A program made the translations under genes and the position numbers. The notes beneath the pieces were generated by a model. That model was given only the letters and a program-made list of their open reading frames with translations. It ran no database searches and was not told the DNA's origin. Shown here piece by piece: positions 1 through 64,000 of a stretch of DNA of 64,000 bases (positions are counted from its first letter, which is position 1; each line of letters starts with the position of its first letter). Source of the stretch: Cubamyces lactineus (lineage: Eukaryota > Basidiomycota > Agaricomycetes > Polyporales > Polyporaceae); the NCBI GenBank assembly GCA_022376465.1, contig JACDTU010000024.1:124001-188000 (forward strand), read 5' to 3'.

Positions 1-781
1 GCACATCCACATACGAGTCCCCGAAAATGGCGATGAGTGACCCGGATCTTGCTGCAGGTAGTACCTTACACTGACGTCGGCGCTGTATTGCATCGATGGA
101 GGGTTCCCAACGTCTTCGAATCCTCTTCAAACGGTCACTATATGACAGATTTTGGCTCTTGATGATACTCCACCGCCGTTCAAATTACGAGCTCTGCGTA
201 GAAATTGCACTAGACATGGCGTATTGCTGAGACGGAATTACTTTGTCAAGGCTGCCGAGACTTCGATCGGGTCTCTACTACAGTCGGTATGCATTGCGTA
301 TTCATCGTACTGGATGGTCTCCTTTGCTGCTTGCGTCGCCTTGAGTATCTCTTTCTGTAAGCGCTGGCCTCCGACGCAAGATATACACGATGAAATGTGG
401 ACAACTGCAGCAGATGATGACGGCAGGGTTTCAACTCCCGTGAGCACAGTGGTCTACCGACGTCTATTCCACTTCCGTACTCAGCTTACATTTATTGAAC
501 TCCGTCATAAAGTCAGCTTATCACCGCATGTATCGGCGGGGACGGGTTTGCGGCAGCTATTTCACCTCCTACACTCGCGAGCGTTACATCGCACCGCACG
601 CCGAGCCGACTCGGAATGCAGCGCGTTTTAACTGGAAGCATGGGGATACATAGTCCTGAAGCATTACGAAACAGGATCCATTCCACTTGCCGGCATTTAG
701 TACATTCGTTGATGTATACTTTACATTACACGTACGTGTCCTTCGCAATCAACAGAGTCGCGGAAACATCGTAGCACAGGC
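1..781. other. No supported gene
   Basis: An open frame at 152-631 on the plus strand has no recognisable motif and no family resemblance. It looks like chance. Nothing else is supported here. The stretch is the 3' flank of the minus-strand family gene that ends at 782. Confidence 0.5.
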
Positions 782-1908
782 CTATGGTAGAATCCGCACT
801 TCCAACTCGAGGAAGTAGCACCACGATCCGTCTAGCAACCGACGGCGTCGAACGGCAGTAGCATACAGGTCCGACAAGTGCACCACGATGCACGTATGCC
901 TCTGCGGTAAAACGCCGTCCGTTCCGGTGATATAACGCAAGTTGTTGCGATGGCGCTCCACTTTGCGACACTGGATGATCAGGGTGAAGGAGATCAACAG
1001 CCCTGCTTACGAACAATCTGCAAGATTCGGCGAGGACGACTTACCCAATCATTGCTTTGCATCGTCTGCAACATTGAAATGAGATGGCCTAGCGTGAATT
1101 TACGGTCACGGCGGACGCCGGGTCGGGGGAAGATGCCTGTAGGATCCACTATGGCCATCTCCCGAGCATACTAGTGAGGTAGTCCCCAGTCTCTATCTGA
1201 ACATAGCTTATGTGAGAGCGTAGAAGACTTACAAAGAGTCTTTGAACACAGAAACCATCTTGAACCAAGGCCTCTAGGGACATCGTGGCGTTGTCCACAC
1301 ATTCCGCTATAGTAGTCTCCATTTCACCTATGTGCAGTAGTTCACAGTCGTACAGGGGTGAGTCACTTGTTCTGAGTTTGTAGCCAGCTTTGCCAGAGGA
1401 CGTGATCTTGATCTTGAATGCATGGTCGATATCGGCAGGAAGAGGTATTTTGAAGCGCTGAAACCGGGGGAGAGAATTTGAGGGAGCAACTATGTTCGGC
1501 GCGTGGTTCATGCCCCCGGGTGCCATAGGAAGAGTGATCTGAGGGTTAGGCAAGTCTTGATGGGCGACACCGCCTGTTATGCGGCCCAGGATACTAGGAT
1601 TTCCTGCGATAGCAGGACGCAATTCAGCGTCGCTGAGCCGCATATAACGAGGTCCTTCACGATTCGCGTCGTGTCTCCTGCTGTCACAGTTGACTACCCG
1701 TCGTAGACGATCAGCATCACTAGCAGAGATGACGGGACGGTCAACCGTGCCCGCGAGGTACATCAGATCTTGTGGGGACACTGTAGACTCTAGTAAGAAC
1801 TGCTAGTCGCGACCCAATAGCTAGTGAACACTCACGATTGAGATGTGTGGGTGGCACAGAGGCGTTGGCATGGGTGCCGTAGGGCACATTTTGCGATCCA
1901 TAGTTCAT
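782..1908 (-). CDS. Novel paralog family member A (311 aa, 4 exons)
   Basis: Function unknown; no named domain recognised. Exons: 1908-1836, 1780-1233, 1170-1045 and 970-782, all GT-AG, with phases 1, 0, 0 and an open frame. The short first exon ends in the family's PPTHLN motif. Exon 2 holds the box RFKIPLPADIDHAFKIKI and CVDNATMSLEALVQDG. Exon 3 holds KFTLGHLISMLQTMQSNDW. Exon 4 holds NLRYITGTDG, LYATAVRRRR and WCYFLELEVRILP at the C-terminus. There is no signal peptide or membrane segment, so the protein is probably intracellular. The start is the first ATG after a good TATA promoter. Eight other copies with the same exon plan lie in the window. The structure is secure; the role is unknown. 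Confidence 0.82.
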
Positions 1909-1990
1909 GTTCAGTAGACGCACGGGAGGAAGTAGATCTAGCACGGGAGGTTCTTTCTGTTGGTGCGGATGTCTTGCGACTCGGCGTGTG

Positions 1991-2031
1991 TTATATAGCA
2001 AACCACTTGGACCATGGCCAGGTGAGCTTTG
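1991..2031 (-). promoter_or_regulatory. Family-type promoter module of gene A
   Basis: Read on the minus strand: CAAAGCTC (2031-2024), an 11-nt spacer, GTCCAAGTGG (2012-2003), then TATATAA (1997-1991), about 85 nt before the ATG at 1908. The same arrangement occurs upstream of other members of the family. Regulatory role is inferred from position and conservation. Confidence 0.6.
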
Positions 2032-2937
2032 GTTCACCTAGGTCCAGGTATGTTGAGCTTAGTGTCCGACACTGCGAGAAATCGCGAACGCTCCACTTCA
2101 CGGTCCAATCTCACTATATTTCGATTGACCAAATGGTGAAAGTGCAAGGTCTAATGCCATTAGGAAAACTTCCTTGCGCTCCGGTGAGCGCGCCTTTGAA
2201 CGACCCACAAGGCGTGTACTCAGTAAGAATGGGCGGCCACGCACATAGTAGAAGTCCGTGCTAGAACATATCGTTTGCGTATTGTGAGCCAGCGCGACGC
2301 GCAAGAGTTGGATCCAGGACAAGGAATGCAGTAAGTGGCGTTTTTCCTCATAGTCCAAGTACTGTTGGACGTACCTCAGGATGATTTGCACCCATAGACG
2401 ACACAGAGCTCAATAACATTTGACTTCGTTCGAACCGCTGAACGCTGTGAGAGACCAGGATTGTGTGGTATACGATGGAAGTGTTGAAGTAGAGCTTCAG
2501 GGCACGACGGTTGTAACCATTTACGTGCAACAATAACGGGGCAGTACCTCTCGGCGTATTCACACTATGAATTTGATCACCGCTAGCTACGTTGACTCAC
2601 GCAAGACGGAAAGACAAAATACATACCTCTAATCCACCATTCGGATCCTCGTGTGCATGTCCAACTGAGACCGAGATTACAGGGCGCATATACACATTCC
2701 TCCAGGCTTTACGGTGCCAACGACATGGTCTTCAGGGTTAAAGCAAAGTCGTCACGCCCAGCACGCTGAGCCACCGGCTTGGAGGACGATGTGGTGAACA
2801 TCGATTGTGGTGGCTGACAGAAACTTGTAGGACGTCGCGACGCGCGACGCGCGTGGCGCCTACTGCATCCGCACCTTGACTGACAACCGCCAGGACCTCG
2901 CCAGGGCTTTGTCGCTTCTCTGTTTCTCTGGAAGGTT
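2032..2937. other. Intergenic, no supported gene
   Basis: Open frames here (for example 2098-2391 and 2348-2563 on the minus strand) show no motif and no splice logic. A CG-rich repeat of GACGCG units lies at about 2832-2852, about 90 nt before the ArfGAP start. It is probably part of the ArfGAP promoter. Confidence 0.45.
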
Positions 2938-4870
2938 ATGTCGCAAACAGTCAATAAGATCACCGCTGAACGCAACCAACGCACGCTCCTTGAGCTCGCG
3001 AGCCAGCCAGGAAACGGCAAGCACATTTAGTGAAACTCGGCCAACATCCCGAGTGCTCACTCAGCTCGAATTGCAGACGTATGCGCCGATTGTAAGACAA
3101 GGAACCCGCGTTGGGCATCCTACAACCTCGGGATTTTCATCTGGTAAGCTTAGTCGCAACACCCTCGCATAACCAGTGTCGAACGCAATATGAAGCGTCA
3201 GCTGCGCGAGTATTCATCGCAAGATGGGCACGCATATCTCCAAGGTGTAGGTGCGGTCGGGCGCTGGACGGGTTGCAGCTGGGTGACCTCTGTCTGCCCT
3301 CAGGAAGAGCCTGACCTTGGACTCGTGGACGAAGGAGCAAGTGGAGGTGAGTGCAATTCAATGCATGTTGCTACACCTAGGCGACCCTTGCATCGTCCGT
3401 TCTCGGTCGAGGCCTCTATGCACCGCCTTGGTAAGAAGTAACATAGAGGAAAGATGCTGAGACTGCGCTCAGTTCATGAAGTCCATGGGGAATCTCAAGT
3501 CCAACGCGCATTACAACCCGGATGAGATCAGGAATCCTCCACCGACGAACATGATCGAGTCTGAACGGGATAGTGAACTCGAGAAGTACATCCGATGTAG
3601 GTCAACCCTCTGCCGCCATGAGAGCATAATGATGAGACTGTTCGTAGCGAAATACGAGTACAAGTCGTTCAGGCCGCGCGCAGCCAAGGTCGCCGAGCTG
3701 CTAGGGCCATCGCGTTCAGCCGCCAGCAGACCAACTGCCCCCGCTGAACCTCCGCGCTCGAAGACGGTGCCGGTTCCAACACAATCAACAACGATGTCTT
3801 CTACCGCCGCTGCTCCTGCATCTGCCATAGCCCAGTCGAATTCCGCAGCGAGCAATATCTCTCAGACGCAGTCCCAATTCCGCTCCGTTTCGCAACCCGT
3901 CGCACCCTCGCAAACGCAACTTTCAAGTCAGACTCTGCAGCAGCAACCACAGCAACAAGCGCAGTTGCAACAACCACCGCTGCAGTCTGCAAACCCGCTT
4001 TGGAACGACCTCGCACAACTCCAGGCGCCAGCCACCAACTCCTCTCTCCCGCTTCAGTACGCTTCGCTCCCCGCTACCCAGCCAATGAGCATCCCCACTA
4101 TGTCGACCGGGCTCAGCGCTCCGAATGCGTACAGCGGGCTCTCCATAAGCCCCAATTCACCCTTCCCTTCCTCGCTACAGCAGCACTCTCCCGGCGGCAT
4201 GTTCTCCGGAGGCCAGCCCCGCAGTATGAGCCTCAACTCCGGCCTGAGTATCGGCGCAGGCGGGATGGGCTACGGTACGGGGACAAGCCCTGGGATGATG
4301 GGCGGCGCGTCCCCTATGCTCCATCCACAACCGACGCTCGGCGGCGGGTTGTCCGCACCCATGTCGATGCTCCCTCAAAACACCACTCCGAGCCCGAGCC
4401 CCTTCACTCCACAGCCTCTTCCTCAAACGGGGTACGGTATGCAGCAGCAGCCTCTGCAGACAGGGGCGAGCGCGTTCGCGCCTTCCTCGTTTGGCCAGCA
4501 GCAAAACCAATCATTCCTCCAATCTCAGCCGCAGGGATCGCCGATGTTCAACCCCTCGCAACAGCTCCCGTACGGCTCTGGCAACTCGCCGATGTTTCAG
4601 TCGCAGCCGCTCGGTGGTGGTCAGGGGCAGATGCCCATATTGCAGCAGCAGATGCAGGGGATGTCGATGGGAAGCTCGTACCTGCAGCCTCAACAACCTC
4701 AACAGCAGTATGGGTCGTCTCAGCCGTCGTTCATGGGTGCGCCATCCCCGGCACCGTATGGTCAGCCTCAAGGGACGTTCCAGCAGCAGGCACAGCAGCA
4801 GATGTTTGGGCAAGGGAGCGCGTTCGGAGGGACAGGATGGCAGCCGCAGCAACAATGGGGCGGTATGTGA
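2938..4870 (+). CDS. ArfGAP-domain protein, Age2/SMAP/Gts1 type (528 aa)
   Basis: GTPase-activating protein for Arf GTPases, expected at Golgi/endosome membranes. Exons: 2938-3016, 3077-3143, 3196-3246, 3304-3346, 3473-3596 and 3648-4870. The N-terminus carries the ArfGAP zinc finger CADC...CVSC with the catalytic arginine region RWASYNLGIFIC, then SIHRKMGTHISKVKSLTLDSW, FMKSMGNLKSNAHYNPDE and PPPTNMIESERDSELEKYIR. The rest (about residue 135 on) is low-complexity Q/P/S/M-rich sequence ending GWQPQQQWGGM, typical of fungal ArfGAPs of this class. Intron 1 has a GC donor (3017-3018) because no GT precedes the next stop. The 51-nt intron at 3597-3647 keeps the frame, so an unspliced copy would also be readable. 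The subfamily is uncertain. Confidence 0.9.
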
Positions 4871-5026
4871 GAGGGGCGGGGATCGGAATCGTACTCGGAA
4901 GTGTTTCAGCCATAGCTATGAGTAAAGTGTCGGACTGCTGTCAGGATGCTATCCTTTGTATACGTATACAAGTTCCACAAGTCCGTCCATCCATTCTGCC
5001 ACGCGCGAGAGAAGTCGCGGACAACG

Positions 5027-6156
5027 TCAGTCGAGCGAACCCTGCGCGTCGCCATTATCCCCGCCCATGATCCGCTCCGTCTTCTTCTCGCAGCTCACGA
5101 CGCGGCGCACGCGCTCCATCAACGCATCTCGCGCCTGCTCCGAGAGGCCCTTGAGTGCGCCCGCGGCCTCCTCGATGTCGCGTCTGCGGATGCGCGGGCC
5201 CCAGATGCTGTGGCGGTACGTGTCAACGAGGCGGACGTGCGCGAGCGCGGTGTACTCGGGGAGCGCGAGCATCGCGGCGACGGCGCTCGGCGGGAGGAGC
5301 GTGGCTTGTCCGACGTAGAGCGTGCGGAGGGATGGGAGCGGCGGGAGGAGGGGCGCGTCCCGCGAGAAGGACGTATTCACGCCGAGCTCGTCTGATGGGA
5401 AGGAGAGGTTCGTGAGCGTGATGTGCTCGATGGCGGTCCAGGTGCTGAGCGCGCGGATGAGGTGGTACGTCGCCGAGGGCACGATCTGCATGAATTTGTC
5501 AGTGAAGTCACCGCCGGGGCATGCGTGCATATCGCAGCGCTGGGAGTAAGCGGACGTACGGCTGTCGAGAAGTGGTGCTCCGGGTCGGGGCCCATCCATA
5601 TGAACGACTTCGGACTACGAGAGGCAGGCCGAATGCTTCTACGTCAAGGCGGGTCGTGTCGACAAGAGCGCACTCACTTCGTCAGCGACAACGCCTTGTA
5701 GATGTAGCCGAGGTGCGGGTTGTTCGTATGCGAGTGCAGGCGCAGGGAGAGCAGCTCGAGCGGCACCTGCGCGACCACGACTGCCGCATGTGCGTCGTCA
5801 ACACCTGTTGCAGGCTCTCCTTCGCGACTTCGAATTCGCTTCTTATCTGCCGCCCGCGTCGAGCGTCTGCACCGCTCGAGCGCGGCAGCGAGGTGCTTGA
5901 ACACCTCAAAGTCGGCCGAACCTCCCGCGAGCGTGATTGAGAGCGACTTTGGGGCGCAGGCGAGCGGCTCTCTGCCCTGCGAGAAGAGGATGAGCTGGTT
6001 GATGGAGCGGAAGCGGAGGCGCGCGTGGAGGAGTGGCTGGCCGAGCTCGTGGAAGAGCTTGTTCACGCGCAGCACCGCTGTGGGCGAATGTGTATCTTCG
6101 AGTACGTAGATCAGGATCTCCTGAAGGAGCTCGATGGGGACGCGCGAGAGAGACAT
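5027..6156 (-). CDS. F-box-like protein (330 aa)
   Basis: Probable substrate adaptor of an SCF ubiquitin ligase. Exons: 6156-5678, 5614-5560 and 5485-5027, phases 2 and 0. The N-terminus has the F-box core (RVPIELLQEILIYVL...AVLRVNKLFHELGQPLL, residues about 5-45). This is followed by leucine-rich stretches and the basidiomycete motif FIWMGPDPEHHF across exon 2, then IEHITLTNLSFP. This exon and motif pattern is common in the expanded F-box families of Agaricomycetes. It is tail-to-tail with the ArfGAP gene, 156 bp apart. The substrate cannot be told from sequence. Confidence 0.85.
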
Positions 6157-6487
6157 GGGTGATGGGGGTTTGGGGTCAACCTCGCAGAACGGCTCCGTGA
6201 GCTTCAGCTCGGGCTTGCCCCGAGGCTTCGAAGGAATTCCCGGGAAGAGCGGGGGAATCGGCGTAGATTAGCGCCCATAACATACTGTACCGCGATGCAG
6301 TATATAGCCGCTTATGAAAGGAGAATGAGTACGAGAATCAGGGTCCGTACCATGGAATACTAGAGTACAAACAAGAAGCACTGCGGGGAAAACCTGAAGG
6401 AAGATACAAGCTTTATCAATCGCTATCCAGCTCTATCTGAACAGGGGAGAAGAACGTCAATACACAAACGATCGAAGGACTAGTAGA
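6157..6487. other. Intergenic between F-box start and MRE11 stop
   Basis: About 330 bp carrying the F-box promoter and the MRE11 3' end, both read on the minus strand. TATA-like tracts (GCAGTATATAGCCG near 6300) are visible. No gene is seen. Confidence 0.5.
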
Positions 6488-9206
6488 TCAAATGGCACCC
6501 ACCGTCTCTGCCACCTTCTTCCGCGCTCGGGTTGCGGCGGTGCGCGTTGTTCTACCTGCGGGCGCGAAGCTGAGTGTCGATTGCGTTTGTTTGCTCGCCG
6601 ACGTCTTCGATGCGGCGGCCTTCTTCGCAGGAGCTTTTGCGGGAGCCTTTTTGCTTGTTTGGCTAGAGCAACAATGTGGATCGACCTAGCACACCACGAA
6701 CGGAACATAAATGCACAATACCTCAATACTGCCGCTCGGTTTGTCCTCTTAGCTGGTGCTGGAGCGACTTCTTCCTCATCCTCTTCGTCATCGTCATTAT
6801 CAATGGGGGGTGTGGCCGCTGCTTTCCCTTTCCCTCGCGCCGGAGCCTTCCTGGCGGGTGCGGCTTTCTTGGGCGCGGCAGCTCTCTTTTTTGGAGGAGC
6901 TGGCTCGTCGGACACATCCATGTCGAAGTCAGAGTCGCCAGCGTCGACGTCCATCAGCATCGAGTCGATGGAAGCATCAGACTCTTCATTCGTCGCTTTT
7001 GCCTTTCCCTGAAAGTGGTTCTTACCTCACATCATTCATCAGAAGGATGCGTATATAAGTCTTACCTTGCCCTTGGTTGGCTTCTCGGCCTGTTTCTCAG
7101 AGTGCTCTTTCTCTTGTTCACTACGCACTTTACCGACGATCTCCTCAAAATCGTCTTCGTCAAAGTCCTCACCCGTCGCCTGCACCCCCTTCATCAATGA
7201 CCGCAGAGCGGTGGAGACATGGCTATGTACGCGCATGTGTAAGATTAACAAAGGTGACGGAATATTGCTGCTCACCTTTGGATCGCATGGATGTCGTCTT
7301 TCTCCACGAATGTCTCTATCGCTTCCGACATCCCGCCCTCTCCCAGCAGCTGCAGCTCTTGCGCGGCGAGGTACTCCCTTACGAGGGTCTGCACCCGCAC
7401 CTTGGACAGCTTCTCGCCTATGCTGAGATCGGGATCGTCGATACTCAGCTCGGGCACGTCTGCTTTGATTTTGCTCGTCCGGGACAGGCCCTTCTTCGAG
7501 CGGTGAAAGGTGAGCACGTCTCGTGGATTTGCGATCTGTCCCTGGAACTCTTGCCCAAATCGCACGGGATTGGACATCTCGCTTACTCCCGTCGTGTCGA
7601 CCTTGAGCCGGATTAGAGGTAGCGGTCGAGGTAGCTCGGGCTCTCCCTCGGCGACTGCGCGCGCGTTCCGCTCGTCCCATTGTGCGTTAGCTCTTGCGAT
7701 CAATTCATTGACCTGTCGATGCAATGTCAGCGAAGTAACGTCATACGAAGACAAACTCCTACCTTTTGCTTCAAGAACTTCGCGACCTCAATTTTGTCAT
7801 TGATATCAAATCCCTCTTCCTCTGCAGCTTCACTGAGCACGACATCGTCGATGACGAAGGGGCGGACACTTCGCAACGGGATCGGAGTCAACTCGAACTC
7901 CTTCCCTTGAATCTTCAGCAGCGCTACGTGTCTAGTCAAAGAATGAGCGCCTTGTCTAGAACACTTGACTGTGCCAAATTACTTCTCAAGTGCCTCTCCA
8001 TCTGCTAGCGATGTTGCGACTGAAGAACCAGGTTGTGTGATATAGTACCGCTTGCCTGCGACAGGTTCGGGGACGATGCGACAGTCGTGCTCGTGGCCCC
8101 AAACCACCAAGTCGATACTGTTGTCGAACATGCCCTCGGGGACAGATTGCTGCGGCCCGTGTGCCACTCTTTTGTCTTATTAGCAAAAGAACTATCCGGC
8201 ACTAGAGGCACGCACCGGTTCTGATGCAAGAGCAGCATGTTGAACCAGTTGTCCTTGTCCCTTGGCATGTACATCCGCACTCGGTTGCTTCGGAGCTCGA
8301 AGTGCATGCGCTGGTCCTTGACGTTGCCTATACCGTAGAGCCCGAGGCGTGTATTTCCCTTGCGCAAGAGTACTGGCTTCACGGCAATGCCGGTACTTTG
8401 CGCCTCCGCGTCGTTTAGTGGGAGGTCGATCTTGCCCATGTAGTTTATCAAGCCTGACACGGAAAGCACGTCCAATGCACAGAGTGCTCCTTCCTATGAG
8501 GTTAGAGGAATATGAGCATAACTAAGGTCGTTTCCAGGAAGGCAGACAGTAAACCCCCTGCGCGCGCAAGAGAGTATCCAGACTTACAGGCCCAGCGCCT
8601 TGTGGATCGTCGTGATTACCGTGGATCGAGAAGACGGGAATGGCGACATTGAGATTCGGATCTTCGTAGTTGATGGCTGGAAAACTGAGCAATCCACCAT
8701 TGGCATGAACTGCCGTACTACGCATCTCCGGAATTGTGACACTTACGAGTACCCTGGCGGCTTCCCATCGTCCGGGTCGCTCAGTAGTTCAATCTGCACT
8801 GGACGGTCACCGAGAGTGTACTCTCTCAGCAGAGCCATGACCTGGTACAGACAGTCTCTTGATGGCCTGTTCTCATGAAAGAGGTCTCCTGCAAGCAGAA
8901 TGAAGTCGACCTATGCTTCTTTTCAGAATCACATACAGCCTTGAGCAACGCATATTACTCACGTCATTCTTCACTGCAAGTTGCAGAATCTCTTTGAATG
9001 CATTGATCGAGTCCTGACCGCGGATAGGATCTCGCTCAAGGTAACCAATGTGATTGTCAGTGGCTAGAAGAATCTTGATGGTGTCGTCCGCATCTGCACA
9101 TAGCCGGTCAAACAGAGTGAGAGCATCGCATGTCGAGACGCATACACTCATTGCGGATCGTTGGGAGTGGTACACCGATGTTTTCGTCGTCAGAACGCTC
9201 GCTCAT
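6488..9206 (-). CDS. MRE11: MRE11 double-strand-break repair nuclease (713 aa, 11 exons)
   Basis: Nuclease subunit of the Mre11-Rad50-Nbs1/Xrs2 complex: 3'-5' exo- and endonuclease in double-strand-break repair, meiosis and telomere care, nuclear. Exons: 9206-9146, 9093-8963, 8910-8747, 8684-8588, 8493-8216, 8168-7983, 7931-7763, 7712-7276, 7222-7066, 7008-6722 and 6662-6488. All phosphodiesterase motifs are present: [36 protein letters not shown] and [10 protein letters not shown]. The Mre11 DNA-binding region follows ([11 protein letters not shown]..., [12 protein letters not shown]). The C-terminal third is acidic, then basic K/A/R-rich, as in other eukaryotic Mre11 proteins. Exon 10 to 11 uses the donor at 6721 (phase 2); the upstream GT at 6729 would lead to a frameshifted tail. 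Identification is firm. Confidence 0.95.
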
Positions 9207-9279
9207 TGTGTCGCACGACGAGGAGAAGGGATGGAATGTAGTGTGGCTGCTAGCTGTGGCTGGTCAAGGCGTGTGTCCG

Positions 9280-9285
9280 ACGCGT
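9280..9285. promoter_or_regulatory. MluI-type (ACGCGT) box in MRE11/transporter divergent promoter
   Basis: ACGCGT followed by CGCGTCGCGTCG, 75 nt upstream of the MRE11 ATG and inside the 291-bp gap shared with the divergent transporter gene. This is the consensus bound by the MBF/SBF cell-cycle factors in fungi. Function is inferred. Confidence 0.45.
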
Positions 9286-9497
9286 CGCGTCGCGTCGAGC
9301 ACGGGCGCTTGCGCGTAGTGTACGGCCACGATCACCGCGCGCCACGCAAAACCCATTTTGCCTCCCGCCAGCGCAGTCGTCCTTGCCCCAGCCTCAGGCG
9401 ACGAGGAGACCTGCTCAGTCGACCTCACCTTCAAGCTTGCTCAGGCTTTCTCTATCCCTGTCCTTTTCTCTGGGTTTTCTGGTTCTTGTAGCGCAAG

Positions 9498-10952
9498 ATG
9501 GCACCCTCACAGCAGCCGCCGAGCAGGGCGTTGGTGGTGAGTGCTGGGACTTTATCGAGCTATGGTTCCGCAATGTGCTGACTTCTGGGTAGATAGGGAC
9601 GGTTTCATTCTACTTGGTTGCTGCATTGGCTGTGAGTAATGATCCACAATAGTAATTCAACCTTCCTGACGTGGTCGTGTGCTTGGGTTAGATGGTCATG
9701 GCGTGAGTATCATCCTCGATATAACTCCTTGTCAGGGGCCACCAAGTTATCTTGCACATACGGTTATTACACTTGAAGCAGACGATGGTATTAACGCATT
9801 TGAGACAGAAACAAATGGGTTCTCAACACGACGGACACTCCTCTATTTTTCCTCCTCGCACAGCTTCTTATCGCTGTGGTGCTGTTCCTCGCTGCACATG
9901 CGGCCGGTCTCCTTCAGCTGCCATTGCAACTGGACCCGCAAGTATGTAAAGGATTGATACCCATGGTTGGCCTGAACGTTATCGGGCTCAGGTGCGTGAT
10001 TTCTACGGTACCCTCACAACCCCTACTCACCCACCCGCGATATACAGCTTCAGCAACTATACCCTGAAATACGTAGATGCGTCGTTCTACCAGGTTGCTC
10101 GTGGAATGGTCCTTCCCTTCACCGTCGCAACCTCTTTCTTCATCCTCCACGCTCGCCCGTCGCTGCGTATCCTGCTCGCCTGCGCAGTCGTTACTACCGG
10201 CTTCTTCGTCGGTGTCTTCCTTGACGGCACCAAGGTGTCTCTGGTCGGCGTCACTTTCGGCGTGCTCAGCTCTATGATCACCGCTGTGCACTCGGTCGTC
10301 ATCAAGAAGAGTCTGGACGTCGTCCACGGCAGCGCGTTGCACCTGTCTTGGTACACCAACCTGCTGAGCGCGATCGTCTTGGCACCCACCCTCGTCCTTG
10401 CGGGCGAGCTTCCAGGCGTCTTGAAGCTGCTTTTTGGACCCAACGAGAACGCAGAGGGCCAGATGAGCACGCTGACGACTTTCATCATGGGTTCCATCAT
10501 CACCGTGAGGTCGCACTATCCTCGAACTGCAAATTAGGTCTAACTAGGATATCTCATAGGGCGCGTTCGGTTTCCTCATGAGCTTGGCTAGCTTGATGTC
10601 TATCAAGGTCACCTCGCCCATCACGCACATGGTCTCCTCCGCCGTCCGCGGTGTCGCTGCCTCGCTTCTCGGCGTGTGGCTCTTCCACGACGTCGTCACA
10701 CAGTACGTTGGGTCTTCTAAATCTCTACTGACGGCGCTGACGCTCTTCTATCGCAGGGGACGCGCTTCTTCTATTGCGATCATCCTTCTTGGCTCGATCT
10801 GGTACACCTGGGTCAAGCACGTCGAGTCCCAAGCCCCGTCCCCGAGCAAGGGCCAGTACGAACCGGTACCGCTCGACAAGCTCGAGGAGGGCAATGCCGA
10901 GAAAGGGTTCACGCATCGGCACTCGCACTCGACTCGCGATGCGCGCGACTGA
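9498..10952 (+). CDS. Nucleotide-sugar transporter, SLC35C (GDP-fucose transporter-like) type (355 aa)
   Basis: Golgi/ER antiporter of the triose-phosphate-translocator family, predicted to carry a nucleotide sugar. Exons: 9498-9536, 9593-9631, 9692-9702 (an 11-nt micro-exon), 9809-9991, 10048-10504, 10560-10702 and 10757-10952. About ten hydrophobic segments run through the protein. Family signatures are NKWVLN, LKYVDASFYQVARGM, TFGVLSSMITAVHSV, SWYTNLLSAIVL and TSPITHMVSSAVRGVAASLLG. The C-terminal cytosolic tail is charged and His-rich (HRHSHSTRDARD). The layout resembles animal SLC35C1, but substrate specificity is not decided by the sequence. Confidence 0.88.
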
Positions 10953-12112
10953 GCGGCCGCGGCGGCAGGGTGCTTTGGCGGCGGTGTTTATAGAGGTCCG
11001 ATATGAGTATGCCTGAACATAGGTGAGGGCAGACGGGTAGATTACTACATGGGCCGCTAGTGTGCTGCTAATTACAATGATAGAGATGCACCAGGGACTT
11101 CCTCGTTGCTATAAATGACCGCGCGTTACTGTATGACGCGCGATAATGTTGGACGTCATAGGATCAGCGCGACGCAGATCACAACCTTGACTGGCATGGG
11201 CATAATCTGTCATTGAATTCGAGAGAAGATACATCATATGGGAAGTCGTCGACATGGATGCAGTACACATGTAGTAGCTGACGCGCTGCAGTCGTCCGCG
11301 CGGTTTGAGTAATCGCGGGTCAGACGTTCAGAGTCTGGTAGTGTACGACCGGGAAGGCGGCTGTTGGGAGAGGAGCAGATGAACCTCCGTTACGAATCTG
11401 TGATACGTTCCTTACAGACTTACCGGGCGCATTGCTAGTAGGAAAACCCGACCGTGAAGGAGCAGCATCAACCGAGTGGCGTATAGGAGCAAGAGCGCAA
11501 CGGCGAGGTATCGCATCTGGCCAGGCCAAGTCGGCGGTGGGACTGATAATGTCAAGAAAGCGAGTCTTCAGATGGGACTGAGACTTGAGGATTGCTCTGC
11601 GTGGTCTGTTTCATTCATGTCTGTGCGCATTTTGTACTTGCGGAGTGGGTGCGGTTGAGCTTTGATATGTTCTCGCGGGTGGCGGGGCCGGTCGCTACGC
11701 TTTGTGTGGACGCAGTCAAGGCTGCTGTGCTGCGGAGGGTTGGACCCGCGGTGAGCAGATATCACCGCGGTGGACTACTCGACACGCTTTGTGTGTGTAA
11801 TATGGTGCAGGTGTTGGCGTTTGCGTGGTAGGGGGAGCATGCATGTTGAATAACACTGTTCGTCGGTGAGCGCGCCACTGTGCCTTCACCGGAGTGAACG
11901 GCAAACGAGAACAATCCAGAGACAAAACGCAGGGGCTCGCCGTGATCGGGTACCAGAGTCCGTAAGAACGCACAGCAGCCATACCATCGATACTCCTATC
12001 AACATACTGTATCTCTCTGCAACTTCCATCAGTCTCGTGCAGCCATCGTACCACGCCTGCAGGGTTACTCACAGCTACTCATACATGGTCGTGAGTTCTC
12101 TGCAAGCAGCTC
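10953..12112. other. 1.2-kb stretch, no gene supported
   Basis: Contains the 3' flanks of the transporter (plus) and HMG-CoA lyase (minus), which converge here. Minus-strand open frames at 11320-11529, 11568-11765 and 11716-12072 lack recognisable motifs. They could not be joined into a convincing model, though a small gene cannot be excluded. Confidence 0.4.
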
Positions 12113-13368
12113 TCACAGCTTCGCGGAGATCGTCTCTGCCGCGCCACCATCGTTTTCCCTCTCCTTCTCCAGCTTCTCGCGGGCGCGCCGTGCCTCGAGC
12201 GCACGTCCGACCCGGCTCGCATTCGGACGGTCAAGCGTCTGCGAGATCCATGTGCCTACCTCCGCTATAGCCTCCAGGTCGCCTGGAGCCTCATATTGAC
12301 TCCCGCGAAGAGCATACAGGACGTCCTCAGTCGCGACGTTGCCTGTCGCGCCTGGGGAGTATGGACAGCCCCCGAGGCCGCCGACGGCGGAGTCGAACGT
12401 GCGCACGCCGTGCTCGAGTGCTGTGAAGATGTTCGCTACGGCCATTCCGTAGGTGTCGTGGAAGTGACCCTGTAGCGATCAAAGAGATGAGAGGATGAGT
12501 CAGTAGCGCGCGCTGCGGTTACTCACAGCAAGCTTGGACGCGGGGATCCCACCGCTGCCCCCGATGACGGTATGCAATAGCGTCCCGACCGTAGTCGGGT
12601 TTCCGGTACCTACGGTGTCTCCAAGGCTGACCTCGTAACAGCCCATGTCGAGGAGGGCTTGTGACACATCCTTCACCTTCACAGGATCGACCTTCCCCGA
12701 GTACGGGCAGTCAATCACGACGCTAACGTATCTAGATGCATCATGGTATCAGTTCATATGGATATTTTGGTATCGAAACAGGGATACGTACCCTCGTACA
12801 CGGAGGCCCTCGGCCGTAGCGCGCTTGGCGACTGCTGAAAGGCGTTCGAGGGATTCGGCGACCGTGCAGTTGGTGTTCGCTTTGGAGAAGGCGTCTGTCG
12901 CGGCTGTGAAGACGGCGATCTCGTCGGTGTATGGGACCTCGGACTTGGGCTGGTTCGATAGCAGGTCAAGCAGTAGCTCGAGACCTTTCATGTTCGGGAC
13001 AAGGACAGGATAGTGCATCCCTTTATGCCGCTCCATGAGCTTGAGAACCTCGGCAGTTCCTGCCATCTAGCATAGTACATTAGTAACCCTTCTTTACCGT
13101 AGAACGAATGAAGACTCGCCTGAGGAACCCACTTCGGGCTCACGAAGCTCCCCGACTCGATGATGTCCATGCCCGCCTTCGTCAGGCGGTTGACGAGTTC
13201 CGCCTTTACTGCTGGAGGTATGACCGCAGACTCGTTCTGAAGGCCGTCCCTTGGCCCTACTTCGACCAGCCGGACGCGTTCCCTAGTAGCTGTGGCGTAT
13301 GTCCGGGGACGGGCGGAGAGGAGGCCCCGGCGGTAAAGCAGAGAACGTGTAGCGTTGCGAGCGAGCAT
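12113..13368 (-). CDS. Hydroxymethylglutaryl-CoA lyase (361 aa)
   Basis: Cleaves HMG-CoA to acetoacetate and acetyl-CoA in leucine breakdown. Exons: 13368-13120, 13066-12792, 12731-12527 and 12469-12113. The N-terminus is an Arg-rich presequence (MLARNATRSLLYRRG). Then come VEVGPRDGLQNE, IESGSFVSPKWVPQ, VSLGDTVGTGNP, GHFHDTYGMA and the signature GLGGCPYSPGATGNVATED, which includes the catalytic cysteine loop. The C-terminus ends in AKL, a possible PTS1 peroxisomal signal. Intron 1 uses a GC donor (CAG|GCGAGT at 13119) so that the conserved WVPQM junction is kept. The ATG at 13368 was preferred over an in-frame TTG upstream. Confidence 0.94.
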
Positions 13369-13587
13369 GGTGGTGAGAGTCAAGTTACAAGATTAACACA
13401 GGGATGTGCATCTGCATTTAAACGTTGGTCCGGACGCGGACGAGTTTGTCGAGCGTCGGGGGAGGTCATGGGAACAGCGAGCAGGATGGGGCGGCGGAGA
13501 GCCGGGACTCGGGAGCGGGGGGCGCGCGTCGTCTCCGGTGACCCGGCCGTGCGCGCGTCTTGCCTTCAGCCACCACCACCGTCACCA

Positions 13588-13885
13588 ATGGCCACCACGT
13601 CGTCCTCAGAGCCTCGTCCTGGATCCGACGCTCAGGTCGAGCTCCCGCAAAATTACAAGGATTGTCTTGCGTGCCGCGTCGTAGGCTCTGTCGCGCTTGG
13701 AGGAGTGGGCATCTACGCTCTGAACCAGTCGCGCGCCCATGCGCCTGGTTCGGTCGTAGGGAAGAGGATCATGGCGGGACTGGGCGTATGTACGTCGCTT
13801 CTACTGCATTAGCTTAGATATGACACATTGTTTGACCTGGCTCATAGGCTTCCTCGTGGCCAGTGCGCTTCGATGGACCAAGTAG
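13588..13885 (+). CDS. Small DUF4536 (DMAC1/TMEM261-like) membrane protein (79 aa)
   Basis: Two exons, 13588-13789 and 13848-13885 (phase 1). The protein has YKDCLACRVVGSVALGGVGIYAL, then GKRIMAGLGVCFLVASALRWTK. This is the DCLxCR signature and two short hydrophobic segments that mark the DUF4536 group. The human member DMAC1 assists assembly of respiratory complex I, so a mitochondrial location is likely. Transcription is divergent from HMG-CoA lyase across 219 bp. Family assignment rests on motif memory and is good but not certain. Confidence 0.72.
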
Positions 13886-14478
13886 TACACATTCAACATA
13901 TTCACCGCTCTCCACATTCTATCGTAACAACCCAGGAAGACTACGTCGCACCATATCAAATCGTAAGGATTTTGATACAAGTGATATGCTGGCAAGAGCA
14001 CAGAGGTGCTGTCTTCAACACTTACATCGTCTGAAAGTGATCAAGATTGCCCCTTCAAGGGACGATCCTTGTGCAATGAAGTTGAAGCCGCGCGCCACCC
14101 CACCTCGATTTCCTGCAATGTTCACGGAGTAGGGCCGTCGTGCTTTGAGCCGTGCTGAGCACCGTCGACAGGTGCAAATCATAGTAATGCACGTACGCTC
14201 TATAGTGGTCCATGGCAATTAAGCAGCATGTGCGCATTGTCCCGATACTGACCATCGGACAGAGCGTCGACACCCTACTCAGGGGCCCAAAGGTTGATTG
14301 CCAAAGCGCGTCTAGCTGTGGATGGTCCAACTGAATCAATGCGTGTAGCATTATTGCCACTGGCAGGGCTTGGGCAAACGGTCTGCTACATATAAGAACG
14401 ACCTACGGACGAAACGGTCTGCAGTATCTCACTCCATTTACCTCCGTCTTCATCACGAATTCGCAACACCACTCCCAA
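13886..14478. other. Intergenic, no supported gene
   Basis: No coding region seen. A degenerate version of the family promoter boxes (CCAAAGCGCG at about 14300 and GGTCCAACTG at about 14325) and a TATAAG (about 14390) precede the family gene at 14479. Confidence 0.4.
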
Positions 14479-15294
14479 ATGCCTCCACGAATAACACGCG
14501 TACATCCTTCAGCCGATGTCTACGGGGTTAAGACCAATTCCGCAACCGGCAACTCTGCGGGTGCGTTCTGTCCGCACTGGTAATCAATTGGTAGCTGAAG
14601 ATAGGGTGCAGGCAATGGACGTAGGGACGATGACATCAATTCTGCCCTGACCGCCCTGAAGCCGCCTGGCGGCCAACGCCTTCGGGTCCCTCTTCCATCC
14701 GATACCGATCCGAACTTCAGGATCGGCCTTACAATGGGAGGCTTGTCTTTCTCCGTGCCAACGAGCCTCTCGCAATTCAGCAACGGGCGACTGTTGGCAG
14801 GTTTTTTGGGGATGATAGATAACGCTTCGATGTCCCTGGATCGGTACCTTCCTGGGCCGACTGTTTGGGTCGACAGAGCCTACGTAAGTTGCCCGCGCTC
14901 TATATTGTATAGTTGCTAGTGCTGACGGCCCTGTACCAGTTCCCTCTGAGCACTGAGAGCAAGATGATGGCTCTTCCGGAGGTCAAGGAGCCCGCGAGCG
15001 GTTACACGCTAGCCCATCTGCTGGTGCTGTTGCTGAACATGCAGAGTGAGCACTGGGTGAGTGATCTGTACTCTTGTGACGAATACCCAGACGTGCCTTC
15101 GGTAATAAACATCAAATAACTTCTAGGGCACCTGTCACGACAGCCCCGAGCTGAAGCGTTTCTTCAAACCGGACGCCCCTTGGTCGCATGAGGCCGGCCG
15201 GTTGTTTTTGCTCGCGGTTGCGGTTCGGCGTCGCCCCCATGACCGCTCGGCGTGGTGCTACTTCCTCGAGGTAGACATATTAGTGCGATGCTAG
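14479..15294 (+). CDS. Novel paralog family member C (212 aa, 4 exons)
   Basis: Exons: 14479-14560, 14612-14883, 14940-15056 and 15127-15294, phases 1, 0, 0. It has the family boxes: QRLRVPLPSDTDPNFRIGL, MIDNASMSLDRYLPGPTVW with DRAY before the intron, GYTLAHLLVLLLNMQSEHW, and the C-terminal AVAVRRR...WCYFLEVDI. It lacks most of the variable linker of the larger copies and the C-terminus is diverged (VRC instead of RIP). Function unknown. Splice sites fall exactly where they do in the other copies, which supports a real gene. Confidence 0.78.
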
Positions 15295-16018
15295 TCAACG
15301 CAGAACCTACAGCGGATTCTGCGCAATGCGCTGACCTCCTCAACGGACAGAGCTGAGTCGGACATTTTTCTTTGTAATTAGCCCCGCCCAATGGACGCAC
15401 GACGCAGATGATGCGATGATATCTTGTTCTTCTCATCGTCGTGTTATAGCTGTATTTACCGAACCTGTGTGCCTGCCCTAAGGTGACTATATTGGCTGGT
15501 GGCTGTGCTGTATCGCACTCGATGATGATGCAAGCGTCATAAACCTAACACAAGCTCAACCCAAGTGCCCAACAGATCGCCATGTCTTGTGCAGAGAATT
15601 CGGGCTCGACACTTCGCTTCTTCTGCTATAGCTGCATCCAGAGCAAAGTGATTCCTCAGCTCGCGTCACGGATTTCCCGCATGCTTGCACGTAATCACTC
15701 GTGCAACACCCGAAGACAACATTCTTCACTAACCCAATTCTCTACTATGATCATAGCATGTCCCTAGTATTGAGGCTTCGAGCTTCAAATGGTTACGCAC
15801 CTTGTGAGTCCCGCGTCGCGTCTACAACAATGCGAGAAATTAACTGGAACGTCTGAGTAGAAACCGCTCGACCCGTGAGAGCCTGCAGCATGATGGGCTC
15901 TTGCGCCCTTTTCATTCGTTCGACCTCCTGCGGTAAGCTTGGACTGTAAGATGGACCATTCAACGTCGCACAATGCCCTTGACTTACGAAGCGGACACAT
16001 TCACGTACCAAGCTGAGT
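15295..16018. other. Intergenic, no supported gene
   Basis: Open frames on both strands (for example 15582-15767 plus and 15785-16011 minus) show no motif. The stretch ends in the promoter of the next family copy. Confidence 0.4.
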
Positions 16019-16059
16019 CAAAGCTCAACCGGCCGTGGTCCAAGCGGCTCCCAATATAA
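16019..16059 (+). promoter_or_regulatory. Family-type promoter module of copy D
   Basis: CAAAGCTC at 16019-16026, an 11-nt spacer, GTCCAAGCGG at 16038-16047, TATAA at 16055-16059, then the ATG at 16159. Order and spacing are the same as upstream of copies A and E. Confidence 0.62.
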
Positions 16060-16158
16060 CACGCATGGGGTCGCTGGACGTCCGCACCAACAAAGAGCCT
16101 CACTGTTGATTCGCCACATCCTATTCCCCCATTCGTCGTGGAAAATTGCGCGCAACAA

Positions 16159-17176
16159 ATGGACCGCAACACTCGTGCAAATTCCTCCGCGCCATCCACG
16201 CGTCCCAATCGTGAGCACACTGGCTTCACGATTGAGAGAGACAGCTTTTCTTACGGCGGTTCACAGCTTCCCCTGAGGGTTCAATGCGCCTTGCGAGGAC
16301 TTGTGGCCACGCCGGCGTGCCTGCTAGTGGTGTTGGCCGTATGCGGCACGAGGTCGACAGTCAGAACCCGGCCAACGATACGAATTCCCAAGGGCCCGAG
16401 CATGGTAACTTGCGGATCAACGACGTCGTACTGCGCCTTCCTGTGGCAGAGACCCCTAGCAACATTGGCTACACGCCGGGCGTTGACACTGCAGCCCCAG
16501 GATCTCTTGTTCAGGCCCAGCAAATCCAAATCCCTCTCCCAGTCGACACGGACCCAGATTTCAAGATTGACATCATCGCGCCTGGTAGAGTCGGCTACAA
16601 CCTCCGTGCCACTCCCGGGAACAAGGATCACGTCCGCGTAGCGCCTAGTGTAGAGCAATACGTGAATAATGCGACAATGCCGTTGGAGCACATTCTTCAA
16701 GACAATGGACTATACGTTCAGAGGGTCCACGTAAGCTCGCTGCACGGCTGTGATAACACGCGATTAATAACATACTGATGACTATCGCGCGTAAGTACGC
16801 CTTGGAGAAGAATCAAGTCGTTCCTAAACTCAAGTCCCTTGACCCTCAGCGCCAATATGCTTTCACGCTGGGCCACCTCATCACGATGTTGCAGGTTATG
16901 CAGAGTGGTAATTGGGTGAGTCGACTCGACATCCATAGCAACGTGTATCAACTGGACGTGGTTTATGACATCGTTGATTACACTTATCTAGTACCACACG
17001 ATGAAGGGCCATCCCGACAAGTTGACCTTACGTTATGTCACGGGAACGGACAGCACCCTGCCGCGCAGCGTCCCGCGGTCCAATGGTCGGACTTGTGGGC
17101 TACCGCGATACGGCGGCGCATGTTGCCAAAAGTCGGACGGTGGTGTTATTTCTTCCAGTTGGAAGTTCGGATGTAA
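16159..17176 (+). pseudogene. Novel paralog family member D, frameshifted in last exon
   Basis: Exons 16159-16210, 16267-16730, 16796-16915 and 16992-17176 follow the family plan. Boxes present: IQIPLPVDTDPDFKIDII, YVNNATMPLEHIL, FTLGHLITMLQVMQSGNW. In exon 4, LTLRYVTGTDSTLP lies in one frame and the tail WSDLWATAIRRRM...WCYFFQLEVRM in another. The shift lies between about 17060 and 17085. Read straight through, the conserved tail is lost and the frame runs to 17255. An AG at 17004-17005 could act as an alternative acceptor giving access to the tail frame, so a working variant is not excluded. The promoter is intact. It is called a pseudogene with caution. Confidence 0.65.
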
Positions 17177-17825
17177 TCTCAGGCCTACGCTGCGACTCAG
17201 AGCTGTACGCAATTTCAATTGCGCGTTGAGCGTACGGCTCGTCGATATATTGTAGTTGGATGTGCGTACCGTGTTCGTATGTAAAATGGAATTTCAACGT
17301 GGTTCCTCGTAGTGGGGATAGCTTACTTATTGGATAACAAGCATTGACGGATGGTCAGAAGGTGGTACCGTTCACTGGTACTTCAAGTTACTGTTTCTTT
17401 TCTCGTATGGAATCTTTAGCGCTTCGAGCCCTGTTGAGATTAGATTAGATTAGCTTTTACCTTATTCGGTCTCTCTACCAACCGCCTCCCAGGCGCTTCA
17501 AGTTCTCAACCGTCGTCCACGCATTTGACACTTTCGTCTGTTCTGAGCTCGTTGCTTGCTGCACTGCAGACATGACCGACCGTTACGATCAATGGCATTG
17601 GAAGAAGCTCACGCAGACTGCTCAATGCATCAGCGTCTTGGATGCAGCGACCTCTGTTGGAGTCGTCGCTTTCAAATTCAAGTAATGTATTGCGGGCAGT
17701 CGCTGGCGTGGAGCCCATGCGCTCCTTATGCCATATCAACCTAATCGATCGATTGATAGTTTTAATGGCTCAACAGCTTGGGGTTGGACGCACAAAGCGA
17801 TAGCATACCACGGATAAGCGTGAGG
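17177..17825. other. Intergenic; one short unassigned ORF
   Basis: An ATG at about 17571 opens a short frame starting MTDRYDQWHWKKLTQTAQC and ending within about 40 residues. It has a coding-like composition but no recognised match. It may be the first exon or a fragment of a membrane-protein gene. Nothing else is supported. Confidence 0.3.
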
Positions 17826-17868
17826 CAAAGCTCGAGTAGCCGCAGTCCAAGCGATGCGCCATATATTA
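17826..17868 (+). promoter_or_regulatory. Family-type promoter module of copy E
   Basis: CAAAGCTC at 17826-17833, an 11-nt spacer, GTCCAAGCGA at 17845-17854, TATATTA at 17862-17868; ATG at 17937. Confidence 0.6.
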
Positions 17869-17936
17869 GGCATCGAGACGCAGGACATTCGCACTAACAG
17901 AAAACATCCCAGCTCTATTGCACTTGTCTACTAGTC

Positions 17937-19391
17937 ATGAACTCTCAATCGCAAGACGCGGACGCTAACACTCGTCCCAAGGTCCCTTTGCCACCCATCC
18001 GGATCGCTCGTGAGTTCACCAGCTGTACAGTCGCGACTCGGGGTGATCATCTCACCACGTCCTGCAGTGTCTACCCCTGCGCATCTGCTATACCCTGGGG
18101 GTACTGCTGGCCGCTCTAGTACGCCTACGGGTGATGCCGATCATGATCATACCGGTGCCAAGATCTCTCTACCACCCATGCGGCTCTACCGTGAGTTCAT
18201 TGACTATACGGCGGCAGCAGGCGGGTCTCACAATGATTCGTAGCATCTCGCCCTGAGGATATGATATTTCCAGGGCGTACCGTCGACCGCCCACAGGCTG
18301 GCATGTCTACCAGCCGTACTCATCATTCACGGCGCGAAGGCGACCGCTACCAAGGGACGCGCGAAGTTCCCAGTGAAGGACATCGCTACGTGCGGCGCAG
18401 CGACAACGAATTGCGCCCTATCATTACTACGAATCATGACAACGCGGGCCGCATGGCGCATGGGGTCGCTGGTCCGAACGTGTCTGCGCACAGCAATACG
18501 ATAGGGCACAGAGGACCACCACTATATGTGCAGCCCGATGCTCGCAGTCTCGCCTTGGCCTCTACGCCCACAGCCGAGAACGTCGGGCGCATGGCAAGCA
18601 TGTCCAACAGTGCTCACACAGTCCCCAATCGCCTGCAAGGACAGAGCGACGGACCACGTCTTCAAGAAAATCCCCAGGCTCCCCGCAGTTGGGCCAACCC
18701 GACATCCGCAGCTCCGGGATCTCTTCGTCGGGGACAACGCTTTCAAATTCCCCTTCCAGCCGATACCGACCCGGGTTTCAAGATCGACATCATCGTCTTT
18801 GGCGAAACTGGCTACCACCTCAGTTGGACTGAGTGCGTACTGACCGAACTGCATGTGGCGCCTAGTGTAGTACGGCTTGTGGAAAATGCTACGATGAGCT
18901 TGGACGACATAATTGAGCATGGTTGCTTGCAAGTTCAAGGGGTCTTTGTAAGTTCACCGTGTTTATGTATCCTCAATCGGAAACATATTGACGGCTGCTG
19001 CACTAGTACGCTTCCGAGAACATCAGAGTATTCATGCCTAAACCCAAGTTTATGGACCCTGAACGCAAGTGTTCGTTCACACTAGGGCACCTTATCTCGT
19101 TGTTGCAGGCGATGCAGTCCAATCACTGGGTGAGTTGACCTCGACGTCCCTCGCATAATAGATGCCAGCATAATCATTGACATTCTCTACCCAATCATCT
19201 AGGAGTCACCTAGTATGAAAGGGAACAAGAATTTGCGATATCTTATCGGAAAGGATGGCGGCCTGCCCCAGGATGGTCCTGTGCTGCAGCTTGCGGATCT
19301 GTGGGCTACTGCGGTCCGTCGCCGCATGGTGGATCGCGACGCCATCCCAAAGTGGAGCTATTTCCTGCAATTGGAAGTACAGATACCATGA
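17937..19391 (+). CDS. Novel paralog family member E (403 aa, 5 exons, duplicated exon 1-intron 1 unit)
   Basis: Exons: 17937-18009, 18068-18190, 18244-18947, 19007-19129 and 19203-19391, phases 1, 1, 0, 0, open throughout. The extra second exon looks like a copy of the exon 1 end plus exon 3 start: PLPPIRIAR and SLPPMRLYR both stand before a GTGAGTTCA donor, and LLYPGGTAGR resembles MIFPGRTVDR. The core boxes are RFQIPLPADTDPGFKIDIIV, LVENATMSLDDII, FTLGHLISLLQAMQSNHW, NLRYLIGKDGGLPQ, LADLWATAVRRRM and SYFLQLEVQIP. Function unknown. It is one of the two longest copies because of a polar, Ser/Arg-rich linker in exon 3. Confidence 0.8.
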
Positions 19392-20198
19392 TATGCTTAT
19401 GCCGCGAACTCACGGTGAAGAGATCTTGGTGATTCTCCGGCCGAGACTCGGACTCGGACGCGTCGGTTGAATGTAGCATCAAAATATATGTATAATGCTT
19501 GATTGTACTAGAACGACCCTGTAGGATAACCGTGATTATCAACATGTTCTAAGACAGTTTTCCATGGCTGATACCTCTTCGCTATGCTACGCCCCGGCTG
19601 CAGGCATTCTCTTCCCTGAACTTTCAGAAACCGAACGTACAGTGGCCTAGGCGCCAGAAGCGCGCGCTTCAGGTCCTAAGTTTCGTAATACTTGGACTTT
19701 AATCGGGTATCTCTATCAGTCGTCCAATCTCTTTCAAGTCCACCATGAGCCGTGACATAGACGGTAGTATCTCGTTTTCGTCGGCTCGGAGACCGCCTCG
19801 CCGACCGTCGCTACACCCATATTTACCCCTGAAGCTGTTCGACGGATGAGCTCGACTTAAGTTACCTTTGTTAGGGCCGCTTCAACGCCCTGCTAATGGC
19901 GCATTGTAGACGGCCGGCTGCCTGGTGGGTTCGTTGTCGACTCTCTACATTCACTCGACGTTTGTGACAAGAGTGGACATACGACATACGAACCAAAGTG
20001 GTTGGCTGACGCGTCCGATTGATCTTTTGACACGGAATTCTGGCGATTGGAAACGAAACACAAAGTGGCAATCCCAGATGAAGCCGTCGAGGTAAAGATC
20101 CAGTGGTTGTACTAGGAGTGATCTGAATACATAAGATGCTGAGCATAGAGTATTTATACAACAGGAACCCTCGTCTGACTGCCCAGAGTCTACTTAAC
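19392..20198. other. Intergenic, no supported gene
   Basis: No coding region recognised. A TATTTATA tract near 20150 lies about 45 nt before the start of the next family copy. The CA-rich box of other copies is only weakly present. Confidence 0.4.
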
Positions 20199-21669
20199 AT
20201 GAACCACTCGCAACACGTGGATCGTAGGCCTCGCGCCTGGCTCTCCGAGCCACCTATGAATATTAGTAGTGAGTTCATTGATTATACCCCTGGAAGCTCC
20301 CCTTACACGATTTGCAGCGAGCAACACAGCCCGCGCAGCGAGTACGGCTCTTCGACTCGACGTATTTGCGGCGGGTATCAGCAACCACAGGGGTGACGCT
20401 GGAAATGGTCCAGCGAGGCGAACTTATCAAGGAATCGGGTCTCAGTCCTACGCACGGCACCGGGCCCCGGAACTGTCTCTCAGATCCGCATCCGGATATA
20501 TGGGGGGCCTGACTGGCGCGTTCAGCAGTGCAAACATATCGGCTGAACGTTTTCAGGAAGAACTTCGTCGTGAAGCAATGTTGAAAGCGAACGGCGGGCT
20601 AAATCCCCACTACGTCCGACCGCCATCACGAACACCCGATTCACTCGTCAACAGCCCGCATACACCTACGCACAAGAGCTTGGAGGGCGACACAAGCACT
20701 CCGATCGCCGCTCAAATGCCCGTCAATCACTGTTTCGAAACAGACAACGATGACACAACAATACGACGGGGGAACAGCAGTCTGCATCTCGCTACGCAAT
20801 CTTTGGCGTTCAATCGACCCCTCAGTGAGCCTGCGACCATGTGTAGAATCAACCCCACGACGGGTATGGCCGGCCATTCTGAGATCCAGGATGCTGAGGT
20901 CAGCCGCAGTTCGCACAGAGGCCAAACTGGCAACGAGGAAACAGTGCAAACGGCTAGCCCGAACGAACAATGTATCTTCGCGGTTCTTCCGAACGTCGAG
21001 GTGCCCTTACTGTCTCCCTTTCGCATCCAGCGTTTCCAGATACCTCTTCCAGTAGATACCGACAAGGAATTCAAGATCGACATCATGGTGTCTGACGGAA
21101 TCGGCTACCACCTCAGTTCTGGTCTCTGCAACAAGACCGGCCTATACGTGACACGTGGAGTAGCACAAGTTGTGGCCAATGCCACCATGTCCCTGAAAGG
21201 CATAATAGAGAATAATCGTTTATACATTCAAAGAGTCCTCGTAAGCATACAATGTTCTCAAATACTCGATCGAATGCACATTGACGGCTATCGCGCTAGT
21301 TCGCTTCGGAGCGGGTTAGAATAAGGCCAAGCTGCTACAAGTTGATAAACCCTCACAAGTTTACGCTAGGGCACCTGATCTCGCTGCTGCAGTCGATGCA
21401 ATCTCATCAATGGGTTAGTTGACCTTGACGTCTCTAGAAGGGTAATGCTGACATAGTCATTGGCATCCTCTAACATAATCATCCAGTACAGTCGCGTGAA
21501 GGCGGGAGAAAGGAATCTACGATACCTACTCGGAGGCGACGATGATTTGCCGCAGGGCACCGTACTGCAGTTTTCGGATCTGTGCGCTACTGCAATTCGG
21601 CGCCGCCTGGTGAAGCCCAACGGCCCCATGTGGTGCTACTTCCTGCAGTTGGAAGTACGGATACCATGA
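20199..21669 (+). CDS. Novel paralog family member F (429 aa, 4 exons)
   Basis: Exons: 20199-20268, 20318-21240, 21300-21413 and 21487-21669, phases 1, 0, 0. It is the largest copy: exon 2 carries an extra polar region of about 200 residues (RFQEELRREAMLKANGGL and following) before the core. Core boxes: RFQIPLPVDTDKEFKIDIMV, VVANATMSLKGII, FTLGHLISLLQSMQSHQW, NLRYLLGGDDDLPQ, FSDLCATAIRRRL and WCYFLQLEVRIP. Introns lie at family positions. Function unknown, and the added region shows no recognisable domain. Confidence 0.82.
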
Positions 21670-21872
21670 AATGCTGACGCCGCGAATCCACTGCTGAATC
21701 TACTTATGAAATCTGCGCGGCTGAGTAGGACACGTCGGTCAAGTGTAGAATATGGATTGGATGACTATACAATTGTCGGTTATAAGGCGAGAATTGAAGT
21801 GCCTCGCGAACTCTGGGGGCCATCCCCTTGCTCCTTATCTTACACCGGAGTAGCTGCTACTTTGAGGAGGTG

Positions 21873-22991
21873 TCAGCTGGAGGAGCTGAAGAGCGCTTCG
21901 GCTTCAACGATGGCTTTGTCTACCGTCTTCCGGGGCAGTTTCTCCATGACAGACTTCCGAGGACGGAATCGACGCGACGCAAATTCTGCGCGACGGCACG
22001 TACCAGACGACGTGAATTGATAGTCAGTCGATGAGTCAGTGATGGGCTGATTCAGCTTACCGCCGATGATACCGTTCTTGTCCCGCTGAGCAACGAGGAC
22101 ACGCGCAGATCGTGACCAGGCTACTAGCCTAATGCGATAGACCTACGAAGCTATAATCAGTCGTGGGTCCATACAATGCGAATGAGGGGGGGGTCGCTCA
22201 CCTTGAAGAATGGATTGTCAAGATCCGGGAACCGAAGGACGCCGATGTCCACGAGAGTCTTCTGGTGCTCCTCCTTCATGTAGAGCAGACTCCCAAGCGA
22301 GTTGACCATCGCCCCGGTCTGCGCGACGATAGCAGCCATCACATTGATGTCGATGTGCGTACTCTTCAGCACGTCATCATCTTGAATTAGGTCGACGAAC
22401 CACGAGTTGACCTGTAGATAACGAGGATGGATGGTTAGGTACACCATGGGCACGTAACGGTGGAGGTACCTGCTCAACGACGGCACGATCGGGGCTTCCG
22501 TCGAACTTGAAGAAGTTGTTGCCTTCCTTGATCAGCTTGTCGCTTCTCACGATCTCGTCCCCGAATGGCTCCAGGAGAGAATTCTGCGACATGACTGAGA
22601 CGACGGTCTCCCATGAGATGTGCTCGCCCTTCTGACGCTCCTTCTCCAGCGCGCGCATCGTGCCTGAGATCATGACCTTGAGTTGTTCGTCCATCGCTTT
22701 AACGTCCTCCTTCGTGAGCCCGCCGAACGACGGTGCGAGGTCGAGGTGCAGATAATCATCCTTTGTCTGATCCTGTACACTGAGCTACCGACGAGTTGGT
22801 GTCAATGGGATGGTTAGAAGGACAATATATGGCTGGGAACATACTTGCGAGAAATCGAAGCTCTTGACGAGCTCACCCAGGCCCGTCGCGAGGACCTTTG
22901 GGTCAAAGACTTTCTCGAGTTTGACGGTATCGGATACCATGGTTAGGAGAGAGGGTACGAGGACTTGGAGAACGGGCTGTATGAGGCTCAT
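21873..22991 (-). CDS. Orphan protein of 288 aa, 5 exons
   Basis: Not recognised. Exons: 22991-22845, 22784-22470, 22411-22202, 22142-22061 and 21985-21873; phases 0, 0, 0, 1 and an open frame. The product begins with a hydrophobic stretch (MSLIQPVLQVLVPSLLTMV), then mixed alpha/beta-looking sequence with SFDFSQ, SWETVVSVMSQNSLLEPFGDE, FFKFDGSPDRAVVEQ and WFVDLIQDDDVLK. It ends in a basic RRFRPRKSVMEKLP segment and a Ser tail. No signal-peptide cleavage site is obvious. A broken second copy of its first two exons lies at 40255-40512. The gene model is well supported by splice phases; the function is unknown. Confidence 0.75.
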
Positions 22992-24156
22992 GGTGTCATC
23001 CGACGACGTCCTCTAACCCTTTAATCCTCCAGGGAACGAGGGGGTAGCCAGGATCTTCTGCTCGCCTGCAAGCCAAGTTTATCATCACACGCAGCGTGCG
23101 TCACTGCAATACACCCTGAAAGCCCGCCAGCTCGCAGATCTAGGACATGGTCCCGAAGTGTTGAGGGACCACGACTGCTAGGAGGTCATGTGTACGCCAT
23201 ATTCACTTTACTGGGAAGTTAAGTCAGCACCCGGGGTTTGTCCGACGAGGCTTCAGTGCGATCGTAGCGCATCCCACCAATCAACGTACGATGCTTGTTC
23301 GGATGGTTGCTTTGAGTTCGCACTAAGTGCATGCCACAGGCCACCACGACCCTGGACGCGGATCCATCAACTCGTGGTGGACGCGAGATTGCGCGGCATC
23401 CATACACTTTCCTTGCATCGATCATCGGAGAGTACCTATGCGTATTGCATTGAAATGATATACCTGTGTCAGTTCAGAACGCACAAAAATCTCTGAAGAC
23501 ATTCAGATTGCGGCATACCTGAATGTGCGAGAGGATACCAGAGATCGATAGCCGTACGTGCGCATACGGACAAATCAACGATTCCGGGCACTAGTGGGCA
23601 CTTTCGTTCGTTCGTATATCTCGAGCGCGATAGCGAGGTAGATCCTTGCATTCTAGAGATGCACAGGGGGAGGATCTCTTCTGTCGTCAGCCACTAGTAC
23701 TTGGTGGTCCAAGGACACGCGTAAGTCGACTTAGTAGTCGTGGCATGCGCAACGGCCCATATAGCATAGGCGCCCACGATCATACTCGGCTACTGTACGG
23801 GTATGTCCTGGTATGTCATGTACTCTCTGCGCCCGCGAGACCGACTGTCATCGAATACCATGACGTGATTATGAGAAGTAAGCCGGAGTTACGAAGGTCC
23901 AACAGAAACAAAGCGATATAGCCAAACAATTGTCTTGACGCCCAGTGGCCTGCAGAGTCCAAGTGCACTTGGGCACTCCGCAATGGTCAGTGCCACGCCC
24001 ACAAATGGCCACATACGAGATGTGTACTTTGACGTAGCCCAAGCGGGCGATACGGAATATATTTATCACGCAGGACGTCCTGTAGATCGAGAGTGATCGT
24101 TATTGCCTATACGTTGATCGCACCTGTGACTTGGGAACCTTACCTTGGGCACCACC
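22992..24156. other. 1.2-kb stretch, no gene supported
   Basis: Open frames at 23188-23496, 23646-23921 and 23869-24069 lack motifs and partner exons. Near its end, GCCCAAGCGGGC followed by TATATTTAT (about 24030-24067) resembles the second box and TATA of the family promoters and precedes copy G. Confidence 0.4.
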
Positions 24157-24995
24157 ATGTCGACGAAACCATATCCCTGGGACGATGCTTATATCGTCGA
24201 ATACTATCACGAAGTACCCGCCGATCTCCCGAACGACAAAACAGTCCTGTACACCATCCCTCAGGATCCTCCGGTGCCTGAGGCAACGTATTGGAACGCA
24301 CCATCATCTCTAATCGCGGCATCGTATCCGCACACGTTAGCGTTTCCGACACAAGCCCGCTTCCCAGTACCGTTGCCGAAAGACGTCGACCCGGTGTTCC
24401 GCCAGGAGGTGCTGGTAGGCGGCGAGATTGGACTGCAGCTATCCACTTGCTGTGCTTTGGAAGAGGGCTATAGCGGGTTGACCGTGCTACGGCGCATAGC
24501 GACCACGGTCGACAATGCTTCCAGTCCTATGGACCACCTGTGTTATGGAAAGTACGTCTGGGTCGAGCGCGCATGGGTGAGCGTTCATATGCGGGTTTCG
24601 GGCGCAAGTGTTCGGGTGCTGATTGTCGATGTTTAGTTTCCAGGCGAGAACGCGCACAAAGCGCGTCGACCGTCTCCTAAGCACCGAGTACCTGGCTTGC
24701 CGCGCTCACAGTTGCTGAGCTACTTGGTCGAACAGCAATACAGACACTGGTCAGACACAATCGTGAGTCCTATTGAGTTGTACGGATCCACATAATAGGC
24801 TGCGAACTCACCTAGTATCTACAGTCATTCAAAGGCGAAGTACTACTTGACCAATTGATTGGCCAGAGACATTACAAGGTGAATTACCGAGTGAATTGGG
24901 ACTCGCTGTATCTTGTCGCCATCCGAAGGCGTCGCTCGAAGGCGCCAGATGGGAGCACACTCTGGTTCCCCGAGCTCGAGATACGCATCCCATAG
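24157..24995 (+). CDS. Novel paralog family member G (238 aa, 3 exons)
   Basis: Exons: 24157-24576, 24637-24762 and 24825-24995, all phase 0. The usual short first exon is missing or fused, so the start lies in what is exon 2 in other copies. Boxes: RFPVPLPKDVDPVFRQEVLV, TVDNASSPMDHL, VWVERAW before intron 1, LLSYLVEQQYRHWSDTI, LYLVAIRRRR and the C-terminus LWFPELEIRIP. With J it forms a diverged subgroup having WFP-LE in place of WCYF-LE. Function unknown. Confidence 0.77.
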
Positions 24996-25166
24996 TTGCA
25001 GTAAACCGCGAGATTTGCCGCCATTATGCCATATGCCATCAACCAAAATCATGACCATATGTACGCACCCATGCACCCATGTACTATAGCAACCCTGAAG
25101 ATACGTTTACAATAGTATGCACAACGTCGTGATGAATAGCCTGGCGCTCTATCGGACAAGCAATGC

Positions 25167-27053
25167 TCAGAGACCGCCGTACTTCTTGAGGAACTTCAGG
25201 TGGAAGTTCTCCAGCGCGCTCACGTATTCCTCCACACCGGGGCAGAGACACGTCAGCCGGTAATGGTGCTCGCCGTCCTTCTGGCCGAATCCTGAGCCAG
25301 GTACAACGCAGATACCGGTCTCCTCCAGCAACTGCAGCGCATATAGCGTGTCGGGGCTCTTGCCGAGCTTCTGCGCCTCCTCGACGGCCTTGTCAGGGAG
25401 CTCGAGCTTGGGGTAGAGGTAGAGCGCGCCAGGGGAGTCAACGCAAGAGACACCGGGCAATGAGTTCAGGCGCTGCGCCATGAGCTGCGTCCGGTGCCGA
25501 AGCGCTTCATGGATGGTGTCTGTCTCCTTCTTCCAGAGAGGGTAAGATGGCTCGTTAGGACGCGGTGGACGGACGAGACAGTCGACGCCGATTTGGCCTG
25601 AGAGCGGTGGGCAGAGCGTGACGCTCGCCATCTTGTACAGTAGCGCGCGGACCTCGTCGGAGATGTTCGTGCATTCGAAGTAGCCGCCACGACGGCCACA
25701 TTCGCCCTTGACGCCCTTGGAGATCGAGTGGAAGGAGAAGAGCGGGATGGGCGAGTTCAGCTCGCGCACGACCTGCTTGAACGAGTGGAACGGGTGGGTA
25801 TCGGGACGGTGCAGGTTCGCCTGGTAGACCTCGTCCGCGAGGAGGACGAGAGAGTGCTCCTCGCAGAGTCGTACGAGGTTGACCATCGTGCTCTTATCCA
25901 AGATCGCGCCGGTAGGGTTGCCGGGGTTAATCACGACGATAGCACGGGGCATGACACCATCCTGTTTCGCCTTCGCGAGCGCTGCCTGGATCTCATCCAG
26001 GGACGTTGACCAGCCTTCGGGCTCGGAGAGATGGTACGGAAGCGCGACACCGGAAAATTGCGCGAGCGTTGCAGTGTAGAGAGGGTATTGTGGGATGGGG
26101 ATGAGGATGCCAGTCACGTTCGGCGTGATGAGCACGTTGAGGATGAGCGAGACACCAGCGGATGCTCCAGCAGTCAGGAAGATGTCCTCTGGGTCGCTCG
26201 GATAACCGTCGCGCTCTGTTGTTGAAGGGAGTCAGTTTCACGAAAGTGCCAGATTGAGATAGCCCGAGCCAGGCACTCCAGCATATCTGTCGCGGCGATG
26301 ATTCGTAGTGCGAACTCTTCCGCGCGACATTTCAGCAACCAAACGGTGACACTGACGGCACAGGCGTCAGAGGCCCTCCGGAGCGTCCCCACATCGTTAT
26401 GGTGCGATCGCATCCACATGCCATTCCTGCGTAGCGGCCTGCGCACGCCACTCTCGGATCCTAGTGGTCCGAGAGATGGCCTTCCCTTGCTCTCGGTCTA
26501 CCGAGGCAATCAAATGCGATGGCACACACCTTCGATGAATTTCGCGACATGCTTGCGGATAAGAGGCACGCCCTTGCTGTGCGAATACGCGCCAATCGAT
26601 CCGATTTCTTCCTGGAGTTCCTTCGCGCGGTCAAGGACGTCCTGTGGCCACTTGTCCTTCACGATCTCCGCGAGAGGGGGGTATTCCATGAGCGCCGCGA
26701 CCTATGAGAGGTGTCAGAGTGCAGCCTCGCGAGATCTGGAGTCGATGCAGACATACCTGACGAGTGAATGTCAAGAAGGGCTGGTCAAGCCCCTTTTGCT
26801 GGGGGTTGCCGATGTTGGACGAGATGACCTTTTTGAAGGGCAGACCATGGCTCTCGCTCTGGAGCTTCTCGCGGAGCTCCTCAGCCTTGATCGCGAGCTC
26901 GCCGCGGACGGCGTACTGGACCTTGAGAATTGCGGGGTTGAGGTCGGCCGCGGTGAGGGGACGCATGTTGTGGGAGTAACGGAAAGAGGATGGAGGCGTC
27001 CGGGTCAGGCGGATGAGCTGGTTTTGTAGGGGTCGAGACGCAAGGCTGATCAT
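25167..27053 (-). CDS. Alanine aminotransferase (505 aa)
   Basis: PLP enzyme swapping amino groups between alanine and 2-oxoglutarate. Exons: 27053-26757, 26701-26530 and 26215-25167, phases 0 and 1. Features: a basic N-terminus (possible mitochondrial presequence, RLTRTPPSSFRYSHNMR), SNIGNPQQKG, DIFLTAGASAGVSLIL, VVINPGNPTGAIL, LLADEVYQ, and the PLP lysine loop SFHSISKGVKGECGRRGGYFE, which is characteristic of alanine transaminases. Then comes VPGSGFGQKDGEHHYRLTCL. Length and motifs fit the family closely. An internal ATG at residue 30 (MRPLT) could give a cytosolic form. Confidence 0.95.
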
Positions 27054-27990
27054 GGGAGGCGCAGCGAGGCCTAGATGATCGTCGAGATGGTCGTCCCGGT
27101 CGATGTCCTATCAGGTCTGATCAACGTCCAGAGCAGCAGAACCGGGAACGTGTTGGGGTCGTCGTCGTCGTTGGCGGCGACGAGCTCGAAGGCACGGGGT
27201 ATTTAAATGACTCTACCAAAAGCGCCTTTATGGGCGTCTAAATACAGCAGCACTGTCCAGGGTCCGATCAGACACCTGACACTGCTACTAATCGCCGCCG
27301 TAAGTCCGCATTTGCAAGTCTTTCTTCCAACCGAGTCCGGCTTCAGCATGCGCGCGAAGTCTCTGGTCAACTCCTGCCACTCAGACAGCAGATAAAATTA
27401 CACGCGAAGCCGGGAGACGAGTTCTATTGAATAACGTATGTCTAGCGGCATTGTGGCTTGTCGAAATGATCACTAACGACCACCAGCGGCTCAGTATTGT
27501 TAGAACAGGGCACTCGGCGGCGATACTAATGTCATACGTGGATTCTATCAGCCAGGCAGATCGCATATGTCTGTCAGTCTGAAGGACAGCATTGAGAGAT
27601 ATGCACAGCTGACAGAGTGTACTTGCCCCCTGACGCGATCATGAAGCAACGCGACCGAATTGAATCGTCACCTGTTGAACCACCTTCGCGTCCTAATGGA
27701 TGATGTCGAAACCATGTCTGCCAATATTGACCGCGATGTAAGTACTTGTTTAGAGCTATGTCTCTGAGTGCTCATAGCTCGTCCAGATCCTGCTGGAATT
27801 GCTTCTATCCACCATTTTATCATAGCGCTGCGATGCAGTCCTTAGGCCACGCGCGAGTCCATCTCGCCCGTTGTCAATCAACTTGGACCATTCGGGTGGG
27901 TTTCCGGCGTCATTCGGCGCCGTTGTAGCTCTCTGTGTCCTTGCTCGATGAGGGACACAAAGCGGCGGCTGCGCACGGTCGTAGTTGAAG
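27054..27990. other. Intergenic, no supported gene
   Basis: Upstream region of alanine aminotransferase (minus) and of family copy H (plus). Short open frames on both strands have no motif. Confidence 0.4.
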
Positions 27991-28030
27991 CAAAGCTCCA
28001 GTGATGTCCAAGCGGCTCACTTATAATATA
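27991..28030 (+). promoter_or_regulatory. Family-type promoter module of copy H
   Basis: CAAAGCTC at 27991-27998, a 7-nt spacer, GTCCAAGCGG at 28006-28015, TATAATATA at 28022-28030; ATG at 28108. Same order as the other copies but with a shorter spacer. Confidence 0.58.
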
Positions 28031-28107
28031 GATACGGGGGCGAGCCCATCGTACTTTCAACATCCCTTCTCAGGATACCGCCTTATTCCGTCTCTTGCAC
28101 AATCACC

Positions 28108-29051
28108 ATGAGTCCATCAAAGAAAGCTACTACCATCCAGCCCAAACCCTATGCACCACCCACCCGCTCGAAGCGTAAGTCGTTGCCACGACATCGAAGA
28201 AAGTTCACTCACTGATCTTCACTTGTAGCAACTCCGAGGGATGTCATGTACATCGCAGGCACCGGAAAACAGCCTGACATGTCCATTGAGGATGCTGAAC
28301 GCTTGAAGGAGGAACTCGACGAAAGGGCACGGTGGCAAAGTCTCGCCGAACGGCCGTTCTGCGTGCACATCAAGGACCTCGAGATATCCCCCAACCCCTC
28401 TTCGGAACATATGCTCCAGTACTTCCCAGTGCCCCTCCCACATGACACCGACCCCCGTTTCAAGATCGACATCGTTGCCAATGGCATGATCGGGTTCCGA
28501 CTCGCCAGCGACGATGTGCGCAATGATTCCTTGCCTGTACTCCCTTACGTGTCGCGCACTGTAGACAACGCTACGATGTGTCTGGACGACGAGATTCGAG
28601 GGAGCATCATTTGGACGCAGAGAGTCTATGTAAGACTACTGTTCTGCATTATGCGTACCGGTTGTGAATGCAAGCGGCTGATTGTTCCAAATCCAGTTTG
28701 CCCAGGAAAAGACGAAGATGACGCCCACGGACAGGCGTATTCGGCCAGGCTATACGCTAGGCCATCTGATCACGTTGCTACTGCATAAGCAATATAGACA
28801 TTGGTTCGGGCAAATGGTGAGTCAGGCTGTTCGACAACCTTGAAGTTGGCATCATTGTCGGGCTTATTGGCGCTGACATTAAGACGAAGATGAAAGGTGG
28901 ATGCAACTTGCAATTCCTCGTCGGAGCGAAGGTGGTCCCAGAACCGGGACGCAACCCAGTGAGTTGGTCTTCACTGTACGCTGTTGCCATTCGCCGCCGT
29001 CCCTTTGGTTCTGGCTGGTGTTATTTCTTCCAGCTGGAAGTACGGGTGTAG
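28108..29051 (+). CDS. Novel paralog family member H (251 aa, 4 exons)
   Basis: Exons: 28108-28174, 28229-28629, 28697-28816 and 28884-29051, phases 1, 0, 0. Boxes: FPVPLPHDTDPRFKIDIV, TVDNATMCLDDEIRG with IIWTQRVY before the intron, GYTLGHLITLLLHKQYRHWFGQM, LYAVAIRRR and WCYFFQLEVRV at the end. Exon 2 also has an acidic alpha-helical stretch (MSIEDAERLKEELDERARW) shared with copy I, so H and I are closest relatives. Function unknown. Confidence 0.8.
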
Positions 29052-29669
29052 CCAAAGCTACCAACTGTCTGCCAGCCGAACGGACGATGTTGATATCGGT
29101 ATACCACTGTTAATGATAATATGTCTTTCCTTCACGTTCCGATGCGTATGTGTCGACCAAATTCTCGCCCGAGCGTTGTTTCACGATAGCCCACATGCTG
29201 GCCTCCATCTCATGGAGACAATACGGTTAGCTCAAGAGTCCCGGTCGTATGACGAGGGTCACGAATGTTGGCAAGAATACTGTAGCACTGACAGGGACTC
29301 AGAATAGCAAGGCTGGCGGATGCAGTACGCCCTCTTAAAGCTACACCGCCTGAGTACGAGGTCTGGTATGACTGCTCGTGCATCGCCGTAATTCGCCGGA
29401 GCACAGGCGCGGATGACGGGCTTCCGCAGCTCGAACTTCAGTTCTGAAGGCTGCGACACATGCAGCAGGAGCATACCGTGATGTACGCACCGAATGTCCG
29501 TACGTGATTTCGGCACGAGGAGCCTGAGTATGCGCATGCAACGTGAAGCAAGCAGAGCTCTCGAAGAGATCCTGCGGGTGAATTTGCCTCTCGGAAGAAA
29601 GGAAGGACTGTCAAAGAGCTCTCAACGTAGGTTCGCAATTGTAAACCAAAGCATCACAAAGCACAGCCA
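29052..29669. other. Intergenic, no supported gene
   Basis: Convergent 3' flanks of copy H (plus) and RRP9 (minus). Open frames at 29210-29541 show no motif. Confidence 0.4.
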
Positions 29670-31684
29670 CTATGTCCGAGGATGCAGCGCAAACACCAGC
29701 GCACCGTTCACATGGCCCTCGCCCTTCCGCTGAATCCACCGCCCGAACCGCGTCTCCTGCCCGACCCCCGCGACGAGCAGCACCGGCGAGCTGCCGGGCT
29801 TCGCCTGTTTTCCGGTCGTCTGCGCTGGTGCCTCGGAAGCGTCTTCCGGAGAAGTACGAGAAGCCCATGAGGCTGCGCTCGAGAAGTCCTTCGGAGGCGT
29901 GAGGAACTGCAAGGAGTTGACGACACCGAGGGCCGGGATCGTTCCGATGAGCGAAAACGACTTGAGTTTCTGGTCCACTTTCCATAGACGGATATCGCCA
30001 TCCCACGAACCTGGAAGGGCGGAAGCATTAGCAGGGGGCAGGAAGATGAGCTTCGAGAAGACGCACCAGAAGCGAAAAGGTCGGAATACCGCAAGCTAGC
30101 CAATGCAGTCACCCAGCGTGGTTTTCGGACAATCGCCACATCCTCCGTGTCCTCATGCGAGATGTCCATGCCGTGCGCGACGGCCTGGGTGAATATGGGC
30201 TTTTTCTTTTGCGTCGACCACAGGCTGATGGAGCTATGCGCAACAGATGAGTGTCATGAGACTAAAATGAGAGAGTGGGACGTACCCGCTGTCTCCACCG
30301 CTGACAAAGGTAGTCTCGTCAATCATCGCGACACATTCGATGCTGCCCTCGATGAAGCGCTCCGACTTCGAATTATCTTTTCCCTTCGGTCGCCCTCCCT
30401 CATGATCTTCATCCATACCCTCGAGGTCGTCGTACCACTTGCTACCGCCTCCGCCTCGGAAGACCAATTGTGTCTCTTCCGGTACCTTCCAAAATCGTAC
30501 GGTCTTATCACGCCCACCTGCGCTGACCGCGGTCTCAGCGCGGAGAGTGTCGATAGAGAGAACTGGGTCCTGGTGGCCGAAGAGTGTCTCAACGTAGCCC
30601 ATAGTCGAGAGGTCGAAGAGTTTCAGCGTCCGATCGTAGGATCCTGAGTACAGCTGCGTCGGCGTCTGTAGTGAGGGTTGTGCTTTCCGGAACGCAAGGG
30701 CCTGTGACTGTGTTGGTCATGTTGCATACAATGAAGGGGCGGATAACGCACGGATATGCAGTCACGGTGGCCACCGAATCCTTTTACCCATTCGTTTTTC
30801 TCTACATCCCAGATGCCTACCCTGCGGTCTTTACCACCACTAGCAAGATACTTGCCATCCGGGCTAATAGCGAGGGCCCAGATCTCGTCTGTGTGGCCAT
30901 TCAGATCCCCAGTTTCTCGAGACTTGCCCTTGCCCTTGTCTACCCGGCATTTGTGGAACATGTGTACTTGGCGACCGGTGTGCAAGTCCCACTTCATGAT
31001 AGAACCCTCCTTGCCGGATGTGTACAGCCAACGTGCATCGTGAGAGGCCACTGCAGCAGTTACCGGGAAGCGATGGCCACGCTTCGTACGCAGGGAGGGG
31101 GTATGCGAGAGGTCAAACTAAGAAGCTATCAGAACGCAGAGGTCGTAGCGCCATTCAACGCACTCACGGTGTCTGCCACGAACAGATGCATCTTCCCAGA
31201 GTGCTCTAGGACATCTTGCTTGAGACGCGCCGAGATGAGCTCGCGGTCGATCTCCGCGGCGTCGAATTCGCCCTCGGCTAGGATTGAAGTTAGCACCCTC
31301 AGAAATTTAGGATGGACGAGCGTACATACCTAATGATAACCCTTGCTTTACACTCTCAAGGTACATTTTCGCCAGCCTGAGACGCTTCTCGGCCGGTGTC
31401 TCGTCCTCATCCTCCTCTCCGCTTTCGTACGCATTGGGGTCTACGTCGGGTGCTCGGAGGTCCATCTCGTCGATGCCATCGCGCTCGTCGTCATCTTGCG
31501 TCGCATCTGAGAGTTCTTCGTCTGCAGCCCCCTTCTTCTTCGTAGTACCCTCCGGTTTACGCCCTTTGCCTCCCTTGCCTTTCACAGCTCGCGCCGCTTT
31601 CTTGGAAGCGGACGGTCCATCGTCCCGAGTAGTCGACCGTTTGCGTTTCCTGTTCTTCGATGTTGCAAAGAACGAGTCTGGCAT
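29670..31684 (-). CDS. RRP9: U3 snoRNP WD40 protein RRP9 (U3-55K) (584 aa)
   Basis: Component of the U3 small nucleolar RNP that processes pre-18S rRNA in the nucleolus. Exons: 31684-31330, 31277-31168, 31117-30752, 30701-30286, 30233-30067 and 30010-29670. The N-terminus is basic then acidic (NRKRKRSTT, GEEDEDETPAEKRLRLAKMYLE), typical of Rrp9. WD40 repeats follow: HRFPVTAAVASHDARWLYT...IMKWDL, GHTDEIWALAISPDGKYLASGGKDRRVGIWDV, GHRDCISALAFR...LKLFDL, GHQDPVLSIDTL...VRFWKV, FVSGGDSGSISLWST and SGSWDGDIRLWKV. A Ser/Thr-rich insert interrupts the last blade. The start at 31684 (MPDSFF) is chosen over a longer in-frame extension. Confidence 0.93.
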
Positions 31685-32846
31685 CGCGCACGACAAGTAG
31701 GACACCAGACAATAACACAAAGGTTGTTGAGGAGGGGAGCAGGTAACTGAGTTCCGACGGCAAGCTACTGAGCTCAACTCGCCAAGTTTTCTGGATTGCT
31801 CACGTGATCTGGACTGCGATCGAGCGCCATTAGGCGTCAAGAAACAGGCGTCTAACGGTACGTGCTCAGAAGTGCTCACTGCAGCTCAGGCTGCTTCGAG
31901 TTCTCCATCCTACCTACCACCATATCCGGTATCGTGGAATTTGCCACCAATAATCAAAAGCGAAGCTCTCTTGCGCTAGCGCGGTAATGAATGCGTCAGA
32001 GCCGGATCTAGGATTGTACTTGGATCGCCGTAGCGTTCGAGGACTGCTGCTTGCTATTGGATTTGTCCTGAACTATGTTACTACGTCTCAACGGGGTGCT
32101 TACCCGAGGAACTTCGACTGGTTTAGCATCATACTGAACAGCCGGCGAGCCATGTGCATCGAGCGCTCGAGCGTTCATCTAGGCTTCTGCCCGGCCCTCT
32201 CGGGTCTTGTCTGACCAGCTACAATTCAGCGGAATCCTTCCGATGTTCTCACTGCAGGGCCATATCGGCCCCTAAGCTCACGGAGCTATCATTCAAGTTC
32301 CTCACCAAGTGGCTCGATGGGTGGTAGGGCCGTCTTCGCGTGGCTGCATACTCGTCTCACCCTCACGATCGTCATCTGAACTCTGATAGCGGATCTGCTC
32401 CGACACGGACACTCTGAGAACGTGCTTTGATGAGCGAATGCGTCTCTATCCAGTCAAATCCTTCACGTATCCGAGTCGATGGCAGATGGTCCGAGCGGTG
32501 AGCGGTGAGCGTGAATTTCGCGACTTGCGAACTTACTTGCACAGCTAAGCGCCCAGATGCTGTGACCGCAGACTCGGTCCGATCTCCTGTTTGCGGCTAT
32601 TTGTGCTTTGTGGCGGGGAAGCTAGTGAATATATAGGGCGAGAGCTCGCAAAGCCCCAAAATCCCACTCTCATCCCCAATTCCCTCTGTTCGACGCCGTA
32701 CGCTTGCTCATGTTGGTAGTCATCGTGCAACAGCTCTCACCTGCCGCATTTTCTGCTTCCCAATAACGCACGCTCTGCGTCGCGGGTGTAACGAACACAT
32801 CCGAGGCGTTCATAAGTTGTTTCATTTCTCTTCTTGACCAGCTGCA
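31685..32846. other. 1.2-kb divergent intergenic region
   Basis: Upstream of RRP9 (minus) and of the copper-fist gene (plus). A plus-strand open frame at 31987-32214 and minus frames at 32545-32948 have no motif. A TATA-like tract (AATATATAGG, about 32630) lies about 215 nt before the copper-fist start codon. It could be its core promoter, with a long leader. Confidence 0.4.
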
Positions 32847-34754
32847 ATGGTCAGTAGACATCGCCGAAGTCGCTGTATCGCATGCCGCTGATATACGTAT
32901 GATTTCAGGTTTTTGTGGGGGACAAGAAATATGCGTGGTACGATTCATTCGTTGTCCACAGCGTGTAGTTCTGATTAGTGAGTAGCGAGACGTGCATCAA
33001 AGGTCACCGCTCCTCGTCCTGCAAGCATACCGACCGCCCTCTCTTCGAGATCAAGAAGAAAGGACGTCCAGTAACGCAATGCGAGCATTGTCGTGAGCTC
33101 CGAAAAACACGACAGATCCATGTGAAGTGTGTATGTGAGAGTAAGGACGGCAATCACGAGGTCTCTGGTCCTGGACCGTCCGGGCAAGGTGTGTTAATCC
33201 ATTGACTCTATCGTTTCAGTCTCGTCTGACCGTTAAGGCCTGCTTGCTTGTTTGCTGGTTAGGAACGTTCAAGGTCCCGGCTCGCGCCGCGTTTCCTAGC
33301 GGTCTGCCTGTCGAGCTGCTAGAAGCGTCGGCTGCGTCCCGCCCATTGTCAGAAGGTTCTGACTCAGATTATGCTGGTAGGAGTACCTATCGTATGCGGT
33401 CGTATTCTCATCCTCACTAACAGTCTTTCTAGGTCGGAGCTGTGCGTGCAAGGATGACGCTTCGTGCAATTGCTGGACACCTCGACACCGGCCGAGACGT
33501 AACACAGGCCATTCCGTCGAATCAAGACCCGTGTCCACAACATCGAGCAATACCGTCCCCCAACCTGCAGCGCTTGTGATCAGCGCGCATAGTGGCAACA
33601 ACCGACCTGTCCTCCCGAAGCCACCTGTCGAACGCTCAACGTCCCCCTCTCGGAACACACCCGCCCCCGCTCTCGTTCCGTCCAGTACTCGTGCGCCGAT
33701 GCATGGACAGTCCCTCTACAGTCCCTACGGTCGTGCATATGAATTTACCCATGGCGCGGAGCCTCAACATCAGCAACCTGCTCATTCACCTACGCACACG
33801 TCTATAGGTCTCAACCATTCTCGTGCGGACAACAACCTCCCTGGTCCTGCCCATGATGAAATTCTATACGGAGACTGGCCCCCGCCTAATTCTACTCCGC
33901 TGTGCAACTGTGGCTCGGCCTGTGCCTGCGCCGGATGTCTTGAGCATAACGGGCCGAACGTGGACCTCAACGCGTCATGCGCCAACCCCAATTCCTGCAC
34001 GGCATGCTTAGAATGCAATCTCAACGCCCTAACTTCTCTTGCATCGGAAATCGTCCAACCGGTGTACGACAATCCGTCGGGTCAAAACGTCGGTGAATGG
34101 CTTCGCCAGATGTCGACTATGCCTGACTTCCCCACTTCCTCCGTGGACCCTCCCCGGCCCCTTACGCAACCCGACTCCCGCTTCATCTCACCCACTAGTC
34201 AATCGTATGCACCTTGGAGCGACTCTCGCAATGCTAACCCCTATTTCGCTGCCTTCTCCGTGGGGTCGGAGTGTTGTGGTGGACGCTGCAAATGCCCCGC
34301 GGGTATGTGTGGATGCCCGCCAGATTGCTGTGGATGCTGTCAAGGCTGCAATTGTGTCGGCTGCAACCACGATACCGGCTCAGAACGTACCCTCACCTTT
34401 GCTACTTCCGGAGAGCGTGCTCCGTGCTGCGGCGGACGTGAACACCTTTCTGATCGCTCCTCACAACTCTTATCAGTGCCGAGGGAGACGTCTAGTCAAG
34501 GGACCTCGCTGTCGTCGAATTCGTCCCCTATCCCCTCGCCGTCATCGTCTTCGCCTATGCCCTATTCAAACACTGCCGAGGCTTTGCGCGACGCCACTGG
34601 AGCGCACTCGTGTTGCGGCTCCATGGGCAACCTATCGATGCACGCCCAAGTCGCCGGATCGTCGCACCAGCCCGAATCCAATGCCATTAATTCCAGGATT
34701 GCCGATCATAACGCGTACAATATGCAACCCGCTCGTTCTCGCCGCTTCTCTTGA
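32847..34754 (+). CDS. Copper-fist transcription factor (Cuf1/Mac1/Ace1 type) (556 aa)
   Basis: Copper-sensing DNA-binding regulator, nuclear. Exons: 32847-32849 (ATG only), 32909-32937, 32986-33188, 33263-33376 and 33433-34754. The joined N-terminus reads MVFVGDKKYACETCIKGHRS, then SCKHTDRPLFEIKKKGRP and CEHCRELRK. This is the copper-fist zinc module with the R/K-GRP minor-groove motif. Cys clusters follow: CACKDDASCNCW (residue about 118), CNCGSACACAGC, and CCGGRCKCPAGMCGCPPDCC followed by GCCQGCNCVGC. These are likely Cu(I)-sensing. The remainder is Pro/Ser-rich and probably regulatory. Whether it activates uptake or detoxification genes cannot be told. The ATG-only first exon is required because GT follows the start codon directly. 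Confidence 0.92.
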
Positions 34755-34975
34755 AAAGAGGTCGCGCTCATCCCTGTACCATAACGACCTTCTCTGACCG
34801 TACGTCATTTAGATGAGCGGCTTCGCTTCTGCAATTTGGCTTTGTTTGAATTGTCCTTCGTTGCCATGCTATCATTTGTAACACGGTCAAATGTGAATGG
34901 AGGCTGAACTTCCGAATACATAGACATCTTTGCGCATCGTACATCCGCCGGCTATATCTTCGATCTTCAATCTCA

Positions 34976-35717
34976 CTAGAAGCGGACCTCAAGTTGCGGG
35001 AACCAACGGAGCCTCCCGTCCGCGCCGGTGCTTCGACGGATCGCAACGACGTACAGGTTCTCGTAACCGACCTCTGCGTCGGGTGGGGCGACTTCTCCGG
35101 GACCCACGACGTCCCTCAGCTTGACTTTCGTTCCCTGAAAGACGGCAATGTGGATATTCTGACAATGCGCGTGTGTGCCTTATTCACTTACTATTCGGCC
35201 GTAGCTCTTGATCCACCCATCATACTGCTTGCGTATGATGTGGGTGAGCATGTGAGCCACCGTGAAGCCGGGTTCCGGTGGGTACTTGGTCGACACATAG
35301 ATCTCGGTCCCTCGTTGGCTGGGAAACTGCAGCGCATCCCCGGCCGCAAGCGTCATAGTAAGTCATCGAAGCTGTTGCGGGCAGGTCTACTAGATCACTC
35401 ACGTATCCCCTGTGGACACAGAGCCGCTTCCCGCCGACGAGGTCGTCAATGCACTTCGCGGCGTCCTCGACCTTGCGTGTGATCGTCTCGCTGGGCATCT
35501 GCTTAAACAGCGACTCGCACAGGATAATCTGCAGGCCTGACTCTCCGGACACTATAATAGGGATAGTGAACGCAGAGTCTACATCACGGGGAAGCGGAAC
35601 GGGGACACTTAGACCTGTCAATGAGATTCCTTTTGTTGCTTTATGGCGACGATCCGTTCGTACTTTCGACGGGCTAGATGTGGATACTGCGCCGTGGCCT
35701 ATGGGATACATACACAC
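34976..35717 (-). CDS. Novel paralog family member J (202 aa, 3 exons)
   Basis: Exons: 35717-35403, 35326-35192 and 35134-34976, all phase 0. Boxes: VPVPLPRDVDSAFTIPIIV, KVEDAAKCIDDLVGG, CVHRGY before intron 1, FTVAHMLTHIIRKQYDGW, LYVVAIRRSTG and the C-terminus LRWFPQLEVRF. Like copy G it starts without the small first exon and has WFP-LE, so it belongs to the diverged subgroup. It is tail-to-tail with the copper-fist gene (222 bp). Upstream, CCAAGCTCAC and ATCCAAGCGC echo the family promoter boxes. Function unknown. Confidence 0.76.
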
Positions 35718-36180
35718 ATAGTACCGTTGTCAATACACGTCGATTATCATGTACTAAGTTGACCGCCCCTACCCGTAGCCACGGTTCGACCTGGTTCTAC
35801 GAGCGAAGAGGGGGTGCGGGGATTCAAAACAGGAGCGGGATACGGGTTAGACATATCTGCGCTTGGATCAAAGTGAGCTTGGAGGGAGAGATTGTTCGGC
35901 CAGGGCCATGCTCCAACCGGGCCATATATACGTTCGGGGTGCGCTTTAGTTCGCTGTTTATGTGCAGCTTTGACTGCCTATTGTCGACCGAAACGGGACG
36001 CCAATGCCGGCCGCGAAGGGACAGTGCTGGCGGGACTCTTTGACTGCCGATGGCGATTTAGCCACAGAGCGCCAGCTTGCGGCTGCTGCGCTTTGTTCGA
36101 GACAAAGCAGCGGCTGCACGCTTTGAGGAGTATCTCGGGACGTTCTTCCCCTTCCTTCGATGTGTGAAGCGGTGCTGGGG
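35718..36180. other. Upstream region of copy J, LINE boundary
   Basis: Holds the presumed promoter of copy J (TATATACG near 35930, read on minus as CGTATATATGG) and the unclear 5' edge of the LINE remnant. No gene supported. Confidence 0.35.
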
Positions 36181-37080
36181 TAAGAACAATATGGCAGGGC
36201 AGAGATAGACGGCAGCATGCCATCGAAGAACTTCGCCGGGCTGACAGCGAAGCTCCGGCGTCGTCACGCTGCCCTCCTCATCCAGTTCCGTACTAACCAC
36301 GTTCCGCTTCAGGCCTACCTCATGCGCATTGGGAAAGCTGACTCCGCAGCATGCCCGACCTGTGGAGCTGCGGCGGAAACGGTCGCACACTTTCTCCTCG
36401 CGTGCCCTCCATCGTGCAGTGCACTACCGCCCGCTCGGGTTTTCCGGCCGCAATCTGAAGACATTGCTGAACAGCAAGGAAGCCATCCGCCCCCTCTTTG
36501 ACTACGTCCATGCTACTGGCCGCCTCCGCTCAAGCTTTGGGTCCCTCGACCTCCCGGATGAAGAGGATGGTGACGCAAGCAACTCTGGCAGCGACGATGA
36601 AGACGGCTAAGACCTCGCACGCAACACATCCTTCCGTTCAACCCCGAGCTCCCCTACGCTTACTTCTCACTCCTACATTTAGTTCCTCTTCTCTACGTAC
36701 CCGGCGCACTGTCCACATAACCTCCGCGTTGGGGCCGAGGGAGTTCCGACGCCGCGACGGTGTCAGCCGCGCGCGCGTACCCCTCCCGTGGCAAGAGGCT
36801 TATGCCCGGAAGCGCAACCGCTATCCAAAAGGGCGGTGAGGTTTAGAACTCGGTTCCCTGCCACCTAGTGGCCGGCGCGGTGTGGGCGGTGCAGCCCTTT
36901 CCTTTTCCTTACACTTCTTGGTCTCATTTATACCTACTCTACCTCTCTACTCTAGTCACGACTGGCGCTCGCGCCCCCCCCCACCCCCCCTACGTATGAC
37001 AGCTGACCGCCTGGTCGGTCTACCAGTACTTACACGCGCTACATCGCCTACCATAGGGCACGGCCCTGCAGGGCAATAAA
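36181..37080 (+). mobile_element. Truncated, frameshifted LINE (Tad-like) 3' end
   Basis: From about 36196 the frame reads IDGSMPSKNFAGLTAKLRRR, LIQFRTNHVPLQAYLMRIGK and CPTCGAAAETVAHFLLACP. This is the cysteine/histidine region after the reverse transcriptase and RNase H of basidiomycete LINEs. A stop lies in frame just upstream (36181) and a frameshift at about 36410-36450 moves the rest (GRNLKTLLNSKEAIRPLFDYVHATGR) into another frame, ending at 36610. The rest is noncoding with a C-run near 36975 and AATAAA at 37074. It is clearly dead. It sits between family copies J and I. The 5' limit is approximate. Confidence 0.75.
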
Positions 37081-37158
37081 CGAGGATTCAAAGAAAGAAC
37101 AATATGGCAGCATAATATTCAAGATCGAGAGTCTACAGTACAATTATGAGGCATGGGG

Positions 37159-38101
37159 CTACACACGTATTTCCAGCTGGAAGAAGTAACACCACATCCC
37201 GGTATATAGCCTCCGGCGCCGGATTGCAGTGGCATACATCGACGACCGAGTGACCGTACAGTTCTCCTGCGGCGAGATGTCATCTGCTCCGACGAAGTAC
37301 TGCAAGGTACGGTCACAGCGGTTGAGGGTGGCCTACGCGATAGCGGTCGAGTGAGCTATGGTCGTGCCCATGAGAGATTCGTCGTATTTTCGAGGTCGAC
37401 TCACCCAATGCCTGCGCTGCTTGACCAGCAAGAGCTCGATCAAATGGGCGAGCGTGAATCCCTGCGGGGGTGACTTGGGCGTCGGCATGGGTGTCATCTT
37501 TACTGTCGTCTCCGGAGCGAACTAGTGCAATAACGCCCACGGTCATTACCAGCTCCGGGACTGCGCTCGTGTAACGGACTCACGTAGACTCTCTGTGCCC
37601 AGATGACCGGCCCTGGAATTTCTTCGTCCAGGCACAGCGTCGCATCATCCACAAAGGCCGTAATTTGAACCAAGTTCGACTGGGTCCCCTGGAACTCCAG
37701 TTTCACGCCGGGTTGCCCAGAGGTGGTAAGATCGATCTTGAAAAGACCGTCAGTGTCTGGAGGAAGAGGAACCTGGTAATGGCGAGGCGGTGGAGGCACC
37801 CTGAAGGCCATCGGGCGCCAAACGATCTGCTGGTACAGTGCATCGAAGGCTTGCTGGTCGGAGGCCTCCCATTTCGCTACCTCGTCCATTTCTCTTTGGA
37901 GCAGTTCAGCTTCCTCAGCAGTCATGTCACATAGCTCTAACGCGCCCGCCGTATGCGACATAGCAACGGGAGTCGCTGTGCAGAATAGGGAGTAAGCCTT
38001 GGACAGTCGCAACATATAGTGACGGAATTATGACTGGTACCAGAGGGCGCTGCCCATTCCATGGCATAAGCGTCGTTGTTCTGGTATTCCTGTTGATTCA
38101 T
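37159..38101 (-). CDS. Novel paralog family member I (236 aa, 4 exons)
   Basis: Exons: 38101-38041, 37975-37584, 37521-37405 and 37299-37159, phases 1, 0, 0. Boxes: YQVPLPPDTDGLFKIDLTT, FVDDATLCLDEEIPG with VIWAQRVY before the intron, FTLAHLIELLLVKQRRHW, MYATAIRRRR and WCYFFQLEIRV. The acidic helix MTAEEAELLQREMDEVAKW matches that of copy H. Exon 4 is shorter than in other members. Function unknown. Confidence 0.8.
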
Positions 38102-38134
38102 TGGGGGCTTGGACGAGATGCGACGGGCAGTCTG

Positions 38135-38178
38135 CATATAAGTAGCAGTACGCTTTGAGTATGGTCAGCGGAGCTTTG
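38135..38178 (-). promoter_or_regulatory. Family-type promoter module of copy I
   Basis: Minus strand: CAAAGCTC (38178-38171), an 11-nt spacer, CTCAAAGCGT (38159-38150, a degenerate second box), TATATG (38140-38135); ATG at 38101. A second CAAAGCTA lies further upstream near 38210. Confidence 0.5.
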
Positions 38179-38940
38179 CTCTGGCTGTCCAGGAGCTATT
38201 GTAGCTTTGCGCGTCCAGTCCAACAATGCGGGACTCAGTCCAAGGGAAGCAATGCGTTCGCGGTTGTGATGATGAACCATGCTGAACTGTAAACGACTGG
38301 CAAACAAGTCGGACGCGTACTAGTGGCCGTCGCTGATGCCTGTGGCTTCTGCGTGACTATGAGCATCGTGTATGAATGATTCGGTAAGAACTTACCATGG
38401 TCGTTCTGGCACGTTCATATAGCCTTGTAGATGGTTGAAGAGGCATGGTGTCTTGAAAGTTCGGATCAGGAGTCTCTGGCCGGCTAGGGAGGAGCATACT
38501 GTCAGCTTGCACATATAGCAGGTCGGGCTTGAGTAAATGATATCTCTGCAAGCAAACACTCATGCAGATTAGAGGATAGCGCATCTATAGATTTATCGAT
38601 GATACAATACTTCTTACGCTCTTGATTATTGAGTAGGTCCATATCATCGGTAGTGACCGTCACGGTGGTCGGAAGAGGACTGCTTAGACGCCGGCGCGGA
38701 AGCTGTTTTGGGCGCGTCGCGTCGCGCCGCGCCGCGCTCCATGCGCGATGGCGCGCGAACGTACTCGAACATGCTCCTCGTCGCCGTCAACGTCGTCCAC
38801 GCTGCTCTTCGCGTCTACAGCTCTCCATACTTAACACATCTTGTGCAATCTAGTACAACGCGAACTTCGTTCATTGTCGACTCTTGACCCGCGCGAGCTC
38901 AACTACCTGTTCTTCCGCCCTACCCATATTCGTCGCCACC
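38179..38940. other. Intergenic, no firm gene
   Basis: A minus-strand frame at 38357-38584 and an ATG at about 38645 (MDLLNNQER) cannot be joined with normal intron sizes. CGCG-rich tracts near 38705-38740 probably belong to the Hikeshi promoter. Confidence 0.35.
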
Positions 38941-39653
38941 ATGTTCGGATGTCTAGTCGCGGGTCGCCTCCTCCAAACCAACCTACAACAGATCGACGAA
39001 ACGCACGCGATCTTTGAACTGCCCTCAGCGGGCTCTATCAACCACATCTGCGTATTCCTCCTGGGCACAGGTGAGTAGCGACTGTATCGCGAATCTGGAC
39101 ATGAAGCCGAGGCCGCTGCAGTACCATTCCCGGATGGATATGGGGCGACTGTACACTTTTTCTGGCCAGGGAAGGGCTTCCAACTGCTGGGCATGTAAGT
39201 ACATCAGCCGTGCGGGGTCGCGCGATCAGTTCTGACTTCCCTGCAAGGCTCTCAAACGAGAAGCCTTCAGCTATCTTCCGTTTGCGCGGCACGTATACCG
39301 CACAAACCACCAATACACACGCCGTCTTTTCGGGCGCTGCGTCAGACGCATCAGCATCAGACGTGACCGCGTTCCTAGGGCTCGCCATCGAGCCTCTACC
39401 ACAAATCATGCAAGAGGTCGCGGCCTTGCCTTCCGCCGTTGCGAAGGCGAACAACCCAACCGCGGACGCGACACTCATGGCGGAGCGCATAGTCAAGCAT
39501 CTGTTCAACTACGTATCAAGTTTCGTCGGTGGAAACCCTACGGCGTTGTCACCAGACTTCCTGGTGCCTATGGGCGTTATCGCGAAATGGTACGAGAGTT
39601 TCATGACAAAAGTGAGGAATACGGGAATAGGTTTCCTTGAACGAGAGGAGTAG
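38941..39653 (+). CDS. Hikeshi/OPI10 family protein (202 aa)
   Basis: Homolog of Hikeshi (nuclear import carrier for Hsp70 under heat stress) and yeast Opi10. Exons: 38941-39070, 39122-39194 and 39248-39653, phases 1 and 2. The whole family pattern is there: [69 protein letters not shown], a Q/A-rich loop, [19 protein letters not shown] and the C-terminal helix [15 protein letters not shown]. Length fits the family. Kozak context is good (CACCATG). Confidence 0.95.
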
Positions 39654-40254
39654 TATCAGTGTATATGGCGGATGAATGCAGGAAGGCAAGTTCTGACTAC
39701 TTCTTGCTGGATCTTTCAATGTCTGACAGTTGTTCAAGAACGAGCCAGTCTACAGCAGTAGTGTTCAGCATCGTTAGGGCCGTGTACGATCATGCTAGTG
39801 GAGAGATGTTTCTCGAGACTTCGTCGCCGCTGAATTCACAGCGATTCTATGTAGATGTCAACTTCGCCGGCGCTATGGAATACGCACCAAGCCAAGTACC
39901 AGTGGAACTTGCTACTGTCTGGTTCCTTGAAGCGACGTTTCTGGATTGCAACAGGGTACAGTGAGATCCTGGAGCTGACTGGCTGATTGACCTCGTAATG
40001 CCTGGTGTCTTGGTCGATCAGTTGGTCGACTATAACCGCCAAGCGAGTCCACCCCCCTACACCAACTACACCCGCCGTCGCGCCCAACTAATGCTTGTAT
40101 CGTTCTCTCACAAGTGGGCCAAGACATCGTCTACGGCAGGCCAGGTATGTATACATTTGACGGTGAGCCTCATACTACGGTCCAATCTACTGATCTCGCA
40201 ATCCCTCCTATGGACATGGAATCCGGTTCCGTCAGACGCGAGCAGGCTTTTGAC
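39654..40254. other. Hikeshi 3' flank, no supported gene
   Basis: An open frame at 39659-39964 follows directly but has no motif, and no splice partner was found. Possibly part of the older duplicated block that ends in the relic at 40255. Confidence 0.35.
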
Positions 40255-40512
40255 TCGAGTTTGCCCCTCAGTAGCTTCGACTTCTTAGAAGTATGTTTCC
40301 ATGCGCCGTCATCCGGCGCGCCCACGGAGAACGCCAAAGCAGTCGACGAGGAGCTGATGGCCGTACAGTCAGGTACGACGCGCGCGCTGGAGCTAGATCG
40401 TAAGAAGGGCGAAAGCATCTCTTGGGAGATTGTAGTCCCGGTCATGGCGCTAGATCCTCTTCTAGAGCCATTCGGAGACAAGATCGCGAGGAGTGAATAA
40501 CTCATCAAGGAT
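40255..40512 (+). pseudogene. Relic copy of the orphan gene at 21873-22991
   Basis: The frame reads SSFDFLE then GTATGT, matching SFDFSQ and the same splice donor of the orphan gene. After a shortened gap it reads AVDEELM, SGTTRALELDRKKGESISWE and DPLLEPFGDKIARSE, matching its exon 2. The next codon is TAA where the intact gene has AAG (Lys), and LIK follows before further decay. Only parts of exons 1-2 remain. Orientation is opposite to the parent. A broken duplicate is the simplest reading. Confidence 0.75.
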
Positions 40513-40708
40513 TGACCAGAGCGCTGTTGACGTATTCAGCGTTGCCACATGCTTTCCTACCGGCTCATGAATAGGCCAACTCTTGGATGAGTAAGTTGCA
40601 GAGGTGAGTGCCTGCCCTTATAGGTCACACTCTCCGCCTAATCCAGTGACAGATCGTCCGTGGGGACGACGATGTCAGTGGTGGTATTCCTTCTCGCGGT
40701 GGATGCTA

Positions 40709-41096
40709 CAGTCAAAAACCGTGCAACGCAACACCACCGTCCAACGCAACGCCTACCCGATTAGGGATATAAGCGCTTTATAAGCGCTCAAGTGTTGCAT
40801 TGGGCGATTTGCACTCTCACCTAGTTACAATGCTAAGAAATCAAGAGAAGAGCGTGAAATTTTGCATGGTAACATATAATAGCTCTGCGCATGGTATGCG
40901 GTTGAGAATAAATGAGAAAGCCGCTATAGCACTCCATGGCTGTCTGAACTCAGCTTGACGGTGCTAGGCGCTCACTGGCGCTCACACCGCGCAACGCAAC
41001 AGTTTCCGCGCTAAGACGGCGTTTATCAGCTGGAATATACTATATCGGGAAGGCGTTGCGTTGGGCGGTGGTGTTGCGTTGCACGGTTTTTGACTG
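40709..41096. mobile_element. 388-bp MITE with about 50-bp terminal inverted repeats, TA target site
   Basis: Left end CAGTCAAAAACCGTGCAACG (from 40709) is the reverse complement of the right end (to 41096). The match runs about 50 bp with two or three mismatches. TA stands directly outside both ends (40707-40708 and 41097-41098). There is no coding capacity. CAGT termini and TA duplication are typical of Tc1/mariner/pogo-type non-autonomous elements. The inside carries further GCAACGCAAC repeats. Confidence 0.9.
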
Positions 41097-41776
41097 TATA
41101 TGGCATTTTGAGAGCTTCCTCTACAACAAAGCCCATGTGGCAATTCACCTGTCATCAAGCATGTTAGGAGCGAAGCTTCGTGGTACGGTGAGAACAAGTC
41201 GCAAGGACTGATCGTCACTCAACAACATGACTCGGAGGGAGCGGACTGAACAAGCGCCAGTCTTGCAACTGTGGGCCATTTTGATCTCTTGTTACAGTGA
41301 GATGTAATACTTAGCGTCGAGTTGATCTCACATATCAGGTTTTTACAGCTGTATGCACCTTCATCCGAAAACGAGCCGCGGTACATGTCCAATGAAACTT
41401 GTGCTGATGCCTCGTTCCTGGCTTCTTCGACTGTTTGCAGAAGAACTGGCTGCTGCAGCTCAGGACTGTGAAGCATATACCGCACATTGAAAGCGGCGCT
41501 GGAAATTGAGGGTGCATGTTGCGCGGCATTCAGAACTCGATCGTAAGTGGCAGGTACTCACAGTGCATGCGTGCAGGCTGCTGATACCAGGGAAGCCGCC
41601 GTTTCTTTCATTCCGGGCCCCTTGCGTTGGCCTCATGTCACTTTTCTCCAGGCCCACGGTAGCTGCGGTAACTGCAAGCATGCGCAACAGGTCAGTTATA
41701 GTGCCGCTCATGCACCTGCTGTGATATTGTCTCCTCGAGCCTCAGGCGTTCTCCCTTGCCTACGCCCCCTTGTGTT
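41097..41776. other. Intergenic, no supported gene
   Basis: Minus-strand frames at 41219-41711 show no motif. This stretch separates the MITE from the BTB gene. Confidence 0.4.
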
Positions 41777-42901
41777 ATGCTCCCCATTGATAGATACTAC
41801 AACATGGCCATCGCTGGACCGCCCGCTTTCCCCGTCATCCGCGAGGTACCTCCCTACACGGACCCCTCTGCTGGAGACATCATAATCCGCACCGCAGACG
41901 GGGTCGATTTCCACGTCTCAAGAAGACGACTCGCCGTCCTCAGCTCGCGCTTGGAATGCTTGCTTCCGTCGACAGCCGTGTCGGATCCTAAATTCAAGCC
42001 GTCGATCAACGTCTCCGAGCTCAGCGCGGTGTGGGAGAAGTTCCTCCGCGTGTGTCTTGTGGACGAGGAGTGGCCCTACTCCTTGGACGACGTCTCCTCC
42101 TTGGTAGAGATCGGCCTCAAATACGGCATCCCCGCGATCGCTACGCGCGTGCGTTACGCCCTCGTCGAGCCTACGGCACTCGAAACGGAGCCGTGCCGGG
42201 TGTTCCTCATGGCTAGTGCGTACGGCCTGCCCGACGTTGCCCAGATCGCTGCTCGCCGTACCCTGCGCCTCCAGGCCATCGACCACGGGGCGTTCGACGC
42301 TCTCAAGGACGTCTCCGGCCTCGACTACCTGAAGCTTCTGCAGTACCGGAGCCGGTGTGGCGAAGTCGCGCGTTCTGTCGTGTCGGCGCCTCAGCAGGAC
42401 GGCAACGTCTTTCACCTTCCTGGCTGGATCGCGGAGCGTCCACAGCTCTGGTCGATGCTCGCCGTGACGTGCACCGGGAGGTGCGCGTCGGATACGCGCA
42501 CGGTCGCGGTGACGGAGGTAGAGGGCAAGCCAGCGACGGTCTACGTGAGCGTCCGCAACTCATGGATTGCGTACCTCGATGCGCTCGGAAAGACGCTGGA
42601 ACGCCGCCCGTGGGGACCCTGCGCTTTGGAGCCCGAGCTCCTTGAACCTGTCATCGCTCCCGCGGCCACGGCCTGTCCGGCCTGCGCGAAGTGTATCTTC
42701 CGGAACGCGATGGCCTTTGCGAAGACGGTGGAGGCGAGGATCGAGCAGGCCGTGGCAGAGGTGAGAGTGCTCATGTACGCACGCGATGCTGGCTTAACTG
42801 GGACCCCTCCAACAGGTCCACCTAACGGCGTGATGACTATGACCGTGACGGATTTCCCACTGATGCCGAGCTTGGAGCAACGTCCACCCAACGAGCTGTA
42901 A
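41777..42901 (+). CDS. BTB/POZ domain protein (about 365-374 aa, single exon)
   Basis: The N-terminal BTB domain reads GDIIIRTADGVDFHVSRRRLAVLSSRLECLL, then WEKFLRVCLVDEEWPYSLDDVSSLVEIGLKYGIPAIATRVRYALVE. This is the pattern of the large BTB families of Agaricomycetes. The C-terminal half is helical and has a CPACAKC cluster. Such proteins often act as dimerising adaptors, some with Cul3 ligases; the role here is unknown. Starts at 41777 (MLPID) and 41804 (MAIAG) are both possible. A divergent relative begins at 63174. Confidence 0.82.
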   Translation: MLPIDRYYNMAIAGPPAFPVIREVPPYTDPSAGDIIIRTADGVDFHVSRRRLAVLSSRLECLLPSTAVSDPKFKPSINVSELSAVWEKFLRVCLVDEEWPYSLDDVSSLVEIGLKYGIPAIATRVRYALVEPTALETEPCRVFLMASAYGLPDVAQIAARRTLRLQAIDHGAFDALKDVSGLDYLKLLQYRSRCGEVARSVVSAPQQDGNVFHLPGWIAERPQLWSMLAVTCTGRCASDTRTVAVTEVEGKPATVYVSVRNSWIAYLDALGKTLERRPWGPCALEPELLEPVIAPAATACPACAKCIFRNAMAFAKTVEARIEQAVAEVRVLMYARDAGLTGTPPTGPPNGVMTMTVTDFPLMPSLEQRPPNEL

Positions 42902-43228
42902 ACATGGTCTCTGAAGTGAATGCACCACGATATTCGTCCTTGTCAAAGGCGACGCATGCGATTCCCACACGCATATGACCCGGCGATGACCCGGGAGATT
43001 TGGCATCTACTACTTCCAATTTACTGACTGTTTCTCCTACCCGGGACGATTGTCTCTTTTAAATACTATAAGGTGAATCTTCAGTCAGATGTTGAGCCTG
43101 CCTCTCGCCAACGCGAGTAGTAGTACAAGATACTGAGTTATCTAAGTGAACTGTCTACTGATACAATAGCTACGCTACACTGAACTATGTTACATCTACT
43201 CTACATGGGCGCGAATCACGACTGAGAT
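42902..43228. other. Convergent 3' flanks
   Basis: Intergenic between the BTB gene (plus) and the coiled-coil gene (minus). No gene seen. Confidence 0.5.
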
Positions 43229-45481
43229 CTACGCCTGCCCTCCGATAGCGAACCTCTGCAGCCGCCTCCCCATCGGGATCTTACTTGGACGCGGCGGAGA
43301 GAGGCTAGTGACCGTAGCCCCCGCCGACCTCGCCACCACGCTCGGGGCCCTTGTCCTCGCCTTGTGTCCGTCCTGAGCGATAGGCTTCCCAGGCACAGAT
43401 CCCGCAGGGGCAGTCGTGAACGCGAAGCTCGCCGTGTTCGTCGTGTCCACGAGCACCGGGCGCGAAATGGCGATCGACGCCGAGAAGCGCTTGATCGCCT
43501 TCAGCCCGGGCATACGCACCGGGAGGCGCGAGCGTTTCTCCGGGGTCGAGCCTGCACTGTCCAGCCCTGGGCGAGCGGCATCTGGGGTAGGTGAGGCGGA
43601 GGGCGCGCGGTAGGGCGAGCTCGAGAAGTCGCTGTGGAGGACGAGCACGAGGTCGTCCTCTGGGCTGCTGCTGAAGTCGAGGAGCGCTTTGGGCAGGGAG
43701 GCGGCGGAGAGACGGGTAGGCGTGCGTGGCGTCGGATCGTCTGACGCCGTCTCTACAGAAAACTCGAACGAGGGCGCAGCGTCGACTGAGCCAGATGCTG
43801 TGGTCGTTTCTTCGAAGCTGGAGGCTATCGGGCGTTGGTGAGGCTCCACAGTGGGCGGAGGGGCGCTATTGACGAGCCAGGAGACAGCAGACGCTGCGGA
43901 AGCGGAGGGGGCAAAGAACGACCATCGGGAGGTGCTTTGGGTCGTCGATGCGGCTAATGCGTCCTCGCTGGCCTTACCGGAGGCCGGGGCGACAGGGACG
44001 GCGATGATCTTGGCACGGCGGCGGCGCGACTTGGCCGAGTCCTGTGTGGACGCAGAGATCGAAGCCGGGATGCTGTCGCAAGTGTTTCTCTCACCGGGCG
44101 ATGCGCTGACGCTAGAGCATGAAGATGCGAGGACGTGTCTTCCGAGGGAGCTCCGGCGCGAGCCGCGCGAGGAGAGGCTCTTGATTGAGTGGCTCGCGCG
44201 GAAGACCTCGCTTGCCAGCGGTGGGAGGTTACTATGTGTGGGAAGCGGTAGGCGTGTGGTAGAAGCAGAGCTGGTGAGGGGCAGAACCATCGAAGATGAA
44301 CTCGCGGGTATGGAAGTAGGAGGATTCATGGCCTGTGTATCTTCGTGTTCGACGCCAATGTCCATGTCTCTGTGAGAATGACTCGCTGAATTGGACGAAG
44401 TCAAGGCGAGCGAAGACTGGGATGCGGAAATGACATGGTCGTCTGCTGGAAGCGACTTATCGTAGTGAGGTTCTGACGCAGCACTAGGCGTGTGTTTTCC
44501 CACACGCAGGACACGTAGAGGCAGGGTTCCCGCCTTCATGCTCTCTAGCATCTCGCCTACTCTCACCAATCGTTCTCGTGGAAGCACGTCGACGACCTGC
44601 GAGATAGCTGATACAGAAGGCGTGACCGTGTCCCCGTGCTTGCCATCCTCCTGTGCTGCGCGTTTCCAGAACTTCGCCCGCTTCCGCCAGTCCTGGGCCT
44701 GAGCTCGGGCGTCCAGCGTACATCGCACCTGCGCCAGGTAGTCGGTCTGCGTCCGCACGCCCGTGACCGGCTCGAGGAGGCGTCTCCAGACGCTGTCAGG
44801 CTGCGCCATAGCGGCCTTGATAGCTGCAACGAGCGCGGACTCTGGGTCTTCTCCCTCAAGAACGTCGCGGTACGCAGCTCCGACTACGGGTTTTGGTTCT
44901 CCCGCTGCAACCATGAGGTCAAGGAAGTGCTTAAGGCGGTCGCATCTTGCTGAGAGGACGGCGTTCTCGGAAGCGAGAGCTTCGGCCTGGAATTGCTGGT
45001 CCGAGTTCGAAGGAGAGGGCCCATCTTGAACGCTGGCGAGCGCAGAGAAGAGCTCGCGGCGAAGATGGAGAATCTCGGATTGCAAAACCGAGATGTTGCT
45101 CGCAAGACCCTGGTTCGCTTCCAGTGCAGTCTGGTGTGCTTCCCGCTCACCCAGTAACTCTGCTTCAAGATCGCGAATACGATGGGTTAAGACCGAAACG
45201 ACGCTCCGTTGATGGCCGGCCGAAGTGTGGTGGAAGGACGCAGGAAGAGAATTATGGTGGGCACTCTGCCAGTGGGACGTCTGCCCGTCTAACGGAGTCG
45301 GTGCGGTAGGAACGTAGGCAGCAAAGACATCGGTGGACGAAGTCGATCCTGAAGCCACCAACTGGGTAGTTGATATGGGCCGCGTCGCGGGTGCTGCAAT
45401 GGGTGCCGATGCGAGACGAACGAGTTCAGAATCCGACTTGGTCCGTCGGTGGAAGAGGTGGGATAGGCGCGGAAAGCGCAT
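43229..45481 (-). CDS. Coiled-coil, Ser/Ala-rich protein (750 aa, single exon)
   Basis: Function not recognised. A 2.25-kb uninterrupted frame. Features: a basic N-terminus (MRFPRLSHLFHRRTKSDSE), a heptad-like coiled coil at about residues 95-150 (VLTHRIRDLEAELLGEREAH...LQSEILHLRRELFSAL), and a more ordered region to about residue 310 (WRRLLEPVTGVRTQTDYLAQ, DWRKRAKFWKRAAQEDGKHG, LVRVGEMLESMKAG). Then comes a long low-complexity Ser/Thr/Pro/Ala tail with scattered basic clusters (KSRRRRAKI, KRSRLPVRMPGLKAIKRFS). The ordered middle part suggests a fungal scaffold or cell-cortex protein, but I cannot name it. Confidence 0.72.
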   Translation of the reverse strand: MRFPRLSHLFHRRTKSDSELVRLASAPIAAPATRPISTTQLVASGSTSSTDVFAAYVPTAPTPLDGQTSHWQSAHHNSLPASFHHTSAGHQRSVVSVLTHRIRDLEAELLGEREAHQTALEANQGLASNISVLQSEILHLRRELFSALASVQDGPSPSNSDQQFQAEALASENAVLSARCDRLKHFLDLMVAAGEPKPVVGAAYRDVLEGEDPESALVAAIKAAMAQPDSVWRRLLEPVTGVRTQTDYLAQVRCTLDARAQAQDWRKRAKFWKRAAQEDGKHGDTVTPSVSAISQVVDVLPRERLVRVGEMLESMKAGTLPLRVLRVGKHTPSAASEPHYDKSLPADDHVISASQSSLALTSSNSASHSHRDMDIGVEHEDTQAMNPPTSIPASSSSMVLPLTSSASTTRLPLPTHSNLPPLASEVFRASHSIKSLSSRGSRRSSLGRHVLASSCSSVSASPGERNTCDSIPASISASTQDSAKSRRRRAKIIAVPVAPASGKASEDALAASTTQSTSRWSFFAPSASAASAVSWLVNSAPPPTVEPHQRPIASSFEETTTASGSVDAAPSFEFSVETASDDPTPRTPTRLSAASLPKALLDFSSSPEDDLVLVLHSDFSSSPYRAPSASPTPDAARPGLDSAGSTPEKRSRLPVRMPGLKAIKRFSASIAISRPVLVDTTNTASFAFTTAPAGSVPGKPIAQDGHKARTRAPSVVARSAGATVTSLSPPRPSKIPMGRRLQRFAIGGQA

Positions 45482-46011
45482 TCTCGAGTCTAGTTGAAGG
45501 AGTGTACCGGATAGTAATGTGGTGATAGCGATGTTTGACCTCGGAGCGGGGGTTGAGCATGAGGGGACCGTGGTGTCTTATGAGCTGAGGGCGGCCATGG
45601 GCCTTGAACATACTCAGCAGCTGACGTCGCGAGCGAATAGTGACGATTGAACCCAACTTGGCCACAAACGGGCCAATCACATCTTCGTTGAATATGTGAC
45701 GGCGTAGCAGCGGGTCTCGACGTCAACGGCCGTAGCTGAGTGACGTTTCAGTATATACTCCTCCACAGGCTTTGATAAAACAAGTGCGGCAATACTCAGT
45801 GGCATGCTATACTACCGAGGTATTGAGGTGCTATGGGCACTCGACCCGGACTCTTGCGCGCAGCTCGGGGGTCTGTCCGTCATAGTACAGTTGCATCTGT
45901 GTTGTGATCAGGATGTCAGTCGTTCAAGCTTTTGAAAGCGCCGCACACCGACTAGAGCTCGCCAACGCCCCAATGCGTGCACAGCGGCAGCGAAAAAGGG
46001 CAAAAACCATA
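45482..46011. other. Intergenic, promoter of coiled-coil gene and tRNA 3' flank
   Basis: No gene. T-runs on the minus strand just past the tRNA (46006 and 45996 regions) would end RNA polymerase III transcription. Confidence 0.5.
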
Positions 46012-46103
46012 TGACGAGAGTAGGATTCGAACCCACGCCCGTGAGGACCAGATAACATGTGAAAACCTTAGTCTGGCGCCTTAGACCGCTCGGCCATCTC
46101 GCC
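46012..46103 (-). tRNA. tRNA-Leu (anticodon AAG) with a 12-nt intron
   Basis: Minus strand. The acceptor arm GGCGAGA pairs with TCTCGTC, with discriminator A (46012). The D-arm box is TGGCCGAGCGGTCTAAGG, the anticodon stem CCAGA/TCTGG and the loop CTAAGG, giving anticodon AAG. The intron is TTTTCACATGTT, in the canonical place one base after the anticodon. A leucine-type variable arm follows, then GGTTCGAATCC. Runs of T downstream fit a Pol III terminator. Confidence 0.93.
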
Positions 46104-46169
46104 ATGTTCACTTTTAGCCACACCCATATATGGACAGCGCAAGCCAGACCGATATCGCCTGACGCGGTC

Positions 46170-46185
46170 ACGCGTGAAGACGCGT
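46170..46185. promoter_or_regulatory. Twin MluI-type (ACGCGT) boxes upstream of CDC20
   Basis: ACGCGT at 46170-46175 and again at 46180-46185, with further CGCG words to about 46203, about 165-180 nt before the CDC20 ATG. They match the MBF-type cell-cycle box of fungi. Role inferred. Confidence 0.5.
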
Positions 46186-46347
46186 GCACACGCGATCCGC
46201 GTGTTTGGGCGCTAAGCGAATTACGGCTTGAACCACGCTCTCGCTTGAAGCTGCTCTTGTTTGCACCACGACTACCACCATCCTCTCCTCGTCCTCCTCT
46301 GCCCTCCTTGAGACTATTTGGGACCATTTACTGCTCTGGGGAAGAAG

Positions 46348-48524
46348 ATGGCGCCACCACCCAAAACTCCCAGTCGGCACCGCTCTCGCTCAGAGACCAA
46401 GACACCCCTCACTGCGTCTATGTTTGGGGTCAATGCTGCAGCGGACGCCTCAAATCCGTTCATAGTGCCCAGCAGACCATCTTCGCCAATCAAACGTGCA
46501 ACGTCCTCTACTTTGCAAGTTTCGCAAACCTTACAGCGCCAGGCGAGCTCAGGCGTTATACGCAAGGGAGGCGTGGAGAGCCGGCTTGACGTCGTCTCTC
46601 GCGATTATATTCCCCCGAAGTCAGAGAAACGGTCGCGTTCGCAACCTTCGGTAAGTCTTGAGTTACTGTGCACCTTTTGGGTAGTATGCGTTAGTACATT
46701 ATTGCTCCTGGGGAGCTATCATGGTCGCTCAATGTGACCGCATGCCGAAACCGTACTACGGGTATTGAGGGCTGGGCTAACTCGAGAAGGTTGGCTGGAG
46801 CTCTCTTTATTGCCTCTTGTTGCTCAATCAATGGTCAAGCCGCCCTGAGCCTCAACGAGCCCTCCGTCTTAACCCTATGAACGTCATTGTCTAAGTAGGG
46901 TGCACGTCGTACAGAGTGGTGACTTCAGATGTTCAGTGAGAATTTAGCATCACAATGTGTGATTGCTGGACGCGAAAGAACTCGACCTAGGCCCACCGTG
47001 TCAGTGTGGTGACAAAGAGATGGAGCGGCCTCCGCTCTAGTGGATGCTCGAAGATGTGGTTGAGCCTTTCGAGCATTAGCTCGCCTGAGGTGCCACTGAT
47101 CGCGAGTCGAAGGAAACGGTGGCACATTCTACATATATACTCTCCCTTGGTTATCGTCTTCTTCTCAACAAGCCATGATGGACTCACCACCAGACTCGCC
47201 TACACAGAGAGATACCCGCGACCGCTTCATCACGACCCGCGACCCCGCTGATGAGGTCGCAGCCACACTTGACCTCATGTCACTCAACCCCCAGTCCGCT
47301 TCGCCTGGACACACTGCACGTCTTGCGGCGGCCACAGGTGTGCCACTCAACCGCCGTGTTCTGGCTTACCATGAGCCACCGCCGGCAGCCTCTTCCGACC
47401 CCCTCATGGCGCAAGCCCGAGAACTCGCCAGACCTCTGTACGCTCGCGCTGGGTCCGCACCTGCTGGTAGCTCTGGTACGACGGGGAAGGATCGCAAGAT
47501 CTCTACGTTCCCATACAAGATCCTGGATGCACCCGGAATGATCGATGACTTCTACCTCAACCTCATCTCGTGGAGCTCCCAGAACATTGTTGCCATTGCA
47601 CTCGGCAACAGCGCCTACATCTGGAAGGCGGACACGGGCGAAGTCACGCTGATTTCTGAAGGCCCTGAGGGCTCCTACATTGCTTCGCTCGACTTCTCGA
47701 ACGACGGCCAATTCCTCGGTGTCGGCTACCCTTCTGGCGCCGTCGAGCTATGGGACGTCGAAAGCCAGTCCAAGCTGCGGACGATGGCTGGGCACTCGGC
47801 ACAAGTCGGCTGCCTCTCGTGGCACGAGCACATCCTCAGCTCTGGTTGTCAGGATGGGAGCATTTGGCACCACGACGTGCGTGTCGCCCGGCACAAAGTC
47901 ATGGAACTCCTCGGTCACCAGGGCGAAGTGTGTGGGTTGAAATGGCGCTCAGACGGTGAACTGCTTGCCAGCGGTGGTAACGATAATGTGCTCAACGTCT
48001 GGGATGGTCGGATTGGAGACGTTGGTACCGCGAGCGCGAGTGCGCGATCGGCTGCGCGCTGGACGAAGCGCAACCATACGGCGGCGGTAAAGGCGGTGGC
48101 TTGGTGTCCCTGGCAGCCTTCCCTGCTGGCATCTGGAGGTGGGACATCGGATGCTACAGTTCACATCTGGAACACGACCACCGGTGCGCGGCTGCACTCG
48201 CTCGTTACCCCCGCGCAGATCTCCTCTATCCAGTGGTCGCCGCACAGGAAGGAATTCATGACGACCCACGGCTACCCCACGAACTCGATCATGGTCCACA
48301 GCTACCCCTCGATGGAGAAGGTCGCGGAGATCCGGGACGCACACGACTCGCGCGTGCTGTTCAGCGCGCTTGCGCCGAACGGGGAGCTCGTGTGCACTGC
48401 CGCAGGCGACGAGAACCTGAAGTTCTGGAAGATCTGGGAGGCGCCGAAGGTGAAGAAGAGCAAGGAGGCGAAGGACTCGACTGCGCTGGGCCGCACGAAC
48501 AGCGGCATCTTGAGCATTCGGTGA
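46348..48524 (+). CDS. CDC20: CDC20/Slp1, APC/C activator (539 aa)
   Basis: WD40 co-activator that brings substrates to the anaphase-promoting complex; needed for anaphase. Proposed exons are 46348-46650 and 47208-48524. The N-terminus (TPSRHRSRSETKTPLT) fits fungal Cdc20. Exon 2 has DRFITTRD (divergent C-box region nearby), FPYKILDAPGMIDDFYLNLISWS, seven WD40 blades (such as GHSAQVGCLSW...SGCQDGSIWHHDV, GHQGEVCGLKWRSDGELLASGGNDNVLNVWDG, NHTAAVKAVAWCPW...LLASGGGTSDATVHIWN) and the C-terminal Ile-Arg tail ending LSIR that docks on the APC/C. The 557-nt intron is unusually long for this window; extra exons inside it are possible. Confidence 0.9.
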
Positions 48525-49037
48525 AGGGTGACGATCCTTCCGAGGCTGCGGCTGTGAAGGGTGTGCCGGCGGGTGCAGAAGGGGGCTGGCTTGGTTCGGA
48601 TCTTGTGTACCAGTATATATCTCGTTTTGTCTTGCGCGCGCTACTCGACGTTGACCGTCTGTTTTATAGTACATGTCCTATGCATAGCTATCTGAATCAG
48701 AACGATGTTGTGTCGCCGGTGTCTCGGCGTGGACATACCAGACTGACCTCCGCAGAAGCGTCTATCGCAATGCGGAGTTGGAGTGCCCTGTGCTGCGGTA
48801 GGTTGTGCTTCATTCATGATCGCGGTTTACGAGGCAGACGGGGACTGCGGTGCTATGGTAGAGGTCTAAAGTTCAGCGAGATGAATCCTGTCGCGTTCAG
48901 GCGTTCGGCGTGTGATAGGTGAGGCAGCCGCATTCATATCGTTCTCTACTATTGGTTTCTTGACAGGCCGTAGACGTGGATATACAGTATATAACTTGCC
49001 CTCTGGTCATCGCATACTCTATCACCGACTTCCTGCC
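48525..49037. other. CDC20 3' flank and beta-trefoil gene promoter
   Basis: No gene. ATACAGTATATAACTTGCC (about 48983-49001) gives a TATA box about 45 nt before the ATG at 49038. Confidence 0.5.
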
Positions 49038-50433
49038 ATGTCGACACCAACGCCATTCGCTGGGGGAACCTACACCCTCTTCAACGACCATCACGGAAAG
49101 GCCTTGACAGCCGTCAAGGACGCCGTCGAAGTTGTAGGAGAGCCATACGCGGAGGACAAGCTGCTAGTTCAGCAGGTGCGCCATAGTCGTTTCTTCGCGA
49201 CGACTTGGTGCGTCATGGATATTGCTAATGCATATTGACAGTGGGAGTTCATCCCTTTTTCTGGCGGGTTCGTCATCCGGCTGCCGCTTCTTGCCAAGCG
49301 CGATGGACCCGCCTTTTTGACGTTTGAAGGGAAGTTGAGTGATGGGCAGATCGTAAAGCTGGGTACCCATCCGATGGTCTGGAACGTGTCGTGCAAACGC
49401 GAGGACAATGGTTCCGAGATCGTGCGGTACGGCCGCTTCTCATTCACTCATGTATGAGGAGATCTGACTGGGCTGTCGTCCGACATTGAACAACTGTTGT
49501 TGGCCATGCGCTGCATGATAGCCTGTGCACGTCACGCTTCCATGTTGACCTAGACTATCATGCGGGCCGCAAGGTGAGTACGGGCATCTCCCGTCGACCA
49601 TGCACAGGATCGCTCTGGCTCACAGCGTTCGGATGCAGGTGCAGCTCATCCACTACAAGCAGGGAGAGAAATGCCAACGGTGGTATGCCCGTCGGTGTGA
49701 CTTCACAACGGGCCTGAGACGTAGTCTTCTCAACTCGCATGTCGTTGGCGGCCTCGATTTGGAGAGGGAGGGTGCCGTCGCCCGCAATCGCGTTGCACCT
49801 GGGCCCGGCCCGCATATTCTACTCAACGGCGCGGCAGGCAGGGCTCTCGATGTGTCCGCACAGGGACGAAGAGCGATCAAATGCTGGTCCATGCACAAAG
49901 AACGCAATCAGCAGGTGTGTGCAGACCTCACGAGCACAGTCCTGTATAGATGACACACGCGCATTCTTACTCAGTGGGAATTCATACCGATCGGGGATAC
50001 CACCGACTATGCGATCAGGTCCGGCATCGAGGCGTTCGACGGGCGGCCCCTGTATCTCACAGTGGAAGCCCCTGCAAAGGAGAGGGCTGCGGTCGTCGCC
50101 AGTCCCTACCCTGTTCCGTGGAGGGTTGAATGGAGCAAAATGGACGCGTCAGGCGATGCTTATCGGTGAGGACTGGCGGATGGCTTATGCACACAGTGGC
50201 AAACAAGGTCCAGCGATGACTCATATCATCGTCCTTACCCTTCATACATAGATTACACTGGCCAGGCACGAACTTCTTCATCGCAGTGGATGGAACCCAA
50301 GAGGGAGCCAACGTACGTCCTGGTTTCTCGGAGGAAAGGCAGGCTTTTGTATGCTGAAACTTATTGTACGCAGGTACGGCTCACTGGGTTTAGCCCGAAC
50401 AAAGGACAACTATGGCAAGCCCTCTTGCTGTGA
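49038..50433 (+). CDS. Two-module beta-trefoil (ricin-B-like) protein (320 aa, 7 exons)
   Basis: Exons: 49038-49175, 49242-49426, 49522-49573, 49639-49914, 49975-50165, 50252-50312 and 50374-50433. Two tandem modules of about 150 residues. Module 1 has GGTYTLFNDHHGKALT...QQWEFIPFSGGFVIRL and ends VQLIHYKQGEKCQRW. Module 2 has GPHILLNGAAGRALDVSAQ...NQQWEFIPIGDTTDYAI and ends VRLTGFSPNKGQLW. The N-x3-G-x-ALD and NQQWEF words are the mark of ricin-type beta-trefoils. Both modules carry introns at the same three places (before W, phase 0; after R, phase 2; before V, phase 0), so the gene arose by internal duplication. No signal peptide. Carbohydrate binding or protease inhibition are both possible; ligand unknown. 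Confidence 0.75.
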
Positions 50434-51130
50434 TCCATGTCGGTCAAGTTCCCGGCCCCGCGTGTAGTTCTCTTTTAATACTTCGGGTTCGCCGCGCGGA
50501 CGACCCGCCACATATAATGTACGAGCGCCAGGAGATGCGGCCTGAAGTATACAACTGCCAGAGAGGGAAAAGTGGTCTCGGCTTCGTCTGTGGGTGGTGC
50601 ATTTGAATCGTTTGCAGCGGCAATGCCAAGTGTGTCTACTATGAATAGGGAGAGACGCGATGATCGCCGTACGATGAACAAGGCTTGAATTGATTTACGA
50701 TGGACAAGACTCAGAACAATGGTCGGTACTGTGTTACGAACGCAGATATCAGGATGGCGGCGTCGGGCGTAAAATTACATACTCGATGATTCCTATGCAG
50801 ATAGTGTCAATACTTAGCAGTGCTTGGTGATACTCGGATGTCCAGCGTTGTTGGAGGAACGAGGGAGGAAACACAGCCGCCGAGCTAGTCTGAGCTAGTC
50901 CGAACGGTGGAAGGCTTCAAGCAGTCTGTTGGTGGCGGTGCAGAGTGATCAAGCTAGAATGACAGGGTTGGATCGCCGTGCACACTAGCGGTGAGATGAG
51001 AAATATCATACACTAATAGCCAGCACGTTGTTATACATGAACGATACTCAAGTCGGACTATGGAGAAGACGAGTCTAGCACAGCGAACGTACATCGAAAT
51101 ATCACAAAGGAAGCACTTACATACTAATAC
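50434..51130. other. Convergent intergenic, no gene
   Basis: 3' flanks of the beta-trefoil gene (plus) and the PKS (minus). The open frame at 50475-50681 has no motif. Confidence 0.5.
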
Positions 51131-54100
51131 CTACGCGTCCTGATCAACCACCTCGACACGAGCCTGAAGTCCTTTCATGGTGATATCGGCGAGAAGTTGG
51201 AGCTGAGAAATAGCGAGGAAGGGGCGGAGGGCGTAAGAGAGGGCAGCGGCAGACAGCGAGTCGAGTCCGTAAGACGTGAACGGGACGTCCTGAGACAAGT
51301 CCTCCGGCGCAACTTCGAGCACCTTGCAGACGACGTCCTTGAGGGTCGTTGCTGGCATCTCCGAGGGCGACTCTGGCATATCGGAAGACTGGACGGGCAC
51401 AAGGTCGCTGTACATTGGCGAGGCACCCATGGTCTTCTGAACAGCCGTCCAGTCGAGAGCCGCAATGTAGAGCGGGGTCGGACGCGCACTCAAGGAACGG
51501 ATTGCGTCTCCAATGTAGGAGAAGAGCACTGAGAATATATCAGCAAACAATATGCGGATATGGTGAGAAGATGTCATACCGGGGGTCGTTATGCCCAAGC
51601 CCAGTTCGATATGCGCCGCAGCTTCCAAGTCCGCTCTGATGGCAGGAGCGTCGATGATCGGGGGCGTAACGACACAGACTCCGTTGCGGTATTTCTTCAT
51701 GAGCCCGGCCAGAGACGAATTCGCGCTATGCCATTTCGTTAATTGAAGATAGCAAGTGGGATGTACGCACGTCTTACCTCGAATAGTTCGTCTTCCCTCG
51801 ATTGCCAAAAATACCAGCCACTGAGGCAAAAGTGACGACGAAATCCAGCTGTTCGACTGCCAGGACCTCCTCGGCTAACTTCAAGGCGTCTACTTTTGCC
51901 AGGAAAGGCGCTTCAAAAGTCTCGGCTGTCTGCGATGGGAAGGGTCGATCCACCAGGGCATTCGACGTGACAAAGCAGCCTCCAACAGGCATATGCAGAG
52001 CCGAAACAGCCGTCTTGATCTTGTCCGCAGGGGCAAACTCCGTCGCTACGAGGACAATGTGCAAACCCGATAGACCCTCCAAGAATTCGAGATAGCGCAG
52101 CGCGATATAGTCGTGCTTGCGGAAGAGGCCTGCGCGACCCGAGTGGGACGTCAGAAGGAGCTCCCGTGCTCCGTTCTGGTACATCCAGTATGCTTGCTGT
52201 AATCCGAGAACATTGACACCCCCGAGGAGCACGTAGGACTTCGAAGAGTCGAAGATGCTCGTCGCGAGCGGAACCATCTCGGGCAGCATCCCGGGAACTA
52301 GAGAAAGTGGAGGTTGCAGCGGTACGAGAGAAGGAGGTTGGTGATGCCACGCTGCGCGTAGAGCGACGCTGATAGAGCACGGATCGCTCTGAAGAACGTG
52401 AGCGACGCCATGATAGGGATCGTTCCATAGGAACAGACGATCACAGCTAGAGAAGAGGGCGCGGAACGTCTTGGCCTCAGATTCCTCGCGAGACCCGCAA
52501 ATGACGACATGTGGGGTACGAGCGCAGACGGCCTTTAGTTGTGATACGGAATAGGTCGTGGGCAGCGTGACCACCTTGACACCCATAGCAGTGTAGATCT
52601 TCGCCATTTGATCGCTAACCTCCTCGTCGCAGTGCGTGATCAGGATAGTCTTCTGGCGAAGGTATTCTGGGCGAGAAAAGCTAGCGGCGCCCACAGCGAG
52701 CACGGAGATGACAGCAGGAAGTGCAGGAAGAAAGCAAAGATCCTCGTTTTGACTGGGAAGCTCGAAAAGCGACATGTTGTGAGCGACGTTGACATTCGAC
52801 AGCGGACCAGACGCGATGCCCGCCACAAGGGGCGCATCATCGTGTACGCCCCTGCGGCCAACGTAAGACCAGAGACGGTCAGTACCCATCGTTGCGCCGA
52901 TGATGTACACAAGGGTATGGTCGTGTGGGACGTGAGGAGCCGAGCTTTGTACTAGAGAGGCTTTCTCCAACTTCCAAGGGAGGGAGGGATTGAATACGAC
53001 CTGTGTAGGGGCCGGGCCAGCCTCAACGATGCGTGGAACCTTGACGGATCCGTCAGCTTCTACGAAGACCTCCGGCTCCAGGGCAGGTTGGCGGGCGAGA
53101 GAGTTCATGGCTACGTCGATATCTGCATCTGCCCAAAAGACATTGAAAACCACTGCGTGGACAGACCACGAAGGATATTCCTTGCGAAGAGCCCTTGAAA
53201 ATCCGACGAGGGCGTCGCCGTCCACCCCAGCTACAGCATAGAGCCAGAGATGTTCATGGGAATCTGCATGAGCCTCCTTGATGAGACCTTGAATGTCGAG
53301 CTCTCCGCCGCGCTTGTAGCGCACAAGCTTGGGCACGACGCTTGACTCGCTACGTCTGGGTTTGGGACGATCAGGAGAGATGGCTTCGATCGAAGAGTAG
53401 CCGGAATCCGAGGACGCGCCACCTGGAGACCTTTCCCCAGTGGGACGTGGGGTCGAGATGCCGTCGAGCTCAAGGAGCTCTCCGTCTCGGAGAATGGTAT
53501 ACCCCGACCGGTGATGGACAATCTCGTACCGACTCTCGACGCGAGGCTCCTTCTGCCCGTACATCGTGATCTCGAGCTCATCGACACTGTACAGTGGAGT
53601 GCCGTCCGCCGACATGACGAGCAAGTCGTACTTGAGCGTAGCTGGGGGCGGATTATGCCAGTCAGCCTCGGTGACAACGCAGTGATCGCTGCTGGATGAG
53701 ATACCTGGCGTCCAAGCCTTGAAGGTGGCATGCGCATAAACGGTGGAGGGTAAGGGCTGGCTGAGGAGCGCATCATGTGTCACTAGCGCACCAATCCTCG
53801 AGGGAAGGTAGTATCGGGTAGTGTCAAGCATGCCGGTGACCATCGGGTGCACTAGAACGTGGAGGGACGCATCTAAGATCGCGGGATGGATGCGATAGTC
53901 TCCAATACTGGAATATCTTGTGAGTCTGTACCCTTACAATCGCTGCCAAGGGCCCAAGACTTACTCGGGAAGATCTGTATCAGTACCACGCAACTTCACA
54001 AGCCACTCATCCTTGCCCGTCACCGGATCCCTGGCGTAGCTGCAAGCGGAGATGCGCTGGTATGTAGGACCGTATTCTGCGAAGCTCCGGAAGCCGTCGT

Positions 54101-57100
54101 AAAATCCTAAAGAGCATTATGTGAGTGAGTGTAAGGCAGATGCATGCTAGATGCACAAACCTTCCATGTCGACCGGCTTGAGGCGACTCAGAATCTCTTC
54201 GATGTTACGCCCCTCGCGGGCGTCATCTGGCTCAGCATGCATGCACAAATGACCTGTCGCATGAACGCGGTTGTACTTCGGATGGGTTTCAATCAGATAG
54301 TTGTACAGCGCGTCACTGACTATAGCCATGGGCTCACCTCGATCGGCCAAGTCTTGAAGTAGTCGATATTGGTAGCACTAAGCACGCGCCAGCGCGATCC
54401 TTCAAGTCGAACATCGATGGGGGTCGGCCGTTTCGCGGAAAGCGACAAGATGGAGACGAGCTCGACGTTGTAAACTTTTCGGGCCCCAAATTCCAAAGCC
54501 TAGATCCATGTGAAGCGTCAACTACGGCTCGTGAAAACCCAGTAAGGAGACTGCATTCACCATCTCAAGATATCCAGCAGTTGACATGATCGGCTCCCCC
54601 TTCATGACGTGTTCTGCCAGGTCTGGGTGCGTCTTGTTATTGATTTGCAGCTGCGGATAGTTCAGCGGTCCAGTTCTGTGCTGCCGCTGTCGAGCTAACT
54701 CTGCGGTGGGTGCGGTCCACGGGATGTCTTTGCGCGCGAACGGGAATGGCGGGATGATCTCAGCAGGCGCCGGGGCCGTACCGTACAGAACGTCGAAATC
54801 TACGTGAGTATATCCCGCGACCATGAGTTTTCCGAGAGCTTCTAGGAAGGTGGACACTTCGACTGGATGCTTCTCCGAGGACCGAGGCCGGCGCAGCGGG
54901 CAAAGCGTGGTAGCATTCTTGCCTGCCATAGAAGAGATGTAGCTGGGAAGTACAGGGTGAGGACCGAGCTCAAAGTAGATGGCATGGGGATGCTTTCGCG
55001 CGATGCCTTGCAGCGCTTCGGTGAACCGGACCGCTCCACGAGTGTTGTCCCAGAAGTACTCGGCGTCGTAGCTGCGGTCCAGGAGAGAGCCGGTTTTGGT
55101 TGACCACGTTTCCACAGACGCAGCAGATACCTCGTAGCGGGAGAAGACGTCTTCGACCAGCCGCCTATACTCAGCCGCGCAGATGTCCATCATGGCCGAG
55201 TGCACGGGAATGCGCGTGCGCAGGCGTCGCGCGAATATCCCTGCATCAGACGCCTTCTTGACAGCAAGGTCGATGCAGTCCTCGTGGCCCGAGAGCGTGA
55301 TTGCACCAGGCGAGTTGTAGCATCCGATCTCCAGCACCCCAACACCAAGCTCGGCAACGACCTCAGCGACGATCTCCTCAGCGCGTGTGGGAGAGCAGGA
55401 CATAGCGGCCATGGTACCCTTCTCGTTTTCGAGAAGAGACATCGCCTTTCCTCGCGCGATGGCCAACTCCATAGCGAGCGCGCGCGATCCGGAGCCAGAC
55501 GCGTAGATCAGAGCTGTCTCGCCTGCAGAGTGACCGACCACGACGTCAGGCCTGACGCCAACCGCAGCGAGAGTATCAACGAGGGCGATCTGGAGCATCG
55601 TGAGCGAAACAAGGGTGATCGCGATGGGCCATATCTCGCCCAACGGATCTGTGGAGCGCGCGCCGTTGAAAATACCAGTCTGTTCGATGAGAGAGTGTCC
55701 AATCACGCTCTTGTACACGTTGTCAAGTTGGTGAATGCTGTCCCGAAAGACAGCGCAATTCTGGAAGAGCTCCCGGCCCACTTGCGTTTGAACAATAGAC
55801 CATGAGAGTGATTTGGGAAAGTGTCAGCGAGATGACTCACTTGCATAGTGCTGCGGGCCTTGTCCGCTGAGCACGAAGATCACAGGCGGGGTAATCCTAG
55901 GCGAGAGCGCTGCCTCACTGAACTTGGTGAGGATATCCCCCTGTTTGACCGCGAACGAGCGCCATGTCATCGAGCGCACGCGGCGACCATAGGTGCGTGC
56001 AACGGCCTGTTGCGCGTCTTCGCCCAAGGACTGGATCTTCTCTGAAAGTTCGGTACCCACAACCGCAGTAGAACGCGGAGATAGACCCCCCGCCATGAGA
56101 AGCAATGGGGTATTGGGGACATCTGCGCGCCAGAACGCACCCGGTCGGAGAGATACCGCAGGCGGACTCTGAATGACAGCGTGGCCATTCGAACCACCTA
56201 TGCCGAAGCCCGTCATGGCAACAAGGGCACGCCCGGACGGCGATCGTACAGTGAGGGGCTCAGGTACGAGAGGCACACGAAGATTGTACTCTCGCCACCT
56301 GATCGCGGGGTTAAGAGTCTTGAGGTTGACGTTCGGAGGGATCATGCCTGTCTCGAAGATAGAGCAAACCTTGCACAACGACGCGAGGAATGCCGTGATC
56401 TCCAAGTGCCTGTGGATACTACGATGAGCGAGGAGGCCTTTCTCTCGTTATGCATGGTAGTACTGACCCGACGTTCCCCTTAACGCTCCCTATCATGAGT
56501 TCGCCATCCCTGCAGAACTCGCGACCGACCCAGTTGGCCTCGGTCGGGTCTCCCGTCGCAGTTCCCGTTGCATGCAATTCAACGAAGTCGACTTCGCGGG
56601 GGTTGCGGCGCGCCTGCGCGAAGGCGCGCATCATGGCTTCCTGCTGAGACGCCGCGACAGGTGCATTGACAGGTGCCAAGGACCCGCAGTTGTTTATACC
56701 CGTACCAAGGATCTGATCCAAGATTTGGGAATGAGTATCCTCGAGCAGGCAAGTAGGGGCATGTGGACCTACAGTAGCATACACTTTGTCACCGTCGCGG
56801 AGCGCAGCGTCAAGCGGCTTCAGGACCATACACACAACCCCTTCGCCCCGCCCGAACCTAGATCGGGAGGTTAGCTGATTGCGTATACAAGTGGAGACGC
56901 TACACTTACCCGTTAGCAGTCACATCAAAGGGCTTGCATTTGCCGTCCGGTGACAAGATACCGCCCTGTGTGTAGGAAAGCCATTCCAAGAACCTATCGT
57001 CGATAGTAAGTAAGAGAACGCCTGTATAATAGATCTTCGAAGAGTGCGGTACCTGTGATTGATTTGAGCGCCTCCGACAACCGCCGCCTCACATTCGCCG

Positions 57101-57854
57101 TGTAAGATTGCTTGCACAGCCATATGCGTCGCCGACAAGCTCGAATTGCATGCTGTATCTATGGGAACCGACGGTCCACGCAGGTCGAGATAGTACGACA
57201 AGCGATTTGCGATCATTGAGGGGCAGGAAGCAAATGATCCGCGAGATTCTTCATCATCCTGTTTTGGGCGACAAACATAACGTCAGTCGCGATTGCGTCC
57301 AGAGGAGCATACACGGGGAACTCACATGGCCACAGATAGAGGTCATATCAAAAGCGACTCCTGCGGTGTAGCAACCAATATTCTTGCCTCGATAGTCGAT
57401 CTCCGAGTCGACCAAGCTTAGAAACGCTGTCTCAATCAACCTACGCGTGCTGAGGGGCATCATCCGTGCGTCCTTGCTCGTGACGCCAAATTCGATGGAG
57501 TCGAAAAGATGAGCATCCTTTAAAAAAGAGCCTTTATCCGTCGCGACTTTTCCTAACCCATTCCCGACCAGCCTGTATGAGATTTCAGTAAGAAAGTTGG
57601 GCATAACGGAGCGGGAGGGTCCTGACATGTCGATGTTGAAGCGGTCAAGAGGGATTCGCTCATACGCTTCTCCGCCATTGAGTAGGAAGCGGAAGAAAGT
57701 GCGGTAGTCGAAGTTGACGTCGCTGTATGCACCACTTGGTAGCTCAGCAGCAATGCCGACCTAGATGAGAGGTACTACGTTAGCAAACAAGCGGAGACGC
57801 AGCTAGGAAAAGACTACTAACAATGGCGATTTCAGTTGGGGGGTTTGAAAGCAT
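51131..57854 (-). CDS. Type I reducing polyketide synthase, KS-AT-DH-KR-ACP (2,009 aa, 13 exons)
   Basis: Builds a reduced polyketide from acyl-CoA units. Exons: 57854-57822, 57760-57326, 57258-57053, 56993-56910, 56857-56468, 56409-55841, 55780-54561, 54499-54338, 54275-54161, 54106-53965, 53907-51778, 51725-51580 and 51528-51131; phases agree throughout. KS: DTACNSS (Cys about 193), HATGT and KGNVGHLE. AT: VVGHSAGE (Ser about 657). DH: LAEHVMKGEPIMSTAGYLEM and ILDASLH. A spacer of about 400 residues has no intact ER or MT motif. KR: LLGGVNVLG, SVAGIFGN and NYSRSAN. ACP: YGLDSLSA (Ser about 1968). It ends just after the ACP with no release domain. No tailoring enzymes are seen nearby. Product unknown. 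Confidence 0.93.
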
Positions 57855-57935
57855 GCTGCTACTATCGAGTGGTATTGGCAAGGCGAGCTTTTCGGAGTGG
57901 GTCGAGCTTCCATTACGTCCGCTGTCCGTCGACGT

Positions 57936-57946
57936 TTATATACTCT
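57936..57946 (-). promoter_or_regulatory. PKS TATA box
   Basis: Minus-strand GAGTATATAAACG, about 85 nt upstream of the PKS ATG at 57854. Spacing fits a core promoter. Confidence 0.5.
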
Positions 57947-60131
57947 TCAGAGCGAAGTATGACCTCATGCCCATCATATCGCGCATATTACTCAAAGAGT
58001 ACCGCGGGCGTTGCAAGTTCCTGTAATTGATATCAGCTTCCAGAGTTGCAAGTGAATAGCATCCGAAGCTCGCCTTCAAGCGCGCCAAGGTACAGAGAGA
58101 GCATTTCACAAAGCCTGCTAAGGGTAGGGAGACATGGAAATCAGTGACGAACGTGCTTTTGCGTGATAGAATGTCCGGAGCATAGGATACTGGTGATTGG
58201 CTCACGTATGGTGAGCTTGGGCAGCGAAGATACCCGCTATCCGTGCTAGTGAGCATGTAGTCGACTTCTGAGTCCAAGGACTGCGACTCGTCCTAGCAGG
58301 AGATTGGAGCTCCGATATATTTTGGCCACACAAGTCCAACTCGAAGGCACCTTCATAAATTTCGATCTCCGCTTGAGCATACAGCGTTCTCTCCCTCAGA
58401 ATTCCTAAGACGACTCGTCTCACAGCCGTTTTCACAACGATAGGCCCCTTCTCAAATGCATCGTACATAGGCATTGGAGTCTCAGATGGTGTTGGAAATG
58501 GGCGCTGTGACGGCAAGGATGGCGGCACCCGTCGGCCACTATGAGCGCAGGCCGCCAGGCCTTGCCCGGTGCTCGCGCTCTGCCTGGTATCAAAGAAGAC
58601 CGTCGCCGCTACTAACATTTAGAAAACGGCTGCAAGAGTCGATACTCCAGTGCACAGACCTATCTATCACGGGCTTGGCGAATTCGAGGTAAGCGCACGC
58701 TTCCATTGTCCCTCTCCCCCCCTCCATATTACGTTGATACTACAGCACCAGGCCCTCCAGAATAGATAACCAAACCCCTAGGAACAACAGAGTTGCTTGG
58801 GGCGCATCACACGTGGCCTTCGTTCACCTGCTTTGGCGTATATCAGGATGAAAACCTGCTGTATGCGAACCCATGTCCACAAGAGCGACGAACTTTGTGT
58901 GCTTCCTTGACGCAACTACTGTTCCCAAGGCATCAAATCCAAGTCTGGAAGCTGCGGACGGTGGGATGTATTCGCCCCATATGGCGGCAATGGCGTCATT
59001 GGTACGGTACAGCAGGCCTTGTATGCCCGTTCCATTCTAAACACGTCGCCCTGATCTGATTTCTCTCGTGTGCTGATAGTAATGGCGCTGGCGGTGCCTT
59101 GTGTGGCGCCTCGCTTCAGCGGGACGTATCAACAAAACTACTCGGTCGCCTGTACGGATGAGGGGCATCTTTGCCTCGTCTGTTGGAGTGGGTCATCGCG
59201 GACGTAAGCATGCCTCGTTCCTCGGGATACTGGCAGTCTGACTACTGCTGGATATACAAGCCAGGACAGGAGCGTCTTGACGCTTACCCTCCAGGACCGG
59301 CGTTGTAACCAGCACAGATCCGGTTACAAAGGTTTGCGAGTGAGAATGTCAATCTATTCTCCGGGAAAAGGTTTCAGAAGACACTGCGGATTCGCGTTTT
59401 GAAGTCCCGGGTCAGACAGCGAACTCTCAAAGGGCGCGATCTTGCCGGACCGCTCTGTTGAGATGCTATACCTATCTCCATGGCGGGAGATATGACGTAT
59501 GTACCAGCAGAAGTCGCACAATCTGTCGCTCATATGCTCCCTTTGTCCTGGCATGGAAGCGCCATCGGCAGCTGCAACGGCTCACATTCCCCAAGATCCT
59601 TACAGCCGAGATCCGACGTGTTGCAATCCACATGCTTCCCGTATCCTCGGAACCCCCCGGAAGGGTTGATTTGCCTGAACCTGAATACCCATGTTCCATC
59701 GCGTCGCCAAATTACCTCTTGCTCAGAGCTTCTACTCGGATACATGACTTCGCCTCGCTCATTCTCGGACATCGAGAAGGTTGTGGTGGTGGATACAGTT
59801 ACTTTCTTGCCTACATCGCTGCCGGCGGAAGGCCACCTTGACCTGATTCCTCGGCTGACACTGCAGTTTCCGTTCCCTCCCCGGGCGTACAACTTAAGAT
59901 GCACCAACATGGAACTGGCCGGTGTCTAGGCTCATAATTCGGTGATGTAATAGAGGCAGCTGACAAACCTTGAGGCTCAGCTGCAGACGTCCGCAGGTCT
60001 TCTCTTCCCCGTGAGCGTGCTGCGGTACTGTACGACGTACAGGCAGGATCCGGACAGATGAGACCCCGCTCCTAACATCATACTCCATCCGCAATCTCCT
60101 GCTACGCCGCAGGACGCTACGTATCAGCAAC
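57947..60131. other. 2.2-kb stretch, no gene firmly supported
   Basis: Minus-strand frames at 57936-58277, 58202-58618 and 59530-59910, and plus frames at 58793-59059 and 59458-59929, all lack motifs. None could be joined into a consistent model. It might hold a decayed gene. The 5' ends of the PKS and the second beta-trefoil gene lie at either side. Confidence 0.35.
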
Positions 60132-60942
60132 ATGTCCGGGTCGAGAACCGCTGTCAAACCAGGGACCTACGTAATTTTCAACGCAGAGTATGGTACAGCC
60201 CTGTCGTTGTCTCCTACGAGCCCTCCTACCCTCAATTGCCGCCCATTCGATGCTGCTGGGAGCGCCTATCAACAGGTAAGTATGACCAGTACGCTGAACG
60301 TCGCGCAACAAAAGGCAATGCTGACGCTGTGTTAGTGGAAGTTCGTTCCTACCGACGAGTCGGACCACTTCCTCATACAACCGATGGCGAAGTCGAACCT
60401 ATCTTCTCCTCGCTATCTTACTATAGGGGGCTTATTGCGAGAAGGCGCGAAAGGGAGTGTCACTGTGGGGTCATTTCCTATGGCTTGGAAGGTCACGCGA
60501 GGGGAATTTGGGTTACGGTGCGTACTCGTGTCGATGTTCCTTCAGGAAGTAAAGCAACGTGACGGTGACTGACGATGCTGCCCCTCCGCTCCCCCTCCCC
60601 CAGCATATCGTTCCCTACGAGCGACCTCCACCTCGCCATGACAAAGGTCACAGATGAGAGCGTGCAGCCCGAGGTAAGGTTATCCGTACGATGCCGGCTT
60701 GAACGGACTGACTGAGTGTACAATACTATGACTCTCAGATTGCGTTGGAGGCTCCAAAGTTGCTTTCGCTCGATGATTGGGATCTGAGGTATGACCCAGA
60801 TGTAGGAAAGGAGATATGGGCTCGGATCTCCTGGGTGTCTAATCGCTGCGTCGAACGGGAAGGGGATCGCTCTCACTCAGCAGTCCGAGTCCACTGGAAC
60901 GAGTGTCTGGACACGGAGGAAAGTCATCTCAACCTTGGGTGA
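60132..60942 (+). CDS. Beta-trefoil (ricin-B-like) protein (199 aa, 4 exons)
   Basis: Exons: 60132-60275, 60336-60517, 60604-60673 and 60739-60942, phases 0, 2, 0. One module: KPGTYVIFNAEYGTALSLS...YQQWKFVPTDESDHFLI, FPMAWKV, then RISFPTSDLHLAMTK and a unique C-terminal part (IALEAPKLLSLDDWDLRY...). The intron places are the same as in both modules of the gene at 49038, showing common descent. No signal peptide. Ligand and role unknown. Confidence 0.7.
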
Positions 60943-61248
60943 AATACGTCCTCAGGATGACTCTAGATGGCCCTAAGCTGCGTCTTTCGTCTGTAGGTAT
61001 TGTTGCGACATCTAAGTGCATGAAACTGTAGGCATGATTTTAGTACATGAAAGTAGCGATGTTGATCTCCTGATATCGAGCTGTGCATCGATGCCATATA
61101 TGCCAGGGCGGGTGGTCAGAGATTCCTATGTCGTCTCGTGGAAACACTGAACAGTAATGCAAATTACTAGAGGTTACTAGGTAGTAGAGTCAATCAAGCG
61201 CTCAAAGGTGTTGGCCGGAAGATGCCGAAGTGGACTTACGCGTCGGGA

Positions 61249-61962
61249 CAGGACCCCCGATAATAGTAGGCCCAGCCATATCACAATTCGGACAAATTTG
61301 GTCCCCCGGAGGGGGGCCAAGCTACATTTTTTTCGGACAAAACAGGCCAAAATTGGCCCCCAACCCACTGTCAAATGCCGGACAAAATCGCGTAAGGCGC
61401 GGCCATACCTATGTCACATAACCGGACAAATTCTCGGAGCCCAGAGGCGCTCGGCCAAGCCAGCATACTCCTGAGTCTATACATGTGTGAGCGCTTGAAC
61501 TCTCATATAATGTAGTCTACTTAGAATCTGTTTCTACCTAAGTAATGCATTACGTCCAGTCTGTATCACCTGCAAAGGCGACTACTACAGCTATTATTAG
61601 GGCGTCATAGCATTATATATTAGGCGCCCACAGCGAGATATACGGTAGGCCGAAGGTTTCGATGGTTAGGCTTGGGGTACGACAGCTGGTTCTATGTAGC
61701 GTGCATTTTCCGCTATTCCAAGCTGTCCAGCCTACGCGTTCCATACAAAGTTTGCGGCAAACGCAACCTACTTCACATGGTACGGACATTTTACTGCCAT
61801 TTTGAACCCACATCAAATGTGCGGACAAACGGCCGCCGAAGGCGGCCAAACCTAGATTTTTTTCGGACATTTAACCGCCAAAATGGCCAATTTTCTGCAG
61901 ACATTTTGGGCCAGATTTTGGCCGGAGTGATGTGGGTTCACCTACTATAATCGGGGGTCCTG
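61249..61962. mobile_element. 714-bp non-autonomous inverted-repeat element, 6-bp target duplication
   Basis: The left end CAGGACCCCCGATAATAGTA and the right end (reverse complement CAGGACCCCCGATTATAGTA) match over about 22 bp with one mismatch, then partly. TCGGGA flanks both sides (61243-61248 and 61963-61968). Inside, subterminal units GCTACATTTTTTTCGGACA and CCTAGATTTTTTTCGGACA lie in the same orientation, with several GGCCAAAAT/ATTGGCC words. No protein. The superfamily cannot be told from the ends; a DNA transposon derivative is likely. It sits 96 bp before the proteasome gene's ATG. Confidence 0.8.
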
Positions 61963-62057
61963 TCGGGACGCGTGTCGCGGTCGTGCAACGCCTCCTCCTC
62001 CTCCTCCGCGTCCTCTACCACTCCCATCATCCCCCTCCTCCTCTCGCTTCGTCGACC

Positions 62058-62741
62058 ATGGATATCTCATTTGCATTGACTGGAAAAGGCTATGTGATTG
62101 TCGCTGCAGATACTACCGCGGCGCGGTCTATCGTGAAGATGAAGGTCGACGAGGACAAGATCAAGGTCCTCAGCCCTCACCTCCTTATGGCGTTCTCCGG
62201 AGAGCCAGGTGTGCTGTCCATCTATGATGAGATTGACGTCGTCTTACCTTGTACTGCAAGGTGATACTGTGCAGTTCGCGGAATATATCGAGCGCAACAT
62301 CCGCCTGTACCAAATCCGCAACACATACGCTCTTCGCCCTCCTTCCGCCGCCTCATGGATTCGGCGCGCTCTTGCGGACTCATTGCGCTCGCGTCGCCCA
62401 TACGCGGTCAACCTCCTTGTCGGTGGATATGATACCAGCACGCATACTCCCCACCTCTACTGGATTGACTATTTGGGCACGATGTCCGAGGTGCCGTTTG
62501 CAGCGCACGGATATGGTGCATACTTTGCACTCAGTTTACTCGATCGGTGAGCTCAGTGCTCTCGTTTGCCGATGTGTAGCTGACGCATGGCAGCTACCAT
62601 GATCCGGAGGCGCCACTAGAGGAAGGCCTTGCTACGCTGCGGAGATGTCTTGACGAGGTAGCCAAGCGTCTTGTCGTGACCCCGGAGAAGTACAAGGTCA
62701 AGATTGTGGACAAGGACGGCGTGCGTGAGGTTGAGATCTGA
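62058..62741 (+). CDS. 20S proteasome subunit beta-4 (PSMB2/Pre1 type) (194 aa)
   Basis: Non-catalytic beta-ring subunit of the 20S proteasome. Exons: 62058-62208, 62261-62546 and 62594-62741, phases 1 and 2. Signature: MDISFALTGKGYVIVAADT, SIVKMKVDEDKIKVLSPHLLMAFSGEPGDTVQFAEYI, YQIRNTYALRP, VNLLVGGYD, YWIDYLGTM, FAAHGYGAYFALSLLDRYH. It lacks a Thr-1 pro-peptide, as expected for beta-4. Length fits the family. The 61249-61962 element lies directly upstream. Confidence 0.95.
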
Positions 62742-63173
62742 GCTGTCCTGGACTAGTGTATGGACTGTCTGGTACGTTCCACAATCCACCTCACAACCAT
62801 ATTACCTTAACACCTGCGGCAGCTTTGTGTATTTCTACCGTAATGAGGCCTATCTCGTTGCAATTGTTTGGCGCTCTTGAGGGAACAGACCCACGCTGAG
62901 AGCACGCGATGTAACTCGGCGCTCGCGAGACCTTTGATTGTCCAACTGATATTCCTTGTGCAGCGTCGTATCGGTGTACATGTATACATTCCCCTCATGT
63001 GATTTGCCGCAGCTACTCGCTGCAGTGCGACGCGGACCTGCTTCGCTCGTTTGATCGTCCCTTTCAACTGAGGTGCGCTGCGGCAGCCATGATGCATAAA
63101 GCATCTCGTCTGTAGCTCGGCTGCCCTTCTCCATACCCTTCACTCCCAGTGACCACTAACCGTACAATTCGTC
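62742..63173. other. Intergenic, no supported gene
   Basis: Between the proteasome gene and the last BTB gene. Minus-strand frames at 62807-63143 have no motif. Confidence 0.45.
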
Positions 63174-64000
63174 ATGTCGATCAAACGGAGGTTCTCCACG
63201 AAGTCCAAGATTTCCACCAAGGCCGCCCCCTCTACCAAAGCTGTTCCTGGTGGTCATCCGTTCTTCGATGTCGCTAAGAGCGATCTCACCCTTCGTACCT
63301 CGGATGGAGTGGGGTTTCACGTTTACAAGTGCATCATCGCCAACGCGTCTCCGGTCTTCACTGACATGTTCTGCCTCTCCTCTCCCACCCATGCCGATAA
63401 GCCATCTGTCTCGGTCACGGAGGACAGCACTACATGGGAACAGCTGCTACGGATATGCTACTTAATCCCGGAGGACTCGACACTGTCTCTGGATGAGGTA
63501 CGGAAAATCCTGGAAGCGGGAAGGAAGTATGATATGGGCCCTGTCATAGCACACATGCGCTTTATCCTCCTTCAGCCAAGCTATGCAGGGAAACAAGCCT
63601 TACGAACGTACGCTATAGCCTGCGCATATGGGCTTGAAGATGTCGCCCTCGTCGCGGCGAGGGGATGTCTCAGCCTCCCAGACTACCTCGGGTCGGCGAA
63701 GGAGCTAGAGCTCATCTCTGCGCTCCAATATACACGCCTCCTCGACTTCAGGAAGCTTTGCGGCTTGGCAGCTGCCCAGGCTGTGGATGGGAAATCCTGG
63801 CTCGTAGTGCACGCGGATTTACTGGGCCCGTGCAATACGTGCGAGGAGGGAAACTTCTCGGACAACGAAAACTTGGTTGTCATCCGTAATCGGCTCAAGA
63901 CGAAGGTACTCTGTCGGATTCGTCTGGCGTGGTTCACGTACCTCGCGGCGCTTTCGAAGAGATTGCAGGAAGAGCCGGTTCCCTCTCTGGCGCGGTCCCC
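63174..64000 (+). CDS. BTB/POZ domain protein, 3' end outside window (at least 275 codons)
   Basis: The frame is open from the ATG at 63174 to the window edge. A basic Lys/Ser-rich start (MSIKRRFSTKSKISTKAAPS) is followed by the BTB core SDLTLRTSDGVGFHVYKCIIANASPVFTDMF, then WEQLLRICYLIPEDSTLSLDEVRKILEAGRKYDM and AIACAYGLEDVALVAARGCL. It shares layout with the BTB gene at 41777 (same core, LLRICY/FLRVCL, helical half), so the two are distant paralogs. Truncated by the window end only. Confidence 0.85.
   Translation, partial: MSIKRRFSTKSKISTKAAPSTKAVPGGHPFFDVAKSDLTLRTSDGVGFHVYKCIIANASPVFTDMFCLSSPTHADKPSVSVTEDSTTWEQLLRICYLIPEDSTLSLDEVRKILEAGRKYDMGPVIAHMRFILLQPSYAGKQALRTYAIACAYGLEDVALVAARGCLSLPDYLGSAKELELISALQYTRLLDFRKLCGLAAAQAVDGKSWLVVHADLLGPCNTCEEGNFSDNENLVVIRNRLKTKVLCRIRLAWFTYLAALSKRLQEEPVPSLARS

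Follow-up and report, generated by a model that had tools for sequence, protein, structure and literature searches.

Fungi commonly carry lineage-specific gene families, most of which lack any handle; new genes often originate from duplication followed by fast divergence. The closest described relatives of the genes studied here are uncharacterised hypothetical proteins (e.g. C8Q70DRAFT_540747, GY45DRAFT_1324312 and PYCCODRAFT_1479078), which have both the core and the conserved sequence boxes in common with our family. For comparison we considered a domain of unknown function, DUF6699 (Pfam PF20415), of which the genome of Cubamyces lactineus has 11 matches. From this wood-decaying polypore (Polyporaceae; assembly of 36.3 Mb in 43 contigs) we analysed a window of 64,000 nucleotides, C17:124001-188000, contig C17 being 396,935 bases long. 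An earlier note on this DNA had described a nine-copy gene family without recognisable domain, and the present work follows up its claims.

All nine loci, regarded in that note as spliced relatives, could be rebuilt as such from the DNA, and eight of them are open from ATG to stop after splicing. The A-type gene g1 (782..1908, minus strand) consists of four exons (1836-1908, 1233-1780, 1045-1170 and 782-970) and encodes 311 aa. On the plus strand follow the A-type genes g2 (14479..15294, four exons, 212 aa), g3 (16159..17176, four exons), g4 (17937..19391, five exons, 403 aa) and g5 (20199..21669, four exons, 429 aa), then g6 (24157..24995, three exons, 238 aa), which is sister to the B branch described below, and the A-type gene g7 (28108..29051, four exons, 251 aa). 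Just past the stop codon of g7 we found a decayed B-type copy (29108..29444, plus strand), which contains parts of exons 3 and 4 with several in-frame stops. The minus strand carries the B-type gene g8 (34976..35854, four exons, 223 aa; its first donor was picked among four in-frame options) and the A-type gene g9 (37159..38101, four exons, 247 aa). One broken copy had been announced; it is g3, in which the frame changes in the last exon, and intact relatives of it exist in P0007 and P0010.

The four boxes occur in the same order in the rebuilt genes and are faintest in g6 (24157) and g8 (34976). Common introns were found as proposed, with phases 1, 0 and 0 in eight of the nine genes, except that g6 is without the first intron and g4 has one extra, because its short 5' exon is apparently duplicated; the duplicate is absent from the g4 relative P0026. 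Further details needed correction: the open copies measure 212-429 aa instead of 202-429 aa, and g8 extends beyond the boundary set at 35717 to an ATG at 35854, the frame being open. Public C. lactineus models agree with the rebuilt genes in that P0005 and g2 are the same protein, P0002 terminates with the complete 429-residue g5 product, and P0017 lies inside g8. P0027 matches g4 over 341 of 343 residues and P0004 matches g7 over 196 of 204, and both then enter the last intron; either these model ends are wrong or the last intron is sometimes retained. The frame past this intron is kept in many relatives, which speaks for its splicing in g4 and g7.

Further copies were searched for in the genome with g7, g8, P0012 and a family consensus as queries. 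Using g7, the other eight loci and a distant copy on C17 were recovered, with best E values per copy between 2.3e-19 and 3.2e-4 (whole genome). The distant copy (g10; C17:~15,420-16,491, minus strand) looks intact and lies 108 kb from the window copies on the same contig. All genome matches of g7 (18/18) and P0012 (18/18) were located on C17, as were 13 of the 15 matches of g8, the other two (C34, E 0.07; C5, E 0.25) being at chance level. Likewise, the consensus gave 27 matches at E <= 1, every one of them on C17, and no copy outside this contig in the 36.3-Mb genome.

Three protein searches, which returned 23, 9 and 13 proteins, yielded 29 relatives in total. P0020, P0028 and P0029 are without a name, and all 26 named relatives are entered as 'hypothetical protein' from Trametes, Cubamyces, Lenzites or Pilatotrama. 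At the sequence level, no member of the family has so far turned up outside the Trametes group (Polyporaceae), within the database searched and with a search that depends on shared five-residue words, so that relatives past that reach are possible. Species with several matches mostly list contigs of one size, which suggests one cluster per genome: five of six family proteins of Cubamyces sp. BRFM 1775 are on contig(s) of size 195173, and two of three entries of T. sanguinea on contig(s) of size 27508, the third, P0015, being on another, assembly-size contig. The view that no named domain is involved held up. Sequence searches of the family against Pfam (covering seven window proteins and the sequences in two alignments, of 21 and 26 members), NCBIfam, PHROGs and PDB gave nothing significant, and none of the 29 relatives has a precomputed Pfam domain.

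The proteins consist of a core of ~165 residues at the C-terminus and a variable N-terminal part. In seven of the eight open window copies the motifs P-L-P-x(3)-D, T-x-x-H-L-x(7)-Q-x(3)-W and A-[IV]-R-R appear in this order; g6 retains P-L-P, D, Q, W and A-I-R-R but is without T and H. Throughout the 27-row core alignment, T, H, L, Q, W, A, R and R are each retained in 26 or 27 rows. The core is predicted with good confidence to be an alpha+beta domain, with pLDDT values of ten-residue blocks of 69-96 in P0001 and 74-98 in P0011 (mostly >84), whereas N-terminal values are mostly 49-61; the exception is P0001 residues 43-61, a helix with values near 80. Ribosome or ribosome-complex entries made up all seven structure-match rows for P0001 and 20 of 22 for P0011, without a clear PDB match; the matched ribosome chains are presumably ribosomal protein uL22, and any likeness would be one of fold only. 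Hydropathy of 38 proteins reached a maximum of 1.59 over 19 residues and, within the first 35 residues, of 1.96 over 10 residues in a rough test, and the family proteins are probably soluble and intracellular.

Such a core might belong to a far-diverged branch of some domain already known from mushrooms, be it DUF6699 or a different Agaricomycete domain without a name; its sequence signal would have been lost, and it would share the function of the parent family. Compared by eye, the C. lactineus copies of DUF6699 have a similar order of elements (a W-x-I-x-V strand, a T-V-x-D-V-L helix and a final strand with W), and duplication followed by fast divergence would be an ordinary route to such a branch. 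However, profile-profile comparison by hhalign gave probabilities of 0.2-0.4% for 10 of the 11 DUF6699 matches of the genome, whereas the positive controls reached 99.9% (A against B) and 99.8% (two DUF6699 halves), and no Pfam match of DUF6699 to the family was obtained at E <= 10. We regard this origin as somewhat unlikely. Far less probable is a core acquired from, or common with, giant viruses, to which the Foldseek matches of the P0001 model point: a Pithovirus LCPAC401 protein (A0A481ZAI3) matched at E 9.8e-4 with a probability of 0.99, and Marseillevirus LCMAC101 and Moumouvirus proteins with probabilities of 0.98 and 0.91. These viral proteins are small and uncharacterised, and the three matches have TM-scores of 0.27-0.30 over the query with rmsd of 7-10. 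Moreover, none of the three is among the 41 matches of the branch B model P0011, which does not reproduce the result and has a phage protein as its best match (E 0.33), and the family genes carry three or four shared introns.

The suggestion of a fast-evolving self/non-self role corresponds to a family serving as an arsenal for recognition or defence, directed at self/non-self differences, parasites or viruses, its expansion and variable tails providing diversity. Several observations fit this: the local expansion, the loss of copies (g3 and the decayed B-type copy), the confinement to one fungal group, and an N-terminal part whose conservation falls below that of the core in six of seven ortholog-like comparisons, in which g3 is counted twice and g3 and g5 cover part of the core only (exception g4/P0026, 52% in the N-terminal part against 49% in the core). 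The expansion, the variable linkers and the broken copy are real, but the role derived from them remains conjectural. For the nine listed of 28 pairs of paralogues, core dN/dS ranges over 0.26-0.52, with dS near saturation (dN against dS being 0.36 against 0.78 for g4/g5 and 0.43 against 1.63 for g7/g9); values below 1 place the core under purifying selection. Matching copies are also retained between species, core identity being 84% in the two closest pairs, g7/P0001 and g8/P0011. The Pfam search of the seven window proteins and the alignments of 21 and 26 gave no significant match to HET, NACHT, NB-ARC or similar allorecognition domains. Linkage to a mating-type locus was considered as well and rejected, as all 15 STE3 matches are on C14 and the single Homeobox_KN match is on C3, whereas the family is on C17. 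On balance, an arsenal of this kind appears unlikely.

The tree, built from 28 core sequences and drawn with midpoint rooting, unites eight rows including g8 as the B clade with support 100/99, and g6 is its sister (96/93). By sequence, branch B is well supported as distinct from the remaining members, and A denotes everything outside B. When the A rows were compared with the B rows as profiles, the probability was 99.9% (E 5.7e-37); together with the recovery of all other loci by g7 genome-wide, this places the likeness of the nine loci beyond chance. P0012 and P0014 have A-like motifs, yet are drawn beside B (82/81), and A is therefore possibly not one clade. Other Cubamyces species contain counterparts of several window genes, namely of g1 (P0013 from Cubamyces sp. 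BRFM 1775, grouped at support 100/99), g7 (P0001) and g8 (P0011), so that part of the amplification predates those species.

For all three B-side loci of the window, the nearest same-strand family member upstream is an A gene, the gaps being 2488 bases for g5-g6, 57 bases from the g7 stop to the decayed copy, and 1305 bases for g9-g8. Since most window copies are plus-strand A genes, an A-then-B order in three of three cases is not improbable by chance, and side-by-side relatives are also expected from tandem duplication. Outside C. lactineus, the public models P0003 (T. polyzona) and P0006 (Pilatotrama) have an A domain in front of a B domain, though these fusions may be annotation artefacts. 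A and B proteins taken to be on the same contig, because the contigs are of equal size, are P0014/P0019 of T. sanguinea and P0024/P0023 of T. cingulata. The simplest history would be an ancestral A-B pair, followed by local amplification of A in Cubamyces. A copies far exceed B copies there, which makes a strict 1:1 partnership impossible.

The upstream regions of five A genes contain a two-box module, located at 2004..2031 (minus strand) for g1, 16019..16046 (plus) for g3, 17826..17853 (plus) for g4, 27991..28014 (plus) for g7, where the spacer is 8 rather than 12, and 38151..38178 (minus) for g9. A TATA stretch follows the boxes within ~6 to 11 bases and is seen just downstream of the g1 module. 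The boxes are two 8-base words, top-scoring among all upstream 8-mers, and an exact copy of each is present in 5 of 10 upstream regions compared with 14 and 11 of 1276 background windows, which overlap and contain the family upstream regions. The combined pattern has six matches in 36.3 Mb, five of which are those located 77-140 bases ahead of g1, g3, g4, g7 and g9, and a reversed-control pattern has none. As the pattern was derived from the five modules, agreement of the boxes among them exists by construction, and the independent evidence consists of the near absence elsewhere in the genome and the decay of the flanks. The stretches downstream of the boxes are alike in g1, g3 and g4 (33-36 of 50), whereas the seven pairs that include g7 or g9 share 12-21 of 40 bases upstream and 13-20 of 49-50 downstream. 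Altogether, the module looks like a conserved binding site and not like leftover duplication. The exact module is absent from the A genes g2, g5 and g10 and from the B-side genes. One of its five carriers, g3, is the broken copy.

Our preferred, still tentative reading is that of an unnamed, lineage-restricted family of soluble intracellular proteins that work as co-regulated A/B partners. We infer A-B contact from gene order alone. According to this reading, A and B proteins would be partners in one intracellular complex, with the conserved core residues T176, H179, Q188, W192, R233 and R234 (g7 numbering) forming a surface for binding or catalysis and the disordered tail supplying variable contacts. 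A single transcription factor that reads the two-box promoter would turn on the module-bearing A genes jointly, and the amplification in Cubamyces would have provided alternative A subunits for one or two B subunits. A bolder version, which we consider improbable, has a protein domain whose fold is new and arose in the common ancestor of the Trametes group, forming an A/B two-component system. A private two-box promoter would switch this system on as a unit, and it would have been amplified in Cubamyces, for instance as a recognition or defence complex with interchangeable subunits.

The family offers four handles, namely a core that is predicted with confidence and matches nothing clearly, a well-supported second branch, a recurring A-B order and a near-private promoter module. 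This makes it a good system for studying how a new domain family arises, acquires its own regulation and expands within one fungal group. Like the window family, DUF6699 is clustered in the C. lactineus genome. The relatives in Trametes, Cubamyces, Lenzites and Pilatotrama, which carry no functional name, differ from the window family in copy number and tail length.

Genes of other kinds are interspersed with the copies of the orphan family. A DMAC1/Dmo2-like domain protein is encoded on the plus strand at window positions 13108-13812, immediately ahead of the family copy g2, and a class I/II aminotransferase on the minus strand (25167-26135) is flanked by g6 and g7. Between the copies g8 and g9, the 3' remnant of a non-LTR retroelement was recognized at 36184-36500 by a zf-RVT match (E 2.7e-5), the score of which, 25.2 bits, is slightly under the curated cut-off of 27.5 bits. 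The dispersed repeat around this remnant spans about 36180-36990 and has seven more partial DNA matches, spread over five other contigs.

Elsewhere in the window, a tRNA-Leu (AAG) lies on the minus strand at 46011-46104; its length of 94 bases may be a sign that it contains an intron or that its variable arm is long. A CDC20/Fizzy-type WD40 protein is encoded on the plus strand (47175-48524), and a polyketide synthase-like gene was found in pieces on the minus strand (51774-56405), where adjoining open frames carry KR, acyltransferase and ketosynthase-associated domains.

For DUF6699 (PF20415), a mushroom domain of unknown function compared with the family core as a possible parent, seven of the eleven matches in the genome were located inside about 200 kb of contig C10 (G000:C10:245605-442676), and this group is another local cluster of unknown function.
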